Below, one piece after another: positions 1 through 64,000 of a stretch of 64,000 nt of DNA. Origin of the DNA: Polyangium mundeleinium. Lineage in GTDB: Bacteria; Myxococcota_A; Polyangia; Polyangiales; Polyangiaceae. Both the position numbers and the translations under genes were made by a program. The stretch is from contig NZ_JAQNDO010000001.1 of NCBI RefSeq assembly GCF_028369105.1, forward strand, positions 5,176,501 to 5,240,500. The letters run 5' to 3'. Each line of letters opens with the position of its first letter. Within the stretch, counting starts at the first letter, position 1. Below the pieces are notes generated by a model. That model did no database searches, had not been told where the DNA came from, and saw only the letters and a program-made list of their open reading frames with translations.

Positions 1-36
1 GACCGCCCGGCGCGTGATGAGTAAGCTCCGGGTCCC

Positions 37-543
37 ATGGCCACACCGAAAAACATGCTGCCGGATTGCGGGCTCTACCTGACGTCGCAGCCGCTTCCGG
101 GCAACGAGCAGAAGGTCCCTGCCAACACGATCGTGTATTTCCACAATCACTCGGACAGCGGCCTTCCTCAGGTCATCGCGCCCGACCACAACATCCACAA
201 CCGCTGGCATTTCCACGGCCCGGGCATCGAGTTCCGCGGGCTGAACTGGGCGGGCACGTTGAAGAAGCTCACGCCCGAAGGGTTTTACACGCTGCGTCGG
301 GAGCTCACGTTCGAAGGCGGATCCTGGCCGAAGGGCGCGATCGTCCAGCTCGGCTACACCCGCGAGGGCGACCCGATCCTGTTCATCGGCCGCGTGCGAT
401 CGCGCCTCGACGAGAACGACCTCTTCTTCTCGGACAAAGGCCTCAAGCTGAAGCGTGATCAGCTCAACGTCCTCGAGCCCGCCCCCGTGTTCCAGGAGCC
501 CGACGACGGTTCGAGCGGCCACGCCCCGAACGCCACGCATTGA
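37..543 (+). CDS. Hypothetical protein, 168 aa
   Basis: I do not recognise this family. The frame opens with ATG at 37 and encodes a soluble protein with no signal peptide and no membrane segment. The middle is rich in His and aromatic residues (HNRWHFHGPG near residue 55), and a beta-rich stretch follows (IVQLGYTREGDPILFIGRVR). The C-terminal 20 residues are polar and look disordered. Third-position GC bias is strong throughout, which supports real coding. It is followed by the PilZ gene after a 75-nt gap on the same strand, but nothing ties the two functionally. Confidence 0.7.
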   Translation: MATPKNMLPDCGLYLTSQPLPGNEQKVPANTIVYFHNHSDSGLPQVIAPDHNIHNRWHFHGPGIEFRGLNWAGTLKKLTPEGFYTLRRELTFEGGSWPKGAIVQLGYTREGDPILFIGRVRSRLDENDLFFSDKGLKLKRDQLNVLEPAPVFQEPDDGSSGHAPNATH

Positions 544-618
544 GCCCCGGGCGGACCTGACCGGAAAAGCCGTACGTCGGCTGACAACACGAGGCTCGCT
601 GCTACGCTCCCGAGCCTC

Positions 619-999
619 GTGAAACGCCGCTCTTTGACGCCGACCACGTGCGCTCCTCCCACCCTGGCCAAGCTCGGGCGTCGCGCCTCGACGCGCCGTC
701 CATTCACCGAACGGGTCGTGTTTCGTCGCGGAGAGCGGGAGGTGCACGGCTTCGCGCTCAACATCAGCCTGGGTGGGTTGCGCGCGATCCTCGACGAGCC
801 CGTGGGGCTCGGCGACTGCTTCGACGTGAGTCTCGGCGACGAGGGCTCGCGATCGGGACGGGTCGTCTGGATCCAGGTGGAGCTCGGCGGCGCGATCGTG
901 GGCGTCGCGTTTCTCGACGCGGCGACCGTGGCGCGCGAGGCCGAGCCACCTCTTGACGTTTCTTCACGAAGTTGCGAGCCTTGGGCCCGGTCCAAATAA
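619..999 (+). CDS. PilZ domain protein
   Basis: A 126-residue single-domain PilZ protein, the family that binds cyclic di-GMP. The two binding signatures are visible: an RxxxR-type stretch in RRASTRR (about residues 21-27) and the N-x-S-x-x-G motif as NISLGG (about residues 48-53). Between and after them lie the beta strands usual for PilZ, such as FDVSLGDEG and GRVVWIQVELG. Translation starts with GTG at 619. There is no second domain, so it probably acts as a small c-di-GMP-responsive adaptor, a common gene type in myxobacteria. The partner is unknown. An HD-GYP protein, which could degrade c-di-GMP, lies at 21.6-23.1 kb. Confidence 0.8.
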   Translation: MKRRSLTPTTCAPPTLAKLGRRASTRRPFTERVVFRRGEREVHGFALNISLGGLRAILDEPVGLGDCFDVSLGDEGSRSGRVVWIQVELGGAIVGVAFLDAATVAREAEPPLDVSSRSCEPWARSK

Positions 1000-1025
1000 T
1001 CTGGGGGGCCCGGAACGATCGGACG

Positions 1026-1451
1026 ATGCCGACGCCGGCCGAAGTCAAAAAAGCTTTGATCGCCGCAGGGTTCGAGGTGTACCGCACGCGCGGTGACGTC
1101 GTGCACGTCGCCGAACGCGCGCGGGAAAACCTCATCATGGACTCGGGCGTGCGCGTGCACGCCGGCGAGGTCGCGGTGGCCCTCGTGCTCCGCGCGCAGC
1201 GCACCGATTTCCCGCACGACCCTGACGACGACATGTTCGAGCGCGCGCGCGCGCTTGGCGTCGCCGCGCGGGAACGCGGGTATCACGAGGTCGGGACGCA
1301 GGTCACGCGCCTGCCGGATCCGAGTGACGAAGAGCGCACGCTCGATAGCTGGTTCGAGGTTTCCTTCGAGAAGCGCGTGGCGGGGCTCGACGAGGCGATG
1401 ATCGAGGTCGGCTTCGCGCTCTCGCTCGAGAAGGCGGCGTCGCGGTCGTAG
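1026..1451 (+). CDS. Hypothetical protein, 141 aa
   Basis: A small soluble alpha/beta protein of no family I can name. The N-terminus (MPTPAEVKKALIAAGFEVYRT) looks like a helix followed by a strand, and the C-terminal half contains SWFEVSFEKRV and ends in a helix. I chose ATG 1026 because the 18 residues upstream in the longer frame (from TTG 972) run into the end of the PilZ gene and look non-coding. Its stop codon (TAG, 1449-1451) shares one base with the GTG start of the downstream helicase, so the two are probably translationally coupled. That makes a helicase-associated role possible, but this is inference. Confidence 0.7.
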   Translation: MPTPAEVKKALIAAGFEVYRTRGDVVHVAERARENLIMDSGVRVHAGEVAVALVLRAQRTDFPHDPDDDMFERARALGVAARERGYHEVGTQVTRLPDPSDEERTLDSWFEVSFEKRVAGLDEAMIEVGFALSLEKAASRS

Positions 1452-3544
1452 TGAGCTACGACGACGACGTCGAGGCCGACGCGGGGCAAGAAGAGCCAGC
1501 AAGGGAAGGGCGTGCGCGGCGGCTGCTCGGACCGAGCGGGCCGCTCGCGCGGGCGTTCGAGGGCTACGAGGATCGCGAGGGGCAGCTCGCGATGGCCGAC
1601 GCGGTGGAGCGCGCGCTCGACGAGGATCGCGTGCTGCTCTGCGAGGCGGGCACGGGCACGGGCAAGACGCTCGCGTACCTCGTCCCGGCGATCCTGAGCG
1701 GGCGCAAGGTCGTGATCTCCACGGCGACGAAGGCGCTCGAAGAGCAGATCTTTGCCAAGGACCTGCCGCTCGTGGCCGAGTACCTCGGCCTGCACGTCTC
1801 GGCCGCGCTCGTGAAGGGGCTCGGGAACTACCTCTGCCTGCGGCGCTTCGACGAGCTTCGGACGAGCCCCGAGGCGCACCACGAAGCGGGCGTGATGCGC
1901 TCGTTGCCGGTCGTGGAGGCGTGGGCGCGCGAGACGGAGGTCGGTGATCTCTCGGAGCTCGTCACGCTCGCCGAGTCGGATCCGATCCGGCGCGAGGTAT
2001 GCTCGTCGAGCGAGACGCGCATCGGATCGGCGTGCCCGTTCTTCGAAAAATGCTTCGTCACGCGCATGAAACGTGAGGCCGAGGAAGCGCGCGTGCTCGT
2101 GGTGAACCATCACCTCTTCTTCGCGGATCTCTCGCTGAAGCTCGGCCGCGGCAACGTCCCCGGCGCGGGCGCGTTGCCTCCGTACGACGCGGTGATCTTC
2201 GACGAGGCGCACGAGCTCGAGGACATCGCGACCGAGTTCTTCGGGACGCGCATCTCGGGATCACGCGTCGACTCGATGCTGCGGGACGCCGATCGCGCCT
2301 TCATCGCGAGCGGGCTCGCCGATCGGATCCTCGGGCGAGGGGAGGGGACCGCGATCGTGGCGCTCGTGCGCGAAGCAGCGGACCGATTTTTCGCGGCGGT
2401 CGCGCGTGTCGCCGGCGAGGCGGCGCGCGAGGGGCGCGTGGAGCTGAAGCGCGAGGTGTGGGCGGGTGAGCTCGTGGATGCGTATCACCACTTCGACGAG
2501 GCGCTTGAAGCGCTCGCGGGGTACGCGTCGGCGCACGCGATCACGGAGGCGGTCGGGCTCGTGGGCACGCGCGCGGAGACGCTCCGCACGGACGCGGCGA
2601 AGATCGTGGATGGCAAGTCGAACCAGGTGACGTGGGTCGAGGTGCGCGCGCGCTCCGTGTCGGTGGGCGCGTCGGCGGTGGACGTCGGCTGGCTCTTCCG
2701 CGAAGGCGTCTTCGAGCGGATCGGCGGCGTGGTGCTGACGAGCGCGACGATGACCGCAAAAGCGGGGGGTTCGGGGGCGAAGCTCGGCCCGTCCGAGCGT
2801 AGCCCCCGAGCGTCGGACGACTTCCGGTTCTTGCGCACGCGCCTCGGCCTCGACGAGCGCCTCACGGTGCCGGTCGACGAGCTCGTCGTACCGTCGCCGT
2901 TCGACTACGCGTCGCGCGCGCTGCTCTACACGCCGCGGGATCTGCCGGAGGCCTCGGATCCCTCGTTCCTCGCGGCGTCGGCGGATCGGATCGTGGAGCT
3001 CGTCGACATCGTGGGCGGCGGCGCGTTCGTTCTTTGCACCTCCAACCGTTCCATGGTCGCGCTCGGCCGTGCGCTCGCGGGCCGGGTGCCGGGGCCGCTC
3101 ATGGTGCAGGGGCAGGCGCCGAAGCGGATGCTGCTCTCGAAGTTCCGCGCCGCGCACCACGCGGTCCTCGTGGCCACGATGAGCTTTTGGGAGGGCGTGG
3201 ATGTGCCAGGCGACGCGCTCCGGCTCGTGGTGATCGACAAGATCCCGTTCGCCGTGCCCACGGATCCCGTGGTCGTCGCGCGCTCCCAGGCGATCGAGCA
3301 GGCGGGGCATTCCCCGTTCGCGACGTACACCGTGCCGCAAGCGGCGATCACGCTGAAGCAAGGGTTCGGCCGGCTGATCCGAACGCGGCAGGATCGGGGG
3401 ATCGTGGCGATCCTCGATAGGCGGGTGCGGACGCGCGGCTACGGCGCGCTCCTGCTCGACGGGTTACCGCCGGCCGCGCGCACCGAGCGCATCGATGAGG
3501 TGAAGGCTTTTTGGTCGAGGCTTCTGGCGGAGGATTCCGCCTAG
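1451..3544 (+). CDS. dinG: DinG/XPD-type ATP-dependent DNA helicase
   Basis: A 697-residue superfamily 2 helicase of the DinG/YoaA/XPD group. These unwind DNA 5'-3' and process recombination or replication structures. Walker A is EAGTGTGKT (about residues 65-73) and the DEAH box is DEAHELED near residue 250. Motifs V and VI appear as FWEGVDVPGD and QGFGRLIRT. Four cysteines between the ATPase motifs (one in NYLCLRRF, three in VCSSSETRIGSACPFFEKC) match the 4Fe-4S ligands of the family. Translation starts at GTG 1451, overlapping the previous stop by one base. The stop overlaps the convergent CapA gene by 4 bp. It lacks the N-terminal exonuclease domain found in the longer Firmicute DinG. Confidence 0.88.
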   Translation: MSYDDDVEADAGQEEPAREGRARRLLGPSGPLARAFEGYEDREGQLAMADAVERALDEDRVLLCEAGTGTGKTLAYLVPAILSGRKVVISTATKALEEQIFAKDLPLVAEYLGLHVSAALVKGLGNYLCLRRFDELRTSPEAHHEAGVMRSLPVVEAWARETEVGDLSELVTLAESDPIRREVCSSSETRIGSACPFFEKCFVTRMKREAEEARVLVVNHHLFFADLSLKLGRGNVPGAGALPPYDAVIFDEAHELEDIATEFFGTRISGSRVDSMLRDADRAFIASGLADRILGRGEGTAIVALVREAADRFFAAVARVAGEAAREGRVELKREVWAGELVDAYHHFDEALEALAGYASAHAITEAVGLVGTRAETLRTDAAKIVDGKSNQVTWVEVRARSVSVGASAVDVGWLFREGVFERIGGVVLTSATMTAKAGGSGAKLGPSERSPRASDDFRFLRTRLGLDERLTVPVDELVVPSPFDYASRALLYTPRDLPEASDPSFLAASADRIVELVDIVGGGAFVLCTSNRSMVALGRALAGRVPGPLMVQGQAPKRMLLSKFRAAHHAVLVATMSFWEGVDVPGDALRLVVIDKIPFAVPTDPVVVARSQAIEQAGHSPFATYTVPQAAITLKQGFGRLIRTRQDRGIVAILDRRVRTRGYGALLLDGLPPAARTERIDEVKAFWSRLLAEDSA

Positions 3545-5823
3545 AGCGCGGTGAACGTGCGGTGCCCGAGCGTGACGCCGAGCGAGGAGACGCCCGAGGC
3601 CACGTTGGTGAAGCGCACGTGGCTCCAGTTGTTCGGCGCGGGGATCTCGAAGCCGTTCAAGGCGTAGATCGAGCTCTTCTCCCAGCGGATGAGGCTGAAG
3701 TCGTCGATGAAGATGCGCGCCTCGCCCGTCGCCGGGGGCGAGGTCCTGAAGTAGAAGCGCGCGCTCGTCGCGTTCGAGGCGGCCGTGACGTTCACGATGA
3801 ACTGCGTCCAGCCGTACGTGCTCGCGGTCTTCGTGTACGAGTCGGTCGTGCTCAGCGTCGTGCCGCTGTCGCTGTACATGCGCGTCGTGAGCGCGAAGGG
3901 GCCTGCGTTGTCGCCGCGGATCCAGCCCGTGATCGTGAGCTTCGAGCCGCCGGGGAAGGACACGCGGTTGTTGTTGAAGACCGTGATCTCCGTCGAGTTC
4001 GACGCGTTCCGCAGCATCACGAGGGCGCCCATGCCGCTGCGCACGACGCTGTTCTCCACGTAGCGGACCGTGCTCTGGTCCCACGCCCTCCCTTCGCTGA
4101 AATCGCCGTCGACGTCGGAATCCTCGAAGTCCCCGTTGATGAGCAGCTCGCGGCCCCACTCGACCGTCGCGCTCGCGCTCGACTTCACGTACGAGAGCGA
4201 GTCCGAAGGCGCGTTCCGCGTGAACGCGATGGGCCCGGTCGTCTGGCTCGTGACGGGCGCGTTCAGCGACTGGTTCGTCGTCGACGTCGTGTACTGCGAG
4301 GTCGAGCGGAGCGCGACGATGCGGTGCCCCGTGGGGAACACGACGGCGCCAGAGAGCCCGTCCGCGATGTTCTGGCCGGCCGGGTTCTTCGGTAGGTGCG
4401 TCGAGAGGTGCCCGAAATGCCGCCCCGTGCGCGCGAGCCCGTCGCCCGCGAGGAGCTTCGGTACGTAGCCCTCGATGCTGATCGGGATGAGATCCAGCCG
4501 CGCGACGTCGAAGCCGCCGCCCGCGAGCACGTCGACGTCCGCGATCGCGAGGATCGACTGGAAGGTCTCGTGGACGTCCTGATCGAAGACGAAGTTGCCG
4601 AGGGACATCAGCACGAAGCGCGGCGTCCCGCCCACGTTCACGAGGCCGATGCCCTGCGCGGTGTGCGTGTGGTGGGCGACGACGATCCCGGCTCCCCGGT
4701 TCGCGAGCGAGATGAACTTCGAGCGCATCGAGTTCGAAGGGAACTCGCTGTACTCCACGCCGCCGTGGATCATGGGGATCGCGAAGCGCTCGGGTGTCTC
4801 GGCGTCGATGAACGCGTTCATGTTCGCGTTCGACGCCTCGAGCGCGCCCGCCTTGTCCGGATCACGGGCGACGAGCAGGTAGTCGAGCTCCGTCGAGCCG
4901 TCGGAGACGAGCTCGCTGAAGCCGAGCAGCGAGAGCGGCACGTTGTTCAGCGTGCGGAAGATCGTGGTGCCCTCGGCGTTCGTATCGTTCGAGCCCACGC
5001 CACACCAGTCGAGCCCCGCGTTCGAGACGTGGAGCATCGAGTCGGTCACGCCGGTCGTGAGGTAGTCGAAGATGTGGTTGTTCGCGAGGTCGACGCCGTC
5101 GATGCCCGCGTACGTGAGACCTGCGAGCGTCTCGGGGTACGAGAAGAACGTGTAGTCCTTGTACGGATGCGGCGTGCTCGTGTCCGAGGTGATCGGGGAC
5201 TCGAGGTTGACGACCGTGTAGTCCGCGGACGAGAGGGCGTCGCGCACGTAGGAGAAGATCGCCTGCGCGTCGGCGGCGCGGCTCGCAGGGCGGATGAGGT
5301 CGCCCGCCTCGCCTTCGATGCCGTCGGCGTCGAGGTCGGTGAAGCGGCGGCCGAGCATGGTGTCGCCGCCGAAGATCAGGCGCACGCGGCCCGCCTTCGT
5401 CGGGTTCATGGAGATCGTGCCCGTGCTCGTGATCGTCTCGCTCGTCGGCCGGTGCAGGTCGACGGGGATGATCTCGCTGTAGTGGCCGGAGGCGGTGATC
5501 TTGAGCAGCACGTTCCGGCGCTTGAGGCCCGTGATCGTGAAGCCGCCGGACGCGTTCGTCGTCGCCGTCTTGCCCGCGTTCGTCACGCCGTCGCCCCAGG
5601 CGAGGACGGTCACCGTGGCGCCCGTGATCGCCTGGCCCGCGCGGTTCTTGATCGTGCCGCTCAGGCTGATGGTGGTCTGCGCGTACGTCGTGTCGAACGT
5701 CGCTTCGCTCGTGTCGAACTGGTAGGGCTGCGCGTGCGCGATCGCCGGCGCGAAGGCGCTCGTGAGGCCGAGCCACACGAGCCCTGCCCGAAGGTGTTTC
5801 CCAGTGATGTGGGTCTCCGCCAT
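3541..5823 (-). CDS. Secreted CapA-family (metallophosphatase-like) protein with carbohydrate-binding-like domain
   Basis: A 760-residue exported protein. The start is ATG 5823, preceded by GGAGG and followed by a signal peptide (LVWLGLTSAFAPAIAHAQ); the longer frame upstream lacks these. Residues of about 40-130 form a carboxypeptidase-regulatory-like beta sandwich (SGTIKNRAGQAITGATVTV). Next comes a CapA/PgsA domain of the calcineurin-like fold with the family motifs GGDTMLGRRF, NLESP, DLANNH, HGGVEYSEFP, AHHTHTAQG and SLGNFVFDQ. The C-terminal 230 residues resemble a jelly-roll carbohydrate-binding module (ELLINGDFEDSD, IFIDDFSLIRWE). CapA proteins are linked to poly-gamma-glutamate or capsule synthesis, but there are no other capsule genes here, so substrate and role are open. 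It converges on the helicase with a 4-bp stop overlap. Confidence 0.85.
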   Translation of the reverse strand: MAETHITGKHLRAGLVWLGLTSAFAPAIAHAQPYQFDTSEATFDTTYAQTTISLSGTIKNRAGQAITGATVTVLAWGDGVTNAGKTATTNASGGFTITGLKRRNVLLKITASGHYSEIIPVDLHRPTSETITSTGTISMNPTKAGRVRLIFGGDTMLGRRFTDLDADGIEGEAGDLIRPASRAADAQAIFSYVRDALSSADYTVVNLESPITSDTSTPHPYKDYTFFSYPETLAGLTYAGIDGVDLANNHIFDYLTTGVTDSMLHVSNAGLDWCGVGSNDTNAEGTTIFRTLNNVPLSLLGFSELVSDGSTELDYLLVARDPDKAGALEASNANMNAFIDAETPERFAIPMIHGGVEYSEFPSNSMRSKFISLANRGAGIVVAHHTHTAQGIGLVNVGGTPRFVLMSLGNFVFDQDVHETFQSILAIADVDVLAGGGFDVARLDLIPISIEGYVPKLLAGDGLARTGRHFGHLSTHLPKNPAGQNIADGLSGAVVFPTGHRIVALRSTSQYTTSTTNQSLNAPVTSQTTGPIAFTRNAPSDSLSYVKSSASATVEWGRELLINGDFEDSDVDGDFSEGRAWDQSTVRYVENSVVRSGMGALVMLRNASNSTEITVFNNNRVSFPGGSKLTITGWIRGDNAGPFALTTRMYSDSGTTLSTTDSYTKTASTYGWTQFIVNVTAASNATSARFYFRTSPPATGEARIFIDDFSLIRWEKSSIYALNGFEIPAPNNWSHVRFTNVASGVSSLGVTLGHRTFTAL

Positions 5824-6081
5824 GGTCCTCCGTCCCGTCCTTGAGGGGTCGACAGGGGACCAGAGAGCGCTCGCGAGGAGGGAAGGGCCAGGTTCGCCGC
5901 GAGCGCTCGCGGGCCCCGATAGCAAATTTCAGTGTTTTCCGGGTGGACCGAGCCCGTCAATCGTTGCCGGCGAGAACTCTCGTTCAGGGGCCGCCCACGC
6001 TACGGCCGCACGCGAAAAGGCGTCCGTCCGCGCAACGCGGTAGGAATTTTGTGGACGTGCTGCAAGGAGGAGGGACGGAGC

Positions 6082-8550
6082 TCAGGCGCGGAGCGTGGCG
6101 CCGAAGCGGGCGTGGACGGTCTCGACGACGGACTTGTGTCGCCGGTCGACTTCCTCGTCCGTGAGGGTGCGCGCCTGCTCGGGGGCGGTCGCGGCGCGCG
6201 GGTCGCGATAGACGACGTGGAAGGCGAGGGAGCGGTGGCCCGCGGGGATGCTGCCGCCGCGGAAGAGGTCGAAGACCTCCACGGACTCGCAGAGCTCACC
6301 GCCGGCCTCGCGGATGGCCGTGCCGACCGCGCCCGCCTCGACCTCGTCCGAGACGACGAGCGCGATGTCGCGCGTCGCGGCGGGCAGGGTCGGGATCGGG
6401 CGGTACTGCGGGCGCGCCGCGCCGACCTCGGCGAGGGCGCGGAGATCGAGCTCCACGATGACCGCGGAGCCATCGAGGTCGAGCTTGTCGACGACGTCGG
6501 GATGCAGGACGCCGAACGCGCCGACGACGCGCCCCTTCACGAGGATCTGCCCCGCCGCGCGCGGGTGCAGGTACGGCGCGCGTGTCGCCTCGGGCTGGTG
6601 CGCGACGTCGGCCTTTTCGTGGGTGACGCGCTCGACGATCTCGAGGGCCACGCCCTTCGCGTCGTACACGTCGACCTCGACCGGCTTTTGCAGCGGCGAG
6701 CGACGGTAACCGGCGAGCACCGCGGCGAACGAGGGGGCTTCGTCGGCGAGCGGCGCGCGCGTGGGATCGGCGAGGAACCGCGCGCCAACTGTGAAGAGAC
6801 GGATGTCGGGGACGCCATGCCTGCGAGCGCGCCGCACAGCTTCGAGCAGGCCCGGGAGCAACGACGTGCGCATCACGGAGCGGTCCTGCGTGAGCGGGTT
6901 CAAGAGGCGGAACGGCGCTGGCGGCAGGCCGAGCGCTTCGATCTCCTCGGGCGAGACGAAGCCGTACGTGATCGCCTCCGAGAGCCCCACGGAGACGGCC
7001 GCGCCGCGCACGCGGAGCGAGAGGTCGAACGCGTGGCGCGGGGGCTGCGGCCGCAGGGCCGGGAGCACCGTCGGCACGGTGCCGAGGCCACGCACGCGGA
7101 CGACCTCCTCGACGAGATCCGCCTCGCCGGCGATGTCGGGCCGGTGCGAGGGCGGGATGACGTCGGCATACGCTTGTTCGCCTTCGCCGTGCGTGCCGCG
7201 GACCTCGAAGCCGAGGCGCGTGAGGATGTCGGTCGCCTCGGGGAGCGGGACGTCCGTGCCGAGGAGCGCATTCATACGCGCGGCGCGCAGGCGCACGGGC
7301 TCGCGGGCCGGGATCTTCGCGCCCGCGAGGATCGGCTCGCGCGCTGCTGCGCCGCCCGCGAGCTCCGTGAGCAGCGTGGTCGCGTAGGCGAGCGCGTCTT
7401 CGAGCGAGCCGTGATCGACGCCGCGCTCGAAGCGGTGGCTCGACTCGGTGTGCATGCCGTGCCTGCGCGCGGTGCGCCGCACGCTGCGCGGCGCGAAGTA
7501 GGCGCATTCGAGGAGCACGCGCGTGGTGCTGGCGTGGATCTCGCTGTTCGCGCCGCCCATGATGCCCGCGAGCGCGGTGGGCCCCTCGGCGTCCGCGATC
7601 ACGAGATCATCCACGTCGAGCTTGCGATCCTCGCCGTCGAGCGTCTTCAGGGGTTCGCCCGGCGTGGCGCGGCGCACGAGGATCTGGCTGCCGCGCACGT
7701 CGTTCAGATCAAACGCGTGCATCGGCTGCCCGTACTCGAGCAGCACGAGGTTCGTCACGTCGACGACGTTCGAGATCGAACGAACGCCGAGGCTCTCGAG
7801 TCGGTAGCGCAGCCACGTGGGCGAGGGGCCGATCGTCACGCCGAGCACGAGGCCCGCGCCGTACCGCGGGCAACGCTCGGTGTCGTCGATCCGCACGGAC
7901 ACGTGGCGCGACACGGTCTCGCCCTCGGCGAAGCGCGCGGGCGCCTTCGGCGTGGGCTTTTTCCACGGCAGGTTGAAGAGCGCCGCGATCTCGCGGGCGA
8001 GGCCGATGTGGCCGAGCGCGTCCGGACGGTTGGGGGTCAAACCAAGGTGGAGGATGTAGTCGTGCACCTCGGGCATGGCCTCGCGGAGCGGCGTGCCCGG
8101 CGCGGCGAGGCCCTTCGGCAGGATCAGGATCCCCGCGTCCTCGTCCTTGCTCGCGACCGCGGAGAGGCCGAGCTCGCGCTCGGAGCAGAGCATGCCCTCG
8201 CTGACGACCCCGCCGATTTCGCGCGGCGTGAGCGTCATGTTCACGGCCGGCAGGTGCGCGCCGAGGGGCGCAAACGCCACGAGGCCGCCCGGCTCGGGCA
8301 CGTTCGGCGCGCCGCAGACGATGCGCTGCTCGGCGCCGCCTCGGTTGATCGTGACGAGCTTGAGCTTCGCTCGCGATGGGTGCGGTTCGTAGGCCTTCAC
8401 CTCGGCCACGACGAGCGTCTTCGTGCCCTCGCCGAATTCGGTGATCGCCTCGACCTCGATCCCGGCGTGCGTGAGACGCCGCCCGATCTCCTCGGGAGAA
8501 GCATCGAGACCGGGGATGAGCTCGCGAATCCAGCGGTAAGAGGCCTTCAT
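6082..8550 (-). CDS. pheT: Phenylalanyl-tRNA synthetase beta subunit
   Basis: This is the beta chain of the alpha2-beta2 enzyme that charges tRNA-Phe; at 822 residues it has the usual bacterial length. The N-terminal tRNA-binding (EMAP-like) domain spans about residues 40-150 (VVAEVKAYEPHPSRAKLKLVT). B3/B4 editing-domain motifs (CPRYGAGLV, YGQPMHAFD) and a B5 domain (DILTRLGFEV, PPSHRPDIAGEADLVEEVVR) follow. A synthetase core-like region and a C-terminal FDX-ACB anticodon-binding domain (LPAATRDIALVVSD) close the protein. The usual upstream partner pheS is missing: the 126 bp before the ATG hold only the terminator of the neighbouring operon. Either pheS is elsewhere or this region was rearranged. 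Confidence 0.95.
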   Translation of the reverse strand: MKASYRWIRELIPGLDASPEEIGRRLTHAGIEVEAITEFGEGTKTLVVAEVKAYEPHPSRAKLKLVTINRGGAEQRIVCGAPNVPEPGGLVAFAPLGAHLPAVNMTLTPREIGGVVSEGMLCSERELGLSAVASKDEDAGILILPKGLAAPGTPLREAMPEVHDYILHLGLTPNRPDALGHIGLAREIAALFNLPWKKPTPKAPARFAEGETVSRHVSVRIDDTERCPRYGAGLVLGVTIGPSPTWLRYRLESLGVRSISNVVDVTNLVLLEYGQPMHAFDLNDVRGSQILVRRATPGEPLKTLDGEDRKLDVDDLVIADAEGPTALAGIMGGANSEIHASTTRVLLECAYFAPRSVRRTARRHGMHTESSHRFERGVDHGSLEDALAYATTLLTELAGGAAAREPILAGAKIPAREPVRLRAARMNALLGTDVPLPEATDILTRLGFEVRGTHGEGEQAYADVIPPSHRPDIAGEADLVEEVVRVRGLGTVPTVLPALRPQPPRHAFDLSLRVRGAAVSVGLSEAITYGFVSPEEIEALGLPPAPFRLLNPLTQDRSVMRTSLLPGLLEAVRRARRHGVPDIRLFTVGARFLADPTRAPLADEAPSFAAVLAGYRRSPLQKPVEVDVYDAKGVALEIVERVTHEKADVAHQPEATRAPYLHPRAAGQILVKGRVVGAFGVLHPDVVDKLDLDGSAVIVELDLRALAEVGAARPQYRPIPTLPAATRDIALVVSDEVEAGAVGTAIREAGGELCESVEVFDLFRGGSIPAGHRSLAFHVVYRDPRAATAPEQARTLTDEEVDRRHKSVVETVHARFGATLRA

Positions 8551-8615
8551 GACCTCTGCGGCCTAAAACGCATGAAACGTCCGGTCAAGCTTTCTCGACC
8601 GGGGCCACAAAACGG

Positions 8616-8650
8616 CGAAGGCTCCTTCTCGGGTCGAAAAGGAGCCTTCG
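8616..8650 (-). terminator. Rho-independent terminator of the ABC transporter operon
   Basis: A perfect 12-bp inverted repeat (left arm 8616-8627, right arm 8639-8650, 11-nt loop). Read on the minus strand, the stem is followed by CCGTTTTG, a short U tract. It lies 26 bp past the stop of the DUF4340 gene and separates that operon from pheT. On the plus strand there is no T run after the stem. Confidence 0.75.
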
Positions 8651-8676
8651 TCTGTCCGGAACCTACCGGGCTCGGT

Positions 8677-9756
8677 TTATTCGAGCTCGGGAGGCGCGTC
8701 GTGGCCGTGGCCGTCGTCCGCGCCGTGTTCGTCCTTCTTTTCGTCCTTCTTCTTGTCGTCGGACTTCTCGAACTTGGCGCGATCCGCCGTGGCCCAGTCG
8801 CCCGACCACGACGAGATCACGTAGACCGTGCCGTCCCCGCCATCCTTCTGGGCGAAGCGGCTCGATCCCTTGCTCGTCTTGCCGACCTTGACCGTGATGT
8901 CGCCGGCGTTGTCCTTGAGCTTGATCTGGACCACGCCGCCGTTCGCCTCGGCCGCGTCGATCCCGGCGTCCGATTTCTCGTCACCGAAATCCTCGGCGGT
9001 CAGGGACTTGAAGGCGCGCAGCATGTCCTTGACCTTGGCCTCGTCGAACTTCTCCCACTTCTTCTCGGGCTTCTCGAGCTTCTTGTCCTTGTCGCGCTTC
9101 GCGTACGAGCCCGCCCACTTCTCGTCGTTCTTCGAGAAGCTGAACTGGCCGTTCGTGTTGGTCACGGACACCTGGATCACGTTCGCGTCCTCGAACTTGA
9201 GGATCGACGTCTCGCGCCAGTTCTTGACCTCACGCGTGTAGAGGAAGTTCGAGTAGCCGCCGACCACCCACACGCCGTCCTTGCCGCCGACACGCGCGAG
9301 CTGGCCACGAGAGCCGCTCTTGCCGAAGTAGGCGTCGAAGATCTTGCCGTCGCCCTTGTAGGCGAGGACGTGGACGCCCTTCTCGTCGTCGAGCTCGTAC
9401 TGCTTGTAGGTGCCCGTGCCGCGGTCGATGCTCTCCTTGACCTTGATCTCCTTCAAGTTGTCGAGGAGCGACCGCACGTTCGACGCGTTCGCCTTGGCGG
9501 ACACGGGAGCCACGAGCTCCCATGCGTCGCCCTTCTTCTCCAGCGTGACGCTCGATTTGTCGGCGTTCTTGATCTCGATCTTGGTGATCGCCTCGACGTC
9601 CTCCTTCGAGGGCGCGAGCGCCGGGAAGTCGGCCGTCGCCGCGGTCGCGGAGTGGGCCGACATCTCCTTCTGCTTCGTCTGCCTCGTGGCGTAGAGGCCG
9701 CCGCCGAGGGCCGCGAGGACGCCGATCGCCACGTAGATCTTGTATTCGGTCTTCAT
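8677..9756 (-). CDS. DUF4340 domain protein, last gene of Gld-type ABC transporter operon
   Basis: A 359-residue protein with one N-terminal membrane anchor (YKIYVAIGVLAALGGGLYA) and an otherwise extracytoplasmic, Lys/Asp-rich beta domain. Its repeated pattern (ITKIEIKNADKSSVTLEKKGDAWEL, with further strands such as VIQVSVTNTNGQFSF) matches DUF4340. That family is regularly found beside GldG-like proteins in ABC transporter operons of myxobacteria and cyanobacteria. The C-terminal tail is low-complexity Asp/Lys/His (DDKKKDEKKDEHGADDGHGH). It starts 21 bp after the GldG-like gene and ends at a terminator, so it is the fourth and last gene of the operon. The transported substrate is unknown. 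Confidence 0.85.
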   Translation of the reverse strand: MKTEYKIYVAIGVLAALGGGLYATRQTKQKEMSAHSATAATADFPALAPSKEDVEAITKIEIKNADKSSVTLEKKGDAWELVAPVSAKANASNVRSLLDNLKEIKVKESIDRGTGTYKQYELDDEKGVHVLAYKGDGKIFDAYFGKSGSRGQLARVGGKDGVWVVGGYSNFLYTREVKNWRETSILKFEDANVIQVSVTNTNGQFSFSKNDEKWAGSYAKRDKDKKLEKPEKKWEKFDEAKVKDMLRAFKSLTAEDFGDEKSDAGIDAAEANGGVVQIKLKDNAGDITVKVGKTSKGSSRFAQKDGGDGTVYVISSWSGDWATADRAKFEKSDDKKKDEKKDEHGADDGHGHDAPPELE

Positions 9757-9777
9757 GGGTTTCCTTCGTCTTCGTCG

Positions 9778-11619
9778 TCAGTCGAGTCGGATGGATTCCC
9801 GCGCGTTCTCACGCCGCCACCAGCGGAAGAGGCCGAACGCCGCGAAGAGCAAGGGGCCGAAGAGCGTGAGCGACCACTGCACCCGCGTCTGCGTCTTCTT
9901 GCGCTCGAGGCGGTACTCCTCGGCCTTCTTCGTCGCCGTCGACTCGTCGTCGGTCGCGTCGATCTTCGGCGCTTCGATGTTCGCGTACGTGAGCTTGGGC
10001 TCCTGAAGGAGCTTCGCGCTCGTCGCGATGAGGTCCGAGTCGCCGCTCATCCAGTCGAGGACGTTCTTGAACGCGAGGATCGTCGCCGTCAGGTAGTTCT
10101 GGGCGTACGGCATCGAGAGCATCTGCAGATCCTCGTCGCCGCCCATGCCGCCCATCATCATCATCTGCGGCGGCATCGGGGGCGCGTTGCCCGAACGCGC
10201 GTAGGGGTTCGCGAGGAACTGCGAGGCGCTGATCACGAGCAGACGGCTCTTGTCCTTCGACTCGGCCGCCGTCTCGATGCCTTCACCCGCGCCGCCGAAC
10301 GCGCTCTTGATCTTGCCCTCGAGCGCGACGGCCATCGCGCGCTGGCCGTACTCGCCCTTCGGCTTGGCCTGCGCGGAGAACTTGAGGTCGATCGCGTCGG
10401 AGGTGTCGATCGTGCTGCGCGGCGTCGAGCGAGCGACCACCTTCATCTGCGCGCCCGGCTGCTTCTCCGGGTGCGGGACGAGCGTCGACGGGAAGGGGAA
10501 CGCGAGCTCCTCGATGCGGAAGAAGCCGGCGAACGACGAGTCGAGCGTCTGCTCCTTCTCGTCGAGGCCGTCGACGTGCTGCGCGTGCGCCATGCCGTAG
10601 CCGATGATGCCGATGACCTGGCCGGTCTGCGTCGGGACCGCGATCCGGACGGGGCGACCCCAGTCCATGATCGCTTCCTTCTTCATCTCGACGCCGTAGC
10701 CGTCGAGCAGTTTGTCCAGGCCGTGGAGGTTCAGCTCGGCCTTCATCGCCGCGTCGGAGGCCTTGAGGTTCACGGCGCCCGCGACCACCACGACCGACTT
10801 GTTCCCCTCCATGAGGAACTGATCGATGCGGCGGAGCTCCTTCTCCGTGTAGTCCTTGCCGGGCTGCGTGATGATGATGCCGGCGAGCTCCTTGTTGATC
10901 TCGGCGTCGCCGTTCTGCAGGTCGACCTCCTCGATCTTGTAGAAGGGCAGCGCCTGGTCGAGGATCCCCTTCATCGAGGGACCGCCGCCACGGCCGGGCT
11001 GCGCCGCCACGAGGTTCGTGTCGGTCAGCTTCATCTCGTCCTTGCCCGTGATGACGCCGTACTTCTGGTAGACGTTGTCGGCGCGGTCGCGGAGCTCCCG
11101 GATCTTGTTGGTGATCCAGAATTCGAGGCCCTGCGACTGGTCCGCGGACAGGATCGGGATAGCCTCTTTTTCGCTGCCGTACTTGAAGGCGATGCCCATG
11201 AAGCCGCGCGTGATCGTGGCCTGATCCTGGCCCGTCTCGCTGCCCTCACCGAAGGCGGCTTCCTGCAGGCCCGCTTCCTTTGCGGCCGTGCGTTGCTCCT
11301 CGGTCTTCGGCTCGACGAGCGTGTACTTGAACTTGCCGTTCGAGCCGCGCTCGTACTCGTTCATCAGGTCGACGAGGTCCTGGATGAAGGCCTCCTGCTT
11401 GGGACCGCCGCGCGTCACGTAGACGTCGACCTGCAGGTCTTGCTTGAGGCCCTCGGAGACGAGGCGCGCCGATCCCTTCGACAGGGTGAACCGCTCGTTC
11501 TTCGTCACGTCGATGCGCTTGTTCTGGATGAACGCGATGACGTTCACGACGACGAGGATCGCCGCGACGAGGACGAGATAGACGCCGGTAGCCGCTCTGG
11601 CCTTGGTCTTGCGTTCCAT
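9778..11619 (-). CDS. GldG-like ABC transporter auxiliary membrane protein
   Basis: A 613-residue protein of the Gld-type (gliding-motility-associated) ABC family. One membrane segment lies at the N-terminus (TGVYLVLVAAILVVVNVIAF) and another near the C-terminus (VQWSLTLFGPLLFAAFGLFRWW), with a large periplasmic region between. The segment RIDVTKNERFTLSKGSARLV followed by LQVDVYVTRGGPKQEAFIQDL is typical of the GldG/DUF7088 N-terminal domain. The central ABC-type uncharacterised domain contains GIIITQPGKDYTEKELRRIDQFLMEGNKSVVVV. It lies between the permease (10-bp gap) and the DUF4340 gene. In Flavobacterium, GldA-GldF-GldG are needed for gliding; in myxobacteria the role of this set is not established. 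Confidence 0.85.
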   Translation of the reverse strand: MERKTKARAATGVYLVLVAAILVVVNVIAFIQNKRIDVTKNERFTLSKGSARLVSEGLKQDLQVDVYVTRGGPKQEAFIQDLVDLMNEYERGSNGKFKYTLVEPKTEEQRTAAKEAGLQEAAFGEGSETGQDQATITRGFMGIAFKYGSEKEAIPILSADQSQGLEFWITNKIRELRDRADNVYQKYGVITGKDEMKLTDTNLVAAQPGRGGGPSMKGILDQALPFYKIEEVDLQNGDAEINKELAGIIITQPGKDYTEKELRRIDQFLMEGNKSVVVVAGAVNLKASDAAMKAELNLHGLDKLLDGYGVEMKKEAIMDWGRPVRIAVPTQTGQVIGIIGYGMAHAQHVDGLDEKEQTLDSSFAGFFRIEELAFPFPSTLVPHPEKQPGAQMKVVARSTPRSTIDTSDAIDLKFSAQAKPKGEYGQRAMAVALEGKIKSAFGGAGEGIETAAESKDKSRLLVISASQFLANPYARSGNAPPMPPQMMMMGGMGGDEDLQMLSMPYAQNYLTATILAFKNVLDWMSGDSDLIATSAKLLQEPKLTYANIEAPKIDATDDESTATKKAEEYRLERKKTQTRVQWSLTLFGPLLFAAFGLFRWWRRENARESIRLD

Positions 11620-11629
11620 GGCCTTCCTC

Positions 11630-12367
11630 CTACGCCCACTTCCGGCGCTCGAGCGCGCGGAACGCCGCCATCAGGCAGCCCACCGCGATCGAGGCGAAGT
11701 AAACGATGTCACGGGTGTTGATCATGCCCTTCGCGAAGGGCACGAGGCGGGTGTCGAAGCTGATGAACGAGATCGCCTCGCGCAGCCAGGGCGTCGGCAT
11801 CTTGTCCGCCACGCTGCCGACCATGTGAAGCGCGAAGAGCACCACGAAGGTGATGAAGAACGCGACCGTCTGGCTCTCCGCGAGCGCCGAGATCAGAAGG
11901 CCGATCGAGACGGCCGCCGCGCTGTAGAGCAGCAGGCCGAGGTACCCCGAGTAGACCGGGCCCATGTCGAGCGGCCCGAGATCCCAGGGCTTGAAGAACA
12001 TGAGCAGCGGGTAGAGCAGCGTCGAGGCGACGAGCAGGAGCACGAGCCCCCACGCCCCGAGGAATTTGCCCAGGATCACCTCGTGATCCTTCACGGGCAG
12101 GGTGATCAGCATCTCGAGCGTGCCCGAGCGCTTCTCCTCCGCGAGGAGGCGCATCGTCACGACGGGGATGATCAGGAACGACAAACCCCGCGGCGCCTGC
12201 GCGAAGATCTGCACGAGCGAGGCCCGGTCCTGCTGCCAGAAGCCGCCCCCGAACTCGAAGAACACGAAGCCCAGAAGGATCAGCCCGAGGCAGATCACGA
12301 CGTAGGCCAGCGTCGAGTCGAAGTTCGAGCGGAACTCGCGCTTCGCGATGATGAATGTGGTGCCCAT
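11630..12367 (-). CDS. ABC-2 type permease (GldF-like)
   Basis: A 245-residue ABC-2 type permease with about six membrane segments, including YVVICLGLILLGFVFFEF, VLLLVASTLLYPLLMFF and VAFFITFVVLFALHMV. The family hallmark EEKRSGTLEMLITLPVKDHEVILGK, the coupling helix between the first segments, is clear near residue 77. It sits 6 bp after the ATPase gene and 10 bp before the GldG-like gene, so the complex probably consists of this permease, the ATPase and the two extracytoplasmic partners. The substrate is unknown. Confidence 0.88.
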   Translation of the reverse strand: MGTTFIIAKREFRSNFDSTLAYVVICLGLILLGFVFFEFGGGFWQQDRASLVQIFAQAPRGLSFLIIPVVTMRLLAEEKRSGTLEMLITLPVKDHEVILGKFLGAWGLVLLLVASTLLYPLLMFFKPWDLGPLDMGPVYSGYLGLLLYSAAAVSIGLLISALAESQTVAFFITFVVLFALHMVGSVADKMPTPWLREAISFISFDTRLVPFAKGMINTRDIVYFASIAVGCLMAAFRALERRKWA

Positions 12368-12373
12368 CGGCGT

Positions 12374-13534
12374 TCAGCCCTTCTTCTTCTTGTCGTCCTC
12401 GTCGGACTCGTCTTCGTCCTCGTCCTCGTCGGACTCATCCTCGTCGGACTCGTCTTCGGCGGACGTGTCCTCGTCCTCGTCCTCGTCTTCGGCGGACGCC
12501 TCGGCCTCGTCCTCGTCGTCTTCGACGACGGGACGGCCGCGATCACGGCGCTCGTCGTTCTTCGTGAGCGCCTTGAACACGTCCTCGAGCTTCTGCGCCT
12601 CCCGACGCATCTCGAGCATGAGCCAGCCCTTCGAGACGATGAGCTGGAAGATCTCTGCGCGGATGTCGCCGTCCTGCGCGCCCGCGAGCTGGAAGCTGTG
12701 CGCGCGATCGTCCGTCGGCAGCTCCACGACGCTCGTCACGCCGGGCAGCTTCTCGAGGGCCGCTTGCACTTCCTCGGCGCTCGGCGCCTTCTTCGCGGGG
12801 CCTCCCTCGAAGACGCGCTTCTCGTGCACCTGGACCACGTAGCGGACGCGGCCGCTCTTCGCGCGGATCTCCTCGAGCGGCCCGTCGGCGACGATGCGCC
12901 CCTTCGAGACGATGATCGCGCGCGCGCACGCCTGCTCGACCTCGGACAGGTTGTGGGTCGAGAGGAGGATCGTGCGCTCCTTGCCGATCTCCTGGATGTA
13001 CTTGATGACCTCGGCCTTCTCGTTCGGGTCGAGGTCGCTCGTCGGCTCGTCGAGGATGAGAATGGGCGGGTCGTGCACGAGCGCCTGGGCGAGGCCGACG
13101 CGCTGCCGGTAGCCGTGCGACAGGTCGCGGATGTCCTTGCCGAGGCTCGTCGCGAGGCCACAGACCTCGACGATGTTCTTCATGCGCTTCTTGAACGTGG
13201 ACGTCTCGAGCCCACGCATGTCCGCGACGAAGGTCAGGTACTCCCAGACGCTCATTTCCCCGTAGAGGGGCGCGCGCTGGGGCAGGTAGCCGATCTTCTT
13301 CCGGACCTCGAGGGGATCGTCGAATACGTCGTAGCCATGCACCCGCGCCGTCCCGCCGGTGGCGGAAATGAAGCAGGTGAGAATACGCATCGTCGTGGAC
13401 TTGCCGGCGCCGTTCGGGCCGAGAAAGCCCACCACCTCCCCGCGGTGGACCTCGAAGCTCACCTTGTCGAGCGCGCGAAACGCCCCGTATCGCTTGGTGA
13501 GCCCATTGGCCTCGATCATCACGTCGGTAGACAA
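12374..13534 (-). CDS. ABC transporter ATP-binding protein with acidic C-terminal tail
   Basis: First gene of the Gld-type transporter operon; it supplies the ATPase. Motifs run in order: Walker A GPNGAGKST, signature LSHGYRQRVGLAQALVHDP, Walker B ILILDEPTSDLDP and the switch His in STHNLSEVEQ. A GldA-type C-terminal extension follows. I chose TTG 13534 because GGAGGT precedes it at normal spacing; ATG 13519 would be 19 nt from that site. The last 50 or so residues are almost pure Asp, Glu and Ser and end in KKKKG, which is very unusual for an ABC ATPase. The reading frame and operon spacing are intact, so the tail is probably real. Confidence 0.88.
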   Translation of the reverse strand: MSTDVMIEANGLTKRYGAFRALDKVSFEVHRGEVVGFLGPNGAGKSTTMRILTCFISATGGTARVHGYDVFDDPLEVRKKIGYLPQRAPLYGEMSVWEYLTFVADMRGLETSTFKKRMKNIVEVCGLATSLGKDIRDLSHGYRQRVGLAQALVHDPPILILDEPTSDLDPNEKAEVIKYIQEIGKERTILLSTHNLSEVEQACARAIIVSKGRIVADGPLEEIRAKSGRVRYVVQVHEKRVFEGGPAKKAPSAEEVQAALEKLPGVTSVVELPTDDRAHSFQLAGAQDGDIRAEIFQLIVSKGWLMLEMRREAQKLEDVFKALTKNDERRDRGRPVVEDDEDEAEASAEDEDEDEDTSAEDESDEDESDEDEDEDESDEDDKKKKG

Positions 13535-13993
13535 TCCGACCTCCTTCGGTAGAGCGCGCACCTGAGCGCCCTTTGTCGCTGCACGGTAAAACCAGGTGAG
13601 GGTCCGCCAGAGCCGCACGGCGGCGCCCCCTCGGCTCGGGATCTCGCGATCTTGACGATCTGGCCCGAGCGAACGGCGCGCATCCTAGCGGTGGGCGGAT
13701 CCGTGTCAACGCCATGGTGACGTCGATCGCGCGGCCCAAACCCCCATCGAACGGCTTTATTCCCGGTCCCATGTCCCAGGTTGTGTAGTCCGGCGTACTC
13801 GATGTGGGCAGCAGACGCGGAAGGGACGAGGTGCGGGAAAGGGGCGGCGGGGCGGGAAGACGCGGGCGGCGCGGAAGCGGCGAGGAGGGCGGAGGGAGCC
13901 AGGACGTTCGGACCGACGGGCGGGGCGGAGGGGGCGGTGGTAGCCTCGGGGCATCTTTCTTCGGCGCGGCGAGCGGCGAGCAGGAGGTCCTTC
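13535..13993. other. Intergenic region between divergent genes, no gene seen
   Basis: These 459 bp separate the divergent ABC operon and the Gly-rich lipoprotein gene and must hold both promoters. The open frames crossing it are antisense or upstream extensions without protein-like composition. The right half (about 13800-13980) is purine-rich, with many GGCGG runs. I see no convincing -35/-10 pair, terminator or RNA gene. A good Shine-Dalgarno sequence (AGGAGG, 13982-13987) belongs to the next gene. Confidence 0.5.
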
Positions 13994-15094
13994 ATGTCCC
14001 TTCGTAAGCAGTGGTCTGTTCTGGGTACGAGCGCGGCGTGCGCGTTCGGGCTTTGTGTCCTTCTCTCGACGGCGTGTCGGGGCGACGGGATCGCCCAGCC
14101 AGCGGGGGGGCCGGCGGGCGGCGGGGCGACCGGCGGCACAGGCGGCACAGGCGGCACAGGCGGCACAGGCGGCGCGGGCGGCGACGGCGGCGACGGCGGC
14201 GCCGGGGGCGCGACGTGCGACGGCAAGGAGGTGACGATCGAGCAGATCACGAACGCCAAGGCCGCCGGCGCGGTCGGGAAGGGGACACCCGTGCGGGTGA
14301 AGGGCGCCGTGGCCATGAGCCACAAGTTCCTCGTCTCGCAGAGCAACGCGGGCAACTGCCTGTGGGGCGTGTTCGTGTCGGCGCCCGGCCTGACGGAGAC
14401 GAAGGAGTACTCCGGGGTGATGGTGCTGAGCTACGGCGTGCCCGCGGTGATCCCGCCCGGCGGCAACAAGGCGTACTGCCCGAAGCTGTCGAACTACTAC
14501 GAGGGCGATCCGCTGCCGGGCGACGCGATCCCGGACGACGTGAAGCCGGGCGACACGCTCGACATCACGGGCGTGGCCGATTCGTTCCTGCTCGCGGCCT
14601 GCGCGAACGAGATGAACGGGAGCAAGGTGCCGCAGACGCAGATCGCCTTCACGTGCGCCGTGACGCGGACGGGGACGGCGCCGGTGCCGACGCCGCACGC
14701 GTTCACGGACGCGGCGGAGGTGGCGAAGCTCGGCTCGACGACGGACGCGGACTTCCACAACGCGTGGGGCGGCGTGAAGGTGCGGGTTTCGAACGCCAAA
14801 CCCGTGCCCCAGCCGAACCCGGCGCCGATGGGGATGGGCGAGGTCGTGGTCGGCGATTTCGGCGTGATCAAGCTCCAGGACTCGAACGTCGAGATCGGCG
14901 ACAAGATCTATTACCGCGGCTACGATAAAAACGCCTGCTACGGGGCGCCGGTGTTCTCGGACGTCAATATGACGTTCAATGCGATCGACGGCTTCCACTA
15001 CCTCAGCTATTGCACCTGGGGCCTGCAGCCGAACGGCAAATGCAGCGATTTTGATCCGAAGAGCGAGGACTGCGGCGGCTTGACCTGCCCGTAG
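13994..15094 (+). CDS. Lipoprotein with Gly-rich repeat linker, unknown beta domain
   Basis: A 366-residue exported protein. ATG 13994 is chosen because AGGAGG lies 6 bases upstream and a lipoprotein signal follows (CAFGLCVLLSTAC, Cys about residue 27). After the lipidated Cys comes a Gly/Thr linker of about 40 residues encoded by a tandem 9-bp repeat. This layout is typical of polyangial surface lipoproteins. The remaining 300 residues hold several Cys and read like an all-beta domain (VTIEQITNAKAAGAVGKG, LDITGVADSFLLAACANEM, FGVIKLQDSNVEIGDKIYY), somewhat like an OB-fold. I cannot assign a family. It probably sits on the outer membrane surface. Confidence 0.8.
   Translation: MSLRKQWSVLGTSAACAFGLCVLLSTACRGDGIAQPAGGPAGGGATGGTGGTGGTGGTGGAGGDGGDGGAGGATCDGKEVTIEQITNAKAAGAVGKGTPVRVKGAVAMSHKFLVSQSNAGNCLWGVFVSAPGLTETKEYSGVMVLSYGVPAVIPPGGNKAYCPKLSNYYEGDPLPGDAIPDDVKPGDTLDITGVADSFLLAACANEMNGSKVPQTQIAFTCAVTRTGTAPVPTPHAFTDAAEVAKLGSTTDADFHNAWGGVKVRVSNAKPVPQPNPAPMGMGEVVVGDFGVIKLQDSNVEIGDKIYYRGYDKNACYGAPVFSDVNMTFNAIDGFHYLSYCTWGLQPNGKCSDFDPKSEDCGGLTCP
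14132..14203 (+). repeat. 9-bp tandem repeat encoding Gly-Gly-Thr/Asp/Ala linker
   Basis: Eight consecutive 9-bp units inside the lipoprotein gene. The first four are identical (GGCGGCACA, 14132-14167) and the next four are variants ending in GCG, GAC, GAC and GCC. Each unit encodes Gly-Gly-X, so copy-number changes keep the frame and only alter linker length between the lipid anchor and the folded domain. Confidence 0.9.
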
Positions 15095-15194
15095 TCGGGC
15101 GTCGCCCCGAGCGGCCCTCGGCGCGCGCGCGTCGCTGAGGGCCGGCGCGTATCTCTTTCGCCCACGCCCCGATTCCGAGTACGCTCGGAGCATC

Positions 15195-17027
15195 ATGGCC
15201 GCCCGCCGTACGACCGCCACGACAAGGCCGAGCCCCTCGCTCCAGGCGCTCCTCGGCCTTTCGGGGCTGCTCGCGCGCGGAAAAACCGGCGGCCTGCTCT
15301 CCGAGGCCCTCGCGCTCGTCCTCGAAGGCGTGGGCGCGCAGCGCGGCGCCGCCTACGAGGCCACCGAGGACGGACTCGAGCTGAAGGCCGACGTGGGGCT
15401 GCCCGCGACGCTGCGCGCCTACATCGGCACGTTCGCGAGCGCCGAGGTGCCCTGGTTTCCAGCACAGACGGCCGCCAAGAAGAGGCGCGTCACGACGGAG
15501 ATGGATGCCGTCACGGCGTTGGCGGGGCGGATCGATCGGGAGCTCGTGAACAGCGCAGGCTGGGGCACGATCCTCGCCGCGCCCATCCTGATCGGCAGGG
15601 ACGTGCTCGGCACGCTGGTCGTCGCTACGCCGTCGGCGGAGATGCTGTCGCCCGAGGCGCCGTTCGTGCTGGAGACGGCGGCGAACATGCTCGCGCTCTC
15701 GATGGCGCACGAAAAGGCGCGGGGGCGCGCCGCAGCCCTCACGACCGAGGAGGTGAAGCCCGCGGCGGCCGCGCACGAACGGCGGGGCACGGACACGAAG
15801 CTCGCGCGGCTGGCCATCCTGGGCTCGCTCGCGGCGGGGTTCGCCGACGAGATGCGCTGGCCGCTGTCGTCGCTCGGCACGCAGCTCGAGGAGCAAGAGA
15901 AGCTCATCGGCCACCTGCGCGTGCGGTTCCCCGGCGTGGCCTCGGCGCTCGACGATCTCGCGCGAATTCAGGACGAAGCCACGACGGCGCTCAAGTTCGC
16001 CCGGACGGCAGGGACGAGGCTGCTCTCGGCGCTGGAGGATTCGCGCGCGGAGCCTGTGGATCTCGAGGATCTCGCGCACGAAGCCGCGGCCCTCGTCGAG
16101 CCCACGGCGCGCGCGCGCAACGTCGATCTGCTGGTGACGGCCGTGCACGGGTCGTCGCCGGTCGTCGTCGGGAAGCGGAGTGATCTCGGTCAACTCCTGC
16201 TCGCCCTGCTCACGAATGGCGTCGAGGCCTGCGCGGTCGCCGCGGAGGCGGGCGCGAAGGTCGGTGAGGAGCCGCAAAAGCCGCTCGTGTGCGTGACCGT
16301 GACGCGCGACAAGGAGCAGGTCGCCGTGCGCGTCGAGGACGCGGGACCGGGTGTCCCGCCCGACGTGCGAGCCCGGATCTTCGACGCGTTTTTCACGACG
16401 AAAAAAGAATCCCTCGGGCTCGGTCTCACGCTCGCGCGGCAGATCGCGGTGGCGCACGGGGGAACGTTGGAGCTCGATCGATCGGATCTCGGCGGCGCGC
16501 TCCTCAAGGCCGTGCTGCCAGCCGCGCCGGCGGGCGTGTCGGTAGCGCGGAACCATCCGCCGCCGCCCTCCCGGCGCAAGCCTTTGGGGTCGCTTTCGTC
16601 GCTTCCCGCCGGCCCGTCCACGGCCCGCGACGGCTGGACCTCCGCCCCCAGGGCCATCGAGCAAAAGACGTCACGAAAGCCCGTCCGCGCGCCCCTCCCG
16701 GTCGGGAATGCGCTCGTGGTCGCCGCGGATACGGATGTGTGCGCACCCACGCAGCGGGTGCCACGGACGCCGTCCGGAGGGCATGCCGCGCAGACGCCGA
16801 AGGTCCCGGCGGTGGTGATGTCGCACCGGTCGAGGACGGCGCCCCGCGTGGACATCGTGTCGTCGCCGAGAGGGTATGATTCGTCGCAGATCGCGACGCA
16901 GAAGATCCAACCGAAGGCGCCCCGGTCGAGCACGACGCCGGGCGGGAGCGTGGTGCCGACCGCGCGGGTGCCCGAAGCGCCGAAAAGGGCGCCGCGATCC
17001 CGGCGGTCGAAAGAATCGCCTCAATAA
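15195..17027 (+). CDS. GAF / histidine-kinase-like ATPase protein with substituted phosphoacceptor
   Basis: A 610-residue cytoplasmic sensor. Residues of about 25-180 form a GAF-like domain (GWGTILAAPILIGRDVLGTLVV). A HisKA-like dimerisation segment near residue 215 reads LGSLAAGFADEMRWPLSSL, where family members normally have AHEINNPL; the His is Asp here. The HATPase_c domain is otherwise normal: N box LLLALLTNGVEA, G1 VEDAGPGVP, F box FDAFFTTK and G2 LGLGLTLAR. The C-terminal 150 residues are Pro/Arg/Ser-rich and probably disordered. Without the His it cannot phosphorylate itself at the usual site, so it may signal by another residue or act as a scaffold. The stop overlaps the convergent barrel gene by 7 bp. 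Confidence 0.85.
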   Translation: MAARRTTATTRPSPSLQALLGLSGLLARGKTGGLLSEALALVLEGVGAQRGAAYEATEDGLELKADVGLPATLRAYIGTFASAEVPWFPAQTAAKKRRVTTEMDAVTALAGRIDRELVNSAGWGTILAAPILIGRDVLGTLVVATPSAEMLSPEAPFVLETAANMLALSMAHEKARGRAAALTTEEVKPAAAAHERRGTDTKLARLAILGSLAAGFADEMRWPLSSLGTQLEEQEKLIGHLRVRFPGVASALDDLARIQDEATTALKFARTAGTRLLSALEDSRAEPVDLEDLAHEAAALVEPTARARNVDLLVTAVHGSSPVVVGKRSDLGQLLLALLTNGVEACAVAAEAGAKVGEEPQKPLVCVTVTRDKEQVAVRVEDAGPGVPPDVRARIFDAFFTTKKESLGLGLTLARQIAVAHGGTLELDRSDLGGALLKAVLPAAPAGVSVARNHPPPPSRRKPLGSLSSLPAGPSTARDGWTSAPRAIEQKTSRKPVRAPLPVGNALVVAADTDVCAPTQRVPRTPSGGHAAQTPKVPAVVMSHRSRTAPRVDIVSSPRGYDSSQIATQKIQPKAPRSSTTPGGSVVPTARVPEAPKRAPRSRRSKESPQ

Positions 17028-17590
17028 CCCCAGACGTATTCGGCGCGGAGGAAGGCGCCGATCATCTGGTCGACGCCGCCCTTCGGGCCGAGGAGGAGCA
17101 CGCCGTAGCGGCCCGAGACGCCGAGCGTAAAACTCCTCGTGACCTGGTAATCGAGGCCGAGCGGAACGGAGAGGCCGAGGCGGCCGCTCGTGCAGCCCGT
17201 CTCGCCGGCCGCGCCGCACGGGTCGAGGGCCGAGACCGCATATCCGCCGGCCATGACGCCGACCCACGGGACCCAGCGCAGGACATCGAGGACGTATCCA
17301 ACGCCCACGCCGCCGCCGGCGAGGAGGACAGGCGGCGCGCTGGGGGCGAAGCTGCCGTCGACTTGGACGAGGAGGTTGAACGTGTCCGTGAGGCCGTACG
17401 TGCCGTGGAGCGTGGCGCCGACGCCGTGGAGCGAGGTCGCCGTGGTGGGAATGCTCCCGCCGGGCAGGACGAGCGAATACCCGAGCCCGCCGCCGACGTG
17501 CCACTGCCGCTCGTAGGCCTCGGCCGCAGGCGTAAAGGCCAGCATCGAGAGGATCGAAGCAAGGAGCAAGGGCGCGCGGGACCGTCGCAT
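17021..17590 (-). CDS. Outer-membrane beta-barrel protein, 189 aa
   Basis: A small exported protein; ATG 17590 begins a clear signal peptide (APLLLASILSMLAFTPAAEA). The mature part alternates hydrophobic and polar residues in short strands (WHVGGGLGYSLVLPGG, LGLSVPLGLDYQVTRSFTLG, FLRAEYVWGY), as in 8-stranded OmpA/OmpW-like barrels. Two Cys near the middle (DPCGAAGETGC) could form a loop disulfide. It lies 22 bp after the repeat protein gene on the same strand and could be the last gene of that run. Function unknown. Confidence 0.75.
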   Translation of the reverse strand: MRRSRAPLLLASILSMLAFTPAAEAYERQWHVGGGLGYSLVLPGGSIPTTATSLHGVGATLHGTYGLTDTFNLLVQVDGSFAPSAPPVLLAGGGVGVGYVLDVLRWVPWVGVMAGGYAVSALDPCGAAGETGCTSGRLGLSVPLGLDYQVTRSFTLGVSGRYGVLLLGPKGGVDQMIGAFLRAEYVWGY

Positions 17591-17612
17591 CGGACAGATG
17601 CGATAGCACCTT

Positions 17613-19034
17613 TTACAGGTCGAGGTGCCGCGCGAGCTCGATCCGCGTCGGATCCGTAGCGACGCCGCGCAAGAATCGATAACGCGCCTCCCAGCGCGTC
17701 GCGGCCTCGGCATCGCCACGGAAGCGCGCCGCGTCGGCCCGCGCGAAGGCATAGGAGCGGAGCGAGAAGCGGCGCAAGTCGAAGGCCGAGGCCGCGTCGA
17801 GCCAGAGCTCCACGTCCCCCTCGGAAGGCGCGATCAAGCGCCCCGCGAGCGCGAGGTGCACGCCGAGCCAGGGCGGCGCGTCGCCGCGATCCCGGAGCGC
17901 CGCCCAGCGCGCCGCATGGCGGAGCGAAGGATCCGCGCCCGCAAGGCCGACCCAGCCGTCGAGCGCGCGCGTGACCCGCGCCGATTGCGAGGTCGCGTCG
18001 CCGGCCCGGAACGGCTCGAGCGGGTTGCCGAAGCCGATCCACGAGAGCGCCGTGCCCGCCTCGACGTCCGCCCACGGAGGGGGCGGCGCCGTCCGCGCGC
18101 CGAGCGCGCCGAGCTGCCAGCGCGCCCGCGCCGCGAGGAGCACGTCGTGGCAGGCCGTGGCCCGCGCCTCCGCGCGTTCGGCCGACGCCCGCGCCTCGTC
18201 ACGCTTGCCGAGCGCCATGGCGAGCTCGGCACGCTGGAGCGCGACCGCCGCCGGGACCCGCGGATCCGAGGCGGCCTTGCCCGTGAGCTCGTCCTTCGCC
18301 GGCGCGTCGTCCACGGCGAGCTCCGCGAACGCCTTCTCCCGATCCCCGGCGAGCCGGAACACGTTCGACCGCACGAGCGCGCGGCCGTGAGGCCCGAGGC
18401 CAAGCGCGGTCGCGGCCTCGTCCGCGGCGTTCGCCCCGGAGGCCGCGTCGCCCTCCCGCGCGAGCGCCGCCGCCGCTTCCAGCCAGAGCGCGCCCCTCGC
18501 TGCGACGAGCGCCTCCGCTGTCCCGCTGCGCGGCCCCTCCTTGGGCGCGCGGAGCTTCGCTTCGACGCCGAGCACCCCGCGCGCTGCCGCCACGAACGTC
18601 GCCCCCGGGACCACCGGCGCAGGCTCCGCATCGCCGAGCACCGGCCGCCGCTCGGCGAGCCACTCGGTCGCGGTCCACGCGAGCGGCGCGGCGAGCGGAT
18701 CCTCGTCGTCGCGCGCGCGGGACAGCCGAGCGACCTCGGCCGCGTCGAGATCCGCGCCCGCCGCGAGCATCGACGCGAGGAGCGCGACCCGCGCGCCCGG
18801 CCCACGCGGCCCGTTTTCCAGGAGCGACCTCGCAGCCGCGATGGCCGCCTGCACGGGCTCGGTCGCCTCGCCGTTCGCCCGGGCCGTGGCGAGGCGCAGC
18901 CGGAGGAGCGCGCGTTGCTCCACCGCATCCGCGCCTCCCGCCTTCGGGGTCTCCGGCATCGGCGGCGGCGATTTTCCCGCGCGCGCCGCGCACGCGACGA
19001 GCAGCGCGCGGATCTCACCGAAATCCCGCGACAT
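17613..19034 (-). CDS. Alpha-helical repeat (TPR-like) protein, 473 aa
   Basis: A soluble, very Ala-rich protein made almost entirely of amphipathic helices. Pairs such as AVALQRAELAMALGKRDEARASAERAEA and FRLAGDREKAFAEL look like degenerate tetratricopeptide repeats, which mediate protein contacts. ATG 19034 lies inside the end of the upstream gene, giving a 20-nt overlap in another frame, so the two are co-translated or were once one gene. The longer open frame upstream is just the shadow of that gene. No catalytic motif is visible. It ends 22 bp before the barrel gene, which may be its membrane partner. Confidence 0.75.
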   Translation of the reverse strand: MSRDFGEIRALLVACAARAGKSPPPMPETPKAGGADAVEQRALLRLRLATARANGEATEPVQAAIAAARSLLENGPRGPGARVALLASMLAAGADLDAAEVARLSRARDDEDPLAAPLAWTATEWLAERRPVLGDAEPAPVVPGATFVAAARGVLGVEAKLRAPKEGPRSGTAEALVAARGALWLEAAAALAREGDAASGANAADEAATALGLGPHGRALVRSNVFRLAGDREKAFAELAVDDAPAKDELTGKAASDPRVPAAVALQRAELAMALGKRDEARASAERAEARATACHDVLLAARARWQLGALGARTAPPPPWADVEAGTALSWIGFGNPLEPFRAGDATSQSARVTRALDGWVGLAGADPSLRHAARWAALRDRGDAPPWLGVHLALAGRLIAPSEGDVELWLDAASAFDLRRFSLRSYAFARADAARFRGDAEAATRWEARYRFLRGVATDPTRIELARHLDL

Positions 19035-19755
19035 GCCCTCGTACCTTCGCGGCCCGATCATCCTGCACGAACGGCAGCATCTCGAAGCCGCGCGTCGTGT
19101 CCTCGCCCATGCAGAGCACCGCGGCGATCGCCGTGCGGTGGTCGTGATCCCGCGGATCGTAGTCGGCGTATCTCCGCGCGAGGGCCTCGGCGCGTTTCGG
19201 ATCGGCTTCGAGCAGGGCCGCGCGCATCGCCGCGATCCGCACGCGGAAGTCGAGCCACATGTCACCCCGCGCGAGCAGCGTGCGACGATCCCCCACCGCG
19301 TCCGCTTCCCGCCCGAGATCCGGCGCGCCGACCGAGGGACCGAGCTCGTCGAACGCGAGCCGCTGCGAGCCCTTTTTCACCACCTCGGCTTCGAGCTCGA
19401 GCGCGTCTGCCGCCTTGGCCAGGCGCTCCGCCGAGGGCGCGCCGACGGCTGCCTCGACGTAGTTCGCGACCGCGACCCGCGCGTTGAGCTCCTCGGCCCG
19501 GTAGCGCGCGCGGTTCGCGGTCCATGGCAGGCGCGCCGGTAGGAGCATCCACTCCATCGGCTCGCGGCAGGTCAGGACCTCCGGCGGCGCGGGGGACTCG
19601 TACGACACGAGGCACCGCTTCGCCTCCCGCGTCCCGTGCGCGAGCATGATCTCGGGCACGGTCACGAAGGAGGCCGCGCCCGTGGCCAGGACGGCGACGC
19701 TGGCGAGCGCGACCTTTTGCGCCTTGCCGAGCTGCTTTTGCCGCGTCGCGCCCAT
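19015..19755 (-). CDS. Membrane-anchored protein with helical repeats, 246 aa
   Basis: ATG 19755 starts a basic stretch followed by one membrane segment (VALASVAVLATGAASFV), then a short region with two Cys (KRCLVSY, VLTCREP). A helical C-terminal half follows (ALEADPKRAEALARRYADYDPRDHDHRTAIAAVL is the TPR-like part). It overlaps the next gene by 20 nt. The end of this protein and the beginning of the next both look like one continuous helical repeat domain, so the pair may be a split form of a single membrane-anchored repeat protein. No family assigned. Confidence 0.7.
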   Translation of the reverse strand: MGATRQKQLGKAQKVALASVAVLATGAASFVTVPEIMLAHGTREAKRCLVSYESPAPPEVLTCREPMEWMLLPARLPWTANRARYRAEELNARVAVANYVEAAVGAPSAERLAKAADALELEAEVVKKGSQRLAFDELGPSVGAPDLGREADAVGDRRTLLARGDMWLDFRVRIAAMRAALLEADPKRAEALARRYADYDPRDHDHRTAIAAVLCMGEDTTRGFEMLPFVQDDRAAKVRGHVAGFR

Positions 19756-19836
19756 GGGCGCCCTTCTTAGCTGATTTTCGGTCGCCGCTGCACGGGGGAG
19801 CGCTCCGTCCGAGGCTTCTTCCACGCCGTGTGCGCG

Positions 19837-20457
19837 TCAGATCACCGTCGTTGCCACGGCGATCCCGGCCGCGATCGAGCCGAGGCCGGCGAGTGCTTGC
19901 AGGCGCGGGCCGAGGGAAGGGGCGACGCGGGTGAGCGAGCGCATCGGCCAGGCCACGAGTGCGGCGATGAGCGCCATGCCGACCACCGACGCGAGCCCGA
20001 AGACGCCCACGAAGACCAGCGCCGCCGTGCGCGCCTGCATCGTGCTCGCGACGAGCAGCGTGAGCGCCGCCGTCCCCGAGGCGCCGTGCACGAGCCCGAC
20101 CAGCAGGGGCCGCTTGACCGTCTTCGGAGGCGTGTTGTCCTCCGCGCTGTCCTCCGTGGGCTTCTGCCGGCGCGACACGAGCGCGCCGATCCCGAGCCCG
20201 ACCAGCATCACGGCGACGGCGACGTCGAGGGCGAGGGCGATCGAGGGGGGAACAGTCGCACCGGAGGCCACGAGCGCGCCGCCGGCGAGGACCATCACGG
20301 CCCCGTGCCCGAGCCCCCACAGCGCACCGGACCAGGCCGCCCGCGCGACTGTCCCGCCGCGCGCCACGAAGGTGCACACGGCTGCGACGTGATCTGCCTC
20401 GAAGGCATGCTTGAGCCCGAGACCAAGGCCGAGGACGCTCGCCGCCACGACGGACAT
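19837..20457 (-). CDS. UreH/NicO-type nickel/cobalt permease
   Basis: A 206-residue membrane protein of the nickel/cobalt transporter superfamily (UreH/NicO branch). The metal signature H-x4-D-H is present as HAFEADH near residue 17, and further conserved motifs are GLGHG and GLVHGASGTAAL. Six hydrophobic segments are visible, with a charged loop (RRQKPTEDSAEDN) between the third and fourth. ATG 20457 is preferred because the hydrophobic domain starts right after it; ATG 20481 is an alternative. No urease or hydrogenase genes are in the window, so the metal user is unknown. Confidence 0.82.
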   Translation of the reverse strand: MSVVAASVLGLGLGLKHAFEADHVAAVCTFVARGGTVARAAWSGALWGLGHGAVMVLAGGALVASGATVPPSIALALDVAVAVMLVGLGIGALVSRRQKPTEDSAEDNTPPKTVKRPLLVGLVHGASGTAALTLLVASTMQARTAALVFVGVFGLASVVGMALIAALVAWPMRSLTRVAPSLGPRLQALAGLGSIAAGIAVATTVI

Positions 20458-20511
20458 GGCCCGCACCGTAGCACAGCGCATACCGGCTGTGTCACGCGTG
20501 TTGGGCGCGGA

Positions 20512-20760
20512 TCACCAGGGCGGCCGACCCGAGGGCGGAGGCGGGGGCGGTTTGGCTGGGAACGACAGCCCGCAGTCCTCGCAGACGACCGCAATGTCGA
20601 GTCCGTCGAGGAAGGGGTTGTTCCGTCGCCGTACAGGCATCGCCCGGCCGCCGCAACGCGGGCAGCGATCGACCGGCGACAGGTCCGCTGCCGCCTGCGC
20701 GACGGAGATCTGGGGAGGCGGAGGCGAAGAAGCAGACCCCACGGATCGCGAGGATCGCAC
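20512..20760 (-). CDS. Small zinc-ribbon protein
   Basis: The frame encodes a clear zinc ribbon: CPRCGG, then about 22 residues, then CEDCG, with RRRNNPFLDGLDIAVV between. A Pro-rich tail follows. The start is uncertain. I give GTG 20760, the first start codon after the lipB stop in this frame; GTG 20742 is also possible, and neither has a good ribosome-binding site. It lies 19 bp after lipB and may be co-expressed with it. Such single ribbons usually bind nucleic acid or protein; nothing more specific can be said. Confidence 0.6.
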   Translation of the reverse strand: MRSSRSVGSASSPPPPQISVAQAAADLSPVDRCPRCGGRAMPVRRRNNPFLDGLDIAVVCEDCGLSFPAKPPPPPPSGRPPW

Positions 20761-20779
20761 GAAGCGACCGCATGCGGAA

Positions 20780-21574
20780 TCAGCCGGCGGCGGGTTTTTC
20801 TTGCTTTGCGAGGCCGGAAGAGACGGGGTCCTCCGCGAGCGCGGCTTCGAGATCGGACACGTGGGCGATGTCTTCGACGCGCGGGACGGAAAGTTCGAGC
20901 CCGCGCGAAAGGATCTCGTGAGAGCCGAGCGCGAGATCACGCACGGCGGGCGCGCGGCCGACGAGCTCTTCGATCGACGTGACGCCGTGGTCGCGGATCC
21001 CGCACGGCACGATCATCCCGAACGAAGGGAGGTCCACGGACAGGTTCAATGCGAAGCCGTGCATCGTGACCCAGCGCGAGAGGCGCACGCCGATCGCGCC
21101 GAGCTTCGCGATCTCGCTGGCCCAGGGCGCGCCTGCCCACTCCGCGGGTTTGGCGCGATCGGCCCACACGCCGATGAGCCCGTCGACGACGCCCGACTCG
21201 ACCCCGAGCTCGCGCGCGAGCAGGATCATCACCTCCGCGAGGGAACGGACGTAGCGGCGAACGTCGCATCGATCCGGCTTGAGATCGAGGATCGGGTAAC
21301 ACACGAGTTGTCCGGGCCCGTGGTAGGTCACGTCGCCGCCGCGGCCCGTCTGGACGAGATCGACGCCGCGCTCGGCGAGCAGCTCCTGGCCGAGCAGCAC
21401 GTTGCCCGCGTCGGCGGCGCGGCCGAGCGTGACGACGGGCTCGTGCTCGACGAGCAGGATCAGGTCCTCGATGTGCCCGTCCGCGCGGAGCGAGACGAGG
21501 TGCTCCTGCAGCGCGTGGATCGGCTCGTAGCGCCGTCGACCGAGGAAATACGCCTTCGCCTGTCGCGCGCCCAT
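20780..21574 (-). CDS. lipB: Octanoyl-[acyl carrier protein]:protein octanoyltransferase LipB
   Basis: Transfers octanoyl groups from ACP to the lipoyl domains of 2-oxoacid dehydrogenases and GcvH, the first step of lipoate synthesis. The family signature GRGGDVTYHGPGQLVCYPI is present near residue 77, with the catalytic Lys in AKLGAIGV and the catalytic Cys in MIVPCGI. The length (264 residues) is slightly above usual, with about 20 extra residues at the C-terminus. Its ATG shares one base with the TAA stop of the HD-GYP regulator gene, so the pair is translationally coupled. lipA is not in the window. Confidence 0.95.
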   Translation of the reverse strand: MGARQAKAYFLGRRRYEPIHALQEHLVSLRADGHIEDLILLVEHEPVVTLGRAADAGNVLLGQELLAERGVDLVQTGRGGDVTYHGPGQLVCYPILDLKPDRCDVRRYVRSLAEVMILLARELGVESGVVDGLIGVWADRAKPAEWAGAPWASEIAKLGAIGVRLSRWVTMHGFALNLSVDLPSFGMIVPCGIRDHGVTSIEELVGRAPAVRDLALGSHEILSRGLELSVPRVEDIAHVSDLEAALAEDPVSSGLAKQEKPAAG

Positions 21575-23064
21575 TACTCCGGTACCTTGTCTCCGGCGCT
21601 GCGCCGCTCGTCGCGGTAGCCCTCGATGTTGTCCGTGAAGTTCGCGGCGACCTCGGGATCGAACTGCGAGCCGGAGCAGCGCTCGATCTCGGCCACGGCG
21701 ACCTCGTGCGGCAGCGCGCGGCGATAGGATCTGTCACTCGTCATGGCGTCGTACGTGTCGGCCACGGCGATGATGCGCGCGATGATCGGGATCTCGTTGC
21801 CCTTCAGCTTGAGCGGATACCCGCGCCCGTCCCACCGCTCGTGGTGCAGGTGCACGCCCGGGATGAGCGGGTGCAAGAACTTGATGGGATCGAGGATGTC
21901 GCGCCCGAAGACCGGGTGCTTCTTGAAGACCTCGTACTCGTCCTGCGTGAGCTTGCCGGGCTTGTTGAGGTTCAGGACGCAGCCGATCTTGCCGATGTCG
22001 TGCATGAGCGCGCTCTGCCGGACGATCTCGACCTCGTACGCGGACAGGCCGAGCTGCCTCGCGAGGAAGACGGCGTAGAACGCGACGCGATCCGAGTGGC
22101 CCGAGGTGTAGCGATCCATCTTGTCGATCGCCTTCGCGAGGCCCTGGATCGTCTGCTGGAACGTGGCCTGCAGATCCTGGTAGAGGCGCGCGTTCTCGAT
22201 CGCGGCGGCGGCGCGCGAGGCGATGATGCTGAGGAGCTTCCGTTGCCCCTCCTCGAAGCGGCGGCCCTTCGAGAACGAGCCGAGCGCGATGAAGCCCATG
22301 AACCGCTGGCCGATGCGCAGCGGCACCGCGACGAGCGAGTAAAGCGGCACCTCGGGCGGCGCCGAGAAGAACTTGAGCCCGCGCGGCCCTTGTTCGAGCA
22401 GCGTCGTCTCCGCGCGCAGGTGCGCGGCGATCTTGTCGTGATCGAGCACGCCGATCGCCGCGTCCTCGGGCAGCGTCGATCCGCGGATGTGTTGCCGCTC
22501 GAAGAGCCCGCCCTCACCGTCGTCGAGCCACGTCGACACGAGATCGCTGCGCACCTCCGAGAGGCAACTCTCGGCCACGGTCTCGAGCACCTGATCGAGC
22601 GAGAGGCTCGCCTGGATGGCCTCGCTGACTTTGTACAGGCCGAGCGCCTCGCGCAGGCGCAGGTTCTCCGCCGCCATGCGCTGCTTCTCGAGGCCGCGTT
22701 GCACGACGTGGATCACCTCGTCGAGCTTGAAGGGCTTGAGCACGTAGTCGTACGCGCCGCGCTTCATCGCGTCGATCGCGGTCTCGACCGTGCCGAACCC
22801 CGTCATGATCACGGTCAGCGCGTCGGGCGCGGTCTTGCCGATCTCGTCGAGCAGCGCGATGCCGCCCATCTTCGGCATCTTCAGGTCGCTGATGATGAGG
22901 TCGTAGTGCGACTTCGTGAGCTCCCCGAGTGCGACGGAGCCATCCTCCGCGGTGCGGACGATGTAGCCTTCCATGCCCAGGAAATCCGCCAGCATGTCGC
23001 GGATGACCTTCTCGTCGTCGACCACGAGGATACGCGGGCGCTCTTCCGTGAGTTGAGACGGCAC
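21574..23064 (-). CDS. Response regulator with GAF and HD-GYP domains
   Basis: A 496-residue signalling protein with three domains. Residues of about 10-125 are a receiver: acidic pocket VVDDE, phosphoacceptor Asp in LIISDLKMP, Thr in VIMTGFG, Lys in VLKPF. Residues of about 150-310 form a GAF domain (YSLVAVPLRIGQRFMGFIALG). The C-terminal part is an HD-GYP phosphodiesterase with HDIGKIG, HHERWDGRGYP and the usual metal-ligand spacing. HD-GYP enzymes hydrolyse cyclic di-GMP or related dinucleotides. The cognate kinase is not adjacent. The gene is directly coupled to lipB downstream and lies 53 bp after the RNA-modification fusion gene. Confidence 0.93.
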   Translation of the reverse strand: MPSQLTEERPRILVVDDEKVIRDMLADFLGMEGYIVRTAEDGSVALGELTKSHYDLIISDLKMPKMGGIALLDEIGKTAPDALTVIMTGFGTVETAIDAMKRGAYDYVLKPFKLDEVIHVVQRGLEKQRMAAENLRLREALGLYKVSEAIQASLSLDQVLETVAESCLSEVRSDLVSTWLDDGEGGLFERQHIRGSTLPEDAAIGVLDHDKIAAHLRAETTLLEQGPRGLKFFSAPPEVPLYSLVAVPLRIGQRFMGFIALGSFSKGRRFEEGQRKLLSIIASRAAAAIENARLYQDLQATFQQTIQGLAKAIDKMDRYTSGHSDRVAFYAVFLARQLGLSAYEVEIVRQSALMHDIGKIGCVLNLNKPGKLTQDEYEVFKKHPVFGRDILDPIKFLHPLIPGVHLHHERWDGRGYPLKLKGNEIPIIARIIAVADTYDAMTSDRSYRRALPHEVAVAEIERCSGSQFDPEVAANFTDNIEGYRDERRSAGDKVPE

Positions 23065-23117
23065 GGGCCGAGCCTACCAGATGTCTTGCAACTTTTCGGG
23101 CGAGATGAACCGCGCCG

Positions 23118-25412
23118 TCAGTCGTCGTCGGAGACGATCGCGTGGCGGATCGTGCGGGGCGACTCGTCGAGCTCGGGGACGTGCTCGGTCGGCGCCTCCG
23201 TGATGGTCGGCGAAGGGAGGCCGCCGGGCGGCGCGTACGAGGGCGGCTGCGCGTAGGAGGTCGGCGAGGCGTACGACGGCGGCGACGCGAACGAGTCGGG
23301 CGACGCGTACGACATCGGCTCGGCGAGCGAGTCCGGCGGATACGAAGGCGGCGGCGGCGAGAGATCGGTCGGCATCGGGCCGATCGCGGGCTGCGAGCCG
23401 CCGCGATCGAGCGGCCGTGGCGGCGGCAGGGGCGCGCTCGCCGGTTCGCCGGGGAGCATCGACGAGGCCCGGTTCTCGCCGAGCGCGTGCTTCTGCTCGA
23501 GGAACTTGATCACGGACGAGCCCGTCGCGCGCTCGAGCGACGCGCGCAGATCCCCCGGCAGCGTCGACTCGATGAGCAGCTTCGCGCCCGTGCGTGGATG
23601 CACGATCTCGATGCGGATGAGGTGCACGAACGAGCGATCGAGGCCGTGCTTCTCCTCGAAGTAGCGGTTTGTCGGCACGTGGCCGTACCGCTCGTCGCCG
23701 AGCACCGGGTGCCCGATCGCCGCGAGGTGGCGGCGGATCTGGTGCGGCCTGTGCCCGTCGGGGATCACGCGCAGGATCGAGTGACCCGAGGCCACGGCGA
23801 GGCGACGGTAGCGCGTCCGCGCCATGTAGCTGCGGCCGCCCTCGCGCAGGTCGCGCGCGATGGCGCCCTTCGTCGGCGTGACGCCCTTCGCGGCGACGAG
23901 GTAGATGAGCCGACCGCTCGTGGCGAGCGCCGTCGTCCAGAGCTGCCGCGCCACCTCGTTCCGCGCGAAGATGCAGAGGCCGCTCGTGCCGGTGTCGAGC
24001 TTGTTCACCACCTTGAGGTTCGACACGCCGGGCAAGCGCAGACAGCGCTGCATCAGCGAGCCGAGGTACTCCGGCTGGTTCTCGACCGGCTCGTGCGGGC
24101 CCTTCTCGACCACGATGACGTCGTCGTCCTCGTAGATCACGCGCGGCTGCGCAGGCGGCGCGCGCTTGAGCACCGCGACCGTCTCGACCTCTTCCGTGAG
24201 GGGGATCATGTCAATCGGGATGAGTTCGCTCGACGTGTAGCCGAGCCGGCTGAAGTGATCGAGGTCGCGCGCGAGCGTATCGGGATCACACGAGACGTAG
24301 ATGCAGAGCGGCGCGCCGAGGCGGGCGATGGCCTCGCGCGCCGCGGGTGAAACCCCGCGTCGCGGCGGGTTCATCACCACGGCGTCGAACTTCTCGTTGT
24401 TCGCGAGCAGCGAGTTCACCACGTCGGCCGCGTCGCCGACGCGCGCGTCGAGCTTGCCGAGCCCTTGCGCTTCGGCCGCCGAGCGCGCGTTCTGCACCGC
24501 CGGCGCGAACGACTCCACCATCGTCACGATGTTCTTCGCGTGCGACAGCGCGATCGAGATCGCGCCCGAGCCGCCGTAGAGATCGAGCACCTTCGGCTGC
24601 CGCCGGTTCGTGCCCGTCTCGTCGATCAGGAGCTGCATGTCGAGCGAGGCGATCTCGCGCGTGATGAGCGCGTGCACGCGCGACGCCTGGCCGCGGTGCA
24701 CCTGCACGAACGAACCAAACGAGGCCACGTGGTACGTCGGCCCGATGCGATCCTCGGCGTGCGGCACGCCGTCGAGCACCATCGTCTCCGGCCCGAGGAT
24801 CTGCGGCGCGTCCGCCTCGTGCAGGTTCGCCGCGATCCCCACGACGCGCGGCAAGAGCGCCCGGAGCGCGCGCCCCGCCTCCTTGAGCTCCTCGCGGGAG
24901 GGGACACGATCACGTTGCAGCACGAACGTGAGCAGCACGCCGACGCGGTTGCCTTGTGCGGTCGTCGTCGTCTCGGGCAGCGACGTCGTGCCGGGCATGT
25001 GCACCTCGCGCAGATCGATCGCGCGGAGCACACCACCGCCGTGCGGATCGTACGGCAAGAGCAGCCCGCGGGCCTCGGGCGGCGGCGACGTGATGAGCCC
25101 GCGCAGGATCGTCGTCACCTCGGCGAGCGCGGGCGCGAGCACGCGACAGTTCGGGATGTCGATCACGTCGTGGTTGCCGGAGCGACCGTAGAGCCCGATC
25201 CCGCCCGTCGGCGACACGATGAGCTTCGCGCGGCCGCGGTAGCCCACGATCTGGTCGCCGGGCACGACCTGGCGCGTGTACAGAAGCTCGAGCGCCGGGT
25301 AGTGCACGATCGCGCTCACCACGCGCGCGCGCTTCGTCGTGAGCTGCTGGGCGTAATCCATCCCGATGAGCGGACAGCCGCCGCATTGCTCGGCGTGCAC
25401 GCACTCGATCAT
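23118..25412 (-). CDS. Fused TrmA/RlmD-type RNA (uracil-5)-methyltransferase and RluA-type pseudouridine synthase
   Basis: A 764-residue fusion of two RNA-modifying enzymes. The N-terminal half is a TrmA/RlmD-type methyltransferase: Cys cluster CVHAEQCGGCPL at the start, SAM site LDLYGGSGAISIALS, NPPRRG, and catalytic Cys motif YVSCDPDTLARD near residue 395. The C-terminal half is an RluA-type synthase with the catalytic Asp in NKLDTGTSGLCIFAR and RPHQIRRHLAAIGHPVLGDERYG. A 130-residue Pro/Ser tail with a repeated SYASP-like unit follows. ATG 25412 is chosen because homology begins there; ATG 25541 would add 43 low-complexity residues. Which uridines are modified cannot be read from sequence. 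Confidence 0.87.
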   Translation of the reverse strand: MIECVHAEQCGGCPLIGMDYAQQLTTKRARVVSAIVHYPALELLYTRQVVPGDQIVGYRGRAKLIVSPTGGIGLYGRSGNHDVIDIPNCRVLAPALAEVTTILRGLITSPPPEARGLLLPYDPHGGGVLRAIDLREVHMPGTTSLPETTTTAQGNRVGVLLTFVLQRDRVPSREELKEAGRALRALLPRVVGIAANLHEADAPQILGPETMVLDGVPHAEDRIGPTYHVASFGSFVQVHRGQASRVHALITREIASLDMQLLIDETGTNRRQPKVLDLYGGSGAISIALSHAKNIVTMVESFAPAVQNARSAAEAQGLGKLDARVGDAADVVNSLLANNEKFDAVVMNPPRRGVSPAAREAIARLGAPLCIYVSCDPDTLARDLDHFSRLGYTSSELIPIDMIPLTEEVETVAVLKRAPPAQPRVIYEDDDVIVVEKGPHEPVENQPEYLGSLMQRCLRLPGVSNLKVVNKLDTGTSGLCIFARNEVARQLWTTALATSGRLIYLVAAKGVTPTKGAIARDLREGGRSYMARTRYRRLAVASGHSILRVIPDGHRPHQIRRHLAAIGHPVLGDERYGHVPTNRYFEEKHGLDRSFVHLIRIEIVHPRTGAKLLIESTLPGDLRASLERATGSSVIKFLEQKHALGENRASSMLPGEPASAPLPPPRPLDRGGSQPAIGPMPTDLSPPPPSYPPDSLAEPMSYASPDSFASPPSYASPTSYAQPPSYAPPGGLPSPTITEAPTEHVPELDESPRTIRHAIVSDDD

Positions 25413-25548
25413 GGTCGACGGGATCTCGCCGGCTCGTAGGGTCCGACGCGTGGGATTCGAAAGAATACCCCGCCCGGTACCTGCGGCCCCGGGGGTGCCA
25501 TCGGGACCATTCGGCCCGTTTTTCCCTGCGCCTGGGTCCATCAGCGGT

Positions 25549-25577
25549 AGATTACAAGCGTCGCTCGGGGACGTCGA
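25549..25577 (-). promoter_or_regulatory. Possible sigma-70-like promoter upstream of the methyltransferase fusion gene
   Basis: On the minus strand TCGACG (25577-25572) and TAATCT (25554-25549) are separated by 17 bp, a fair match to -35 and -10 boxes. Transcription would begin near 25541, exactly at an in-frame ATG. The message would then be either leaderless or have a leader of about 130 nt before ATG 25412. The rest of 25413-25772, the gap between the divergent genes, shows nothing else. Weak evidence only. Confidence 0.3.
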
Positions 25578-25772
25578 AGCAGGAAAAGTCGCGGCCCATC
25601 GTTTTCTTCTTCGAGCGGGGAATCTCACCACCGGCCGGTCGGGGCCGGACCCGGGGTCGGCCTCGGCAACCGCCGGACGAGGGCGGTGGTAACTTTGTCG
25701 GCACGCGCTGCTCGGGGCCGCGTAGGATGCCGACCGGCGAGGGTTCTAGCCGCCCGCGCGATCGACCGAGCC

Positions 25773-27113
25773 ATGCCGAAGAGGCGTCCCAGCGCCGCAG
25801 GTCGCGACCGACGAACAGGCCCGGATCGTCCTGGGCCAACGTGGATCCGCCGCCTCCTCGGGGTGGGTCTCGCCGCCGCCGCGGGGAGTTTCGCCGCGCC
25901 CGCGCGCGCCGCGCCCGGGGATGCGCAGGCGCAGAAGGGGATCGCGCTCGCCCGGAAGGGGGAGTGCGGGGACGCCGTCCCGCTGCTCGAAGAGGCCGAG
26001 GGCCTCCGCCACCGGCCCGAGACCGCGGTCGCGCTCGCGAGCTGTTACGAGATGGCGGCCGAGCTCCTCCAGGCGAGCGCCCTCTACGGCGTCGTCGCCG
26101 AGGAGCCGCCCGATCGGACCCACACCCGCGGCGACCGCGCGGCCATCCAGATGGCCAAGCGCAAGCTGCGCGAGATCGAGGACCGCATCCCCACGCTCAC
26201 CTTCGTGATCCCCAAAGGCTACGAGGGCGTCGTCGTCACGATCGACGGCGAGCCCCTCGAACAGCCGACCGAGCCGCAGAAGGTCGATCCCGGCGACGAG
26301 CTCGCGGTCGTGATGAAGGCCAAGGGCCGCAAGGAGCGCAAGGAGACGATCACCCTCGAAGAGCGCGAGCGCCGCGTCGTCACGCTCGACCTCGCGCCGC
26401 TCGGATCCTCCGCCACGCCCGGGCCCGTGGTCCCTTCGAAGGAGCCACGCCTCTGGCTCGGCGCGGCGTACCGCGGCTACGTCATCCCGCGTTTCGCCAT
26501 GAACATCTTCGGCGACGGCGGCCGCACCGTGATCGCGCCGGGCGGCGCGGTGAGCCTCGTTCGCCCCTCGGGCAACCTCGACATCACGTTCACCCTCGGG
26601 TACGCGGCCTTCTTCCTGCCGCCCACGCCCTTCAAGCCGCGCGGCACGCCCGACACCGAGTACGAGATCGTCTCTGCCGATCTCTCCTCCCTCCAGGCGT
26701 CGTTCGAGCTCGTATGGAATGTCCCGCTCGATCGCCAGCAGCGCGTCCGCTTCCGCATCGGCGGGGGCCTCGGCGTCGGCTACACCTTCCTCGGCGGCCT
26801 CTACCGCACGCAGGCGTATCCGCCCGGCTTTTTGCCCGCGGATCCGTACACGTACCGTCCTTGCACGGCGCCGAACGATCCGCCGGGCAGCTTCCGGTAC
26901 TGCAACCAGCTCGACAAGGACGTCGACCATTACGGCGGGTACGAAGAGCCGAGCTGGTTCTCCGGCGGCGTGCGGCCCCTCGTCTACCCGTGGGTCGTCT
27001 TGCCCCTGCTCGGCCTCTCGTTCCGTCCCACGCCGCGCGTCTCGATCGATCTCGACGTCGCGCCGACCCTCTCGGGGATCCTCACCGGCCTCGGCGTGCG
27101 CTTCGGGCTCTGA
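25773..27113 (+). CDS. Exported repeat/PEGA-like outer-membrane protein
   Basis: A 446-residue exported protein; ATG 25773 gives a signal peptide with a long basic n-region (RRLLGVGLAAAAGSFAAPARA). Residues of about 50-130 are TPR-like helices (QAQKGIALARKGECGDAVPLLEEAE). A small beta domain around residues 145-210 resembles a PEGA-like surface domain (LTFVIPKGYEGVVVTIDGEPL). The C-terminal 220 residues are predicted strands ending in an aromatic/Leu residue pattern (TGLGVRFGL), as in a beta barrel. This three-part layout is common in polyangial outer-membrane proteins. Its end overlaps the convergent protease gene by 32 bp. Confidence 0.78.
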   Translation: MPKRRPSAAGRDRRTGPDRPGPTWIRRLLGVGLAAAAGSFAAPARAAPGDAQAQKGIALARKGECGDAVPLLEEAEGLRHRPETAVALASCYEMAAELLQASALYGVVAEEPPDRTHTRGDRAAIQMAKRKLREIEDRIPTLTFVIPKGYEGVVVTIDGEPLEQPTEPQKVDPGDELAVVMKAKGRKERKETITLEERERRVVTLDLAPLGSSATPGPVVPSKEPRLWLGAAYRGYVIPRFAMNIFGDGGRTVIAPGGAVSLVRPSGNLDITFTLGYAAFFLPPTPFKPRGTPDTEYEIVSADLSSLQASFELVWNVPLDRQQRVRFRIGGGLGVGYTFLGGLYRTQAYPPGFLPADPYTYRPCTAPNDPPGSFRYCNQLDKDVDHYGGYEEPSWFSGGVRPLVYPWVVLPLLGLSFRPTPRVSIDLDVAPTLSGILTGLGVRFGL

Positions 27114-27996
27114 TCCTTCGAGCCCCAACGAACCCGAGCGCCACGAGCGCGAGCGTCGCGTGTCCCGCCTCGTTCGCGCCCGGCCCGCGTCCCACGCTGC
27201 AGTCGCCCTCCGTCTGCTTCGCCGCGCATTCCGGCGAGAAGCCGTGGCGGGGCAGGGGATTGCAGCGCGCCGTGTCGACCAGCTCCTCCGCGGGCGGATA
27301 CGCCTCGCAGATCGCCGCGATGTCGTCCGCCGCGAGCGTGCGCGGCAGCAGGCTACCCGACGTGTAGTTCGGCCACATCGTCGCGTTCGCGTCCTCGGCA
27401 TGCGCGAGCCCGAGGAAGTGCCCGGCTTCGTGCGTCATCACGGAGAGCAGATCGGTCTGCACCTCCTCGAGGTTGTCCGACGTCGTGAACGGGAAGCCGT
27501 GCGTGTTGACCTCGATGTCCGCGTCGTAGATCTCGCCCGTCCGCGTATCGAACGTCACGGTCGTCAGCGCGATGTTGTGCGGCCCATCCGGGTGTGTCCA
27601 CGTCGCGTCGCGGAACACCACCATGTTCGCGTTGCCTGCGTTCGAGTTGTACTCGACGCGGTTGCACAAGATGGGCCCGAGGTTCTGCACGTGGATGTTC
27701 GGCGGGCCGGGCAGCGCCGTCTCGCAGACCGGCTGCTCCCACGCCCGGAACGACTCCTCGACGACCGCCACGGCCAGCGGGTACGGCACCTCCTCGGAGG
27801 CCTCCACCTGCAGGCTCACGCCCACGCAAGGCCGCTTCCAGAGGAGCGGCTTGCAGGCCGGATCGTCCCACGGCGGCGGCCCGCAGAGCTGGCCCTCGGC
27901 GCACGTCGAGGCGCGGCAATAAGCGTATGCGTCCGAAGCGGCGCTCATCACGAGCGCCATCCCGATCGCGACGGCGAAGCGAGGCGTCGAGCGCAT
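27082..27996 (-). CDS. Matrixin-like zinc metalloprotease with MYXO-CTERM-like tail
   Basis: A 304-residue exported protease. The signal peptide is FAVAIGMALVMSAASDAYA. The metzincin zinc site HExxHxxGxxH is present exactly as HEAGHFLGLAH near residue 193, followed by a Met-turn candidate in ATMWPNY. Several Cys near the N-terminus (YCRASTCAEGQLCGPP) suggest disulfides. The C-terminus reads Cys, short linker, hydrophobic helix (GHATLALVALGFVG), Arg cluster. That is the layout of the MYXO-CTERM sorting signal, in which the Cys is the processing site for surface anchoring. ATG 27996 follows GGAGG and lies 17 bp after cyaY on the same strand. Confidence 0.85.
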   Translation of the reverse strand: MRSTPRFAVAIGMALVMSAASDAYAYCRASTCAEGQLCGPPPWDDPACKPLLWKRPCVGVSLQVEASEEVPYPLAVAVVEESFRAWEQPVCETALPGPPNIHVQNLGPILCNRVEYNSNAGNANMVVFRDATWTHPDGPHNIALTTVTFDTRTGEIYDADIEVNTHGFPFTTSDNLEEVQTDLLSVMTHEAGHFLGLAHAEDANATMWPNYTSGSLLPRTLAADDIAAICEAYPPAEELVDTARCNPLPRHGFSPECAAKQTEGDCSVGRGPGANEAGHATLALVALGFVGARRIRARSARRGR

Positions 27997-28013
27997 GGAG
28001 GCACCTCCCGCGC

Positions 28014-28349
28014 TCAGGGGGCGAGCTCGATCGTCCTACCGAGCTTGCGCGAAAGCACGGCCTGCACGGTCGCCCAGAACTCGGCGCCGTCCTTCGAGGC
28101 GTGCCAGCTCGCGCCGCCGGCGCGCGGGTCGAAGTGCCAGGCGTTCCGCTCGGCGGCCATCCAGATTTGCCGCGCCGCGCGGTGGCTGTTGATGACGTAC
28201 CGCGTTCCGTCCTGGAACTCGACCGTGAGGACCCCCATCTGCAGATCCACCTCGATCCCGTCCAGGTCGCCGAGCGCCCGTTCGAGCTTGCGCAGCGTGT
28301 CGTCCGCGGCCCGTTCGAAGTCCCGTTCCGAGATGCCCTCGGTGCTCAT
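28014..28349 (-). CDS. cyaY: Frataxin-like iron donor CyaY
   Basis: A 111-residue frataxin/CyaY protein, which binds iron and modulates iron-sulfur cluster assembly on IscS-IscU. The family pattern is clear: acidic first helix (DFERAADDTLRKLERALGDLDG), then GVLTVEFQDGTRYVINSHRAARQIWMAAE, then the aromatic strand AWHFD and the final helix KDGAEFWATVQAVLSRKLG. The length is normal. It is the first gene of a probable two-gene unit with the downstream protease (17-bp gap) and is divergent from the Ser/Thr kinase across 106 bp. No isc genes are next to it, although a glutaredoxin/BolA pair lies at 42.5-43.8 kb. Confidence 0.92.
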   Translation of the reverse strand: MSTEGISERDFERAADDTLRKLERALGDLDGIEVDLQMGVLTVEFQDGTRYVINSHRAARQIWMAAERNAWHFDPRAGGASWHASKDGAEFWATVQAVLSRKLGRTIELAP

Positions 28350-28455
28350 GGGTCGAACCTACCTCGGCCCAAGGCGACCGCCAAGCCGCCGCGCCCCGCT
28401 TTCGTTTGGCGTCCGGATTGACTAGGATGGCGTGCCACCCGAGGACGCCGCGCGC

Positions 28456-29985
28456 ATGCCGGAGAAGAAGAAGATCACCCCCGGCCTGGTCATTGCCGGC
28501 CGGTATAGTGTGATCCGGGAGATCGGCCGCGGCGCGGTCGGCTCCGTGCACCTCGTGCAGCACGTCCACACGGACGAACAGTTTGCCCTCAAACTGCTGC
28601 ACGACCCGGCCGCGGCGAGCCCCGAAAAGATCGCCCGCTTCCGCGTGGAAGCGCGCGCGCCGGCGCGGATCGACAGCGACCACGTGGTGCGTATCACGGA
28701 CGCCGACGTCGCGCCCGAGCTCAACGGCGCGCCCTTCTTCGTGATGGAGTACCTGCGCGGCCGCGACCTCGGCGCCGAGCTCGACATGCGCGGCCCGCTC
28801 CCCGCCCCCGAGGTCGTGCTCTACATGCGCCAGGCTGCACGCGCGCTCGACAAGGCGCACGCCCTCGGCATCGTCCATCGCGATCTCAAGCCGGAAAATC
28901 TCATCCTGATCGAGCGCGACGACGGCGTCCCTTGCATCAAGCTCGTCGACTTCGGCATCGCCAAGCTCACGGGGGACGCAGCAACGATCGCGCAGATCGT
29001 CTCGCGCACGCAGACCGGCCGCATCTTCGGCACGCCGCTCTTCATGTCGCCCGAGCAAGCCACAGGCCGCGTCTCGCTCGTCGGCGCCGCGACGGACGTG
29101 TGGGCCCTCGGCCTCGTCGCGAACCGTCTCCTCACCGGCCGTGATCACTTCGAGTCCGACACCGTCGCCGAGCTCATCGGCAAGATCGCATACGACCCCA
29201 TCCGTCCCCCGAGCGAGCTCGGGACCGTGCTCGGGCCGGCCTACGACGCCTGGTTCCTCCGCTGCTGCCACCGCGAGATCGGAAAGCGCTTCCGCTCGGC
29301 AGGCGAGGCCGTCACCGCACTCGCCGCAGCGCTCGGCGTCGAGGAGGGCGACGCGCTCATCGACGCCGTCATCTCCTCACGACGCGCGCTCGGCGGCATG
29401 GCGTACAGCGAGACCATGCGCGCGCCGCCCTCGTCGGGGCGTGACTCCATCGACATCCTCCTCGACGCCCTCGAGTCCAAGGGCCCGCCCGCTCCATCCG
29501 TGCCCGCGAGCACGGGCGCATTCCCCGCAATCAAGCCACCGCCCGTCCCCAAGCTCCCCGCCACGCTCTCGGATCCCGAGCTGCCCGCGCACCTGCGCCC
29601 GCCCCCGAGCACGACCGCCGTCACGACCTCCGCCGACGTCGTGGCGCGGCCGACCCTCGACATCCCACCCGCACCTCGCGCCTCGCGCGGCGCGCTCTTC
29701 GTCGGCCTCGCCATCGCTGCGGCGCTCGCGGCGGGCCTCGTGATCGGCCTCGGCTTCGTCGGATCGAGCAGCACCGACGACCCCCGCGCCACGACGAGCG
29801 CCGCGCCCGCAGCCTCGGGCCTCCCGTCGTCTGCCCGCGCAGGCGTCACGCCCCCGCCTTCGCCCTCTCGATCGACCGTCCTTCCGGCCTCCTCGGTCGC
29901 GCCAGCCCCCTCCGCCTCGGCCGCGCCCAGCGTCCTTCCTCGGGGCACCGTGCCCCGCAAGGATCCACTCTCCGGTCGTCATTAG
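28456..29985 (+). CDS. Membrane-anchored Ser/Thr protein kinase
   Basis: A 509-residue PknB-type kinase. The kinase domain covers about residues 12-290: glycine loop IGRGAVGSVHL, Lys in FALKLLHD, catalytic loop HRDLKPENLI, DFGIAKL, and activation-segment end GTPLFMSPEQATGR. A Pro/Ala linker follows, then one membrane helix at about residues 412-435 (ALFVGLAIAAALAAGLVIGL). A short Ser/Pro/Ala-rich tail, with no recognisable sensor domain, should lie outside the membrane. ATG 28456 is chosen over GTG 28432. The gene is divergent from cyaY. Repeat element A starts 25 nt after its stop. Confidence 0.92.
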   Translation: MPEKKKITPGLVIAGRYSVIREIGRGAVGSVHLVQHVHTDEQFALKLLHDPAAASPEKIARFRVEARAPARIDSDHVVRITDADVAPELNGAPFFVMEYLRGRDLGAELDMRGPLPAPEVVLYMRQAARALDKAHALGIVHRDLKPENLILIERDDGVPCIKLVDFGIAKLTGDAATIAQIVSRTQTGRIFGTPLFMSPEQATGRVSLVGAATDVWALGLVANRLLTGRDHFESDTVAELIGKIAYDPIRPPSELGTVLGPAYDAWFLRCCHREIGKRFRSAGEAVTALAAALGVEEGDALIDAVISSRRALGGMAYSETMRAPPSSGRDSIDILLDALESKGPPAPSVPASTGAFPAIKPPPVPKLPATLSDPELPAHLRPPPSTTAVTTSADVVARPTLDIPPAPRASRGALFVGLAIAAALAAGLVIGLGFVGSSSTDDPRATTSAAPAASGLPSSARAGVTPPPSPSRSTVLPASSVAPAPSASAAPSVLPRGTVPRKDPLSGRH

Positions 29986-30007
29986 TCGCGGTTTGGGTTG
30001 GGACGTC

Positions 30008-30132
30008 GCGCCGGGGCGCTGCCCCGGTCCCCGCGGGGGCTGTTCGCCCCTCGACCCGAACCAGGCACGGCCTGGACCGAGGGTGGAAGAACTGCGCGGT
30101 GCGCAGTTCTTCCAGCGGGCCCGTGGCAAGAC
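30008..30132 (+). repeat. Four-hairpin intergenic element, copy A
   Basis: Copy A of a five-member family. Its four consecutive stem-loops are: stem 1 at 30011-30027 (CCGGGGC, 3-nt loop, GCCCCGG); stem 2 at 30036-30050 (GGGGC, TGTTC loop); stem 3 at 30061-30075 (CCAGGC/GCCTGG); stem 4 at 30085-30113 (perfect 13 bp, GGAAGAACTGCGC with 3-nt loop). The tail ends in CAAGACCA. It begins 25 nt after the stop of the kinase gene and on the same strand. No open frame in it is coding. Confidence 0.9.
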
Positions 30133-30184
30133 CATGGAGGTGGGTCTCAAGCGGGCGGCGTGCACGGCGTGCGCGATGAGCGGA

Positions 30185-30471
30185 GGGGGTCGACACGAAG
30201 CGACCCCCTCGGTGCACGATGACCAGCAGGGGTCGACACGAAGCGACCCCCTCGGTGCACGATGACCAGCGGGGGTCGACACGAAGCGACCCCCTCGGCG
30301 TAGGATGACCAGCGGGTGTCGACGCGAAGCGACCGCCGCGGTGCACGAGGACCGGCGGGTGTCGACACGAAGCGACCGCCGCGGTGCACGAGGACCGGCG
30401 GGTGTCGACACGAAGCGACCGCCGTGGTGCACGAGGACCGGCGGGTGTCGACACGAGGCGACCCTCTCGGG
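30185..30471. repeat. 43-bp tandem repeat array 1, about seven copies
   Basis: The core GTCGAC recurs at 30189, 30232, 30275, 30318, 30361, 30404 and 30447, exactly 43 bp apart. Copies 1-3 form a perfect hairpin (GGGGGTCG, 8-nt loop ACACGAAG, CGACCCCC). Copies 4-7 are a second subtype in which the arms changed to GCGGGTGTCG and CGACCGCC, which still pair with a small bulge. The linker between hairpins contains GGTGCACGA. Since 43 is not a multiple of three, the array cannot encode a peptide repeat. It fills the space between element A and the symporter gene; with element A it accounts for all of 29986-30520. Confidence 0.93.
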
Positions 30472-30520
30472 AGCGATCTTCCAAGCATCGAACCGGCCCA
30501 TGCTCTAGGACTCGTTTCCG

Positions 30521-31924
30521 TTGAGCACCGATCGCCTCGTCACCCTCCTCGTCGTCGCTGGCTACCTCCTCGCGCTGATCCTCGCCGGCGCCTACGTCAC
30601 CCGGCGATCGAAGGGCTTTTCCGATTACGTCACAGGCGGCGGCAAGATCCCCGCGTGGATGCTTGCCCTCTCCTTCATGGCGAACTTCGTCAGTTCGAAC
30701 TCCTTCGTCGGCCATGCGGGCAAGAGCTTCGAGGTCGGCCTCGGCTGGTGTGTCGTCGGCGGCTTCCTCGTCGTCGCCTGCGTGCTCTCCTTCCACCTCT
30801 TCGCCCCGCGCTTCGCCGAATTCGCCCGGACGAACGGCGCCCTCACGCTCCCGGACTTTTTCGAACGCCGCTTCGGATCCCGCCCCCTCGCGGTCTTCGT
30901 CCAGTGGATCGTCGTGGTCACGACCCTGCTGTACGTCCTCGCCGTCTTGCGAGGCACGGCCCTCGTCGTCGCGTCGGGCCTCGGCCTCTCGTATTCCGCG
31001 GCCCTGCTCGTCGTGTACTTCGTCACGATCGTCTATTGCCTGCTCGGCGGCTTATGGGCGGATGTGCTCACGGACGTCGTGCAATCGGTCGTCCTCCTCG
31101 GCGGCGCGGTCCTGCTCTTCGTCGCGGTCCTCTCCGCCTCGCCCGAGCCCTCGGCGCCCGCGCCTCCGCCGATTCGCCCCCTCTCCATCGCGCAGCTCGT
31201 CGCCGTTGGCCTCTCGGGCGCGGTAAAACTCGTCGCCGACCCCAAGCAGGTCATGGTCTTTTATGCCTTCGGCGACGGCGCGCAGGCCCGCCGCTTCCGG
31301 CACTTCGCGCCCCTCCTGCTCCTCCTCGTCCTCGGCTGCCTCTTCCCCGTCGGCTACTTCGCGCGCTCGCTCGTCCCCTTCGTGCGTGACGTCGACGAGG
31401 TCGTCCCTCGCCTCGTCTTCGAGCGGGGCCTCCTCGGCGCGGCCTTTGGCCCCATCTTCCTCGTCGCGCTCCTCGCGGCCTCGATGTCCTCGCTCGACTC
31501 CGCTTTGCTCGTCGTCGCCTCGTGCCTCGAAAAACACGTCGTCGCGCCGCTCGTCCGACGCGAGCCGAGCGAGCGCCGCACCCGCGTGATCCTCTTCCTC
31601 GTCGCGACCCTCGTCCTCCTCCTCTCCTTCCGCCCCCTCGGCGACATCGTCTCCCTCTCGACCCTCGCGGGCGCCCTCCTCGGCGCCTCGCTCCTGCCCC
31701 TCCTTTGTGTGGGCCTCTTCGGCCCGCCGATTCCCCCGCGTGTCGCGCTCGTCTCCCTCACGCTCGGCCTCGTGGGAGCCCTCGCCGGCAAGTTCGGTCC
31801 GGGAGCGTTCGGCCTCCGTTCGCCCTGGCTCCAGGACATTTTCGTCGGCCTCCTCCTCGCGACCTTGCCCCTCGCCGTCCATTGGGTCCGTCGCCCCCGC
31901 GTCTCCGCTTCCGTTCCCGGCTGA
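30521..31924 (+). CDS. Sodium:solute symporter family protein
   Basis: A 467-residue integral membrane protein of the SSS family (LeuT fold, Na+-coupled uptake of sugars, amino acids or organic acids). About 12-13 hydrophobic helices are visible. The first helices carry the typical AYVTRRSKGFSDYVTGGGKIPAWMLALSFMANFVSS region, and the conserved Na2-site helix appears as LAASMSSLDSALLVVAS near residue 325. The start is TTG 30521, with AGGA 10 bases upstream. The substrate cannot be deduced; no catabolic genes adjoin it. The promoter must lie within or before the 43-bp repeat array. Confidence 0.88.
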   Translation: MSTDRLVTLLVVAGYLLALILAGAYVTRRSKGFSDYVTGGGKIPAWMLALSFMANFVSSNSFVGHAGKSFEVGLGWCVVGGFLVVACVLSFHLFAPRFAEFARTNGALTLPDFFERRFGSRPLAVFVQWIVVVTTLLYVLAVLRGTALVVASGLGLSYSAALLVVYFVTIVYCLLGGLWADVLTDVVQSVVLLGGAVLLFVAVLSASPEPSAPAPPPIRPLSIAQLVAVGLSGAVKLVADPKQVMVFYAFGDGAQARRFRHFAPLLLLLVLGCLFPVGYFARSLVPFVRDVDEVVPRLVFERGLLGAAFGPIFLVALLAASMSSLDSALLVVASCLEKHVVAPLVRREPSERRTRVILFLVATLVLLLSFRPLGDIVSLSTLAGALLGASLLPLLCVGLFGPPIPPRVALVSLTLGLVGALAGKFGPGAFGLRSPWLQDIFVGLLLATLPLAVHWVRRPRVSASVPG

Positions 31925-32095
31925 TGGGCCCTCCGGCCGCGACGCATGGACGCGTCGCGTGGACGAAGCCCCCTTTTTCGCGGACGTAGAGCACGCGCGG
32001 AAATGCGAGAAAAGCCGCAGAACCGCCGTGGAGTTTCCATTTTTTGCGGGTCAGACTCTTCCCCGGAACACCTGACTTCTTTCTGGGGGGCTTAC

Positions 32096-33058
32096 ATGGA
32101 CACGAATCGAGCATTCGTGGCGGGTGCCGTGCTCGTGGCATGGGGTGCGCTCGCCGCGTGTCATGGCTCGGATAGGATCGAACAGAGAACGGGCCCCGGG
32201 GGTGCGTCGGAGGAGATCACCACGAGCACCGGCGGCAGCGTCGGCGCCGCGACCGTGGGACCTGGCGGAGCCGGTGAAATGGGCGGCGCGGGAGGCGAAA
32301 CGAGCGGAACCGGCGCGGGCGGCTCCATCGGTGAAGGTGGAAGCGGAAGCGCCGGCGGAGGCGGAAGCGGAAGCGCCGGCGGAAGCGGAGGCGTCGCCGC
32401 CGGCGGAGGCGGAGGCGCTGGCGGAATCGATCCCACCGGCGGCGGCGGTTTCGGCAGCGCATCGGCCGGCTGCTCTGCCGATCTCGACTGCAATGACTTC
32501 ATCGACTGCACCCACGACAAATGCGTCGCCGGCGAATGCAACCATGGTCCGGACAGCGCGAAGTGCGCCGACGAAAAGATTTGCAACGGCGTGGAGACCT
32601 GCGACCCGCAGCTCGGCTGCACCAGCGGCGCGCCCGTGAATTGCGATGACGGCATCCCCTGCACCTACGACCTCTGCCACGACCCGACCGGCACCTGCGT
32701 CCATTACCCGCAGGACAACCTCTGCGACGACGGCACCTTCTGCGACGGCGTCGAGGTCTGCGATCCGCTCCAGGGCTGCATCGAGGGCACGCCCGTCACG
32801 TGCAATGACGGCATCCCCTGCACCAACGACGTCTGCGACGAGCTGCTCGACACCTGCAAAGGCATCCCGGACCCTTCCCTCTGCCCCTGCAACCAGACCT
32901 GCGATCCGAGCCAGGGCGGCTGCGGCGACTTCTGCAAGGTCGCGACCTGCCAGGGCGAGGTCTACGCCTGCGGGGATTGCGTCGACAACGACGGCGACTG
33001 CAAGACCGACACGGCCGACGAACAATGCCTCGACCCCTGCGACGACACCGAGCAATGA
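32096..33058 (+). CDS. Cys-rich repeat lipoprotein
   Basis: A 320-residue surface lipoprotein; ATG 32096 follows a GGGGGG Shine-Dalgarno-like run and starts a lipoprotein signal (VLVAWGALAAC). A Gly/Ser linker of about 100 residues follows. The C-terminal 190 residues are packed with Cys in repeated units of the form CDDGIPCTYDLC, ICNGVETCDP, FCDGVEVCDP and CNDGIPCTNDVC. This matches the Cys-rich repeat found in many myxobacterial extracellular proteins, and all Cys are probably in disulfides. The last unit contains Asp-rich DNDGDCKTD, reminiscent of a calcium loop. The longer upstream frame (from 31946) lacks a signal and is not used. Confidence 0.85.
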   Translation: MDTNRAFVAGAVLVAWGALAACHGSDRIEQRTGPGGASEEITTSTGGSVGAATVGPGGAGEMGGAGGETSGTGAGGSIGEGGSGSAGGGGSGSAGGSGGVAAGGGGGAGGIDPTGGGGFGSASAGCSADLDCNDFIDCTHDKCVAGECNHGPDSAKCADEKICNGVETCDPQLGCTSGAPVNCDDGIPCTYDLCHDPTGTCVHYPQDNLCDDGTFCDGVEVCDPLQGCIEGTPVTCNDGIPCTNDVCDELLDTCKGIPDPSLCPCNQTCDPSQGGCGDFCKVATCQGEVYACGDCVDNDGDCKTDTADEQCLDPCDDTEQ

Positions 33059-33102
33059 CGGCGCCGCGCCCCGCCGCTTGCGCAACCTGATCGAACGGCC
33101 TT

Positions 33103-33139
33103 GCGCGATCTGTGCAAGGGCCTCTTGCGCAGATCGCGC
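33103..33139. terminator. Strong 16-bp hairpin after the Cys-rich lipoprotein gene
   Basis: Left arm 33103-33118 (GCGCGATCTGTGCAAG) and right arm 33124-33139 pair over 16 positions with a single G-T wobble and a 5-nt loop. It starts 44 nt after the lipoprotein stop. There is no T run on either side, so it is an atypical intrinsic terminator or an RNA-stabilising 3' structure. The rest of the gap to the TonB receptor gene shows only that gene's Shine-Dalgarno sequence. Confidence 0.55.
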
Positions 33140-33263
33140 GCCGTGAAACCCACTCCGCTCATGATCGCCTTCGTTTCTCGCGAGAATGCCCTCCGCGCCC
33201 GTGTGGCACGGTCGCTGCTCTTCGGGCCGTCGAGCCCGCGGGGCGGGCTCGAGGGAGGTCCAC

Positions 33264-36200
33264 GTGAGACGGCCGAATCGAGTATTTCTCCTCTGCGCGC
33301 CGGCCCTCGCCACGGCGATCGTCTGCTTCGGCAGCGATGCGCTCGCGCAGGGCGGTGCCACCGTGCAGGGCAAGGTCCTCAATGCCGCGACGAACCAGCC
33401 GGTCCCGGACGTCGTCGTCACGGCCACCTCGCCCGCGCTCCAGGGCGAGGAAATCGCCGTGACCGACAGGGCAGGCAATTACCGCATTCCGAGCTTGCCG
33501 CCAGGCGACTCGTACGTCATTCGCGCCGACGGCGGCAGCGGCTTCCGGCCTTTTGCCTCCAAGCCCTTCACGCTCCGCGCGGGCGGCACGGCGCTCGTCC
33601 AGATCCAGATCCTGCCCGAGACCATCGATTCCGGCATCGTGATCCTCGTGGAAGCCACGCCGCCCGTGATCGATTACACGACCGGCGTCAAGACCAGCGT
33701 CGGCCCCGAGTTCACCCGGCGCGTCCCGACGAACCCGCCCACCGGCAAAGGCGGCGCGACCCGCTCCTTCGAGGGCCTCGCCACCATCGCCCCCGGCACC
33801 TTCACGGACACCTACGGCGTCTCCGTCAATGGCACGACCTCCCCGGAGAACGGCTTCGTCATCGACGGCCTCTCCGCGAACGACGCCGCGTTCGGCATCC
33901 TCGGCACGCCGCTCTCCAGCGAGTTCGTCCGCGAGGTCAACGTCATCACGGCCGGCTATTTGCCCGAATATGGCCGCTCGATCGGCGGCGTCATGGATGT
34001 CGTCACGAAGAGCGGCTCGAACGCGTTCCACGGCTCCTTCTTCAGCGCCATCACGCCCGGCGCGCTCGAGGGCGAGCGCACCCGGATTCCACGCGCGGGA
34101 AGCACCATCCAGACGAACCCGAGCCTCGCGACCATCCAGGACATCGGCTTCGAGCTCGGCGGCCCCCTTCTGCGTGATCGACTCTGGTTCTTCACCGGCA
34201 TGAGCCTCGCGATCCAGAAGACGCGCCTCGAGCGCACGCTGAACAAGCTCCTCTACGTCGAAAACCCGGACGGCACGCCCGCCGTGGACTCCATGGGGAA
34301 CCCCATTCCGATCCGCGATTCCGAGACCGGGTTTCAGCAGACCTCGCTCCTGCCGGGGACGAAGACCACCCAGTACGCCACGAGCCGGACGTACCAGTAC
34401 ATCGGAAAGCTCACGTTCAAGGCCAACCAGGACCACAACATCTCGCTCTCGGTCTTCGGCGTGCCGCAGACCTCCGGCGGCAGCGGCGATTATCCGTTCA
34501 ACCTCCAGACCGGCGGCTCCGCGCCGAACCTGCAAGGGCCGTACTCGGCGTTCGGCGGGATCAACGAATCGTTCTCGAACAACGTCGTCCTGAAGACCTC
34601 CTCGTCCTTCAAGGACAAAAAGTACCTGCTCGATACGACGATCGGCTGGGTCTACGGTTCGGTCACCCAGGCCGCCGCCGACGGCAGCGGCGTCGCCGAC
34701 ATCGGCTCGCCGGGCACCATGGCGGGGATCCCGAACGTCGGGTGGCGCAGGTCCTCGGGCGGACGGTATCCGATCACCGAATTCGAGAACCTCCCGGCGG
34801 CCGCGCGCGAGGCGTGCGCGCCCGGCGGCAGCCAGGAGATCGCCGCGCTCTATTGCCCCGTCGTCAACTACGCCACGGGCGGCCCCGGCCTTTTGCGCGA
34901 GGCTTCTCAGAACCGCATCCAGGGCCGGGCCATCTTCACCGCGATCGGCAGCCTCCTCGGCCAGCACATCCTCAAGGCCGGCATTGATTTCGAGGCCCTC
35001 GATTACACCAGCGCCCGCGGCGTGAGCGGCGGCAATGCGTTCCGCGAGACCCCCGACGGCGCCTTTTTCCTCGACGCCCGCCGTTTCGGCTTCATGGAAG
35101 GCCCCGACCGCCCCGTCTTCTTGAACTCGTTCTCCACCACCTCGCGCTCCTATACCGTGGGCGGGTTCGTCCAGGATAGCTGGAACATCCTCGAGCGTGT
35201 CACGCTGAACCTCGGCGTCCGTTACGACGCGCAGGTCGTCACGGGCAATGACGGCCGCATTGGCATGACGCTCCCGAACCAGTGGTCGCCCCGCGTCGGC
35301 GTCATCTGGGATCCGACCCGAAAAGGCCGGGCCAAGATCTTCGGCAATTTCGCGCGGTTTTACCAGGCCATCACCCTGAACCTCGTCGACCGCTCCTTCC
35401 CCGGCGAGCTCCAGGTCTACTCCCTGCGCGGATCCAACGTCTGCGATCCGCGGGATCCCGCGCAGGTCCGCGGCGCTTGTGACGATCCGCAGAACCTCAC
35501 CACGATCACCGGAAACACCGATCCCACCCGGAAATTCGGCGCCACCGGCTCCGACCGTGTCCCGTCGATCCGGACATCAAGCCTCAGTCCTCCGACCAGC
35601 TCGTCCTCGGCGGCGAATACGAAATCTTCACCGGCGCGCGCATCGGCGGCGCGTACACCCACCAAACGCTCAACCATGCCGTCGAGGACATGAGCCGGGA
35701 CGAGGCGAACACCTACTTCATCGGAAACCCCGGCCACGGCATCGCCAAGGACTTCCCCGAGGCCGTCCGCGATTACGACTCCTTCATGATCTTCTTCGAG
35801 AAGGCATTCGCGAATCGCTGGCTCGCGCAGGCGAGCTACACCGCGGCGTACCTGCGTGGCAACCTCGCCGGCCTCTTCCGGCCCGAGACGCAGCAGCTCG
35901 ATCCGAACATCAACTCCGATTTCGATCTCATTTCGCTCCTGCCGAACCGCAATGGCCCGCTCCCCGGCGACCGCACCCACTCCATCAAGGTCTTCGGCGC
36001 CAAGGAGTTCATCCTGCCGGGCAACGTCAGCATCAGCGTCGGCGGCAGCTACACCGCCCGCTCGGGCACGCCCATCAACGTCCTCGGCGCGCACCCGCAA
36101 TACCTCACGGGCGAGGTCTTCATCTTGCCGCGCGGCGAAGGCGGCAGGACGCCGTGGGTCCATTCGATCGACACGAACGTCACGGCCGGCTTCCAGCTCG

Positions 36201-36466
36201 GCAAGGACAAGAGCGTGACCTTCGGCGTCGACATCTTCAACATCTTCAACTTCCAGGCCGTGACCGGCGTCGATTCGAATTACACGTTCGCCGACGTCCG
36301 CCCCATTGCCGGCGGCACCATGGACGACCTCCCGGCGGCGAAGGGCAAGCTCGTGTACTGGGACGGCAAGCCCTTCGACGACGTCGACAAGAACCCCAAT
36401 TTCGGCAACCCCAACGGATTCCAGCTCCCGAGGCAGGTCCGCTTCAACGCGCGGGTCACCTTCTGA
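33264..36466 (+). pseudogene. TonB-dependent receptor (Oar-like), frameshifted
   Basis: An outer-membrane TonB-dependent receptor of about 1065 residues, broken by a one-base frameshift. It starts at GTG 33264, preceded by GGGAGG, with signal peptide VFLLCAPALATAIVCFGSDALAQ. The N-terminus is a carboxypeptidase-regulatory-like domain (VQGKVLNAATNQPVPDVVVT), then a plug (ENGFVIDGLSANDAAFG, YGRSIGGVMDVVTKSG) and a large barrel ending in Phe (RFNARVTF). After residue 765 the frame goes out of register at CCC 35561-35563. Inserting one C restores the family sequence (PVDPDIKPQSSDQLVLGGEY) in the frame that ends at 36466. The unrepaired frame stops at 35693. It may be a true lesion or a sequencing error. 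Confidence 0.85.
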
Positions 36467-36489
36467 GCGCGCTGACGAGGAGACGAACC

Positions 36490-37293
36490 ATGAAGAAACG
36501 TCATTCCTTCCTCGCCGTCGCGGCCCTCGGCCTCGGCCTCGGCTCGTTCGGCGGCGCCTCGTGCTCGCAGCCCCCGATCCAGTGCGTCGTCGGGCACGGG
36601 CCGTTCATCGCGAAATACACGCTCGTCTCGGGCACGGGCTCATGCGCCGACCTCGTCGGCGAGGAGATCGGCGTCTCCACGTTCCTCGCGCCCAACGAAG
36701 ATCGGACCCTCGCCGATTACGACAAGCGCAGCATCGCCGTCCAGTCCGACACGTTCGGCGGCCTCGTCCGGGAGCGCGAGGGGCTCGGGGCAGGGGAGGA
36801 TGACATCCCTTATGCGCTCGGTGCGTACACGACGAACCCCGACGAGAAGGATCTCTGTTTTGCCGGGGGCGCGGCCGGCACCGCCGCGCTCGCGGCCGCC
36901 GAGCTCGATCTCCCGCAGGCCGAGATCATGGACGCCATGGGAAACCCCGTCACGTTGCCCGCCAAACGGCTCCGACAGACCTGGGAGAACCTCTCCGTGT
37001 ACGTGACCGCCGCCGCGCCGGGCACGCAGATGGTCGGCACGATGACGTACGAGGACCTCATGGAGGGCTGCTCGGCGACGTACACCTTCGTCGCGCTCTT
37101 CCCGGCGGTCCATTGCGCGAAGGCGGACGCCGACGGCAAGCCCACGGACGAGCCGGACGACGCGCTCTGCGCTACAAAAGGGAATGCCGCCGAGGGCGTC
37201 CAGCCCTCCGGGATCAACCCCGATTACCGCGTGAAATGTGATCCCACGCTGCTCTATTGTGTCCTCGACGAGACCCCGCGCGCCGCGCCCTGA
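36490..37293 (+). CDS. Lipoprotein paired with the TonB receptor
   Basis: A 267-residue lipoprotein. ATG 36490 follows GAGGAG and starts a signal ending in GSFGGASC. I do not recognise the domain: it has several Cys and a beta-rich middle (IGVSTFLAPNEDRTLADYD, WENLSVYVTAAAPGTQMVGTMTYEDL). It begins 23 bp after the receptor stop, on the same strand, so it is probably the receptor's outer-membrane partner, as in SusD-like or other receptor-lipoprotein pairs; it does not look like SusD itself. It ends 3 bp before the end of the convergent channel gene. Confidence 0.75.
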   Translation: MKKRHSFLAVAALGLGLGSFGGASCSQPPIQCVVGHGPFIAKYTLVSGTGSCADLVGEEIGVSTFLAPNEDRTLADYDKRSIAVQSDTFGGLVREREGLGAGEDDIPYALGAYTTNPDEKDLCFAGGAAGTAALAAAELDLPQAEIMDAMGNPVTLPAKRLRQTWENLSVYVTAAAPGTQMVGTMTYEDLMEGCSATYTFVALFPAVHCAKADADGKPTDEPDDALCATKGNAAEGVQPSGINPDYRVKCDPTLLYCVLDETPRAAP

Positions 37294-37296
37294 TCC

Positions 37297-39987
37297 TCAA
37301 GCGCCCGCAGAGGCCTCGAACGGCCCCACCGTCCGCACCGCGGGCGCTCGCTCCCGCGCCTCCCGCGCGGCCGGCTCTTCGAGATCACGGCTCTCGGCGA
37401 GCGCGTAGATCGCCACGATCTCCGACAGATCGAACCTCCGGTCCTGCGGCGGGTTGAGCAGCACCTCCAGCCGCTCCCGCGCGCGCTCGTCCACCGTCCG
37501 CCGCTCGATCGCGATCGGAATCACCTGCCGCGGCGCGAGCGCCTCCCGCAGCTCGTCGAACCGCACCGCGCCCTTCGCCTCCGCCGCGTGGTCCCCCGGC
37601 TCCAGCCGCACGATCTCCTGCCCGTACTCGCCGAGGATCTCGTCGTAAAGCGCGGTCACGCCGGGCACGAACGCGCTGTGCACCATGAAGTAGTTCTTGA
37701 TCCGGTCGGTGCTCACGAGCGAGAGCCGCAGCCTGTCCGCCGACGCGAACCCGCATTTCTTCGCGTCCACGAGCCTCCGCGCGTGCTCGCCCTTCTGCAC
37801 CGAGGCGAACTCCGCGAGCACGTGCAGCCGCTCGCCCCGCGCGAGCTCGCCGCGCTCGAGCGCCGCCACGAACCGGAGCAGCCGCAGCGTCGTCCGCGCG
37901 TCCCGATCCACTGCGTCGGGCTCGCTCAGGAAGATCACCGCGCCCACGGGCCCGCCCTTCTTCGCGCACGCCACCGCGAACGACGCGAGATCGTGCCCGC
38001 GTTGCGTGTACACGGTCACCCGCCCGCCGTGCTCCAGCGGCATCGTCACGCCCTCGCGCCCCGGCGGCGGCACGTCCCGCTCGATGCCGATGCCGAGCGA
38101 CGCGAGGCGCGCCGCGAGCGGCATCCGCTCGTCGCCGCGCTCGCCGAGCACGAGCGTCGCGTCCACGCCGGGCATGAACCGCGCGAGCTCTTGCACCATC
38201 GACGGCAGCGCCGGGCTGTACCCCACGACGAGCACGCGCGAGAGCAGCCCCCGCGCCATGTGCGTGTCCTCGGCCCACGTGCGGACCTCGGGCCGCGGCG
38301 CCTCCGGTGGATCCGCCCGCGTGATCCCGCGCCCCATCACGAGATCCCGCCCGTACCTGCGCAGCGGCGCGTACGTCGCCGTGACCCCGATGATCCCGCG
38401 CAGCAGCTTCGTCGAGATCTGCCCCGCGCGCGCGCCGAGCTTCCACGCGCCCGAGCCCACCTCCGGATCACGCAGCGGGTTCAGCCATTGCTCCAGGTTC
38501 GCCACGGGCACGAGCCCGCGTGTCCGCCGCGGCATCGTCTCCCCCAGGAAAACCCCGGTGAGCAGCACGCCGCGCTCCTCGTACGCCGCCCGCGCGAGCC
38601 GTTCGAAAGGAACAAAGCCGTCCTCGCCGCCGAGCGCCTCGATCGCCTCCGCCTCGCCGGGCTCCACGAACATGTGCGTGTAGAACTCCGACCCGTCGGC
38701 CGTCATGAGGTCCGTGTACAGCGCCTCGACCCCCGGCGTGACGAGGTGCTGGCAGAGAAAAAGACCGAGGAAACGCGGCATGTCGAGCGGGAACGTATGA
38801 GGTCCACCGATCGCCATCACGAGCGCGCGGTTCTCGCTCTCCACCACCTCGACGAAGACCTGCGCGTCGTGGTTCTGCGCGCGGAACGACGCGAGCGTCA
38901 TCGTCGTCACCGCGTCTGCGTCGGGCCCCGCGTCCGCGCGGGACAGCAGGATCGCGCGTTTCGCCGTCGCCGCGGACACCCGCGCGAGCGCGTCCGGATC
39001 CCAGCCGTCGCCCTCGCGGTACATCACCCACCGCATCATCGGCTCGTAGAGGTACCCGGGCGGATTCTCCGTGGTCCCGAGCAGCGCCATCCGCGGCAGG
39101 GCGTGCCGGCGCGGCATCGCCCCGCGCCCGAGCAGCCATTGCAGGATCTCCACCGGCCGGAAGAAGCTCCGCAGGATCCGGTTCCGCTCGTAGAGCCGCG
39201 CGAACTCCCGCACGAGCATCTCCGCCTCGTGCACCGGCCCGATCACCAGCGAGTGCTCGTCGTAATCGACCGTGCGCCGCCGCTCGGCCCGCACCACCTG
39301 ATCGACGATGTTCGAGCCGATGCCGATGATGAACGACACCACGAACACGCCCACGATCGTGAGCCCCAGCGAGAGCACCGCGATCGGCGCCGGCACCCGG
39401 ATCGACCCGACCAGGTTGTCCGCGCTCTCGAGCTGCCGGAACGCCCACCACACCCGATCGAAAAAATCAGCGTCGGCCCCGATCCCCTCGCCCGTGTAAT
39501 CGTAGCGGATCGCCAGGTGATCCAGCACCACGGCCGCGCCGAACGCGAGCGACCAGACCGCGACCGTCACGAGCCCGAACTGCTGGAGCTGCTCGCGCCG
39601 CGTCACGATCGAGTACACGTCGGCCGCGAGCTCGCGGGCGAACCGCAAGAGGAGCAAGAGCCGCGCGAGCCGGAGCGAGAGCAGCGGCGCCACGTACCGG
39701 GGATCGCCGATCTGCTCGAAGGGCACGAAGCTCAGGAGCGCGAGCAGATCGACGACGAGGAAAAACCATTCGAAGCGCTTGATCTCCTCGCGGGGGCGGC
39801 GCAGGGCGATCCAGCGCAGCGCGAGCTCGATCGTGAAGACCACGAGGAAGACGGGCCGGAGCGCGTTCTCCAGCCGGGGCAGGGGCAGGAGCGAGACGAG
39901 GATGCAGATCGCGAGCGCGATCTTGACCGGACGTTTGTCGAGCAGCGCGGCGACGCGGCGGGGGAGGCTCGGTGCCCGAGGGGCCAT
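37297..39987 (-). CDS. CASTOR/POLLUX-like ion channel with RCK-type NAD-binding domains
   Basis: An 896-residue membrane protein. The N-terminal third has about five membrane helices (KIALAICILVSLLPLP, WFFLVVDLLALLSFV, VTVAVWSLAFGAAVVLD, LTIVGVFVVSFIIGIG), with a charged Arg-rich helix (LLSLRLARLLLLLRFA) like a voltage-sensor end. The pore loop reads AFRQLESADNLVGS, which lacks the K+ filter TVGYGD and is closer to the ADSGNHA type of CASTOR/POLLUX. The large cytoplasmic part has RCK/TrkA-N-like Rossmann folds (VLVVGYSPALPSMVQELARF). ATG 39987 is used; the open frame upstream is Arg-rich shadow. Ion selectivity cannot be read from sequence. Confidence 0.8.
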   Translation of the reverse strand: MAPRAPSLPRRVAALLDKRPVKIALAICILVSLLPLPRLENALRPVFLVVFTIELALRWIALRRPREEIKRFEWFFLVVDLLALLSFVPFEQIGDPRYVAPLLSLRLARLLLLLRFARELAADVYSIVTRREQLQQFGLVTVAVWSLAFGAAVVLDHLAIRYDYTGEGIGADADFFDRVWWAFRQLESADNLVGSIRVPAPIAVLSLGLTIVGVFVVSFIIGIGSNIVDQVVRAERRRTVDYDEHSLVIGPVHEAEMLVREFARLYERNRILRSFFRPVEILQWLLGRGAMPRRHALPRMALLGTTENPPGYLYEPMMRWVMYREGDGWDPDALARVSAATAKRAILLSRADAGPDADAVTTMTLASFRAQNHDAQVFVEVVESENRALVMAIGGPHTFPLDMPRFLGLFLCQHLVTPGVEALYTDLMTADGSEFYTHMFVEPGEAEAIEALGGEDGFVPFERLARAAYEERGVLLTGVFLGETMPRRTRGLVPVANLEQWLNPLRDPEVGSGAWKLGARAGQISTKLLRGIIGVTATYAPLRRYGRDLVMGRGITRADPPEAPRPEVRTWAEDTHMARGLLSRVLVVGYSPALPSMVQELARFMPGVDATLVLGERGDERMPLAARLASLGIGIERDVPPPGREGVTMPLEHGGRVTVYTQRGHDLASFAVACAKKGGPVGAVIFLSEPDAVDRDARTTLRLLRFVAALERGELARGERLHVLAEFASVQKGEHARRLVDAKKCGFASADRLRLSLVSTDRIKNYFMVHSAFVPGVTALYDEILGEYGQEIVRLEPGDHAAEAKGAVRFDELREALAPRQVIPIAIERRTVDERARERLEVLLNPPQDRRFDLSEIVAIYALAESRDLEEPAAREARERAPAVRTVGPFEASAGA

Positions 39988-40045
39988 CACGCCCGAGCAT
40001 AGACCCCCGGACGGCCGTGTTTCCAGCGGCCTTCGCGCGCCTCCG

Positions 40046-40891
40046 TCACGACGAGAGCAACGCTTCGCTCGTCGCTTCGAGTTTCTCCCCCGTCGCCTCC
40101 ACGACCTCGAGCGCCCGCACGTCCTCGCTCGTCTCCGCCGCGTGCGCCGTGTCCGCGAGCAGGTACGCGCGCCGGAGCGCCGCCACGTGCGCGCCGATGC
40201 GTTGATCCACGCGCCGCGCCACCGCCGCGGGCGCGTCCGCGAGCGCGCCCTTTCCACCGGCGCGCGCTCGTTCGAGCCGCGCCCGCGCCTCGCCGAGCCG
40301 CACGAGCGCCTTCCAGCTCGCGCGCACCTCGCGCGCCGCCGCCGCGTCGAGCAGCCGTTCGTCCACGTGCCTCCGCAGCGCCGCGCCTTCCCGCAAGGAC
40401 GCGCCTGCCTCCTCGCCACAATCCTCCGCGAGCCCGTCGAGCGCGTACGCCACGGGATCATCCGCCTCCACGAAGAGCGGCAGCGCCGCGAGCACGGCCG
40501 CGACCAGCGACGCGACCACGCGGATCGCCAAGGAGCCGCTCCCGTACGCCGCCGTGAGCGTCCCCGCGAGCGCGCCCGCGACGAGCGCGCCGCCCACGTG
40601 CACGAGCCGCGCCGTCCCGGCCTTCACCCGGCTCGTCCGCTCCGCGTACGCGAGCGCCACGAGCGCCGCGCCGGCCGCAGCCGGTGACGCCGGTCCCACG
40701 AGCGCCGCCGCGAGCGCGCCGAGCGCCCCGCCTGCCGCGGCGAGCCCCTCGATCGTCGCGCTCGCCGCGAGCGAGAGCAGCACGCCCAGCGCGAGCAGCG
40801 CGATCGATCCGGTGACGAGCCCGAGCCGGCCCGCGAAGGGCCACAAACCAAACGCCGCCGCGGCGGCCACGAGGAGGGCGAGCTTTCGCAT
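40046..40891 (-). CDS. Membrane protein with helical cytoplasmic domain, 281 aa
   Basis: The N-terminal half has about five short Ala/Leu/Gly-rich membrane helices (LALLVAAAAAFGLWPFAG, GSIALLALGVLLSLAASA, VVASLVAAVLAALPLFVE). The C-terminal half is charged and helical (AREVRASWKALVRLGEARARLERARA), probably a coiled coil. No family recognised. ATG 40891 is preceded by AAGGA. It begins 30 bp after the vWA gene on the same strand, so the two are probably co-transcribed and may form a membrane complex. Confidence 0.7.
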   Translation of the reverse strand: MRKLALLVAAAAAFGLWPFAGRLGLVTGSIALLALGVLLSLAASATIEGLAAAGGALGALAAALVGPASPAAAGAALVALAYAERTSRVKAGTARLVHVGGALVAGALAGTLTAAYGSGSLAIRVVASLVAAVLAALPLFVEADDPVAYALDGLAEDCGEEAGASLREGAALRRHVDERLLDAAAAREVRASWKALVRLGEARARLERARAGGKGALADAPAAVARRVDQRIGAHVAALRRAYLLADTAHAAETSEDVRALEVVEATGEKLEATSEALLSS

Positions 40892-40921
40892 GATTCCTTG
40901 CATCTCCAACGGGTTGGTCGT

Positions 40922-42355
40922 TCAGTACGAAGCCGCGCGGCCGAGGTTCGAGAACTCCTTGTCGGCCATGCTCCGCGCCGCCGCCTTCGCGCCCGCGCTC
41001 TTCGGCGGCGCCGCGTGGATCTCCTTCTTGTCCCGCTCGTACGCGTCCACCTGCGCCTGGATCGCCGTCGCGGCCGGCGCGGGCGCCGCCGCCGCTGCGG
41101 CCTTCAGCGCGCCGATGTTCTCTTCGACGATCCGCTGCGCCGCCTGCATGTCCCCTTGCTCCAGCGCCGCGGCCGCCTCGATTTGCCGGCTCGACGCGAG
41201 CGCGCTCGTCGCCTCCGCGAACGTCGCCCGATCCACGCTGCGCTCCGCCTCCCGCGCGTCGGCCGTCCCTTGCAGATCGAGCGGCGACAGCGCCACGCGT
41301 GTCCGCTCTCCGCCCACGAGCGACCAGCCCACTTCGCCGCCGATCGAGAGCTTTTCCCCTGCCTCCGCGTTCGCCGCGAGCTCCACGACCACGCGCCGCT
41401 CGTCGCCCGCGAAGAGCGAGCCGATCCGCAACCTCACCTCACGCCCGTCGTCTTCCGTCCGCGCCTCCGCGCCGATCGCCCGGACGAACCGCACGCCCTC
41501 GGGCAGCACGAGCCGCGCCTCCGTCGCCTCGACCGTCGTCGCGGCCGTCTCTTCGAGCTCGCGGCGCAGGAACGTCCGGAGGGCCGCGCCGTCCTTCACG
41601 AACGCGAAGTTCCCGCGCCCTGCCTCCGCGACCCCGCCCATGTACCCCGGATCGAAGTCGAGCCCGATCCCGAGCGACGACACCGTCACCCGATCCTCCA
41701 CGCCGTCCCGCGCGATCCGTGTTGCCTCGATGCGCCCGTTGTCGAGCCCGTCGCTCACCAAGACCACCCGCTTCACGCGCCCCGGCGAGGCGTCCGCCAG
41801 GGTCCCCATCCCTTGCGACAGCGCCGGCGGGATGTTCGTCCCTCCGCTCGCGGAGAGCTCCGAGATGACCGCGAGGAGCCGCTCGCGCACGTCGCCCACG
41901 CGCGCGAGCGGCTGCAGCACCTCGTAGTCCGACGCGTACCGCACGAACGTGATCTGATCGTCGTCGCGCAGCTCGCGGATGAGCTCGACCACGGCTTCCT
42001 TGGCCTGCTTCATCTTGCTCTCGGTCTTCATCGAGCCCGACGTATCGAGCACGATCGCGAGCGCGAGCGGCGCCCGCTCCCGCGTGTCTGCCGGGTCGGC
42101 CTTGATCCGCAGCACCGCCGAGATCCGCGCCTCGCTCCCGCCGAACACGCGCGATTGCGTCAACGTGATCGACCCGCGCGCGCCGGGCCCCGAGAACGTC
42201 GCGCCCGCGCCTCCTTCGCTCGGGCTCGCGAACGCCACATTCGTCCGCGTGCCGAGCGGCGCCCTGTGCAGGATGAGCCCTCCTGCGCACAGCGCGAGCA
42301 GGCTCGCGGCGAGCGCGCGGCGGGTGCGGGGGACACGGAGCCATCGGTTCGTCAT
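40922..42355 (-). CDS. von Willebrand factor A domain protein
   Basis: A 477-residue exported or N-terminally anchored protein (RALAASLLALCAGGLIL). The vWA domain spans about residues 95-270 with an intact metal-binding MIDAS: DTSGSM, the Thr in SGGTNIPPAL, and Asp in VLVSDGLDN. Such domains bind protein ligands through Mg2+. A beta-rich domain follows (LVLPEGVRFVRAIGAEA, RRVVVELAANAEAGEKLSIGGEV), then an Ala-rich helical tail. The layout matches the YfbK/Ca-activated-chloride-channel-like vWA group. It is upstream of, and probably in one transcript with, the membrane protein gene. Confidence 0.87.
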   Translation of the reverse strand: MTNRWLRVPRTRRALAASLLALCAGGLILHRAPLGTRTNVAFASPSEGGAGATFSGPGARGSITLTQSRVFGGSEARISAVLRIKADPADTRERAPLALAIVLDTSGSMKTESKMKQAKEAVVELIRELRDDDQITFVRYASDYEVLQPLARVGDVRERLLAVISELSASGGTNIPPALSQGMGTLADASPGRVKRVVLVSDGLDNGRIEATRIARDGVEDRVTVSSLGIGLDFDPGYMGGVAEAGRGNFAFVKDGAALRTFLRRELEETAATTVEATEARLVLPEGVRFVRAIGAEARTEDDGREVRLRIGSLFAGDERRVVVELAANAEAGEKLSIGGEVGWSLVGGERTRVALSPLDLQGTADAREAERSVDRATFAEATSALASSRQIEAAAALEQGDMQAAQRIVEENIGALKAAAAAAPAPAATAIQAQVDAYERDKKEIHAAPPKSAGAKAAARSMADKEFSNLGRAASY

Positions 42356-42473
42356 GACACACTTCTCCCGGCACGCGCCGGACGCCCGGCGCGTGGAAAC
42401 ATCGCCCCTCGGGCGCTCGCGAGGGGGAGCGCGCGGGGCGACGAACGTCAGTGGCGCACGTCTACGGACGAGC

Positions 42474-42503
42474 AGACCGTTCGGTCTAAATGACGTAGCG
42501 TCA
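42474..42503. promoter_or_regulatory. Paired palindromes upstream of the glutaredoxin fusion gene (possible TetR-type operator)
   Basis: A perfect 14-bp palindrome, AGACCGTTCGGTCT (42474-42487), has the form of many TetR-family operators. Three bases later comes a second inverted repeat, TGACG-TAG-CGTCA (42491-42503). Both lie 44-73 bp before ATG 42547, where a repressor or activator would act, and also about 120 bp from the divergent vWA gene start. No TetR gene is in the window. Confidence 0.5.
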
Positions 42504-42546
42504 CGTTTCGAGACGTGCGACAGTCCCGACCGATCGAGGGAAACAG

Positions 42547-43482
42547 ATGAATCTCAGTGAACCGCTCAAGCAGCGTATCGAGGCGCTCGTCCGGTCCGAC
42601 CGCGTCGTGCTCTTCATGAAGGGCTCTCGCCGATTTCCGCAATGCGGGTTCTCCGGCGCCGTCGTGCAGATCCTGGACGCGGTGCTGCCCAGCTACACGA
42701 CCGTGAACGTCCTCGAAGATCCCGAGATTCGCGAGGGCATCAAGGCCTACGCGAGCTGGCCCACGATCCCGCAGCTCTACATCGACGGCGAGTTCGTCGG
42801 CGGGGCCGACATCATCCGGGAGATGCGTGAGAGCGGCGAGCTCGCGCAGAAGCTCGGCGGGTCTGCGGGCGGCGGCAGCGAGGTCAAGGCGCCGAAGATC
42901 ACGATCAGCGAGGCGGCCAAGCGCGCGTTCACCGAGGCCGCGGCCGACGCGCCGGGCGAGCTGCTCCGCTTCGAGGTGAGCCCGCGCTTCGAGTATGGGC
43001 TGTTTTTCGGGCCGCGCGCCGAGGGCGACCTCGAGGTCGACGCGGGGGGCCTCACGGTCCTCGTCGACCCGACGAGCGCGCGCCGGGCCGACGGCGTCTC
43101 CATCGATTTCGTGGACGGCCCCGAGGGCGCCGGCTTCCGGATCGAGAACCCGAACGAGCCGCCGCGCGTCCGTCAGCTCTCCGTGCGCAAGCTGAAGGAG
43201 ATGCTCGACGCGGGCGAGCGCTTCGAGTTCGTCGACGTCCGCACCGACAAAGAGCGCGCCATTGCGCGGATCGAGCAGGCGAAGCTCCTCGATCAGGCCG
43301 AGCTCGAGCGTCTCGAAGCGCTGCCCAAGGACACGCCCATCGTCTTCCATTGCCACCACGGCGGCCGCAGCCGCTCGGCGGCCGAGGCGTTCGTGGGGCG
43401 AGGTTTTTCCAAGGTATACAACCTCGAGGGGGGCATCGACGCCTGGTCGGTCGCGGTGGATCCCTCGGTTCCGCGGTATTGA
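42547..43482 (+). CDS. Monothiol glutaredoxin / IscA-like / rhodanese fusion protein
   Basis: A 311-residue three-domain protein. Residues 1-105 are a Grx4-type monothiol glutaredoxin with the CGFS active site (FPQCGFSGAVV), WPTIPQLYIDGEFVGG and the terminal helix. These proteins bind and pass on 2Fe-2S clusters with glutathione. Residues of about 115-210 have the fold pattern of A-type carriers (ITISEAAKRAFTE, GFRIENPN) but none of their three Cys. Residues of about 215-311 are a rhodanese with active-site loop CHHGGRSRS, Cys retained. ATG 42547 follows GAGGG. It is 21 bp upstream of bolA, the well-known partner of Grx4 proteins. Confidence 0.9.
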   Translation: MNLSEPLKQRIEALVRSDRVVLFMKGSRRFPQCGFSGAVVQILDAVLPSYTTVNVLEDPEIREGIKAYASWPTIPQLYIDGEFVGGADIIREMRESGELAQKLGGSAGGGSEVKAPKITISEAAKRAFTEAAADAPGELLRFEVSPRFEYGLFFGPRAEGDLEVDAGGLTVLVDPTSARRADGVSIDFVDGPEGAGFRIENPNEPPRVRQLSVRKLKEMLDAGERFEFVDVRTDKERAIARIEQAKLLDQAELERLEALPKDTPIVFHCHHGGRSRSAAEAFVGRGFSKVYNLEGGIDAWSVAVDPSVPRY

Positions 43483-43503
43483 CGAATTTCGGAGGAAGCG
43501 CGC

Positions 43504-43764
43504 GTGTCCTACCACATGACCACGTTCCAGGGCTCGATCCCGGCGGCGATCGAGCAGGCCATCAAGGAAAAGATCAGCGACGCCGTGGTGGAGGTGCAGG
43601 GCGGGGGAGGGCATTTCGAGATCTCCGTCACCAGCGTCGTCTTCGCGGGCAAGAACACGCTGGAGAAGCACCGCCTCGTCCTCGGCGCGATCGCGCACCT
43701 CATGGCAGGCAACGACGCCCCCGTCCACGCCGTCGACAAGCTGAATACCCGCGTCCCCTCCTGA
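43504..43764 (+). CDS. bolA: BolA family protein
   Basis: An 86-residue BolA/IbaG-type protein. The family core is visible: VVEVQGGGGHFEISVTSVVFAGK, then LEKHRLVLGAIAHLM with the conserved His. The start is GTG 43504, after GGAGG (43491-43495). BolA proteins form 2Fe-2S-bridged heterodimers with CGFS glutaredoxins, and this gene directly follows such a glutaredoxin (21-bp gap), which strongly suggests a joint role in iron-sulfur trafficking. Element B starts 7 nt after its stop. Confidence 0.92.
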   Translation: MSYHMTTFQGSIPAAIEQAIKEKISDAVVEVQGGGGHFEISVTSVVFAGKNTLEKHRLVLGAIAHLMAGNDAPVHAVDKLNTRVPS

Positions 43765-43768
43765 CGCC

Positions 43769-43893
43769 GCGCCGGGGCGCTGCCCCGGACCCCGCGGGGG
43801 GCTGTCCGCCCCCTCGACCCCGGACCAGCGAGGCGCTGGACCCAGGGTTGAAAAACTGCGCTCCGCGCAGTTTTTCAAACAGGCCGACGAAGA
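43769..43893 (+). repeat. Four-hairpin intergenic element, copy B
   Basis: Same architecture as copy A. Stem 1: 43772-43788 (CCGGGGC/GCCCCGG). Stem 2: 43797-43813 (GGGGGC, TGTCC loop, GCCCCC). Stem 3: 43825-43839 (CCAGCG/CGCTGG, against CCAGGC/GCCTGG in A). Stem 4: 43848-43878, perfect 14 bp (TTGAAAAACTGCGC). It begins 7 nt after the bolA stop, same strand, and forms an inverted pair with copy C. The spacer 43900-43940 is itself an imperfect inverted repeat (TTGCCAGCCGAACC against GGTTGGCAG). Confidence 0.9.
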
Positions 43894-43951
43894 ACCCAGG
43901 TTGCCAGCCGAACCAGCCGCGCGGCTGTCTCGGTTGGCAGGGTCGCTGCCG

Positions 43952-44080
43952 ATCTTGACCGGGCCTGTTCGATGAACTGCGCATCGCGCAGTTCATCGAG
44001 CTTGGGTCCAGCCCCTGGCTGGTCCGGGTGCAGGGGCGGACAGCCCCTGCTGGGGCCTGGGGCAAAGCCCCAGCGAGGCG
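43952..44080 (-). repeat. Four-hairpin intergenic element, copy C (inverted)
   Basis: Minus-strand copy. Stem 4: 43969-43999, 14 bp (TCGATGAACTGCGC). Stem 3: 44008-44022 (CCAGCC/GGCTGG). Stem 2: 44030-44050, perfect 8 bp (GCAGGGGC, loop, GCCCCTGC). Stem 1: 44057-44073 (CTGGGGC/GCCCCAG). With copy E it forms a subtype that has T-A instead of C-G in stem 1 and an ATGGGTCTC box outside stem 1. It is the only copy not placed just after a same-strand stop; it lies in front of the amidohydrolase start. Confidence 0.9.
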
Positions 44081-44127
44081 GCTTCACGAGGAGACCCATG
44101 CGACCCCGCGCTGCTAGAGTGGGCGCG

Positions 44128-45828
44128 ATGTTCCGAAGCGCCTTCTTCGCGGCGACCCTCGCGCCCCTGGCCCTCGGCTGTGGGGCTTCCCCCGCGCCCG
44201 CCCCGCAATCACGACCTCCCGCGGATTTCGTGTTCCTGGGCGGCGCCGTCCGCACGATGGATCCGGCGCGCCCCGAGGCCAGTGCGATCGCCGTGCGGGG
44301 CGATCGAATCGTCGCGGTCGGCACGGATGCCGAGGTCGGCTCGTTCATCGGGCCGGAGACCCGCGTGGAGCGGCTCTCCGGCCGCGCCGTGATCCCCGGC
44401 CTCGTCGACGGCCATTGCCACCTCCACGGCCTCGGCGCCGCGCTCGAGAGCCTCGACGTGCGCGGCAAGAAGAGCCCCGAGGACGTCGCCCGGCTCGTCG
44501 CGGCCGAGGCAAAAGGCCGCGCCTCGGGCGAATGGATCACCGGCCGCGGCTGGGATCAAAATCTTTTCACTCCCGCCGCGTTTCCCACGCACGCCCCGCT
44601 CGACGCCGCAGTCCCCGATCACCCCGTCGCGCTCACCCGCATCGACGGTCACGCTCTATGGGCCAACGCGGCGGCCCTGCGCCTCGCCGGCATCGATGAA
44701 AAGACCACCGATCCCCCGGGCGGCCGCATTCTACGTGACGCGGCCGGCGCGCCCACCGGCGTCTTCATCGACAATGCGATGGATCTCGTCACGGCGAAGA
44801 TCCCCGGCGAACCACCCGAGGTGACCGAGCGCCGCATCCTGCGCGCCTCCGAACGCGCTCTTTCGCTCGGGCTCACGGGCGTGCACGAGATGGGCATCGA
44901 CGACGCGACCGTCGCTGTCTACCGCAAGCTCGCGGCCGAGGGCCGGCTCCCGATCCGCGTGGTTGCCTATCTGGCGGGCGGGCCGAACCTCTCCGCCTTG
45001 TCGCAACGAAAACCCGACATCGACCCGCAAGGCACGTCCATGTTCGTCCTGCGCGGGGTCAAGCTCTTCGCCGACGGCGCCCTCGGCTCCCGCGGCGCCA
45101 CGCTCCTCGCGCCCTACGCCGACGAGCCGAAGAGCGTGGGCATTTCGATCACGGACCGGAAAACCCTCACCGAATCGGCGCATATCATCGCCGACGCGGG
45201 ATTCCAGCTTGCGGTGCACGCCATCGGCGACCGCGCCAACCGCGACGTGCTCGACGCCTTCGCCGCCCTCGGCGAGGGCCGGGCGCGCGCGCTTCGTTTT
45301 CGTATCGAGCATGCGCAGGTCCTCGCGCCCGAGGATCTTCCGCGGTTCGCCGCGCTCGGCGTCCTCGCCTCCATGCAGCCGACCCACGCCACGAGCGACA
45401 TGCCCTGGGCCCCGGCGCGCCTCGGCCCCGACCGTCTGCGCGGCGCGTATGCCTGGCGCTCGCTGCTCGACAGCGGGGCGCGTCTCGTCTTCGGCTCCGA
45501 TTTCCCTGTCGAAGAGCCCTCGCCCCTCCTCGGCCTGTGGGCCGCCGTCAGCCGCCAGGATCCCTCGGGCGCCCCGCCGGGCGGCTTCTTGCCCGAGCAA
45601 CGCATCACCCTCGACGAGGCGCTCGCCGCCTTTACCGCGGGCCCGGCCTACGCCTCCTTCACCGAGGCCACCCACGGCCGCATCGCCCCCGGCTACGTCG
45701 CCGATCTGACCGTCTTTGCCGGGGCCCTCGCCGCGGATCGATCGCTGCTCGACGCGAAGATCGACCGCGTGATCCTGGGCGGCAAGGTGGCGTTCGGCGC
45801 CGCGATCCCGAAACCGGAGGCCCCGTGA
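44128..45828 (+). CDS. YtcJ-like metal-dependent amidohydrolase, lipoprotein
   Basis: A 566-residue amidohydrolase of the YtcJ/amidohydrolase-3 group. ATG 44128 gives a lipoprotein signal (LAPLALGC), so it is anchored in the envelope. Metal-site motifs in order: VIPGLVDGHCHLHGLG (HxH), LAVHAIGDRANRDVLDAF, RIEHAQ, and the final Asp in FGSDFPVEEPSPLLG. The N- and C-terminal beta strands of the composite sandwich are present (FVFLGGAVRTMD, GYVADLTVFA). Substrates in this group are poorly known. The stop overlaps the next gene by 4 bp (GTGA). Confidence 0.9.
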   Translation: MFRSAFFAATLAPLALGCGASPAPAPQSRPPADFVFLGGAVRTMDPARPEASAIAVRGDRIVAVGTDAEVGSFIGPETRVERLSGRAVIPGLVDGHCHLHGLGAALESLDVRGKKSPEDVARLVAAEAKGRASGEWITGRGWDQNLFTPAAFPTHAPLDAAVPDHPVALTRIDGHALWANAAALRLAGIDEKTTDPPGGRILRDAAGAPTGVFIDNAMDLVTAKIPGEPPEVTERRILRASERALSLGLTGVHEMGIDDATVAVYRKLAAEGRLPIRVVAYLAGGPNLSALSQRKPDIDPQGTSMFVLRGVKLFADGALGSRGATLLAPYADEPKSVGISITDRKTLTESAHIIADAGFQLAVHAIGDRANRDVLDAFAALGEGRARALRFRIEHAQVLAPEDLPRFAALGVLASMQPTHATSDMPWAPARLGPDRLRGAYAWRSLLDSGARLVFGSDFPVEEPSPLLGLWAAVSRQDPSGAPPGGFLPEQRITLDEALAAFTAGPAYASFTEATHGRIAPGYVADLTVFAGALAADRSLLDAKIDRVILGGKVAFGAAIPKPEAP

Positions 45829-46100
45829 CGAACCTCGTCCTTCGCGTGCTCCTCTTCCTCGCCCTCGGATTCGCGCTCGGCTGGGCGCATGCCAAGGCCA
45901 TTGCCGAGGGCGAGCGAATTCACCGCGAGACGGGGGAGCGCGCGCGCCCCACGATCATCTTCGTCCTCCGCCTCGTCCTCCTTTGCGTCGGGTTTGGCTT
46001 GATTGGAAAATCCGGCTCCATGCCGCTCCTCGCCTCCCTCCTCGGATTTGTCGTCGCGCGGCTCGTACGCCGCCGTGGCGTGAAGCTGCCACAAAGTTGA
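45825..46100 (+). CDS. Small membrane protein, AtpR-like
   Basis: A 91-residue membrane protein with three hydrophobic segments: LVLRVLLFLALGFALGWAHA, ARPTIIFVLRLVLLCVGFGLIG and MPLLASLLGFVVARLV, ending in RRRG. The order and the Arg in the second segment resemble AtpR, the small subunit of N-type ATPases, but no ATPase gene is nearby, so the call is tentative. Translation starts at GTG 45825, overlapping the amidohydrolase stop by 4 bp (GTGA), which implies coupling. Confidence 0.65.
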   Translation: MTNLVLRVLLFLALGFALGWAHAKAIAEGERIHRETGERARPTIIFVLRLVLLCVGFGLIGKSGSMPLLASLLGFVVARLVRRRGVKLPQS

Positions 46101-46194
46101 CACGCCGGCCGCAATCGAATCCTTCTGTACGGCAGCCCCGGATCGTTCTAAGGAACGGTCGCTGGGGAGGGGTCCTATCCATCGATGGGGGAGA

Positions 46195-47478
46195 ATGGAC
46201 GTCCAGGAAATGCAGCGGTTGCAAGAGGAGGTCGAGCGGCTTCGCGCGCGCGTGACCGAGCTCGAGGCGGCGCTCGAGGCCGCGAAGCACCGCGCGGACC
46301 TCTACCAGGCATTCTTCGAGCATTTGCCCGTCCCGGCCGGCGTCCATGACGCCGAGGGGTGGCTCGTCGAGATCAACCGAGTCGATCGGGAAATGCTCGC
46401 CATCCCCTCGCGTGAGCTCGTCGTCGGCAAACACAACCTGTTCCAGGACCCGGAGGCCGTGGCCCGGGGGTATGCCGCGCACCTCGAGCGGGCCCTGCGT
46501 GGGGAGGCCGTGCTCATGCCGCCCACCTCGTACGATACGGCGGAGGCGGGGATCGAGCGCACCGAGGATCGGAAGGTCTGGACGCAGACCTCGTTCCAGC
46601 CCGTCGACGTCCACGGAAAGCGGTACACGGTCGAGGTGAACCTCGACGTGACCGAGCGGCTCCGGGCGCAACGCGCGCTGGAGGAGAGCCAGCGGTTCTT
46701 GCTCGAGATCGTCGAGAACGCGCCCTCGCTCATGTACGCGAAGGATCTCGCGGGCCGTTATGTGCTCGTCAACGGCCAGGTCGAGCGTTTCGCCCGGATG
46801 GACCGCGCGCATCTGCTCGGCAAGACCGACGCGGAGCTTTTTCCGTCCGGGATCGCGCAGAAGTACACGGCCTCGGATGCCGAGGTGCTCCGGACCGGCC
46901 AGGCGATCGTGCGGGACGACGTGATCCCCCTCGAAAACGGCGTCGCCACGTTCGTCACCACGAAATTCCCCCTCCGGGACGCCGAGGGCAAACCCATGGC
47001 CGTGTGCAGCATCTCGGTCGACGTCAGCGAGCAAAAGGAAGCCGAGGCGTGCGCGCGAAAGCTCCAGGAGGAAATGCTGCACCTTCAGGATGCCACGCTC
47101 CGCGCCCTCTCGACGCCGCTCCTGCCGATCGCCGAGGGCGTCGTGGTGATGCCGCTCATCGGCAACATCGACGCCCGCCGCGCCGATCAGGTGCTCGAGA
47201 CGTTGCTCCCCGGCATCGCGGAGAACCAGGCGTCGATCGTCATCCTCGACGTCACGGGCGTGCCCGTCGTCGACGAGCACGTCGCCAGCGTCCTCGTGCA
47301 GGCCGCGCGCGCGGTCGAGCTGCTCGGGGCCGAGATCGTCTTGACGGGCATTCAGCCGGCGATGGCTCGCACCCTCGTCGAGATCGGCGCCGACCTCGGA
47401 CGCATGCGCACCCGGAGCACCCTCCAGGGCGGCATCGCCCTCGCGCTCGGCCGCGGCGCGATGCGCGTCAAACGTTAG
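46195..47478 (+). CDS. RsbR-like PAS-PAS-STAS protein
   Basis: A 427-residue stressosome-type regulator. A coiled coil of about 35 residues opens the protein (QEEVERLRARVTELEAALEAA). PAS domain 1 spans about residues 40-160, PAS domain 2 about 165-285 (APSLMYAKDLAGRYVLVNG), and the STAS domain about 300-425 (LRALSTPLLPIAEGVVVMPL, ILDVTGVPVVDEHVASVL, LTGIQPAMARTLVEIGADL). The residue matching the phosphorylated Thr of RsbR (VVDT) is Glu. ATG 46195 follows GGGGGAGA. An imperfect palindrome, GATCGTTC-TAAG-GAACGGTC (46141-46160), lies upstream. Its stop overlaps the convergent ferritin-like gene by 4 bp. Confidence 0.88.
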   Translation: MDVQEMQRLQEEVERLRARVTELEAALEAAKHRADLYQAFFEHLPVPAGVHDAEGWLVEINRVDREMLAIPSRELVVGKHNLFQDPEAVARGYAAHLERALRGEAVLMPPTSYDTAEAGIERTEDRKVWTQTSFQPVDVHGKRYTVEVNLDVTERLRAQRALEESQRFLLEIVENAPSLMYAKDLAGRYVLVNGQVERFARMDRAHLLGKTDAELFPSGIAQKYTASDAEVLRTGQAIVRDDVIPLENGVATFVTTKFPLRDAEGKPMAVCSISVDVSEQKEAEACARKLQEEMLHLQDATLRALSTPLLPIAEGVVVMPLIGNIDARRADQVLETLLPGIAENQASIVILDVTGVPVVDEHVASVLVQAARAVELLGAEIVLTGIQPAMARTLVEIGADLGRMRTRSTLQGGIALALGRGAMRVKR

Positions 47479-48443
47479 TTCGTCTCCTTCGCGGAGAGCG
47501 CCTCGTTGGCCATTTCCTCGTACGTCATGCGCCGGACGCGCGTGAGCTCCTTGTCGTCGTATTGCCGGGCCATGAACTCCTTGCCCACGCCTCCGACGCG
47601 GCCGAACAGATCGCCGAGCAGCCTGCCCGTGATCGGGTGATCGACCCCGTCCTGCAAGAGCCGCAAGAACCGCGTGAACGGCCGCCGCGGCGTCTCCTCC
47701 TTCCGCCCGAGGAGCTGCATCCGCTTGAACGCGTCCCGCAGCCGTTTGCCCTCGGGATCGACGAAGTTCATCGGATCGAGGAACACGTCGCGGATGAACG
47801 GATGCGCGGAATGCAGCATGAACACGAACGCCTTCGCGCCCCGGGCCCGCTCCGCGAGCGAGAGCTTCGTCTGGCGCTCGGCCATCCGCCGCTCGTACGC
47901 CTCGGACCCGTAATACTCGGCCATGTAGTAGTCGATCGCGATGTGGCGCGACTCGTCGCGGTTGATGAGCGTCATCGCCGCCTGGCTCATCTCGTCGTGC
48001 ACGAAATCGTTGATCGACCGGAGCAGCGCGATGTCCAGGATGAGCTCCCCGGCCACGATGTACGCGTTCGCCACGTCGTCGCTCAGATAATGGATCGCGT
48101 CCACGAAATGAGGCGCGAACGCGGTCAGGCTCGGGCTCTGTCGATACAGCTTGTAATGGTGCACGTCATAAAAGTCCGCGAGCATCTGCGCCGCGTGCGC
48201 GTGCCGCACCTCGTCGACCACGAACGACCGGAAGATCGCCTTCAGCGTCGGATCCTCCACGCGTCGCTCCTGCTCGCGGAAGAGCGCGCCCGCGAGCCGC
48301 TCGATCCCCGACATGTCCGTGAAGAGCTGCACGATCGCGATCTCGTCCTCCCGCGACATGGCCCGGGCCTTCCGACTCCAGTCGAGGTCGCCGACGCGCC
48401 ACTGATCACGCCGGCAGTTCTCCAGCATCCGTTCGAGGTCCAT
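47475..48443 (-). CDS. Ferritin-like diiron protein, 322 aa
   Basis: An all-helical protein of the ferritin-like superfamily. Two ExxH metal motifs are visible, DEVRHAHAAQ (near residue 78) and RDESRHIAIDY (near residue 163). Glu residues in GIERLAGALFREQE and GELILDIALL could complete a two-iron site. This helix order fits diiron oxygenases of the AurF/DUF3066 kind better than iron-storage ferritin. The C-terminal 100 residues are basic and not recognised. It is convergent with the PAS-STAS gene and divergent from the small Pro-rich gene. Confidence 0.78.
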   Translation of the reverse strand: MDLERMLENCRRDQWRVGDLDWSRKARAMSREDEIAIVQLFTDMSGIERLAGALFREQERRVEDPTLKAIFRSFVVDEVRHAHAAQMLADFYDVHHYKLYRQSPSLTAFAPHFVDAIHYLSDDVANAYIVAGELILDIALLRSINDFVHDEMSQAAMTLINRDESRHIAIDYYMAEYYGSEAYERRMAERQTKLSLAERARGAKAFVFMLHSAHPFIRDVFLDPMNFVDPEGKRLRDAFKRMQLLGRKEETPRRPFTRFLRLLQDGVDHPITGRLLGDLFGRVGGVGKEFMARQYDDKELTRVRRMTYEEMANEALSAKETN

Positions 48444-48535
48444 GCCCGCCAGGATACCCGTCGTTATCGGCCCGGTAAAGCGCCCGACCGAGGAGGCACA
48501 CGCGCCCGGGGCACCAGGCTTGCGTTCGTCGGGGC

Positions 48536-48781
48536 ATGACCATCACCGTAACGGAGGAAAAATCGCCCCATGGTCCGTCCAAGCGACCCGAGGCGCCGCC
48601 GCCGGCCGAAGACCCCCGCATCCGCAAGGGGCCGATCGAGGAGCCCCGCATCCGCAAGGGCCCGATCGAGGAGCCACCCGCGCCGAGCCCGGTCCCCGGC
48701 GAGCCGCCGCCCGCGCCGCCCGTCATCCGGGATCCTCCGGCGCCTACCCAGAAACCGGACGAGGTGATCCGGGTCGCCTGA
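48536..48781 (+). CDS. Small Pro/Glu-rich protein with internal duplication, 81 aa
   Basis: A short frame starting at ATG 48536. It is rich in Pro and charged residues and holds two copies of the unit PRIRKGPIEEP, encoded by an exact or near-exact 30-bp direct repeat at about 48612-48672. It should be disordered. There is no membrane segment or known domain and no strong Shine-Dalgarno sequence. Third-position GC is high, consistent with coding, but a non-coding GC-rich frame cannot be excluded. It lies 60 bp before the Ser/Thr kinase gene on the same strand. Confidence 0.5.
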   Translation: MTITVTEEKSPHGPSKRPEAPPPAEDPRIRKGPIEEPRIRKGPIEEPPAPSPVPGEPPPAPPVIRDPPAPTQKPDEVIRVA

Positions 48782-48841
48782 ACGCGAAGCGCGCACGAGC
48801 ACCTTGATGCCGCGGATGTCCTTCGGGCATCATCCGGTCCC

Positions 48842-50530
48842 ATGCGCACGGGAGACGTCGTTGACGGACGCTTCGCCATTCTGGAGCGCGCCGGCGTCGG
48901 CGGCATGGGATCGGTGTACCGAGCGCTCGATCGGCAGACGACGAAGCTCGTCGCGATCAAGGTCCTCCACGCGCCGGACATGACCTCGCAGGCCCGCTTC
49001 CTCAAGGAGGCCAAGGCCCTCGCGGGGCTCGAGCACCCGCACGTCGTCCGCTACGTGACGCACGGCATCTCGTCCGAAAGCGAGCCTTACCTCGTGATGG
49101 AGTGGCTCGAAGGCGAGAGCCTCGATCGGCGCCTCGCCCGCGAGCCGTTGCGCCTCGAAGAGAGCCTCGACTTCGCGCGTCGTGTCGCCGTGGCCCTCGG
49201 CGCCGCCCACGCGCGCGGCATCGTCCACCGCGACGTCAAGCCGAGCAACGTCTTCCTCGTCGACGGCGCAATCGACAAGGTCCGCCTCCTCGATTTCGGC
49301 ATCGCTCGCCTCGACGACGCGTCGAGCGGCCTCACCCGCACCGGCAACGTCCTCGGCACCCCCGGGTACATGGCGCCCGAGCAAGCGCGCGGCGACAAAC
49401 GGTACGTCGACGCCCGCGCCGACGTCTTCTCGCTCGGCTGCCTCCTCTACGAATGTTTGGCGGGCCAACCGCCTTTCCACGGCCCGCACCCGATGGCCAT
49501 CATCACGAAGCTCCTCGCCGAGGACGCGCCGCGGCTGCGGTCGAGCCGGCACGACGTCCCCGAGGCCCTCGACGCCCTCGTCGCCCGCATGCTCGCCAAG
49601 GAGCCCGGCGCACGCCCCACGGACGGCGCCGCCGTGGCCGCCGCGCTCGACGCCCTTTCCAACATGAAGAGCGTCGAGCCCCCGCCGCCCTCCATCCGCT
49701 CCCGCACGTATGCGGACGTCTTCCCGTCGATCCCACCCTCGGCCCCGCCCTCCTCGGACCCGACGCTCGGCATGGCGGCGACGATGCCCGGCCTCTCCTC
49801 GCTCCGCGAGCTCTCCGAGTCCGCGAGCCAGCGCCCCTCGTCGCCGCCGCCCGAGCCTCGATCGAGCCGCATGGTCGATCTCCCGCCGCCGAGCGTCTCT
49901 CCCGCGAGTGATCGTCGCTGGTTCGAGCGTCTGCCGCGCCCGGCAGGCCGGAGCCCGTTCCGGGTGAAGGGCATCGCCTACAAGGGCATGCTCCATTATG
50001 TCTCGACGCGCCTCGACGGCGGGATGCAGTCGCTCACGAATACGTTCCGTGATCCGATCCTGCGCGAATACCTCGCCCAGCCGTTCCTCGCGTCGAGCTT
50101 CTACGATTTCTTCCCGCTCGTCGCAGCGAGCGCCGGGTGCGCCTCGCTCGCGAACGTGCAGCTCGAGATCTTCGCGCAAGGCCAGGGCCGCGCGCAGGCG
50201 AAGTACGACGCGGACCACGCGTATCGTTCGTTCGTCCAGGGCCGCTCGATCGACGATTTCCCCTCGCGCTTCCGCCTCATCGCCCAGCGGTATTACGATT
50301 TCGGCGAATGGGAGGCGAACTCGTTCTCGCCAGGCACGATCACGTTCGTGCAGCGGGGCATCCCAGCGTGGGCCATTCCCTGGTACTCCCCGCTGCAATC
50401 AGGCTACATCTCGACGCTCGTCGACCTCGTGTCGCACAAGCGCACGTCCGTGACCGTCTACCCGACCCGCCGCGACGGCGTGATCGAGGGCATCCAGACA
50501 GTCATCCTCGAAATGGACGTCTCGTACTGA
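48842..50530 (+). CDS. Soluble Ser/Thr protein kinase with C-terminal myxobacterial domain
   Basis: A 562-residue kinase without a membrane segment. The kinase domain covers about residues 8-275: GVGGMGSVYRA, Lys in VAIKVLHA, HRDVKPSNVFL, DFGIARL, GTPGYMAPEQARG. A Ser/Pro-rich linker follows. From about residue 372 a distinct domain of about 190 residues begins (VKGIAYKGMLHYVSTRL, ANVQLEIFAQGQG, RGIPAWAIPWYSPLQSGY, ending ILEMDVSY). Its layout loosely resembles the myxobacterial DUF2378/TIGR02265 domain, whose function is unknown; this is low confidence. ATG 48842 is the natural start. Element D begins 33 nt after the stop. Confidence 0.9.
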   Translation: MRTGDVVDGRFAILERAGVGGMGSVYRALDRQTTKLVAIKVLHAPDMTSQARFLKEAKALAGLEHPHVVRYVTHGISSESEPYLVMEWLEGESLDRRLAREPLRLEESLDFARRVAVALGAAHARGIVHRDVKPSNVFLVDGAIDKVRLLDFGIARLDDASSGLTRTGNVLGTPGYMAPEQARGDKRYVDARADVFSLGCLLYECLAGQPPFHGPHPMAIITKLLAEDAPRLRSSRHDVPEALDALVARMLAKEPGARPTDGAAVAAALDALSNMKSVEPPPPSIRSRTYADVFPSIPPSAPPSSDPTLGMAATMPGLSSLRELSESASQRPSSPPPEPRSSRMVDLPPPSVSPASDRRWFERLPRPAGRSPFRVKGIAYKGMLHYVSTRLDGGMQSLTNTFRDPILREYLAQPFLASSFYDFFPLVAASAGCASLANVQLEIFAQGQGRAQAKYDADHAYRSFVQGRSIDDFPSRFRLIAQRYYDFGEWEANSFSPGTITFVQRGIPAWAIPWYSPLQSGYISTLVDLVSHKRTSVTVYPTRRDGVIEGIQTVILEMDVSY

Positions 50531-50560
50531 AGTCCCGCGAGCGCTGAGCAGGGGGCCGTC

Positions 50561-50688
50561 GCGCCGGGGCGCCGCCCCGGACCCCGCGGGGGCTGTTCGC
50601 CCCTCGACCCGAACCAGCGCAAGCGCTGGACTCGGGGTCGATGAACTGCGCTCTGCGCAGTTCATCGAACAGCCGCAGTCAAGACCAG
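50561..50688 (+). repeat. Four-hairpin intergenic element, copy D
   Basis: Stem 1: 50564-50580 (CCGGGGC/GCCCCGG). Stem 2: 50589-50603 (GGGGC, TGTTC loop). Stem 3: 50614-50629 (CCAGCGC/GCGCTGG). Stem 4: 50638-50668, perfect 14 bp (TCGATGAACTGCGC), followed by the CAAGACCA tail. It begins 33 nt after the kinase stop on the same strand. With copy E it accounts for most of 50531-50937; the 80-nt spacer between them shows nothing else. Confidence 0.9.
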
Positions 50689-50767
50689 CCACGACCCTGC
50701 CCACCAGGACCGCAGCGCTGACGGCTCGATCGGCAACGCCCCGTCACCAGCTAGACATGCACGTCCG

Positions 50768-50900
50768 TGGTCTTGTCACGGGCCCGTTGGAAGAGCTGCG
50801 CGGAGCGCAGCTCTTCCACCAAAGGTCCAGGGCTGGCCCTGGTCCGGGTCCCGGGGCGGACAGCCCCGGGTGGGGCCTGGGGCAACGCCCCAGCGCAGCG
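50768..50900 (-). repeat. Four-hairpin intergenic element, copy E (inverted)
   Basis: Minus-strand copy. Stem 4: 50788-50818, 14 bp (TGGAAGAGCTGCGC). Stem 3: 50827-50842 (CCAGGGC/GCCCTGG). Stem 2: 50850-50870, perfect 8 bp (CCCGGGGC/GCCCCGGG). Stem 1: 50877-50893 (CTGGGGC/GCCCCAG). The ATGGGTCTC box shared with copy C lies just outside stem 1. It begins 44 nt after the stop of the chlorite dismutase-like gene on the same (minus) strand. Its tail is nearly identical to that of copy A (CGGGCCCGTG then CAAGACCA). Confidence 0.9.
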
Positions 50901-50937
50901 CCCCCAAGATGAGACCCATGCTCAGGGCTCGGCTTGA

Positions 50938-51717
50938 TCAGCCGAGCACTCTTCCCACGAAGAACGGCCCCATCTGGCTGATGAACTCGCTCGTTTGTCG
51001 TGTCTTTCGCATCCCCTGTACGATGTGCGAGAGCGGGTGCAGCTCCTTGCCCACGAGGCCGATCACGAATTCGTTGTCCCGCGCGTCGAGCCCGTGGCAG
51101 GCGAGCCGGATGTCGTGCGCCAGGTCCTTTGCTCCGTAGGCTTTTCCGATCGTCCCGTGCTCGCGCAGGATTGAGCCCTGCTCCCGCGGCTCGAGCTTCG
51201 CGAACGCCCCGCTCCGGCGCAGCGGATACCACACCGCCCACGGCCACGCCGGGTTCGCCACCGTCTCCGCGGGACGCCGGAGCAGCCAGTATTCGAGATC
51301 CTGCTCGTAGCCCGTCGAATACGTGCGCCCGAGCATGGTCATGTCCGGGCGAAGCGAAACTGCCGGCCCCGATTCCACGAGCGCAGGCCGCACCACCTCC
51401 ACGAACGCCCCGGGATCCTCGCTCCACGTCAGCAACCCGAAGCTGTGCGGATCGTTCACGTCCTCGTAGACGACTGCGCCCGCGCCCTTGCTCTTGATCG
51501 CGCTGCGGATTGCCTGCGCGTGCGTGCGCAGCTCGGACAGCTTCGAGAGCCCCGGCACCTGGTAGACCAGGAGCTGCATGAACAGCCGCCGATCCATCGT
51601 TTGCGGCTGCCCGTCCCGCGGTGCGCCGCGCTCGCTCACGTCGATCGAGGGGAGGTCTTCGCTGCCCTGGCCATGGCCGTGTCCGGCGGGCCGTCCGCCC
51701 GGAGTCGCTTCGCTCAT
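50938..51717 (-). CDS. Chlorite dismutase/HemQ-like heme protein
   Basis: A 259-residue member of the chlorite dismutase family. The C-terminal half holds the conserved core: YPLRRSGAFAKLEPREQGSILREHG, with His as the probable heme ligand, then DIRLACHGLDARDNEFVIGLVG, LSHIVQGMRKTRQTSEF and GPFFVGR. It lacks clear signs of a secreted chlorite-degrading enzyme, so a HemQ (coproheme decarboxylase)-like or other heme role is possible; active-site details do not settle this. The first 40 residues are His/Gly-rich and probably disordered. ATG 51717 is used. It is divergent from the PAS-STAS operon across 63 bp. Confidence 0.87.
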   Translation of the reverse strand: MSEATPGGRPAGHGHGQGSEDLPSIDVSERGAPRDGQPQTMDRRLFMQLLVYQVPGLSKLSELRTHAQAIRSAIKSKGAGAVVYEDVNDPHSFGLLTWSEDPGAFVEVVRPALVESGPAVSLRPDMTMLGRTYSTGYEQDLEYWLLRRPAETVANPAWPWAVWYPLRRSGAFAKLEPREQGSILREHGTIGKAYGAKDLAHDIRLACHGLDARDNEFVIGLVGKELHPLSHIVQGMRKTRQTSEFISQMGPFFVGRVLG

Positions 51718-51780
51718 GTTGCAAGGGCTACCTGCCTCGGTGGCAGGCTGCAAGGCCGGATCGGCCGCCGCGGCGGCACC

Positions 51781-53403
51781 ATGCTAGAAGCCGAAGATAT
51801 GGAGACGAGCACGCTCAAGGCGGCACTTCTCCCCGAGCGGGAGAACCTCATCGAGACCTTGATCGGCGAGATCCTCGAGGTGGCCCCGTTCTACAGCGCG
51901 TTTCCACGAAGCGCGCAGCTCGCCATGGCCGCCCGCTTGATCGACCTCTACCTCGACGCCCTCGACGAGGTGAAGCCCGAGGCGCTGCGCACCTATGGGC
52001 TCGAAGTCTTCACGCGCAGGCAGGAGCAAGGCGCGTCGCTCTTGGAGGTCCTTCACGGCATCTCCATCGGCCGCCGCACCGTGTCCCGCATCGCCTTGCG
52101 CAGCCTCCCTACAGCCGAGCTCGCCGGCGAGGTCATCATGCGCGCCGAGCTGGTCGCCGATGAGCTCGTGCGCACTGCCGTCGCCGTCTACGAGAAGCGC
52201 CGCGCCACCGAGCGCCGCGCCTTCGAGGCGCTCGAAGCGCGCTACCAGGACATCTACCAGCGCACCCCGGCCCTCATGCACTCGCTTGATCACGAGGGCC
52301 GCCTCACGACCGTGAGTGATCGCTGGCTCGAGTTCCTCGGCTACACCCGCGACGAGGTCCTCGGCCGCCGCTCGATCGAGTTTGTCACCGAGGAGACGCG
52401 CAAGCGCGCCCTTGCCGAGCACTTCCCGCGGCTCCGGCGCGAGGGGCGCGTCGACGGCGCCGACGCCCAGTTCGTCAAGAAGACGGGCGAGGTCATCGAC
52501 GCCCGCCTGTCGAGCGTCGTCGTGCGCGACGAGCGCGGCGAGATCCAGCAGATCCTCGCGGTCTTCGAGGACGTCACGGCCGAGGTTCAGGCCATGCGGG
52601 CGCTGCGCGAGAGCGAGGAGCGATGGCGTGGGCTCACCGAGCTCGCTCCGCTCCCGCTCGCCGTGCACAAGGGCGGCGTGTTTCTTTGGGTCAACGAGGC
52701 CCTCTCGCGCCTCCTCGGCGTGCCGCGCGACGAGCTCGTCGGGATGAACGTCATGCGCATCGTGCACCCCGACGATCACGCGCTCCTCCTCGATCGCCTG
52801 CGAAAGAGCAAAGACGGCCGCATCGCGCTCCCGCCGATCGAAGAGCGGTACCTCCATGCGGACGGCACTGTCATCTACGCGGACGTCGCCGCGCGGCCCA
52901 TCCTCTTCGAGGGCGAGGAGGCCACGCAGATTGCGGTCGTCGACGTGACGGCGCGCAAGCACGCGGAGGACGTGCAGCGGCAGAACGAGGCCCAGGCGCG
53001 CCTCATCCAGGCCCAGGACGAGACCCTCCGCGCGCTCTCCACGCCGCTCATCCCCATCGGCGAAGGCATCCTCGTCACGCCGCTCATCGGCCGCATCACG
53101 GGCGATCGCGCCGCGGGCATCCTGGAGACGATCGCGGCGGGCGTGGTCGCCCAGGGCGCGCGTGTGGCCATCGTGGACGTCACGGGCGTCCCCGAGGCCG
53201 ACGTGTCCGTCGCCGAAGCGCTCGTCCGGGTCGCGCAGGCCATCCGCCTCCTCGGCGCCGACGTCGTCATCACGGGCATCCAGCCCTCGATCGCCCGCAC
53301 GCTCGTCGACCTCGGCGCCGATCTCGGCAGCCTGGCGACGCGCGCCACCCTCCGCGATGGTATCACCTACGCCCTCCGGCACTCGCCGCGGCGGCGCCTA
53401 TGA
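51781..53403 (+). CDS. RsbR-like PAS-PAS-STAS protein, second paralogue
   Basis: A 540-residue stressosome-type regulator. Residues 1-150 are helical and resemble an RsbR-type N-terminal domain (LLPERENLIETLIGEILEV, LDLYLDALDEVKPEAL; four-helix). PAS domain 1 spans about residues 155-285 and PAS domain 2 about 290-410 (LGYTRDEVLGRRSIEF, GVPRDELVGMNVMRIVHPDDH). The C-terminal STAS domain spans about 420-535 (LRALSTPLIPIGEGILVTPL, IVDVTGVPEADVSVAEAL). The position of the RsbR phospho-Thr is Val. Its STAS is close to that of the protein at 46195-47478, so they are paralogues. The stop overlaps srkA by 4 bp (ATGA). Confidence 0.9.
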   Translation: MLEAEDMETSTLKAALLPERENLIETLIGEILEVAPFYSAFPRSAQLAMAARLIDLYLDALDEVKPEALRTYGLEVFTRRQEQGASLLEVLHGISIGRRTVSRIALRSLPTAELAGEVIMRAELVADELVRTAVAVYEKRRATERRAFEALEARYQDIYQRTPALMHSLDHEGRLTTVSDRWLEFLGYTRDEVLGRRSIEFVTEETRKRALAEHFPRLRREGRVDGADAQFVKKTGEVIDARLSSVVVRDERGEIQQILAVFEDVTAEVQAMRALRESEERWRGLTELAPLPLAVHKGGVFLWVNEALSRLLGVPRDELVGMNVMRIVHPDDHALLLDRLRKSKDGRIALPPIEERYLHADGTVIYADVAARPILFEGEEATQIAVVDVTARKHAEDVQRQNEAQARLIQAQDETLRALSTPLIPIGEGILVTPLIGRITGDRAAGILETIAAGVVAQGARVAIVDVTGVPEADVSVAEALVRVAQAIRLLGADVVITGIQPSIARTLVDLGADLGSLATRATLRDGITYALRHSPRRRL

Positions 53404-54380
53404 ACACGACCGACCTCTTCCTCTCGCTCACACCCCACAAAGTCCTCGAAGCCGTCGAGGATGCGGGCTTCCCCGTGAACCCGCTCTGCTACCCGCTGAA
53501 CTCGTTCGAGAACCGCGTCTACGAGGTCGAGCTCGAAGACCGCTCCCGGCTCGTCGCGAAGTTCTATCGGCCGGGCCGCTGGAGCCCCGAGCAGATCCTC
53601 GAAGAGCACCTCTTCCTCGCGGATCTCGCCGAGGCCGAGGTCCCGGTGTGCCTCCCTCGAACGCTGCGCGGCGGCGGCACCCTCGGCACGATCGACGGCA
53701 TCTCCTATTGCCTCTTCCCGCGCATGGGCGGCCGCGCCCCGGACGAACCTGACACCGACCTCCTCGAGCGCCTCGGCATGCTCGCCGCGCGGATCCACAA
53801 CGTCGGCGCTGCGCGGCCGGCTGCGCATCGCGTCCGCCTCGACGCGGACGCGTTCGTCCGGCAGAACGTCGCCTTCCTCCGCGACAAGGGCTCGATCCCG
53901 GCGCGCCTCCTCGCGCGGTACGAGCGCGCCGCGCGCACGATCGCGGACTTCGTCGACGAGGGCATCCAAGGCACGGCCGTCCACCGCATTCACGGCGACC
54001 TGCACCTCGGGAACCTGCTCCTGCGCGACGGCGTGCTCTCCGTCGTCGATTTCGACGACATGGTCGTGGGCCCGGCCGTGCAGGATCTCTGGTTGCTCCT
54101 GCCCGGCGAGGGCGTCGAGGCGCGCATCGCCCTCGAAAGCTTCCTCGAAGGGTACGAGGTCCTCCGCGCATTTGATCGCAAGAGCTTGCGCCTCGCGACG
54201 CCGCTCCGTGGCCTGCGCCGCGTCCATTATGCGGCCTGGATCGCCCGCCGCTTCCACGACCCCATCTTCCCGCGCACGTTCCCCCATTTCGGCACCGAGG
54301 CGTACTGGGAGGAGGAGACGCGGGATCTCGAGCAGATCGTTCAAATGATCACCCAGGAGCGCGGGGGCTTCGAGGCATGA
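53400..54380 (+). CDS. srkA: SrkA/YihE-like stress response kinase
   Basis: A 326-residue APH-fold kinase of the SrkA (YihE) family. In E. coli this is a Ser/Thr kinase that protects cells from stress-induced death. Matching motifs are NSFENRVYEVELED and RLVAKFYRPGRWS (with the ATP-binding Lys), EEHLFLADLAEAEVPV, catalytic HGDLHLGNLL and metal-binding VVDFDDM, then GPAVQDLWLLLPG. It overlaps the upstream PAS-STAS gene and the downstream exonuclease gene by 4 bp each (ATGA), so the three form one tightly coupled operon. That places SrkA under probable stressosome-type control, which is inference. Confidence 0.93.
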   Translation: MNTTDLFLSLTPHKVLEAVEDAGFPVNPLCYPLNSFENRVYEVELEDRSRLVAKFYRPGRWSPEQILEEHLFLADLAEAEVPVCLPRTLRGGGTLGTIDGISYCLFPRMGGRAPDEPDTDLLERLGMLAARIHNVGAARPAAHRVRLDADAFVRQNVAFLRDKGSIPARLLARYERAARTIADFVDEGIQGTAVHRIHGDLHLGNLLLRDGVLSVVDFDDMVVGPAVQDLWLLLPGEGVEARIALESFLEGYEVLRAFDRKSLRLATPLRGLRRVHYAAWIARRFHDPIFPRTFPHFGTEAYWEEETRDLEQIVQMITQERGGFEA

Positions 54381-55177
54381 CCACGTACGTCGTCTTCGAT
54401 TTCGAGGCCATCCTCGACGCGGGCAACCCGCTCCCCGAGGGCGCCGATCCGGATCGTGTACCCGCTGTCTCCCACCTCGCGATCGTCTCCGGCGCCACCC
54501 TGGCCATCGTCGTCGAGGACGAAGGGGTCCGCGTCTTCCCGCCGCGCCTGCTCGGCGGGCCGAATGGCGGCGACGAACCGGCGATCGTCCGTGATTTCGT
54601 CAAACGTGTCGGCGACAAGCGTCCCGTGCTCGTCTCGTGGAATGGCCGCGGCTTCGACCTGCCGCTCGTCCTCGCCCGCGCGATCCGCCACGGCGTCGTC
54701 GCGCCCTGGCTCTGGAACCGCGACTTTGAAGATCGTTATCGCGGGCAAAACCACCTCGATCTCCAGGACGCCGTCAGCATGCGCGGCGCCGGCCGCGCCT
54801 CGCGCATGGCCTCCTTCGCGTGCCTCTGCGGCTGGCCTGGCAAGATCGGCGTCGACGGCTCCGACGTCGAGGGCCTATGGGCGAGCGGCGAGGAGGGGCG
54901 CGAGGCCGTGCGCCGCTACAACCTCGCCGACGTCGCCTCCGAGGCCGCGATCCTTTTGCGCCTCCTCGTTTGCCGTGGCGATCTCTCGCTCCACGAATAC
55001 CGCGACGCCGCCCGCGCGCTGCTCGCGCACGTCGACGGGGACGAACGCCTCGCCGTCCTGCGCCCCGCGATCAACCGTGAGATTTTCCTGCTTGCCGCCG
55101 CCGATGCTGCGGAAGGCGAGGGGCCGCGCGAGAGCCCGACTCCGGAAGGCGAGCCGGCCGCTCACGCCTTCCGATAA
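54377..55177 (+). CDS. Predicted PolB-like 3'-5' exonuclease
   Basis: A 266-residue protein of the DnaQ-like/PolB-like exonuclease fold. The Exo I acidic pair is in VVFDFEAI, the Exo II region reads VLVSWNGRGFDLPLV, a further conserved stretch is HLDLQDAVSM, and the Exo III-type Asp is in RRYNLADVASEAAILLRL. It matches the predicted 3'-5' exonucleases related to PolB. It starts with ATG in a 4-bp overlap with srkA. The last 16 bp overlap the convergent peptide transporter gene. A nuclease in a stress operon suggests nucleic-acid repair or decay during stress. Confidence 0.82.
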   Translation: MTTYVVFDFEAILDAGNPLPEGADPDRVPAVSHLAIVSGATLAIVVEDEGVRVFPPRLLGGPNGGDEPAIVRDFVKRVGDKRPVLVSWNGRGFDLPLVLARAIRHGVVAPWLWNRDFEDRYRGQNHLDLQDAVSMRGAGRASRMASFACLCGWPGKIGVDGSDVEGLWASGEEGREAVRRYNLADVASEAAILLRLLVCRGDLSLHEYRDAARALLAHVDGDERLAVLRPAINREIFLLAAADAAEGEGPRESPTPEGEPAAHAFR

Positions 55178-56733
55178 TGCTCGACGCTCTTGTACCGCAT
55201 CGCATACGCGCCGAACGCGAACGCGAACACGAACGCGAAGCCCGCGAAGAAGAACATCTGGAACGCCGTCGTCGATAGACCCGTTGCTTCCGAGATGGCG
55301 CTCGTGAGCCGCTCGTTCTTCATGCCGGCGTTCACGAGTAGCACCCATAACCCGCCGACCGTGACCGAGAGCGACCAGAAGCTCATCAGCGTGCCCTTCA
55401 TCTTCGCCGGTGCCTGGCTATAAGCGAATTCGAGGCCCGTCGTCGAGACGAGGACCTCGCCGATCGTGAGGATCGTGTACGGCACGAGTTGCCAGAGGAT
55501 CGAGACCTTCTCCCCCGCGTCGATCCAGCGCTGGAGCACGCCGATCACGATCCACGAGACGCCCGCGATCGCGATGCCCGCCGTCATGCGCCGGAGCTGC
55601 GTCGGATTCGCCCCGATCTTCCGGAGCAGCGGATACACGACGGCATTGTTGAACGGAATGAGCAGCATCACGAGCAGCGGGTTCACCGCCTGCATCTGCG
55701 ACGCCGTCTCCAGAATGCTCCACCCGGGCAGCACCATCGCCTTGCCCTGGATGATCCACGTCGAGGCTTTTTGATCGAAGAGCGACCAGAACGGCGTCAC
55801 CAGCGCGAAGACCACGAGCACCTTCATCACCGAGCGCACGCCCTCGACGTCCTCGTCCGGGTGCGTCCCGCGCGCCGCTTCGAGCGAGAGCATCACGCCC
55901 GGGCCCGCGAGCACGAGGAAGACCACGAGCGCGAGGCAAAACGAAGCGACGAACCCGAGCGTCGGAATGAGGAAGAAGGAGCCGACGAACCCGAGCGCGC
56001 CGAGGACCGCGAGCACGCGCCCCGCCCCGCGGCCCTTTTGCAGCGCCGTCCACGCGATGCTGCCGAAGGAATGGGGATCGGCGGGGGAGGGGGGGACGAC
56101 GACGTAGTTCTTGCGCCCCATCCAGAAGATGAGCGTCGCGATGAACATCAGGATGCCCGGGATCCCGAACGCGATGGCCGGCCCCCAGTGCTTGAGGGCC
56201 CTCGGCATGAGCTGCGATGCGAAAAACGAGCCGAAGTTGATCACCCAGTAAAACGCCTCGAACACCACGCGCGCCAGGTGCTTGTTCGACTGGTCGAACT
56301 GGTCGCCGACGAACGACGACACGCACGGCTTGATCCCGCCCGAGCCGAGCGCGATCAGGAAGAGGCCCGCGTAAAACCCCGTCTTGTTCCCCTCGAAGAC
56401 CGCGAGGCAGCCGTGCCCCACGCAGTAGAGGAGCGAGAGCCAGAAAATCGTGCGGTATTTGCCGAGGAAGCGATCCGAGATCCACCCGCCGAGCAGCGGG
56501 AAGAAATAGACGCCCATCACGAAGATGTGGAAGACCTCCTTCGCGGCCCCCGCCCGATCCTTCTCCACGAGGTCGAGCAAGAGATACCCGATCAGGAAAT
56601 CCGTGAGGATGTTCCGCATCCCGTAGAAGCTGAAGCGCTCGCACGCCTCATTTCCGATGATGGACGGGATCGACTTCGGGTATTTGCCGTTTTGGGTGGT
56701 GATCCGGGGCTCTTCCGAAACTTCGGTCGTCAT
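55162..56733 (-). CDS. POT family proton-coupled oligopeptide transporter
   Basis: A 523-residue major-facilitator protein of the POT/PTR2 family (proton-driven di/tripeptide uptake). ATG 56733 starts a short cytoplasmic tail followed by the diagnostic first helix GNEACERFSFYGMRNILTDF, which contains the E-x-F-x-Y signature. GGWISDRFLGKYRTI, SGGIKPCVSSFVGDQF and, near the C-terminus, VSTTGLEFAYSQAPAKMKG follow; about 12 helices are visible. The ATG overlaps the stop of the adenylate cyclase gene (ATGA), so the two are coupled. Confidence 0.93.
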   Translation of the reverse strand: MTTEVSEEPRITTQNGKYPKSIPSIIGNEACERFSFYGMRNILTDFLIGYLLLDLVEKDRAGAAKEVFHIFVMGVYFFPLLGGWISDRFLGKYRTIFWLSLLYCVGHGCLAVFEGNKTGFYAGLFLIALGSGGIKPCVSSFVGDQFDQSNKHLARVVFEAFYWVINFGSFFASQLMPRALKHWGPAIAFGIPGILMFIATLIFWMGRKNYVVVPPSPADPHSFGSIAWTALQKGRGAGRVLAVLGALGFVGSFFLIPTLGFVASFCLALVVFLVLAGPGVMLSLEAARGTHPDEDVEGVRSVMKVLVVFALVTPFWSLFDQKASTWIIQGKAMVLPGWSILETASQMQAVNPLLVMLLIPFNNAVVYPLLRKIGANPTQLRRMTAGIAIAGVSWIVIGVLQRWIDAGEKVSILWQLVPYTILTIGEVLVSTTGLEFAYSQAPAKMKGTLMSFWSLSVTVGGLWVLLVNAGMKNERLTSAISEATGLSTTAFQMFFFAGFAFVFAFAFGAYAMRYKSVEHYRKA

Positions 56734-58115
56734 CGTGCGCGGCGTGCATCCTTCCGGGGATCGCCGCCCGAGACAAGCACATTCGATTGCAGCGCGCGGT
56801 AGCGCTCCCAGAACACGTCGTTCGGCTCGACGCCCTGTTCGTCCCGGCTGAGCGCCGGCAGGATGCGCTCCAGGAAATACATGTCGAGCTCGCCCTTGCC
56901 CTTGACCGACACCGCCCCGCGCGCCGTGAGCTCGAAAAAGTCCTTCACCCGGTCGTACGTCATGCGCGAGACGTTGATGCGCCAAAGCTCCCCCGACGAC
57001 TCCATGCGGCTCGCCGTGTTCACCGTGTCGCCCCACACGTCGTAGGCAAACTTCTTCGAGCCGACCATGCCAGCCATGACCGGCCCCGAGTGCACGCCGA
57101 TACGCACGCCCTGGAAACACGCGTCATGACCCTCGACGTCGCGCCGGATCCGGAGCGCAAACAGGCAAGCATCAACGGCGTGCGTTCGTGTCGGCGCCGG
57201 CAGTCCCGCCGCGGCCATGTACGCGTCGCCGATGGTCTTCAGCTTCTCCACGCCCGAGCGATCCGCGATCGCGTCGAAGCGGCAGAAATACGCGTCGAGC
57301 GTGGCGACGAGCGCCTCGGGCGGCATCGTCGCGGCCTTCGCCGTGAAGCCCACGAAATCGGCGAATACGATGGTCGCCTCCTCGTGGAAGACAGGCTTGA
57401 CCGAGCCCTCGCGCGCAAGCTCGCCGGCGATGGGCGCGGGCAGGATGTTGCAGAGCAGCGAGTCGATCTTCGCCTTGTCCCGCGCGATCTCCTCGGATTG
57501 ATGCTGGATCGTGCTCCCCTTGGTCCAGCCTTGCCGCCGCAGCCGGTCGCTGAGGTGCACGAAGACCCCGGAGACGAGGACCGCGGCGCTGAGGTCCTGG
57601 AGCGCGTAGTTGCGCTCGGGCCCGTCGAAGTCCATGCCCGCGAGTTTGCCCGTCACCCAGAAGACGAGAATCGCCGCGCCGAGCATGCCCCACGCATACC
57701 GTCGCCGCAGCGGCGCGAGCGGCACGAGCATGAGGACGAACAAGAACCCGCCGAGGTAAGGGCTTTTGCCGCTGGTCAGCCCCGTGATGAGCCCCGTCGC
57801 GCACTCGAGGCTCAAGCAGAGCGCGAAGAGCGCGCGGCTCGCATGGCGCGGCGCCGAAGGGAAGAGCGAAAAGAGGATCGCCAGGGCCCCCGCCATGGTG
57901 AGGCTGAGGCGCAGGAGGAAGAGCGAAGGGATCTCGGGGTGGAGCGCCTCGTCGAGCCGCAAGTACGGCAGCCAAGCGAGCGCGCAGATGAGCCCCGAGA
58001 CCCGCAGGATCTTCCACGACTGAAAGGCAAGCTCGGCGTCGAACGACTCCGGGTAGCCGCCCTGGCGCTCCCCCGCGCCGAAGAGCCACACGAGGGCTTT
58101 CTCCGCGCCCGCCAT
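56730..58115 (-). CDS. Membrane-bound class III adenylate cyclase
   Basis: A 461-residue enzyme making cAMP. The N-terminal 200 residues carry about six membrane helices (ILRVSGLICALAWLPYL, LSLTMAGALAILFSLFP, YAWGMLGAAILVFWV). A short signalling helix follows, then the cyclase domain from about residue 250. Metal Asp residues are in VFADFVGFT and KTIGDAY, the purine-binding Lys is in EKLKTIG with Asp in AYDVWGDTVN (ATP rather than GTP), and the Asn/Arg pair is in NTASRME. All catalytic residues are present. It is followed with a 4-bp overlap by the peptide transporter gene. Confidence 0.93.
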   Translation of the reverse strand: MAGAEKALVWLFGAGERQGGYPESFDAELAFQSWKILRVSGLICALAWLPYLRLDEALHPEIPSLFLLRLSLTMAGALAILFSLFPSAPRHASRALFALCLSLECATGLITGLTSGKSPYLGGFLFVLMLVPLAPLRRRYAWGMLGAAILVFWVTGKLAGMDFDGPERNYALQDLSAAVLVSGVFVHLSDRLRRQGWTKGSTIQHQSEEIARDKAKIDSLLCNILPAPIAGELAREGSVKPVFHEEATIVFADFVGFTAKAATMPPEALVATLDAYFCRFDAIADRSGVEKLKTIGDAYMAAAGLPAPTRTHAVDACLFALRIRRDVEGHDACFQGVRIGVHSGPVMAGMVGSKKFAYDVWGDTVNTASRMESSGELWRINVSRMTYDRVKDFFELTARGAVSVKGKGELDMYFLERILPALSRDEQGVEPNDVFWERYRALQSNVLVSGGDPRKDARRAR

Positions 58116-58183
58116 GCCTCGACCCTAGCAAGCCGAAGGCCGCCTCCGCAACGACGTTCGTACAGGAGAAAATTACATCCGCC

Positions 58184-58891
58184 TCAGCGGAGGTCGAACA
58201 CGAGCTTTCCGATCTTTCGGCCCGTCCCGCTGAACTTGATCTTCTGGATGATCTTCACCATGCAATCGACGACCTCCTCGCCTTTCTCGTTTGGCGGGGC
58301 AATCCCCACGGCGATCGGCCGTCCATCGACACGCAGGTACGTCGTGACCCCGAAGACCGTGCCCCAGGTGCCACGCTTGCGGCATTTCGTGGTCTCCTTG
58401 GCGGCGAGCGCGATGGCCATCTTGTGCTTCGCCGGATCGAGATCCTTCGGCGCCTGGGAAGGATCGAGGTCGAACGATTTCTCCGCGAGCCCATCGCCGC
58501 CGACGGGCAAGGGCCAGCTCTTCGCGCGGGCCGCGTCGAGCAGGCATTTTTCGGTGTCCCGATCGCCGAGCGTGGTCTCGCCGAGGTACACCCACTTCAC
58601 CACGCCCTGCGGATCGATGCGGAGCTTCATCTTGAAATGCCCGCCGAGCGCGCTCACCTTCGCAGCGCCCTTGGCAAAACAAGACTGAATCGAGTCCTGC
58701 ATCTTGCCGAACGAGCGCTCCACGGCCTCCTCGTTGAGGCCCCCGATCTCCGATTGCGCCTGCGCCGCGGGGCGTGGCGCCTCGGCGCGCGTCTCCACGG
58801 GCGCGGCCGCCTTCGGGGGCGGAGGCGGTTCGGCCGCGCAGGCGACGAGGAGCGCAGCGGAGGCGGCGAAGGCGAGGCGCGACGGTGCCAC
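58184..58891 (-). CDS. Lipoprotein with AgmX/PglI C-terminal-like domain
   Basis: A 235-residue lipoprotein; GTG 58891 gives a signal ending in AALLVAC. A Pro/Ala linker follows. Residues of about 50-140 (EEAVERSFGKMQDSIQSCFAKG, GHFKMKLRIDPQGVVKWVYLGETTLGD, KCLLDAARAKSWPLP) match the pattern of the AgmX/PglI C-terminal domain. There, two Cys flank a TonB-like beta structure, and it is common in myxobacterial gliding and envelope proteins. The second half has a further Cys pair and is not recognised. The much longer open frame upstream is antisense to the DUF4403 gene and is rejected. Confidence 0.75.
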   Translation of the reverse strand: MAPSRLAFAASAALLVACAAEPPPPPKAAAPVETRAEAPRPAAQAQSEIGGLNEEAVERSFGKMQDSIQSCFAKGAAKVSALGGHFKMKLRIDPQGVVKWVYLGETTLGDRDTEKCLLDAARAKSWPLPVGGDGLAEKSFDLDPSQAPKDLDPAKHKMAIALAAKETTKCRKRGTWGTVFGVTTYLRVDGRPIAVGIAPPNEKGEEVVDCMVKIIQKIKFSGTGRKIGKLVFDLR

Positions 58892-59005
58892 GCGATCGGC
58901 CCTACCATGACGGACGCGGGCCGGAAATACCCGCCGCGAGGTGTTCGTTCCTGCCGCTCGATGGAGTTGACACGCGCGTCCCGTCCGTCTTCTTTTGCAC
59001 CCACC

Positions 59006-60343
59006 ATGTCGCGAACCTCGCTCGCCGTCCTCGTCGCCGCCGTCGTCGCCTCTGCCGGGTGCGGCGCGGGCACGCCGGTGTATCCGCCTCGCCCGCCGGC
59101 CACGCCTGGCGAGCCCGTCTCCGATCCCGTCCCCTCGCGTGTCGTCGTGCACGCGACGATCACGGGGGCCCACCTCCAGCGTGAGCTCGAAACGGCCGTC
59201 CCGCGCACGGGGGAGGGCACGTTCCCGATGCTCGGCAACGAGCGCAGGTACACGTGGAACCGCGGGGGCATCACGGTGCGCTTCAACCAGGGCCGCATCG
59301 CGCTCGACCTGCACGTCGATGCGAACGCGGAGATGCCCATTGGCAGCCTCGACGTCCCGCTCGAGTTCTCGATCCTCGCCGAGCCTGTGGTCACGAGCGA
59401 GTACAAGGCGAAGCTGCAATCCCTCGAGGTCACCGTGAAGAGCGACGACCGCGTGATCAAGGCCGCGGACGCGGCGGCCGACATCCTCGGCAAGGTCAAG
59501 GCGGCGGTGAAGGAGAAGCTCGAGGCGTTCGAGTACGACCTCTATCCGACGCTCGCCGAGGCCCATGGCCGCCTGTCGCGCCCCATCGAGCTTCCGCTCG
59601 GCGACGCGAACGGCTGCGCGGCGCTCCAGGTCGTCTCCGTCGAGGCGGGGCCGACGGTCCTCGCGGGTGGCTTCGAAAAAGACCTCGCGCTCGTCGTCGC
59701 GCCTTCGGTCACGATCCCCTGCGCGCCGCCGAACCCCGACGCGAAGCTGCCGCCGCTCGCCAACGTCGCCACGCTCCAGCCGGGCCCGTTCACGGTGACG
59801 GTGCCGATCGTCGCGAAGTACGACGAGCTCGCGAAGGCGATGGGCCTCGTGTTCACCGACGGGAAGTTCTTCTTCTCGAAGGAGCACCCGAAGCTCTACA
59901 TGGAGAAGCCCGAGATCTACGCCGCGAAGGATCAACTCGTGCTCAAGCTCCACATCGCTGGGCACGTCGACAACCCCGTCAGCCTGGACCTCGACGGCGA
60001 CCTCTTCATGACCGGCCACCCGACGGTCGTGGACAACGAGCTGCGCATCCCGGACCTCGAACCGACCATCGAGACGAAGAGCTTCCTCTTCAAGCTCAAG
60101 GCCTCGATGGACGGGGACAAGATCCGCGATCAGGCGCGTGATGCGCTGCGGCTCGACATCGGCGAGCGCCTCAAGGCGGTGCGCGACAAGCTCTCGAACG
60201 ACATCTCGTTCGCGAGCGGCCAGGGCTGCATGAAGGCCCAGGTGCACAAGATCGAGGTCAGCAGCGTCCACGTGCACGGCACGTACATGCGCGTCTACGT
60301 GACCACGAACGCGATCGCGTCGGTCTACATGCCCTGTCCGTAG
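59006..60343 (+). CDS. DUF4403 family lipoprotein
   Basis: A 445-residue lipoprotein (signal AVLVAAVVASAGC, ATG 59006) matching DUF4403. It is an elongated beta/alpha fold with repeated halves: RVVVHATITGAHLQRELETAVP at the start, and FTVTVPIVAKYDELAKAMGLVF then KLYMEKPEIYAAKDQLVLKLHIAG in the second half. The fold is thought to be a lipid- or outer-membrane-related tubular domain; the function is unknown. It is divergent from the AgmX-like gene across 114 bp and is followed by another lipoprotein gene after 25 bp. Confidence 0.85.
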   Translation: MSRTSLAVLVAAVVASAGCGAGTPVYPPRPPATPGEPVSDPVPSRVVVHATITGAHLQRELETAVPRTGEGTFPMLGNERRYTWNRGGITVRFNQGRIALDLHVDANAEMPIGSLDVPLEFSILAEPVVTSEYKAKLQSLEVTVKSDDRVIKAADAAADILGKVKAAVKEKLEAFEYDLYPTLAEAHGRLSRPIELPLGDANGCAALQVVSVEAGPTVLAGGFEKDLALVVAPSVTIPCAPPNPDAKLPPLANVATLQPGPFTVTVPIVAKYDELAKAMGLVFTDGKFFFSKEHPKLYMEKPEIYAAKDQLVLKLHIAGHVDNPVSLDLDGDLFMTGHPTVVDNELRIPDLEPTIETKSFLFKLKASMDGDKIRDQARDALRLDIGERLKAVRDKLSNDISFASGQGCMKAQVHKIEVSSVHVHGTYMRVYVTTNAIASVYMPCP

Positions 60344-60368
60344 CCCACCCCGCGTGGTAGGTAGGTGC

Positions 60369-60875
60369 ATGCGCGCCTCCTTCCTTGTGCCCCTCCTTCT
60401 CGCTGGTTTCTCGTTTTCCTGCGCGTCGGCGGACGACGGCTCCATTCGACCCGAGCCGCCCGCCGAGACGCCGCAGGTCCTTGCGCCTCTGCCGCCGGAG
60501 TTTGCGCAGCTCGGCCAACCTTGCCCGGCGGCGGACCAGGCGGATTACGCGGGCCCGAACGCTGGATGCGGGAAGGATGGCCATGTCGGCATCGTGACCG
60601 TGGGTCGCCGCATGGGCTTGCCGGAGGGCGCGCAGAAGCTCGAAGGCTCGATGGGCAAGGTGCAGGTGTTCATCGAGTCCGAGCGCGTGTGGGTGCAGGG
60701 GACGTGCGTCTGGTGCCGGCAGTTCACCGAGCAGACGAGCGTCGTGCACCTCGCGTACGCGACGGACAATCAACTCATGCAGATCCAGATGACTGCGGAG
60801 CTCACGAACCAATCGCCCCTGCGCGACGCGGAGGCGTGGCGCGGGGCGATTGCGGCGTGGAAGCCGAAGCAATGA
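60369..60875 (+). CDS. Small lipoprotein, unknown function
   Basis: A 168-residue lipoprotein starting at ATG 60369, with GGTAGGT upstream and a signal ending in LLLAGFSFSC. A Pro-rich linker leads to a small domain with four Cys (GQPCPAAD, NAGCGKDG, GTCVWCRQF). The CVWC pair could be a redox or metal site but is not a CxxC thioredoxin context. No family recognised. It lies 25 bp after the DUF4403 gene on the same strand and probably shares its transcript. It ends 3 bp before the convergent peptidase gene. Confidence 0.75.
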   Translation: MRASFLVPLLLAGFSFSCASADDGSIRPEPPAETPQVLAPLPPEFAQLGQPCPAADQADYAGPNAGCGKDGHVGIVTVGRRMGLPEGAQKLEGSMGKVQVFIESERVWVQGTCVWCRQFTEQTSVVHLAYATDNQLMQIQMTAELTNQSPLRDAEAWRGAIAAWKPKQ

Positions 60876-60878
60876 TCG

Positions 60879-62183
60879 TCAGGGCTTTCCGAGCCCCTTG
60901 AGCCAGCCTTCGACGTGCACGGAGATGTCCGCGCCCGTCTCGGCCTCGATCGTATCGATCATGTCCTGCATGCGGGCCGCGCGGTTCTTGAACGTCCCGT
61001 AAAACTTCGCGAGCGCCGCGTCGAGCTTGTCCCGGCCGACCTGGGCTTCCACGGCCCGGTAGAAGAACGCGCCTTTCATGTAGGTGACGTTCGACCACAA
61101 GGGATGCACGATGAGGTCGATCGTATTGCACGTGTCCAGCATGAGGACCGTGTCCTCGTCCTGGATCACGTCGTCGAGCCTCGTCTGGTAATCGCTCCAG
61201 ATCTTCTCGCCCACGGCCTGCCCGCCCACGGCCTCCAGCCCGCGCGCCGCGAGGTAGGAGGCCGTGCCCTCGGAGAGCACGAAATCCTCCCAGCAAGAGA
61301 TTCGCACGCCATTGCCGAACCAGCCGTGCGCGGCCTCGTGCGCGTGCACCTCCGGATCGTTCATCGCGTCGCGCGCGACATGCCAGTACGGGTGGTGCTC
61401 CATGCCGCCGTAGGCGCCCGGACCCCAGTCCGCCGAGACCGACGCGACCGCGCCGCCGAACGAATACGCCCCATAGGTCGTCTCGAACCAATCGAAGACA
61501 GCCGCGAGATCCTTCGTCCCTTCGGTCGCGGCCGCCTCCTCCCCGGGCAGGTGATAAACGCCCACCTTCGTGCCTGCCGTGGTCGTACCGAGCGCGACGT
61601 ACGTGTATACGCCGAGCGCGAAGGCTGGCATGTACGTGGGCGCGTCGGCCGGGATCTCGGCCGGGAAGACGGCCTGCTTGCCCGAGGGCACGCCCGCGAG
61701 CGCCATCTCGAAGCTCACGCCCTCCGAGGGCACGGATTTACACGGAAAGAGGTTTCCGCAGAAGCGCGGCCACAGGAAACTCACGCCCTCGGCGAGATAC
61801 CCGTCGAAGTTCTTCTGCGTGGTGTATGCGTACTTGATCTGGAGCGTGGTGTTCTCCGCGCTCGCCTTCACGCCCACGTCGAGCCTTCCCTCCTGGACCG
61901 CATATTCGAGCCGCCCGCTCGTATCCTCGACGCTTTGGATCACGAGCCCGTCCACCTCGAACGAGGCGCCCGGCTTTTCCGCGGGCGCGAGCACGATCGT
62001 GGCCTCGCCGGTCAGCGCCGTGACGTCGAGGGCGAGCGCGGTCGAGAGGATATCGCGGTCGAGGTTTTGCGTTGGCGCGACGGGGATGGGACCGGGCTCC
62101 GGCCCCTCTCCGCTGCCGTCGCCGCAGCCGGCGAGGAGGAGCAGGGGGAGCGAGGCCCAAGCGAGCGTGAAGAGGTGCTTCAT
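60879..62183 (-). CDS. M1-like zinc metallopeptidase lipoprotein
   Basis: A 434-residue lipoprotein (ATG 62183, signal ending in LPLLLLAGC). It carries the gluzincin zinc site HEAAH, with the third ligand Glu exactly 18 residues later (VLSEGTASY). Upstream, GGMEHHP sits where M1 aminopeptidases have GAMEN/GGMEN. The N-terminal 150 residues are the beta saddle of the M1 family (LQIKYAYTTQKNFDGYL). The C-terminal ARM-type domain of full M1 enzymes is missing, as in the short M1 peptidases. Array 2 lies in its upstream region. Confidence 0.87.
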   Translation of the reverse strand: MKHLFTLAWASLPLLLLAGCGDGSGEGPEPGPIPVAPTQNLDRDILSTALALDVTALTGEATIVLAPAEKPGASFEVDGLVIQSVEDTSGRLEYAVQEGRLDVGVKASAENTTLQIKYAYTTQKNFDGYLAEGVSFLWPRFCGNLFPCKSVPSEGVSFEMALAGVPSGKQAVFPAEIPADAPTYMPAFALGVYTYVALGTTTAGTKVGVYHLPGEEAAATEGTKDLAAVFDWFETTYGAYSFGGAVASVSADWGPGAYGGMEHHPYWHVARDAMNDPEVHAHEAAHGWFGNGVRISCWEDFVLSEGTASYLAARGLEAVGGQAVGEKIWSDYQTRLDDVIQDEDTVLMLDTCNTIDLIVHPLWSNVTYMKGAFFYRAVEAQVGRDKLDAALAKFYGTFKNRAARMQDMIDTIEAETGADISVHVEGWLKGLGKP

Positions 62184-62382
62184 TCGGCCAGGGTACGAGC
62201 CGGGCGGCGCAGAGGTCAACGGCGCCGGCTCGGGGCATTTCGGCGGGGCATTGCTTCTTCGACCTGCTCGGACGACCGAGGCGCGGGGGGCCGATGCTCA
62301 TCCGAGCTGCCCGCCGAGCGACGCGGTCCCCATCGGCACCTCCTTGGACCTGCTCGAACCCCCGGAACGACCCCCCTCCGAG

Positions 62383-62660
62383 CAGGTCGGACCTGCCCGG
62401 AGCACCCGAGCCCATCCCCTCCGAGCAGGTCGGAGAAGCTCGCTCATGCCGGTGAAGGGGTACGCGGGCAGGTCGGAGAAGCTCGCTCGTGCCGGTGAAG
62501 GGGTACGTCAGCAGGTCGGAGAAGCTCGGTGTGGGCGCGGGGCGGCGCCGGGGACATGCTCGGCTCTCATCGCGCGTGCCGGCGAAGGGGGATCGGGGCA
62601 GGTCGGAGGAGCTCGTCGGGCGCGGCGCCGAGGGAGGGGAGCAGGTCCGAGGAGCTACGG
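62383..62660. repeat. 43-bp tandem repeat array 2, about seven copies
   Basis: The core CAGGTCGGAGAAGCTC or its variants recurs at 62383, 62426, 62469, 62512, 62555 (degenerate), 62599 and 62642. Spacing is 43 bp, with one step of 44. Copies at 62469 and 62426 are nearly identical over the whole unit, including TGCCGGTGAAGGGGTACG. The array fills most of the 62184-62654 gap, which otherwise holds the peptidase promoter, and runs into the 3' end of the next gene. The frame changes with every copy, so it is not coding. Its sequence is unrelated to array 1 although the period is the same. Confidence 0.85.
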
Positions 62661-63407
62661 GGTGGCGGCCGTCGCCTCGGGGGCGGAGGGCGGGGGAGGA
62701 ATCTCGGGCGAAGCCTTGCCCTTTTGCGCCTGAGCGGCGCTCTTTTCGAGGAGGTCGAAGTAACCGAAGACACGCGCGTCGATGTCTTTGGGCAGGCTCG
62801 GATCCTCCTGGAGCTCCAGGGCGAGGTTTTTCCGCGTGCGATTCAGGAGGCCGATGACCTCTCCGCGGAGGCGGGTCGCGTCTTTGCGGGTCTTCGTTTC
62901 GAGATCGGCGCGGGCGCTGAGGAGAGAATCGATGGCGACGCCGGCATTCAGGAAACTGTCGGCCCAATCGTGGAGGGTGCCGCCGCCGGCGACGGGGAAC
63001 AGCGCGAGCTCCGATTGCAGGCTCGCGAGCGCCGGCTTTCGGTCCATGGCCGCCTTGGCTTCGGCCGGATAACTGGCCCCGAGGTCTTCGAGGGTGGGAA
63101 TAAAAGCGGCGCGGATTTTCCGGGCGGCTGCGCGAATGTGCTCGGGGATGTCAGGGTGGCGGTCGTACGCTTCGAGGAGGTGCCAGAGGGCATACCCGAG
63201 GGCATCATGGCGGATGTCGGCAGCGTCGAGCTCGTCGACGAGGGGCCGGCCCGCGGCGACGGAGGGGAGCTTGGCGAGGGCGTCGTGTTTGGCCGTGAGG
63301 AGCTTGGTGCTGGCGGCGCCGGAGGCGAAGCTCACGAGAGCGGCTTTTCGATTTGTGAGGAGATCGTTTAATCCGACGAATAGAGCGACAAGAGAGATGT
63401 GGCGCAT
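62655..63407 (-). CDS. Hypothetical alpha-helical protein, 250 aa
   Basis: A soluble or N-terminally anchored helical protein (ISLVALFVGLNDLL could be a weak signal segment). Helices such as ADIRHDALGYALWHLLEAYD, HIRAAARKIRAAFIPTLEDLGA and DATRLRGEVIGLLNRTRKNLALEL fill the sequence, and the last 30 residues are Pro/Ala-rich. No family recognised. Its stop lies inside the last copy of the 43-bp array. It faces the same way as the partial gene to its right, with an 85-bp gap. Confidence 0.7.
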   Translation of the reverse strand: MRHISLVALFVGLNDLLTNRKAALVSFASGAASTKLLTAKHDALAKLPSVAAGRPLVDELDAADIRHDALGYALWHLLEAYDRHPDIPEHIRAAARKIRAAFIPTLEDLGASYPAEAKAAMDRKPALASLQSELALFPVAGGGTLHDWADSFLNAGVAIDSLLSARADLETKTRKDATRLRGEVIGLLNRTRKNLALELQEDPSLPKDIDARVFGYFDLLEKSAAQAQKGKASPEIPPPPSAPEATAATP

Positions 63408-63492
63408 GGGGTGGGAGGTTACAGGGGTTGGCAGGGAGGGGGCAAGGGAGATGCGACGGGCGACGTGGAATGCTGCCTGCGCTGCCGACCCG

Positions 63493-64000
63493 TCACTCGT
63501 CCTCGACGACGCGGATGGGCAACCACTGGAACCCCTTCACGCCCGCGTCGCGGAAGATACGCCAGACCTTGGGGGTGACGAGGAACCTGGGTTGCGAGAG
63601 TACGGCTGTCTTCAGGTCGCCGTTCCACCGCGCGAGACCGAAGTGCTCCCACATCCGGTTCACGTCCTGGGCCCCGGCGAGATCCTGGGCGCGGTAGGCG
63701 ACGCGCAGGGGCCCTGGGTGCGTCATCTCTACCTTGCTGTGCCCGCACGACTTGCACACGCGGTCCCAGGAGACCCCCGTCGACCGCCGGGACATGGGGG
63801 GCAGCATGTGGGACGCCCACATCTGCCGCCAGGGCAGCTTGATCTGACGCATGTCTTTCTGCCGGGTGTAGACGCTCCGGAAGGAGAGCCCCGAGAGGCC
63901 TGCGCCTTCGAGGGTCTCTGCCAGCCGATGGTCGACCAGGATGTCGCTGTAGCTATCCACGGCGCGAAACTTTCCGAGCTTTCCCATGCTCTCGGCGTCG
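63493..64000 (-). CDS. C-terminal part of a CxxCG-motif protein (possible SitI-type immunity protein), cut by the window edge
   Basis: The frame stays open to base 64000, so the N-terminus lies outside the window; ATG 63987 is only the first internal Met. One CxxCG motif is present (VCKSCGHSKVEM), and the end reads LVTPKVWRIFRDAGVKGFQWLPIRVVEDE in two pieces around residues 135-164. This order fits the myxobacterial double-CxxCG family, which includes SitI immunity proteins against Sit toxins, with the first CxxCG expected outside the window. Family assignment is moderate; no toxin gene is visible. Confidence 0.6.
   Translation of the reverse strand, partial: DAESMGKLGKFRAVDSYSDILVDHRLAETLEGAGLSGLSFRSVYTRQKDMRQIKLPWRQMWASHMLPPMSRRSTGVSWDRVCKSCGHSKVEMTHPGPLRVAYRAQDLAGAQDVNRMWEHFGLARWNGDLKTAVLSQPRFLVTPKVWRIFRDAGVKGFQWLPIRVVEDE

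Follow-up and report, generated by a model that had tools for sequence, protein, structure and literature searches.

The hairpin repeats in the window, as the whole 64-kb stretch of DNA analysed here is called, are very probably members of a non-autonomous MITE family of Polyangium. By its ends, the family is placed in the IS4/IS50 group. This assignment is made because the elements share their ends with an IS of that group, carry target duplications, occupy palindromic targets, and lie at sites that are empty in related genomes. Prokaryotic MITEs are short, apparently non-coding sequences with terminal repeats and target duplications, present in high copy number between genes. An earlier note on this DNA had hesitated between a folded 3' RNA and a palindromic mobile element; the MITE half of that suggestion is now backed by terminal repeats and target duplications, by sites found empty, and by a candidate transposase. 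The family is known in kind and new in form: its eight-hairpin build, its partly terminator-like palindromic targets, and its hairpins that outlast the ends set it apart.

Five copies, A to E, had been described as separate repeats with a common order of hairpins. On re-reading the sequence, all five were found where they had been placed, and the stems and compensatory changes claimed for them are correct. What falls is their independence. Copy A is a solo half, a half being the four hairpins S1-S4; B with C, and D with E, each make up one inverted-repeat element of 310-340 bp, or composite (two inverted halves plus spacer). The original boundaries also end before the terminal repeats, and the right tail of E reaches 50925 (Table 1). 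Composite DE sits between convergent predicted genes.

Table 1. Hairpin elements and terminal repeats in the window
Feature	Position	Strand	Details
Copy A, solo left half S1-S4	30008..30132	+	about 21 bp past the stop codon of the predicted gene ending at 29985
Composite BC	43769..44080		left half B 43769-43893 (+), spacer, right half C 43952-44080 (-)
Right terminal repeat of BC, decayed	44089..44101	-	read on the minus strand: GCATGGGTCTCCT; outermost CTGA altered
Composite DE	50561..50900		left half D 50561-50688 (+), spacer of about 80 bp, right half E 50768-50900 (-)
Terminal repeat of DE, 19 bp, intact	50907..50925	-	read on the minus strand: CTGAGCATGGGTCTCATCT

BLAST and profile searches recovered the same layout of left half (+), spacer, and right half (-), bounded sharply on the outside. 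In the DNA examined from this genome and its relatives, composites occupy 68 distinct places, compared with 33 for solo halves. The gaps between halves fall into three size groups: around 53 bp as in BC, around 81 bp as in DE, and a long type of 484-717 bp. Full-length copies, mostly of 350-392 bp, carry the 19-bp repeat CTGAGCATKGGTCTCATCT at their ends, and the longest copies have a common 32-bp tail outside stem 1. Among the eleven MITE copies with a target duplication, ten fall in this size range and one is 1,011 bp. Long copies of about 0.7-1 kb (L014, L016, L020, L021, L025, and L027) contain at least two unrelated interiors, made up largely of short repeats. The idea that the long (about 1 kb) composites are coding carriers was rejected: their interiors, as far as listed, look like tandem repeats and hold no consistent frame, and what frames there are we judge to be overlapping GC-rich frames without a consistent reading. 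Next to solo half A lies a 43-bp tandem repeat of seven copies with a palindromic core (30169-30470 of the window).

The copies first noticed are a small sample. An exact pattern for the half occurs 179 times in this genome (G000; 13.25 Mb), where a covariance-model search scored at least 150 candidates, all matching. The same pattern occurs 37, 214, 264, 206, and 293 times in five other Polyangium genomes, G001 to G005 respectively (G002, Polyangium sp. 6x1; G003, P. fumosum DSM 14668; G004, sp. y55x31; G005, sp. 15x6), and 0 times in the four outgroup genomes tried (G028, G024, G036, and G048); its reversed control gave 0 matches in all ten. Run with strict filters on 59 genomes, the covariance model matched six of six Polyangium and, weakly, one of the 53 others, a genome of the same family (best E 9e-5). 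A GTDB scan returned at least 80 loci, and all genomes among the matches listed are Polyangium. No Rfam family reaches its gathering score in the 64-kb window, and nothing on this hairpin family was found in the open-licence literature of PubMed Central, in line with the earlier remark that no named family was known to have this layout. Among the matches listed (at least 150), the copies in G000 gather in the half of the chromosome opposite dnaA (11.65 Mb), with a peak at 5-8 Mb and none at 0-1 or 11-13.2 Mb; two of 18 spaced 20-kb samples of this genome hold copies (at 4.5 and 8.0 Mb).

Comparison of species reveals sites with and without the element. The BC site is occupied in P. fumosum and empty in G002, G004, and G005; the DE site is occupied in G002 and G003 and empty in G001 and G004. 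At the site of copy A, the element is absent from G002, and G003 has a full composite followed by an A-type S3-S4. (In G004, this site holds different DNA with several hairpins.) Altogether, 19 of the 200 composites whose DNA was compared have an empty counterpart in another species. A GC-rich hairpin was found at the insertion spot of at least three empty sites, and some empty sites in relatives have no obvious replacement.

The ends tell of insertion as well. The outer 15 bp of the terminal repeat, CTGAGCATKGGTCTC, allowing one mismatch, match 36 times in G000 compared with once for the reversed control, and 11, 34, 70, 18, and 48 times in G001 to G005 compared with 0. A target duplication is present at 15 of 48 end pairs (11 MITE, 4 IS), against 0, 0, 0, 1, and 0 at shifted offsets; the 48 include some chance or nested pairings, and 33 are without a duplication. 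Fourteen of the duplications are 9 bp long (four with one mismatch) and one is 10 bp. The rebuilt targets are palindromic, with a mean score of 8.47 versus 6.45 at random intergenic positions of G000, a value reached by 0 of 20,000 resamples, even with three of the 15 targets scoring below the random mean. Palindromic targets have been noted for Tn5, in portions of two papers (PMC2266710, PMC1525189).

Only 20 of 192 ends near genes retain the terminal repeat (at most three mismatches), so that most copies cannot be linked directly to the Tn5-like transposase described below. Same-site copies show partial deletions of the tail. A tie between loss of the repeat and a facing stop codon was considered and found unsupported (repeat kept at 14 of 153 versus 6 of 39 ends, P = 0.25).

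Following three of the terminal-repeat matches revealed an IS of 1,504 bp whose open frame encodes 475 aa. At 17-19 of 19 positions, the ends of this IS agree with the consensus of the MITE ends, and from position 20 they diverge; past the ends, IS and MITE have no visible likeness. The frame matches the Pfam families Tnp_DNA_bind (1.1e-11), DDE_Tnp_1 (5e-7), and Dimer_Tnp_Tn5 (2.2e-6), and its best match among solved structures is Tn5 transposase (1mus, 4.5e-36). It also holds a YREK motif, YSQRWRIEDFFRTWK, in agreement with Y(2)R(3)E(6)K, given as a hallmark of the IS4 family in a section of PMC2266710. The IS end CTGAGCACTGGTCTCATCT agrees with the IS50-subgroup consensus CW------Y---CA-A--W- at six of seven set positions (T, not A, at 14). 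The length of the IS and the 9-bp duplication lie within the ranges that the same section gives for that subgroup, 1,350-1,550 bp and 8-9 bp (PMC2266710). The partner IS resembles IS50/Tn5 in its transposase domains, YREK motif, and CT ends, and differs in its end sequence, its nesting in stem 3, and the large non-autonomous family that has its ends.

Because ends, duplication, and target agree, we infer that the Tn5-like transposase moves the MITE in trans, presumably by cut-and-paste. Intact copies of the IS number four in G000 and one in G002 (84% identity); elsewhere among G001 to G005, which are draft genomes as G000 is not, there is an edge fragment in G003, remnants in G001 and G005, and nothing in G004. 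Relatives of the transposase (E 1e-20) occur in nine further genera searched, and the hairpin element was not found there. The outcome for Polyangium is a MITE family that is defined and recently mobile, paired with a candidate Tn5-like transposase, which opens its movement to direct testing.

Three of the four IS copies with a duplication lie in stem 3 of hairpin elements. An IS4-family member, ISRm22, inserts in REP palindromes at their symmetry axis, according to part of PMC1525189. The partner IS likewise sits in a palindrome; unlike it, ISRm22 makes 6-bp duplications, and its REP targets are not described as its own derivatives in that part of the paper (PMC1525189). Stem 3 of a hairpin copy also holds a cassette of 2,090 bp (L462:538-2627; G000 C1, about 6.314 Mb), bounded by the ends that IS and MITE share and with the duplication GGCACGGCC. 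The 421-aa frame of the cassette has no Pfam match, and the whole looks like a mobile insertion cassette. A tyrosine recombinase frame between ends at 6555169 and 6558015 was set aside as a partner, since no target duplication is present there.

Where the element sits relative to genes raises the question of function. With genes placed by a simple home-made codon-based caller, 0 of 117 sites (0 of 20 in 460 kb, 0 of 97 further) lie inside predicted genes, and at 102 (19 of 20 and 83 of 97) a stop codon is no more than 50 bp away. Two of the 20 sites belong to a single element interrupted by the IS, and the 97, from which sites less than 1 kb from a locus end were excluded, come partly from loci picked for holding the element and include cross-species sites that are not all independent. 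Nine of the 20 and 64 of the 97 lie between convergent genes, versus 0 and seven between divergent genes, and convergence is enriched relative to the remaining gaps of the same loci (P = 6e-24). At 108 of 153 ends facing a gene 3' end, stem 1 begins 0-30 nt past the stop codon.

Such positions are what would be expected of a primarily functional RNA or terminator, in which the transcript 3' end needs the hairpins and mobility is incidental or past. Judged from sequence, this is a serious possibility, though we lean somewhat against it. Stem S4 has a GC core and a U-rich 3' arm, with at least four T in the seven nucleotides after GCGCAG in 180 of the 415 halves counted (of 485); the RNA fold of BC has a z score of -13.75; and in same-site copies the stems are better conserved than the spacer. 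Several observations fit poorly, however. A good U-run accompanies only part of the S4 alleles, and a simple terminator scan came out without copies B to E. The best fold of the whole composite is a single long duplex between the left and right halves instead of eight hairpins. Hardly any G-U intermediates are seen on the element strand in S1, S3, and S4, and the empty sites, some of them without an obvious substitute, also count against a required transcript end.

The pairing itself is striking. Under a four-stem model of 36 copies, 96.6% of cells are paired; the covariation score is 0.222, compared with 0.080 in shuffles and 0.032-0.064 in slid versions, and both sides have changed in 109 cells compared with 39.5 in shuffles. 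A phylogenetic null was built as a home-made stand-in for R-scape, in which inferred column changes are dropped randomly on a tree of 110 diverse halves. Against this null, four of 19 variable structure pairs reach E<0.05, above all 93,000 null pairs, and seven reach E<0.1; seven of the ten strongest pairs overall are structure pairs. The non-structure pairs 40/55 and 94/95 (S4 loop) also exceed the null maximum. By this home-made measure, the covariation reported earlier is genuine and surpasses phylogenetic expectation at part of the pairs.

How the pairs change is informative. Cells with G-T and A-C number 3 and 11 of 3,179 in S1, 0 and 7 of 2,865 in S3, and 4 and 34 of 6,435 in S4. A test for an RNA strand, comparing G-U with A-C, accordingly found no excess of G-U in these three stems. 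In S2, there are 203 G-T versus 16 A-C, at outer pairs with alignment-register ambiguity; the 263 cells of other kinds in S3 are mostly of the same ambiguous sort.

Copies at the same site in different species add a time dimension. Eight pairs at least 88% alike were counted, and 14 of 22 were excluded as under 0.88, a choice that favours conserved pairs. In these eight, 28 of 1,115 stem bases changed (2.5%), 24 of them in 12 compensatory pairs and four singly, compared with 95 of 730 spacer bases (13%) and 27 of 48 in the S4 loop. The four single changes in 1,115 stem bases also contrast with 22 in 512 bases of loops 1-3 and linkers of the same halves. The S4 loop triplets differ in 11 of 16 same-site comparisons, eight at all three bases; these loops are drawn from few common alleles, which combine with different arms. 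As a separate matter, flipping one copy improves the fit in seven of the 22 same-site pairs (for example, DE of the window versus L120:11347), either by inversion via the inverted halves or by independent insertion at the same spot.

Whole hairpin alleles seem to be exchanged between copies. Exchange at the DNA level, in addition to selection on RNA or in its place, is indicated by the near-absence of G-U intermediates and by the changes in blocks, and for the same reasons (few G-U or A-C intermediates, apparent allele exchange) covariation alone does not prove RNA function. The earlier conclusion that selection acts on structure therefore survives in part: pairing has been kept in same-site copies since the species split, but with hardly any G-U or A-C intermediates.

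Taken to its limit, exchange would dispense with selection altogether. Template switching and gene conversion among hundreds of copies would keep the palindromes perfect, and paired changes would be copied in one step. We find this plausible, if a little less than evenly balanced. One-sided changes are rare; the unpaired S4 loop triplets turn over far faster than the spacer; loop columns covary among themselves, and loops and arms occur in many combinations; and compensatory changes that are linked within one element (L300, L290) resemble swapped alleles. The scarcity of single stem changes relative to loops 1-3 and linkers is unexpected from whole-half conversion alone, although template switching could give it. 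A warning follows: strong covariation in a high-copy palindromic repeat can stem from exchange of palindromic alleles, not from RNA function.

That these are REP/BIME-type palindromes spread by a RAYT (Y1, IS200-like) transposase is highly improbable: high copy number, intergenic position, and palindromes in inverted pairs would fit, but PF01797 (Y1_Tnp) has 0 matches in G000 (the control search was positive in five of 14 named genomes), which leaves REP in the strict sense, a part of the original proposal, unsupported, and 19-bp terminal repeats with 9-bp duplications suit a DDE transposase. Pneumococcal SPRITE elements have terminator-like hairpins and are nested in one another, as an extract of PMC10969869 describes. 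With REP/BIME and SPRITE the Polyangium element shares its character as a palindromic intergenic repeat; unlike them, it is longer and has DDE-type terminal repeats and duplications, and no RAYT gene was found in G000. It is like the prokaryotic MITEs treated in the same extract (PMC10969869) in being short and apparently non-coding, with terminal repeats, duplications, and many intergenic copies, and unlike them in its eight hairpins in two inverted halves, its 3'-end bias, and its hairpins that outlast the terminal repeats.

The reading preferred here, a MITE family served by a Tn5-like transposase, suggests a life history for the element. The transposase (IS4 family, IS50 group) of the 1.5-kb IS would move elements that share its 19-bp ends. 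Insertion is into palindromes, which in several cases are terminator-like hairpins near stop codons, and duplicates 9 bp. Afterwards, as copies at shared sites show, the terminal repeats decay and the four hairpins of each half remain paired, whether by selection, by exchange of hairpin alleles between copies, or by both. Finally, the retained hairpins might come to act, between genes, as the transcript 3' end in both directions, a step to which we give close to an even chance on the strength of sequence features. A bidirectional terminator is our best guess at function, since the elements sit at gene 3' ends and the S4 core is flanked by A/U; the location may merely reflect target choice and the loss of harmful insertions. 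A bolder version is rather unlikely: the family would land in the native terminators of convergent pairs and become the host's two-way transcript end, dropping its ends, keeping its hairpins, and staying uniform by allele exchange, so that hundreds of gene ends would share one mobile, concertedly evolving cassette. Either way, Polyangium is a natural setting in which to ask whether bacterial terminators can be replaced by mobile hairpins across a genome.

A sister element is present in G028, a genome of another genus of the family, where the model gives 98 weak matches (E up to 1). Its loci (L066, L072, L078, L084, and L106-L111) are excluded from all counts above, for which the profile score cut varied between scripts from 32 to 60 bits. 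Nine of these loci have no clear gene 3'-end bias, and a search of G028 at E 1e-20 gave no IS50-like transposase. In the sister element, stems 1-3 are laid out alike: CTGGGGC..GCCCCAG, ACCCC, a GC-rich stem, and CCGGCAAG..CTTGCCGG.
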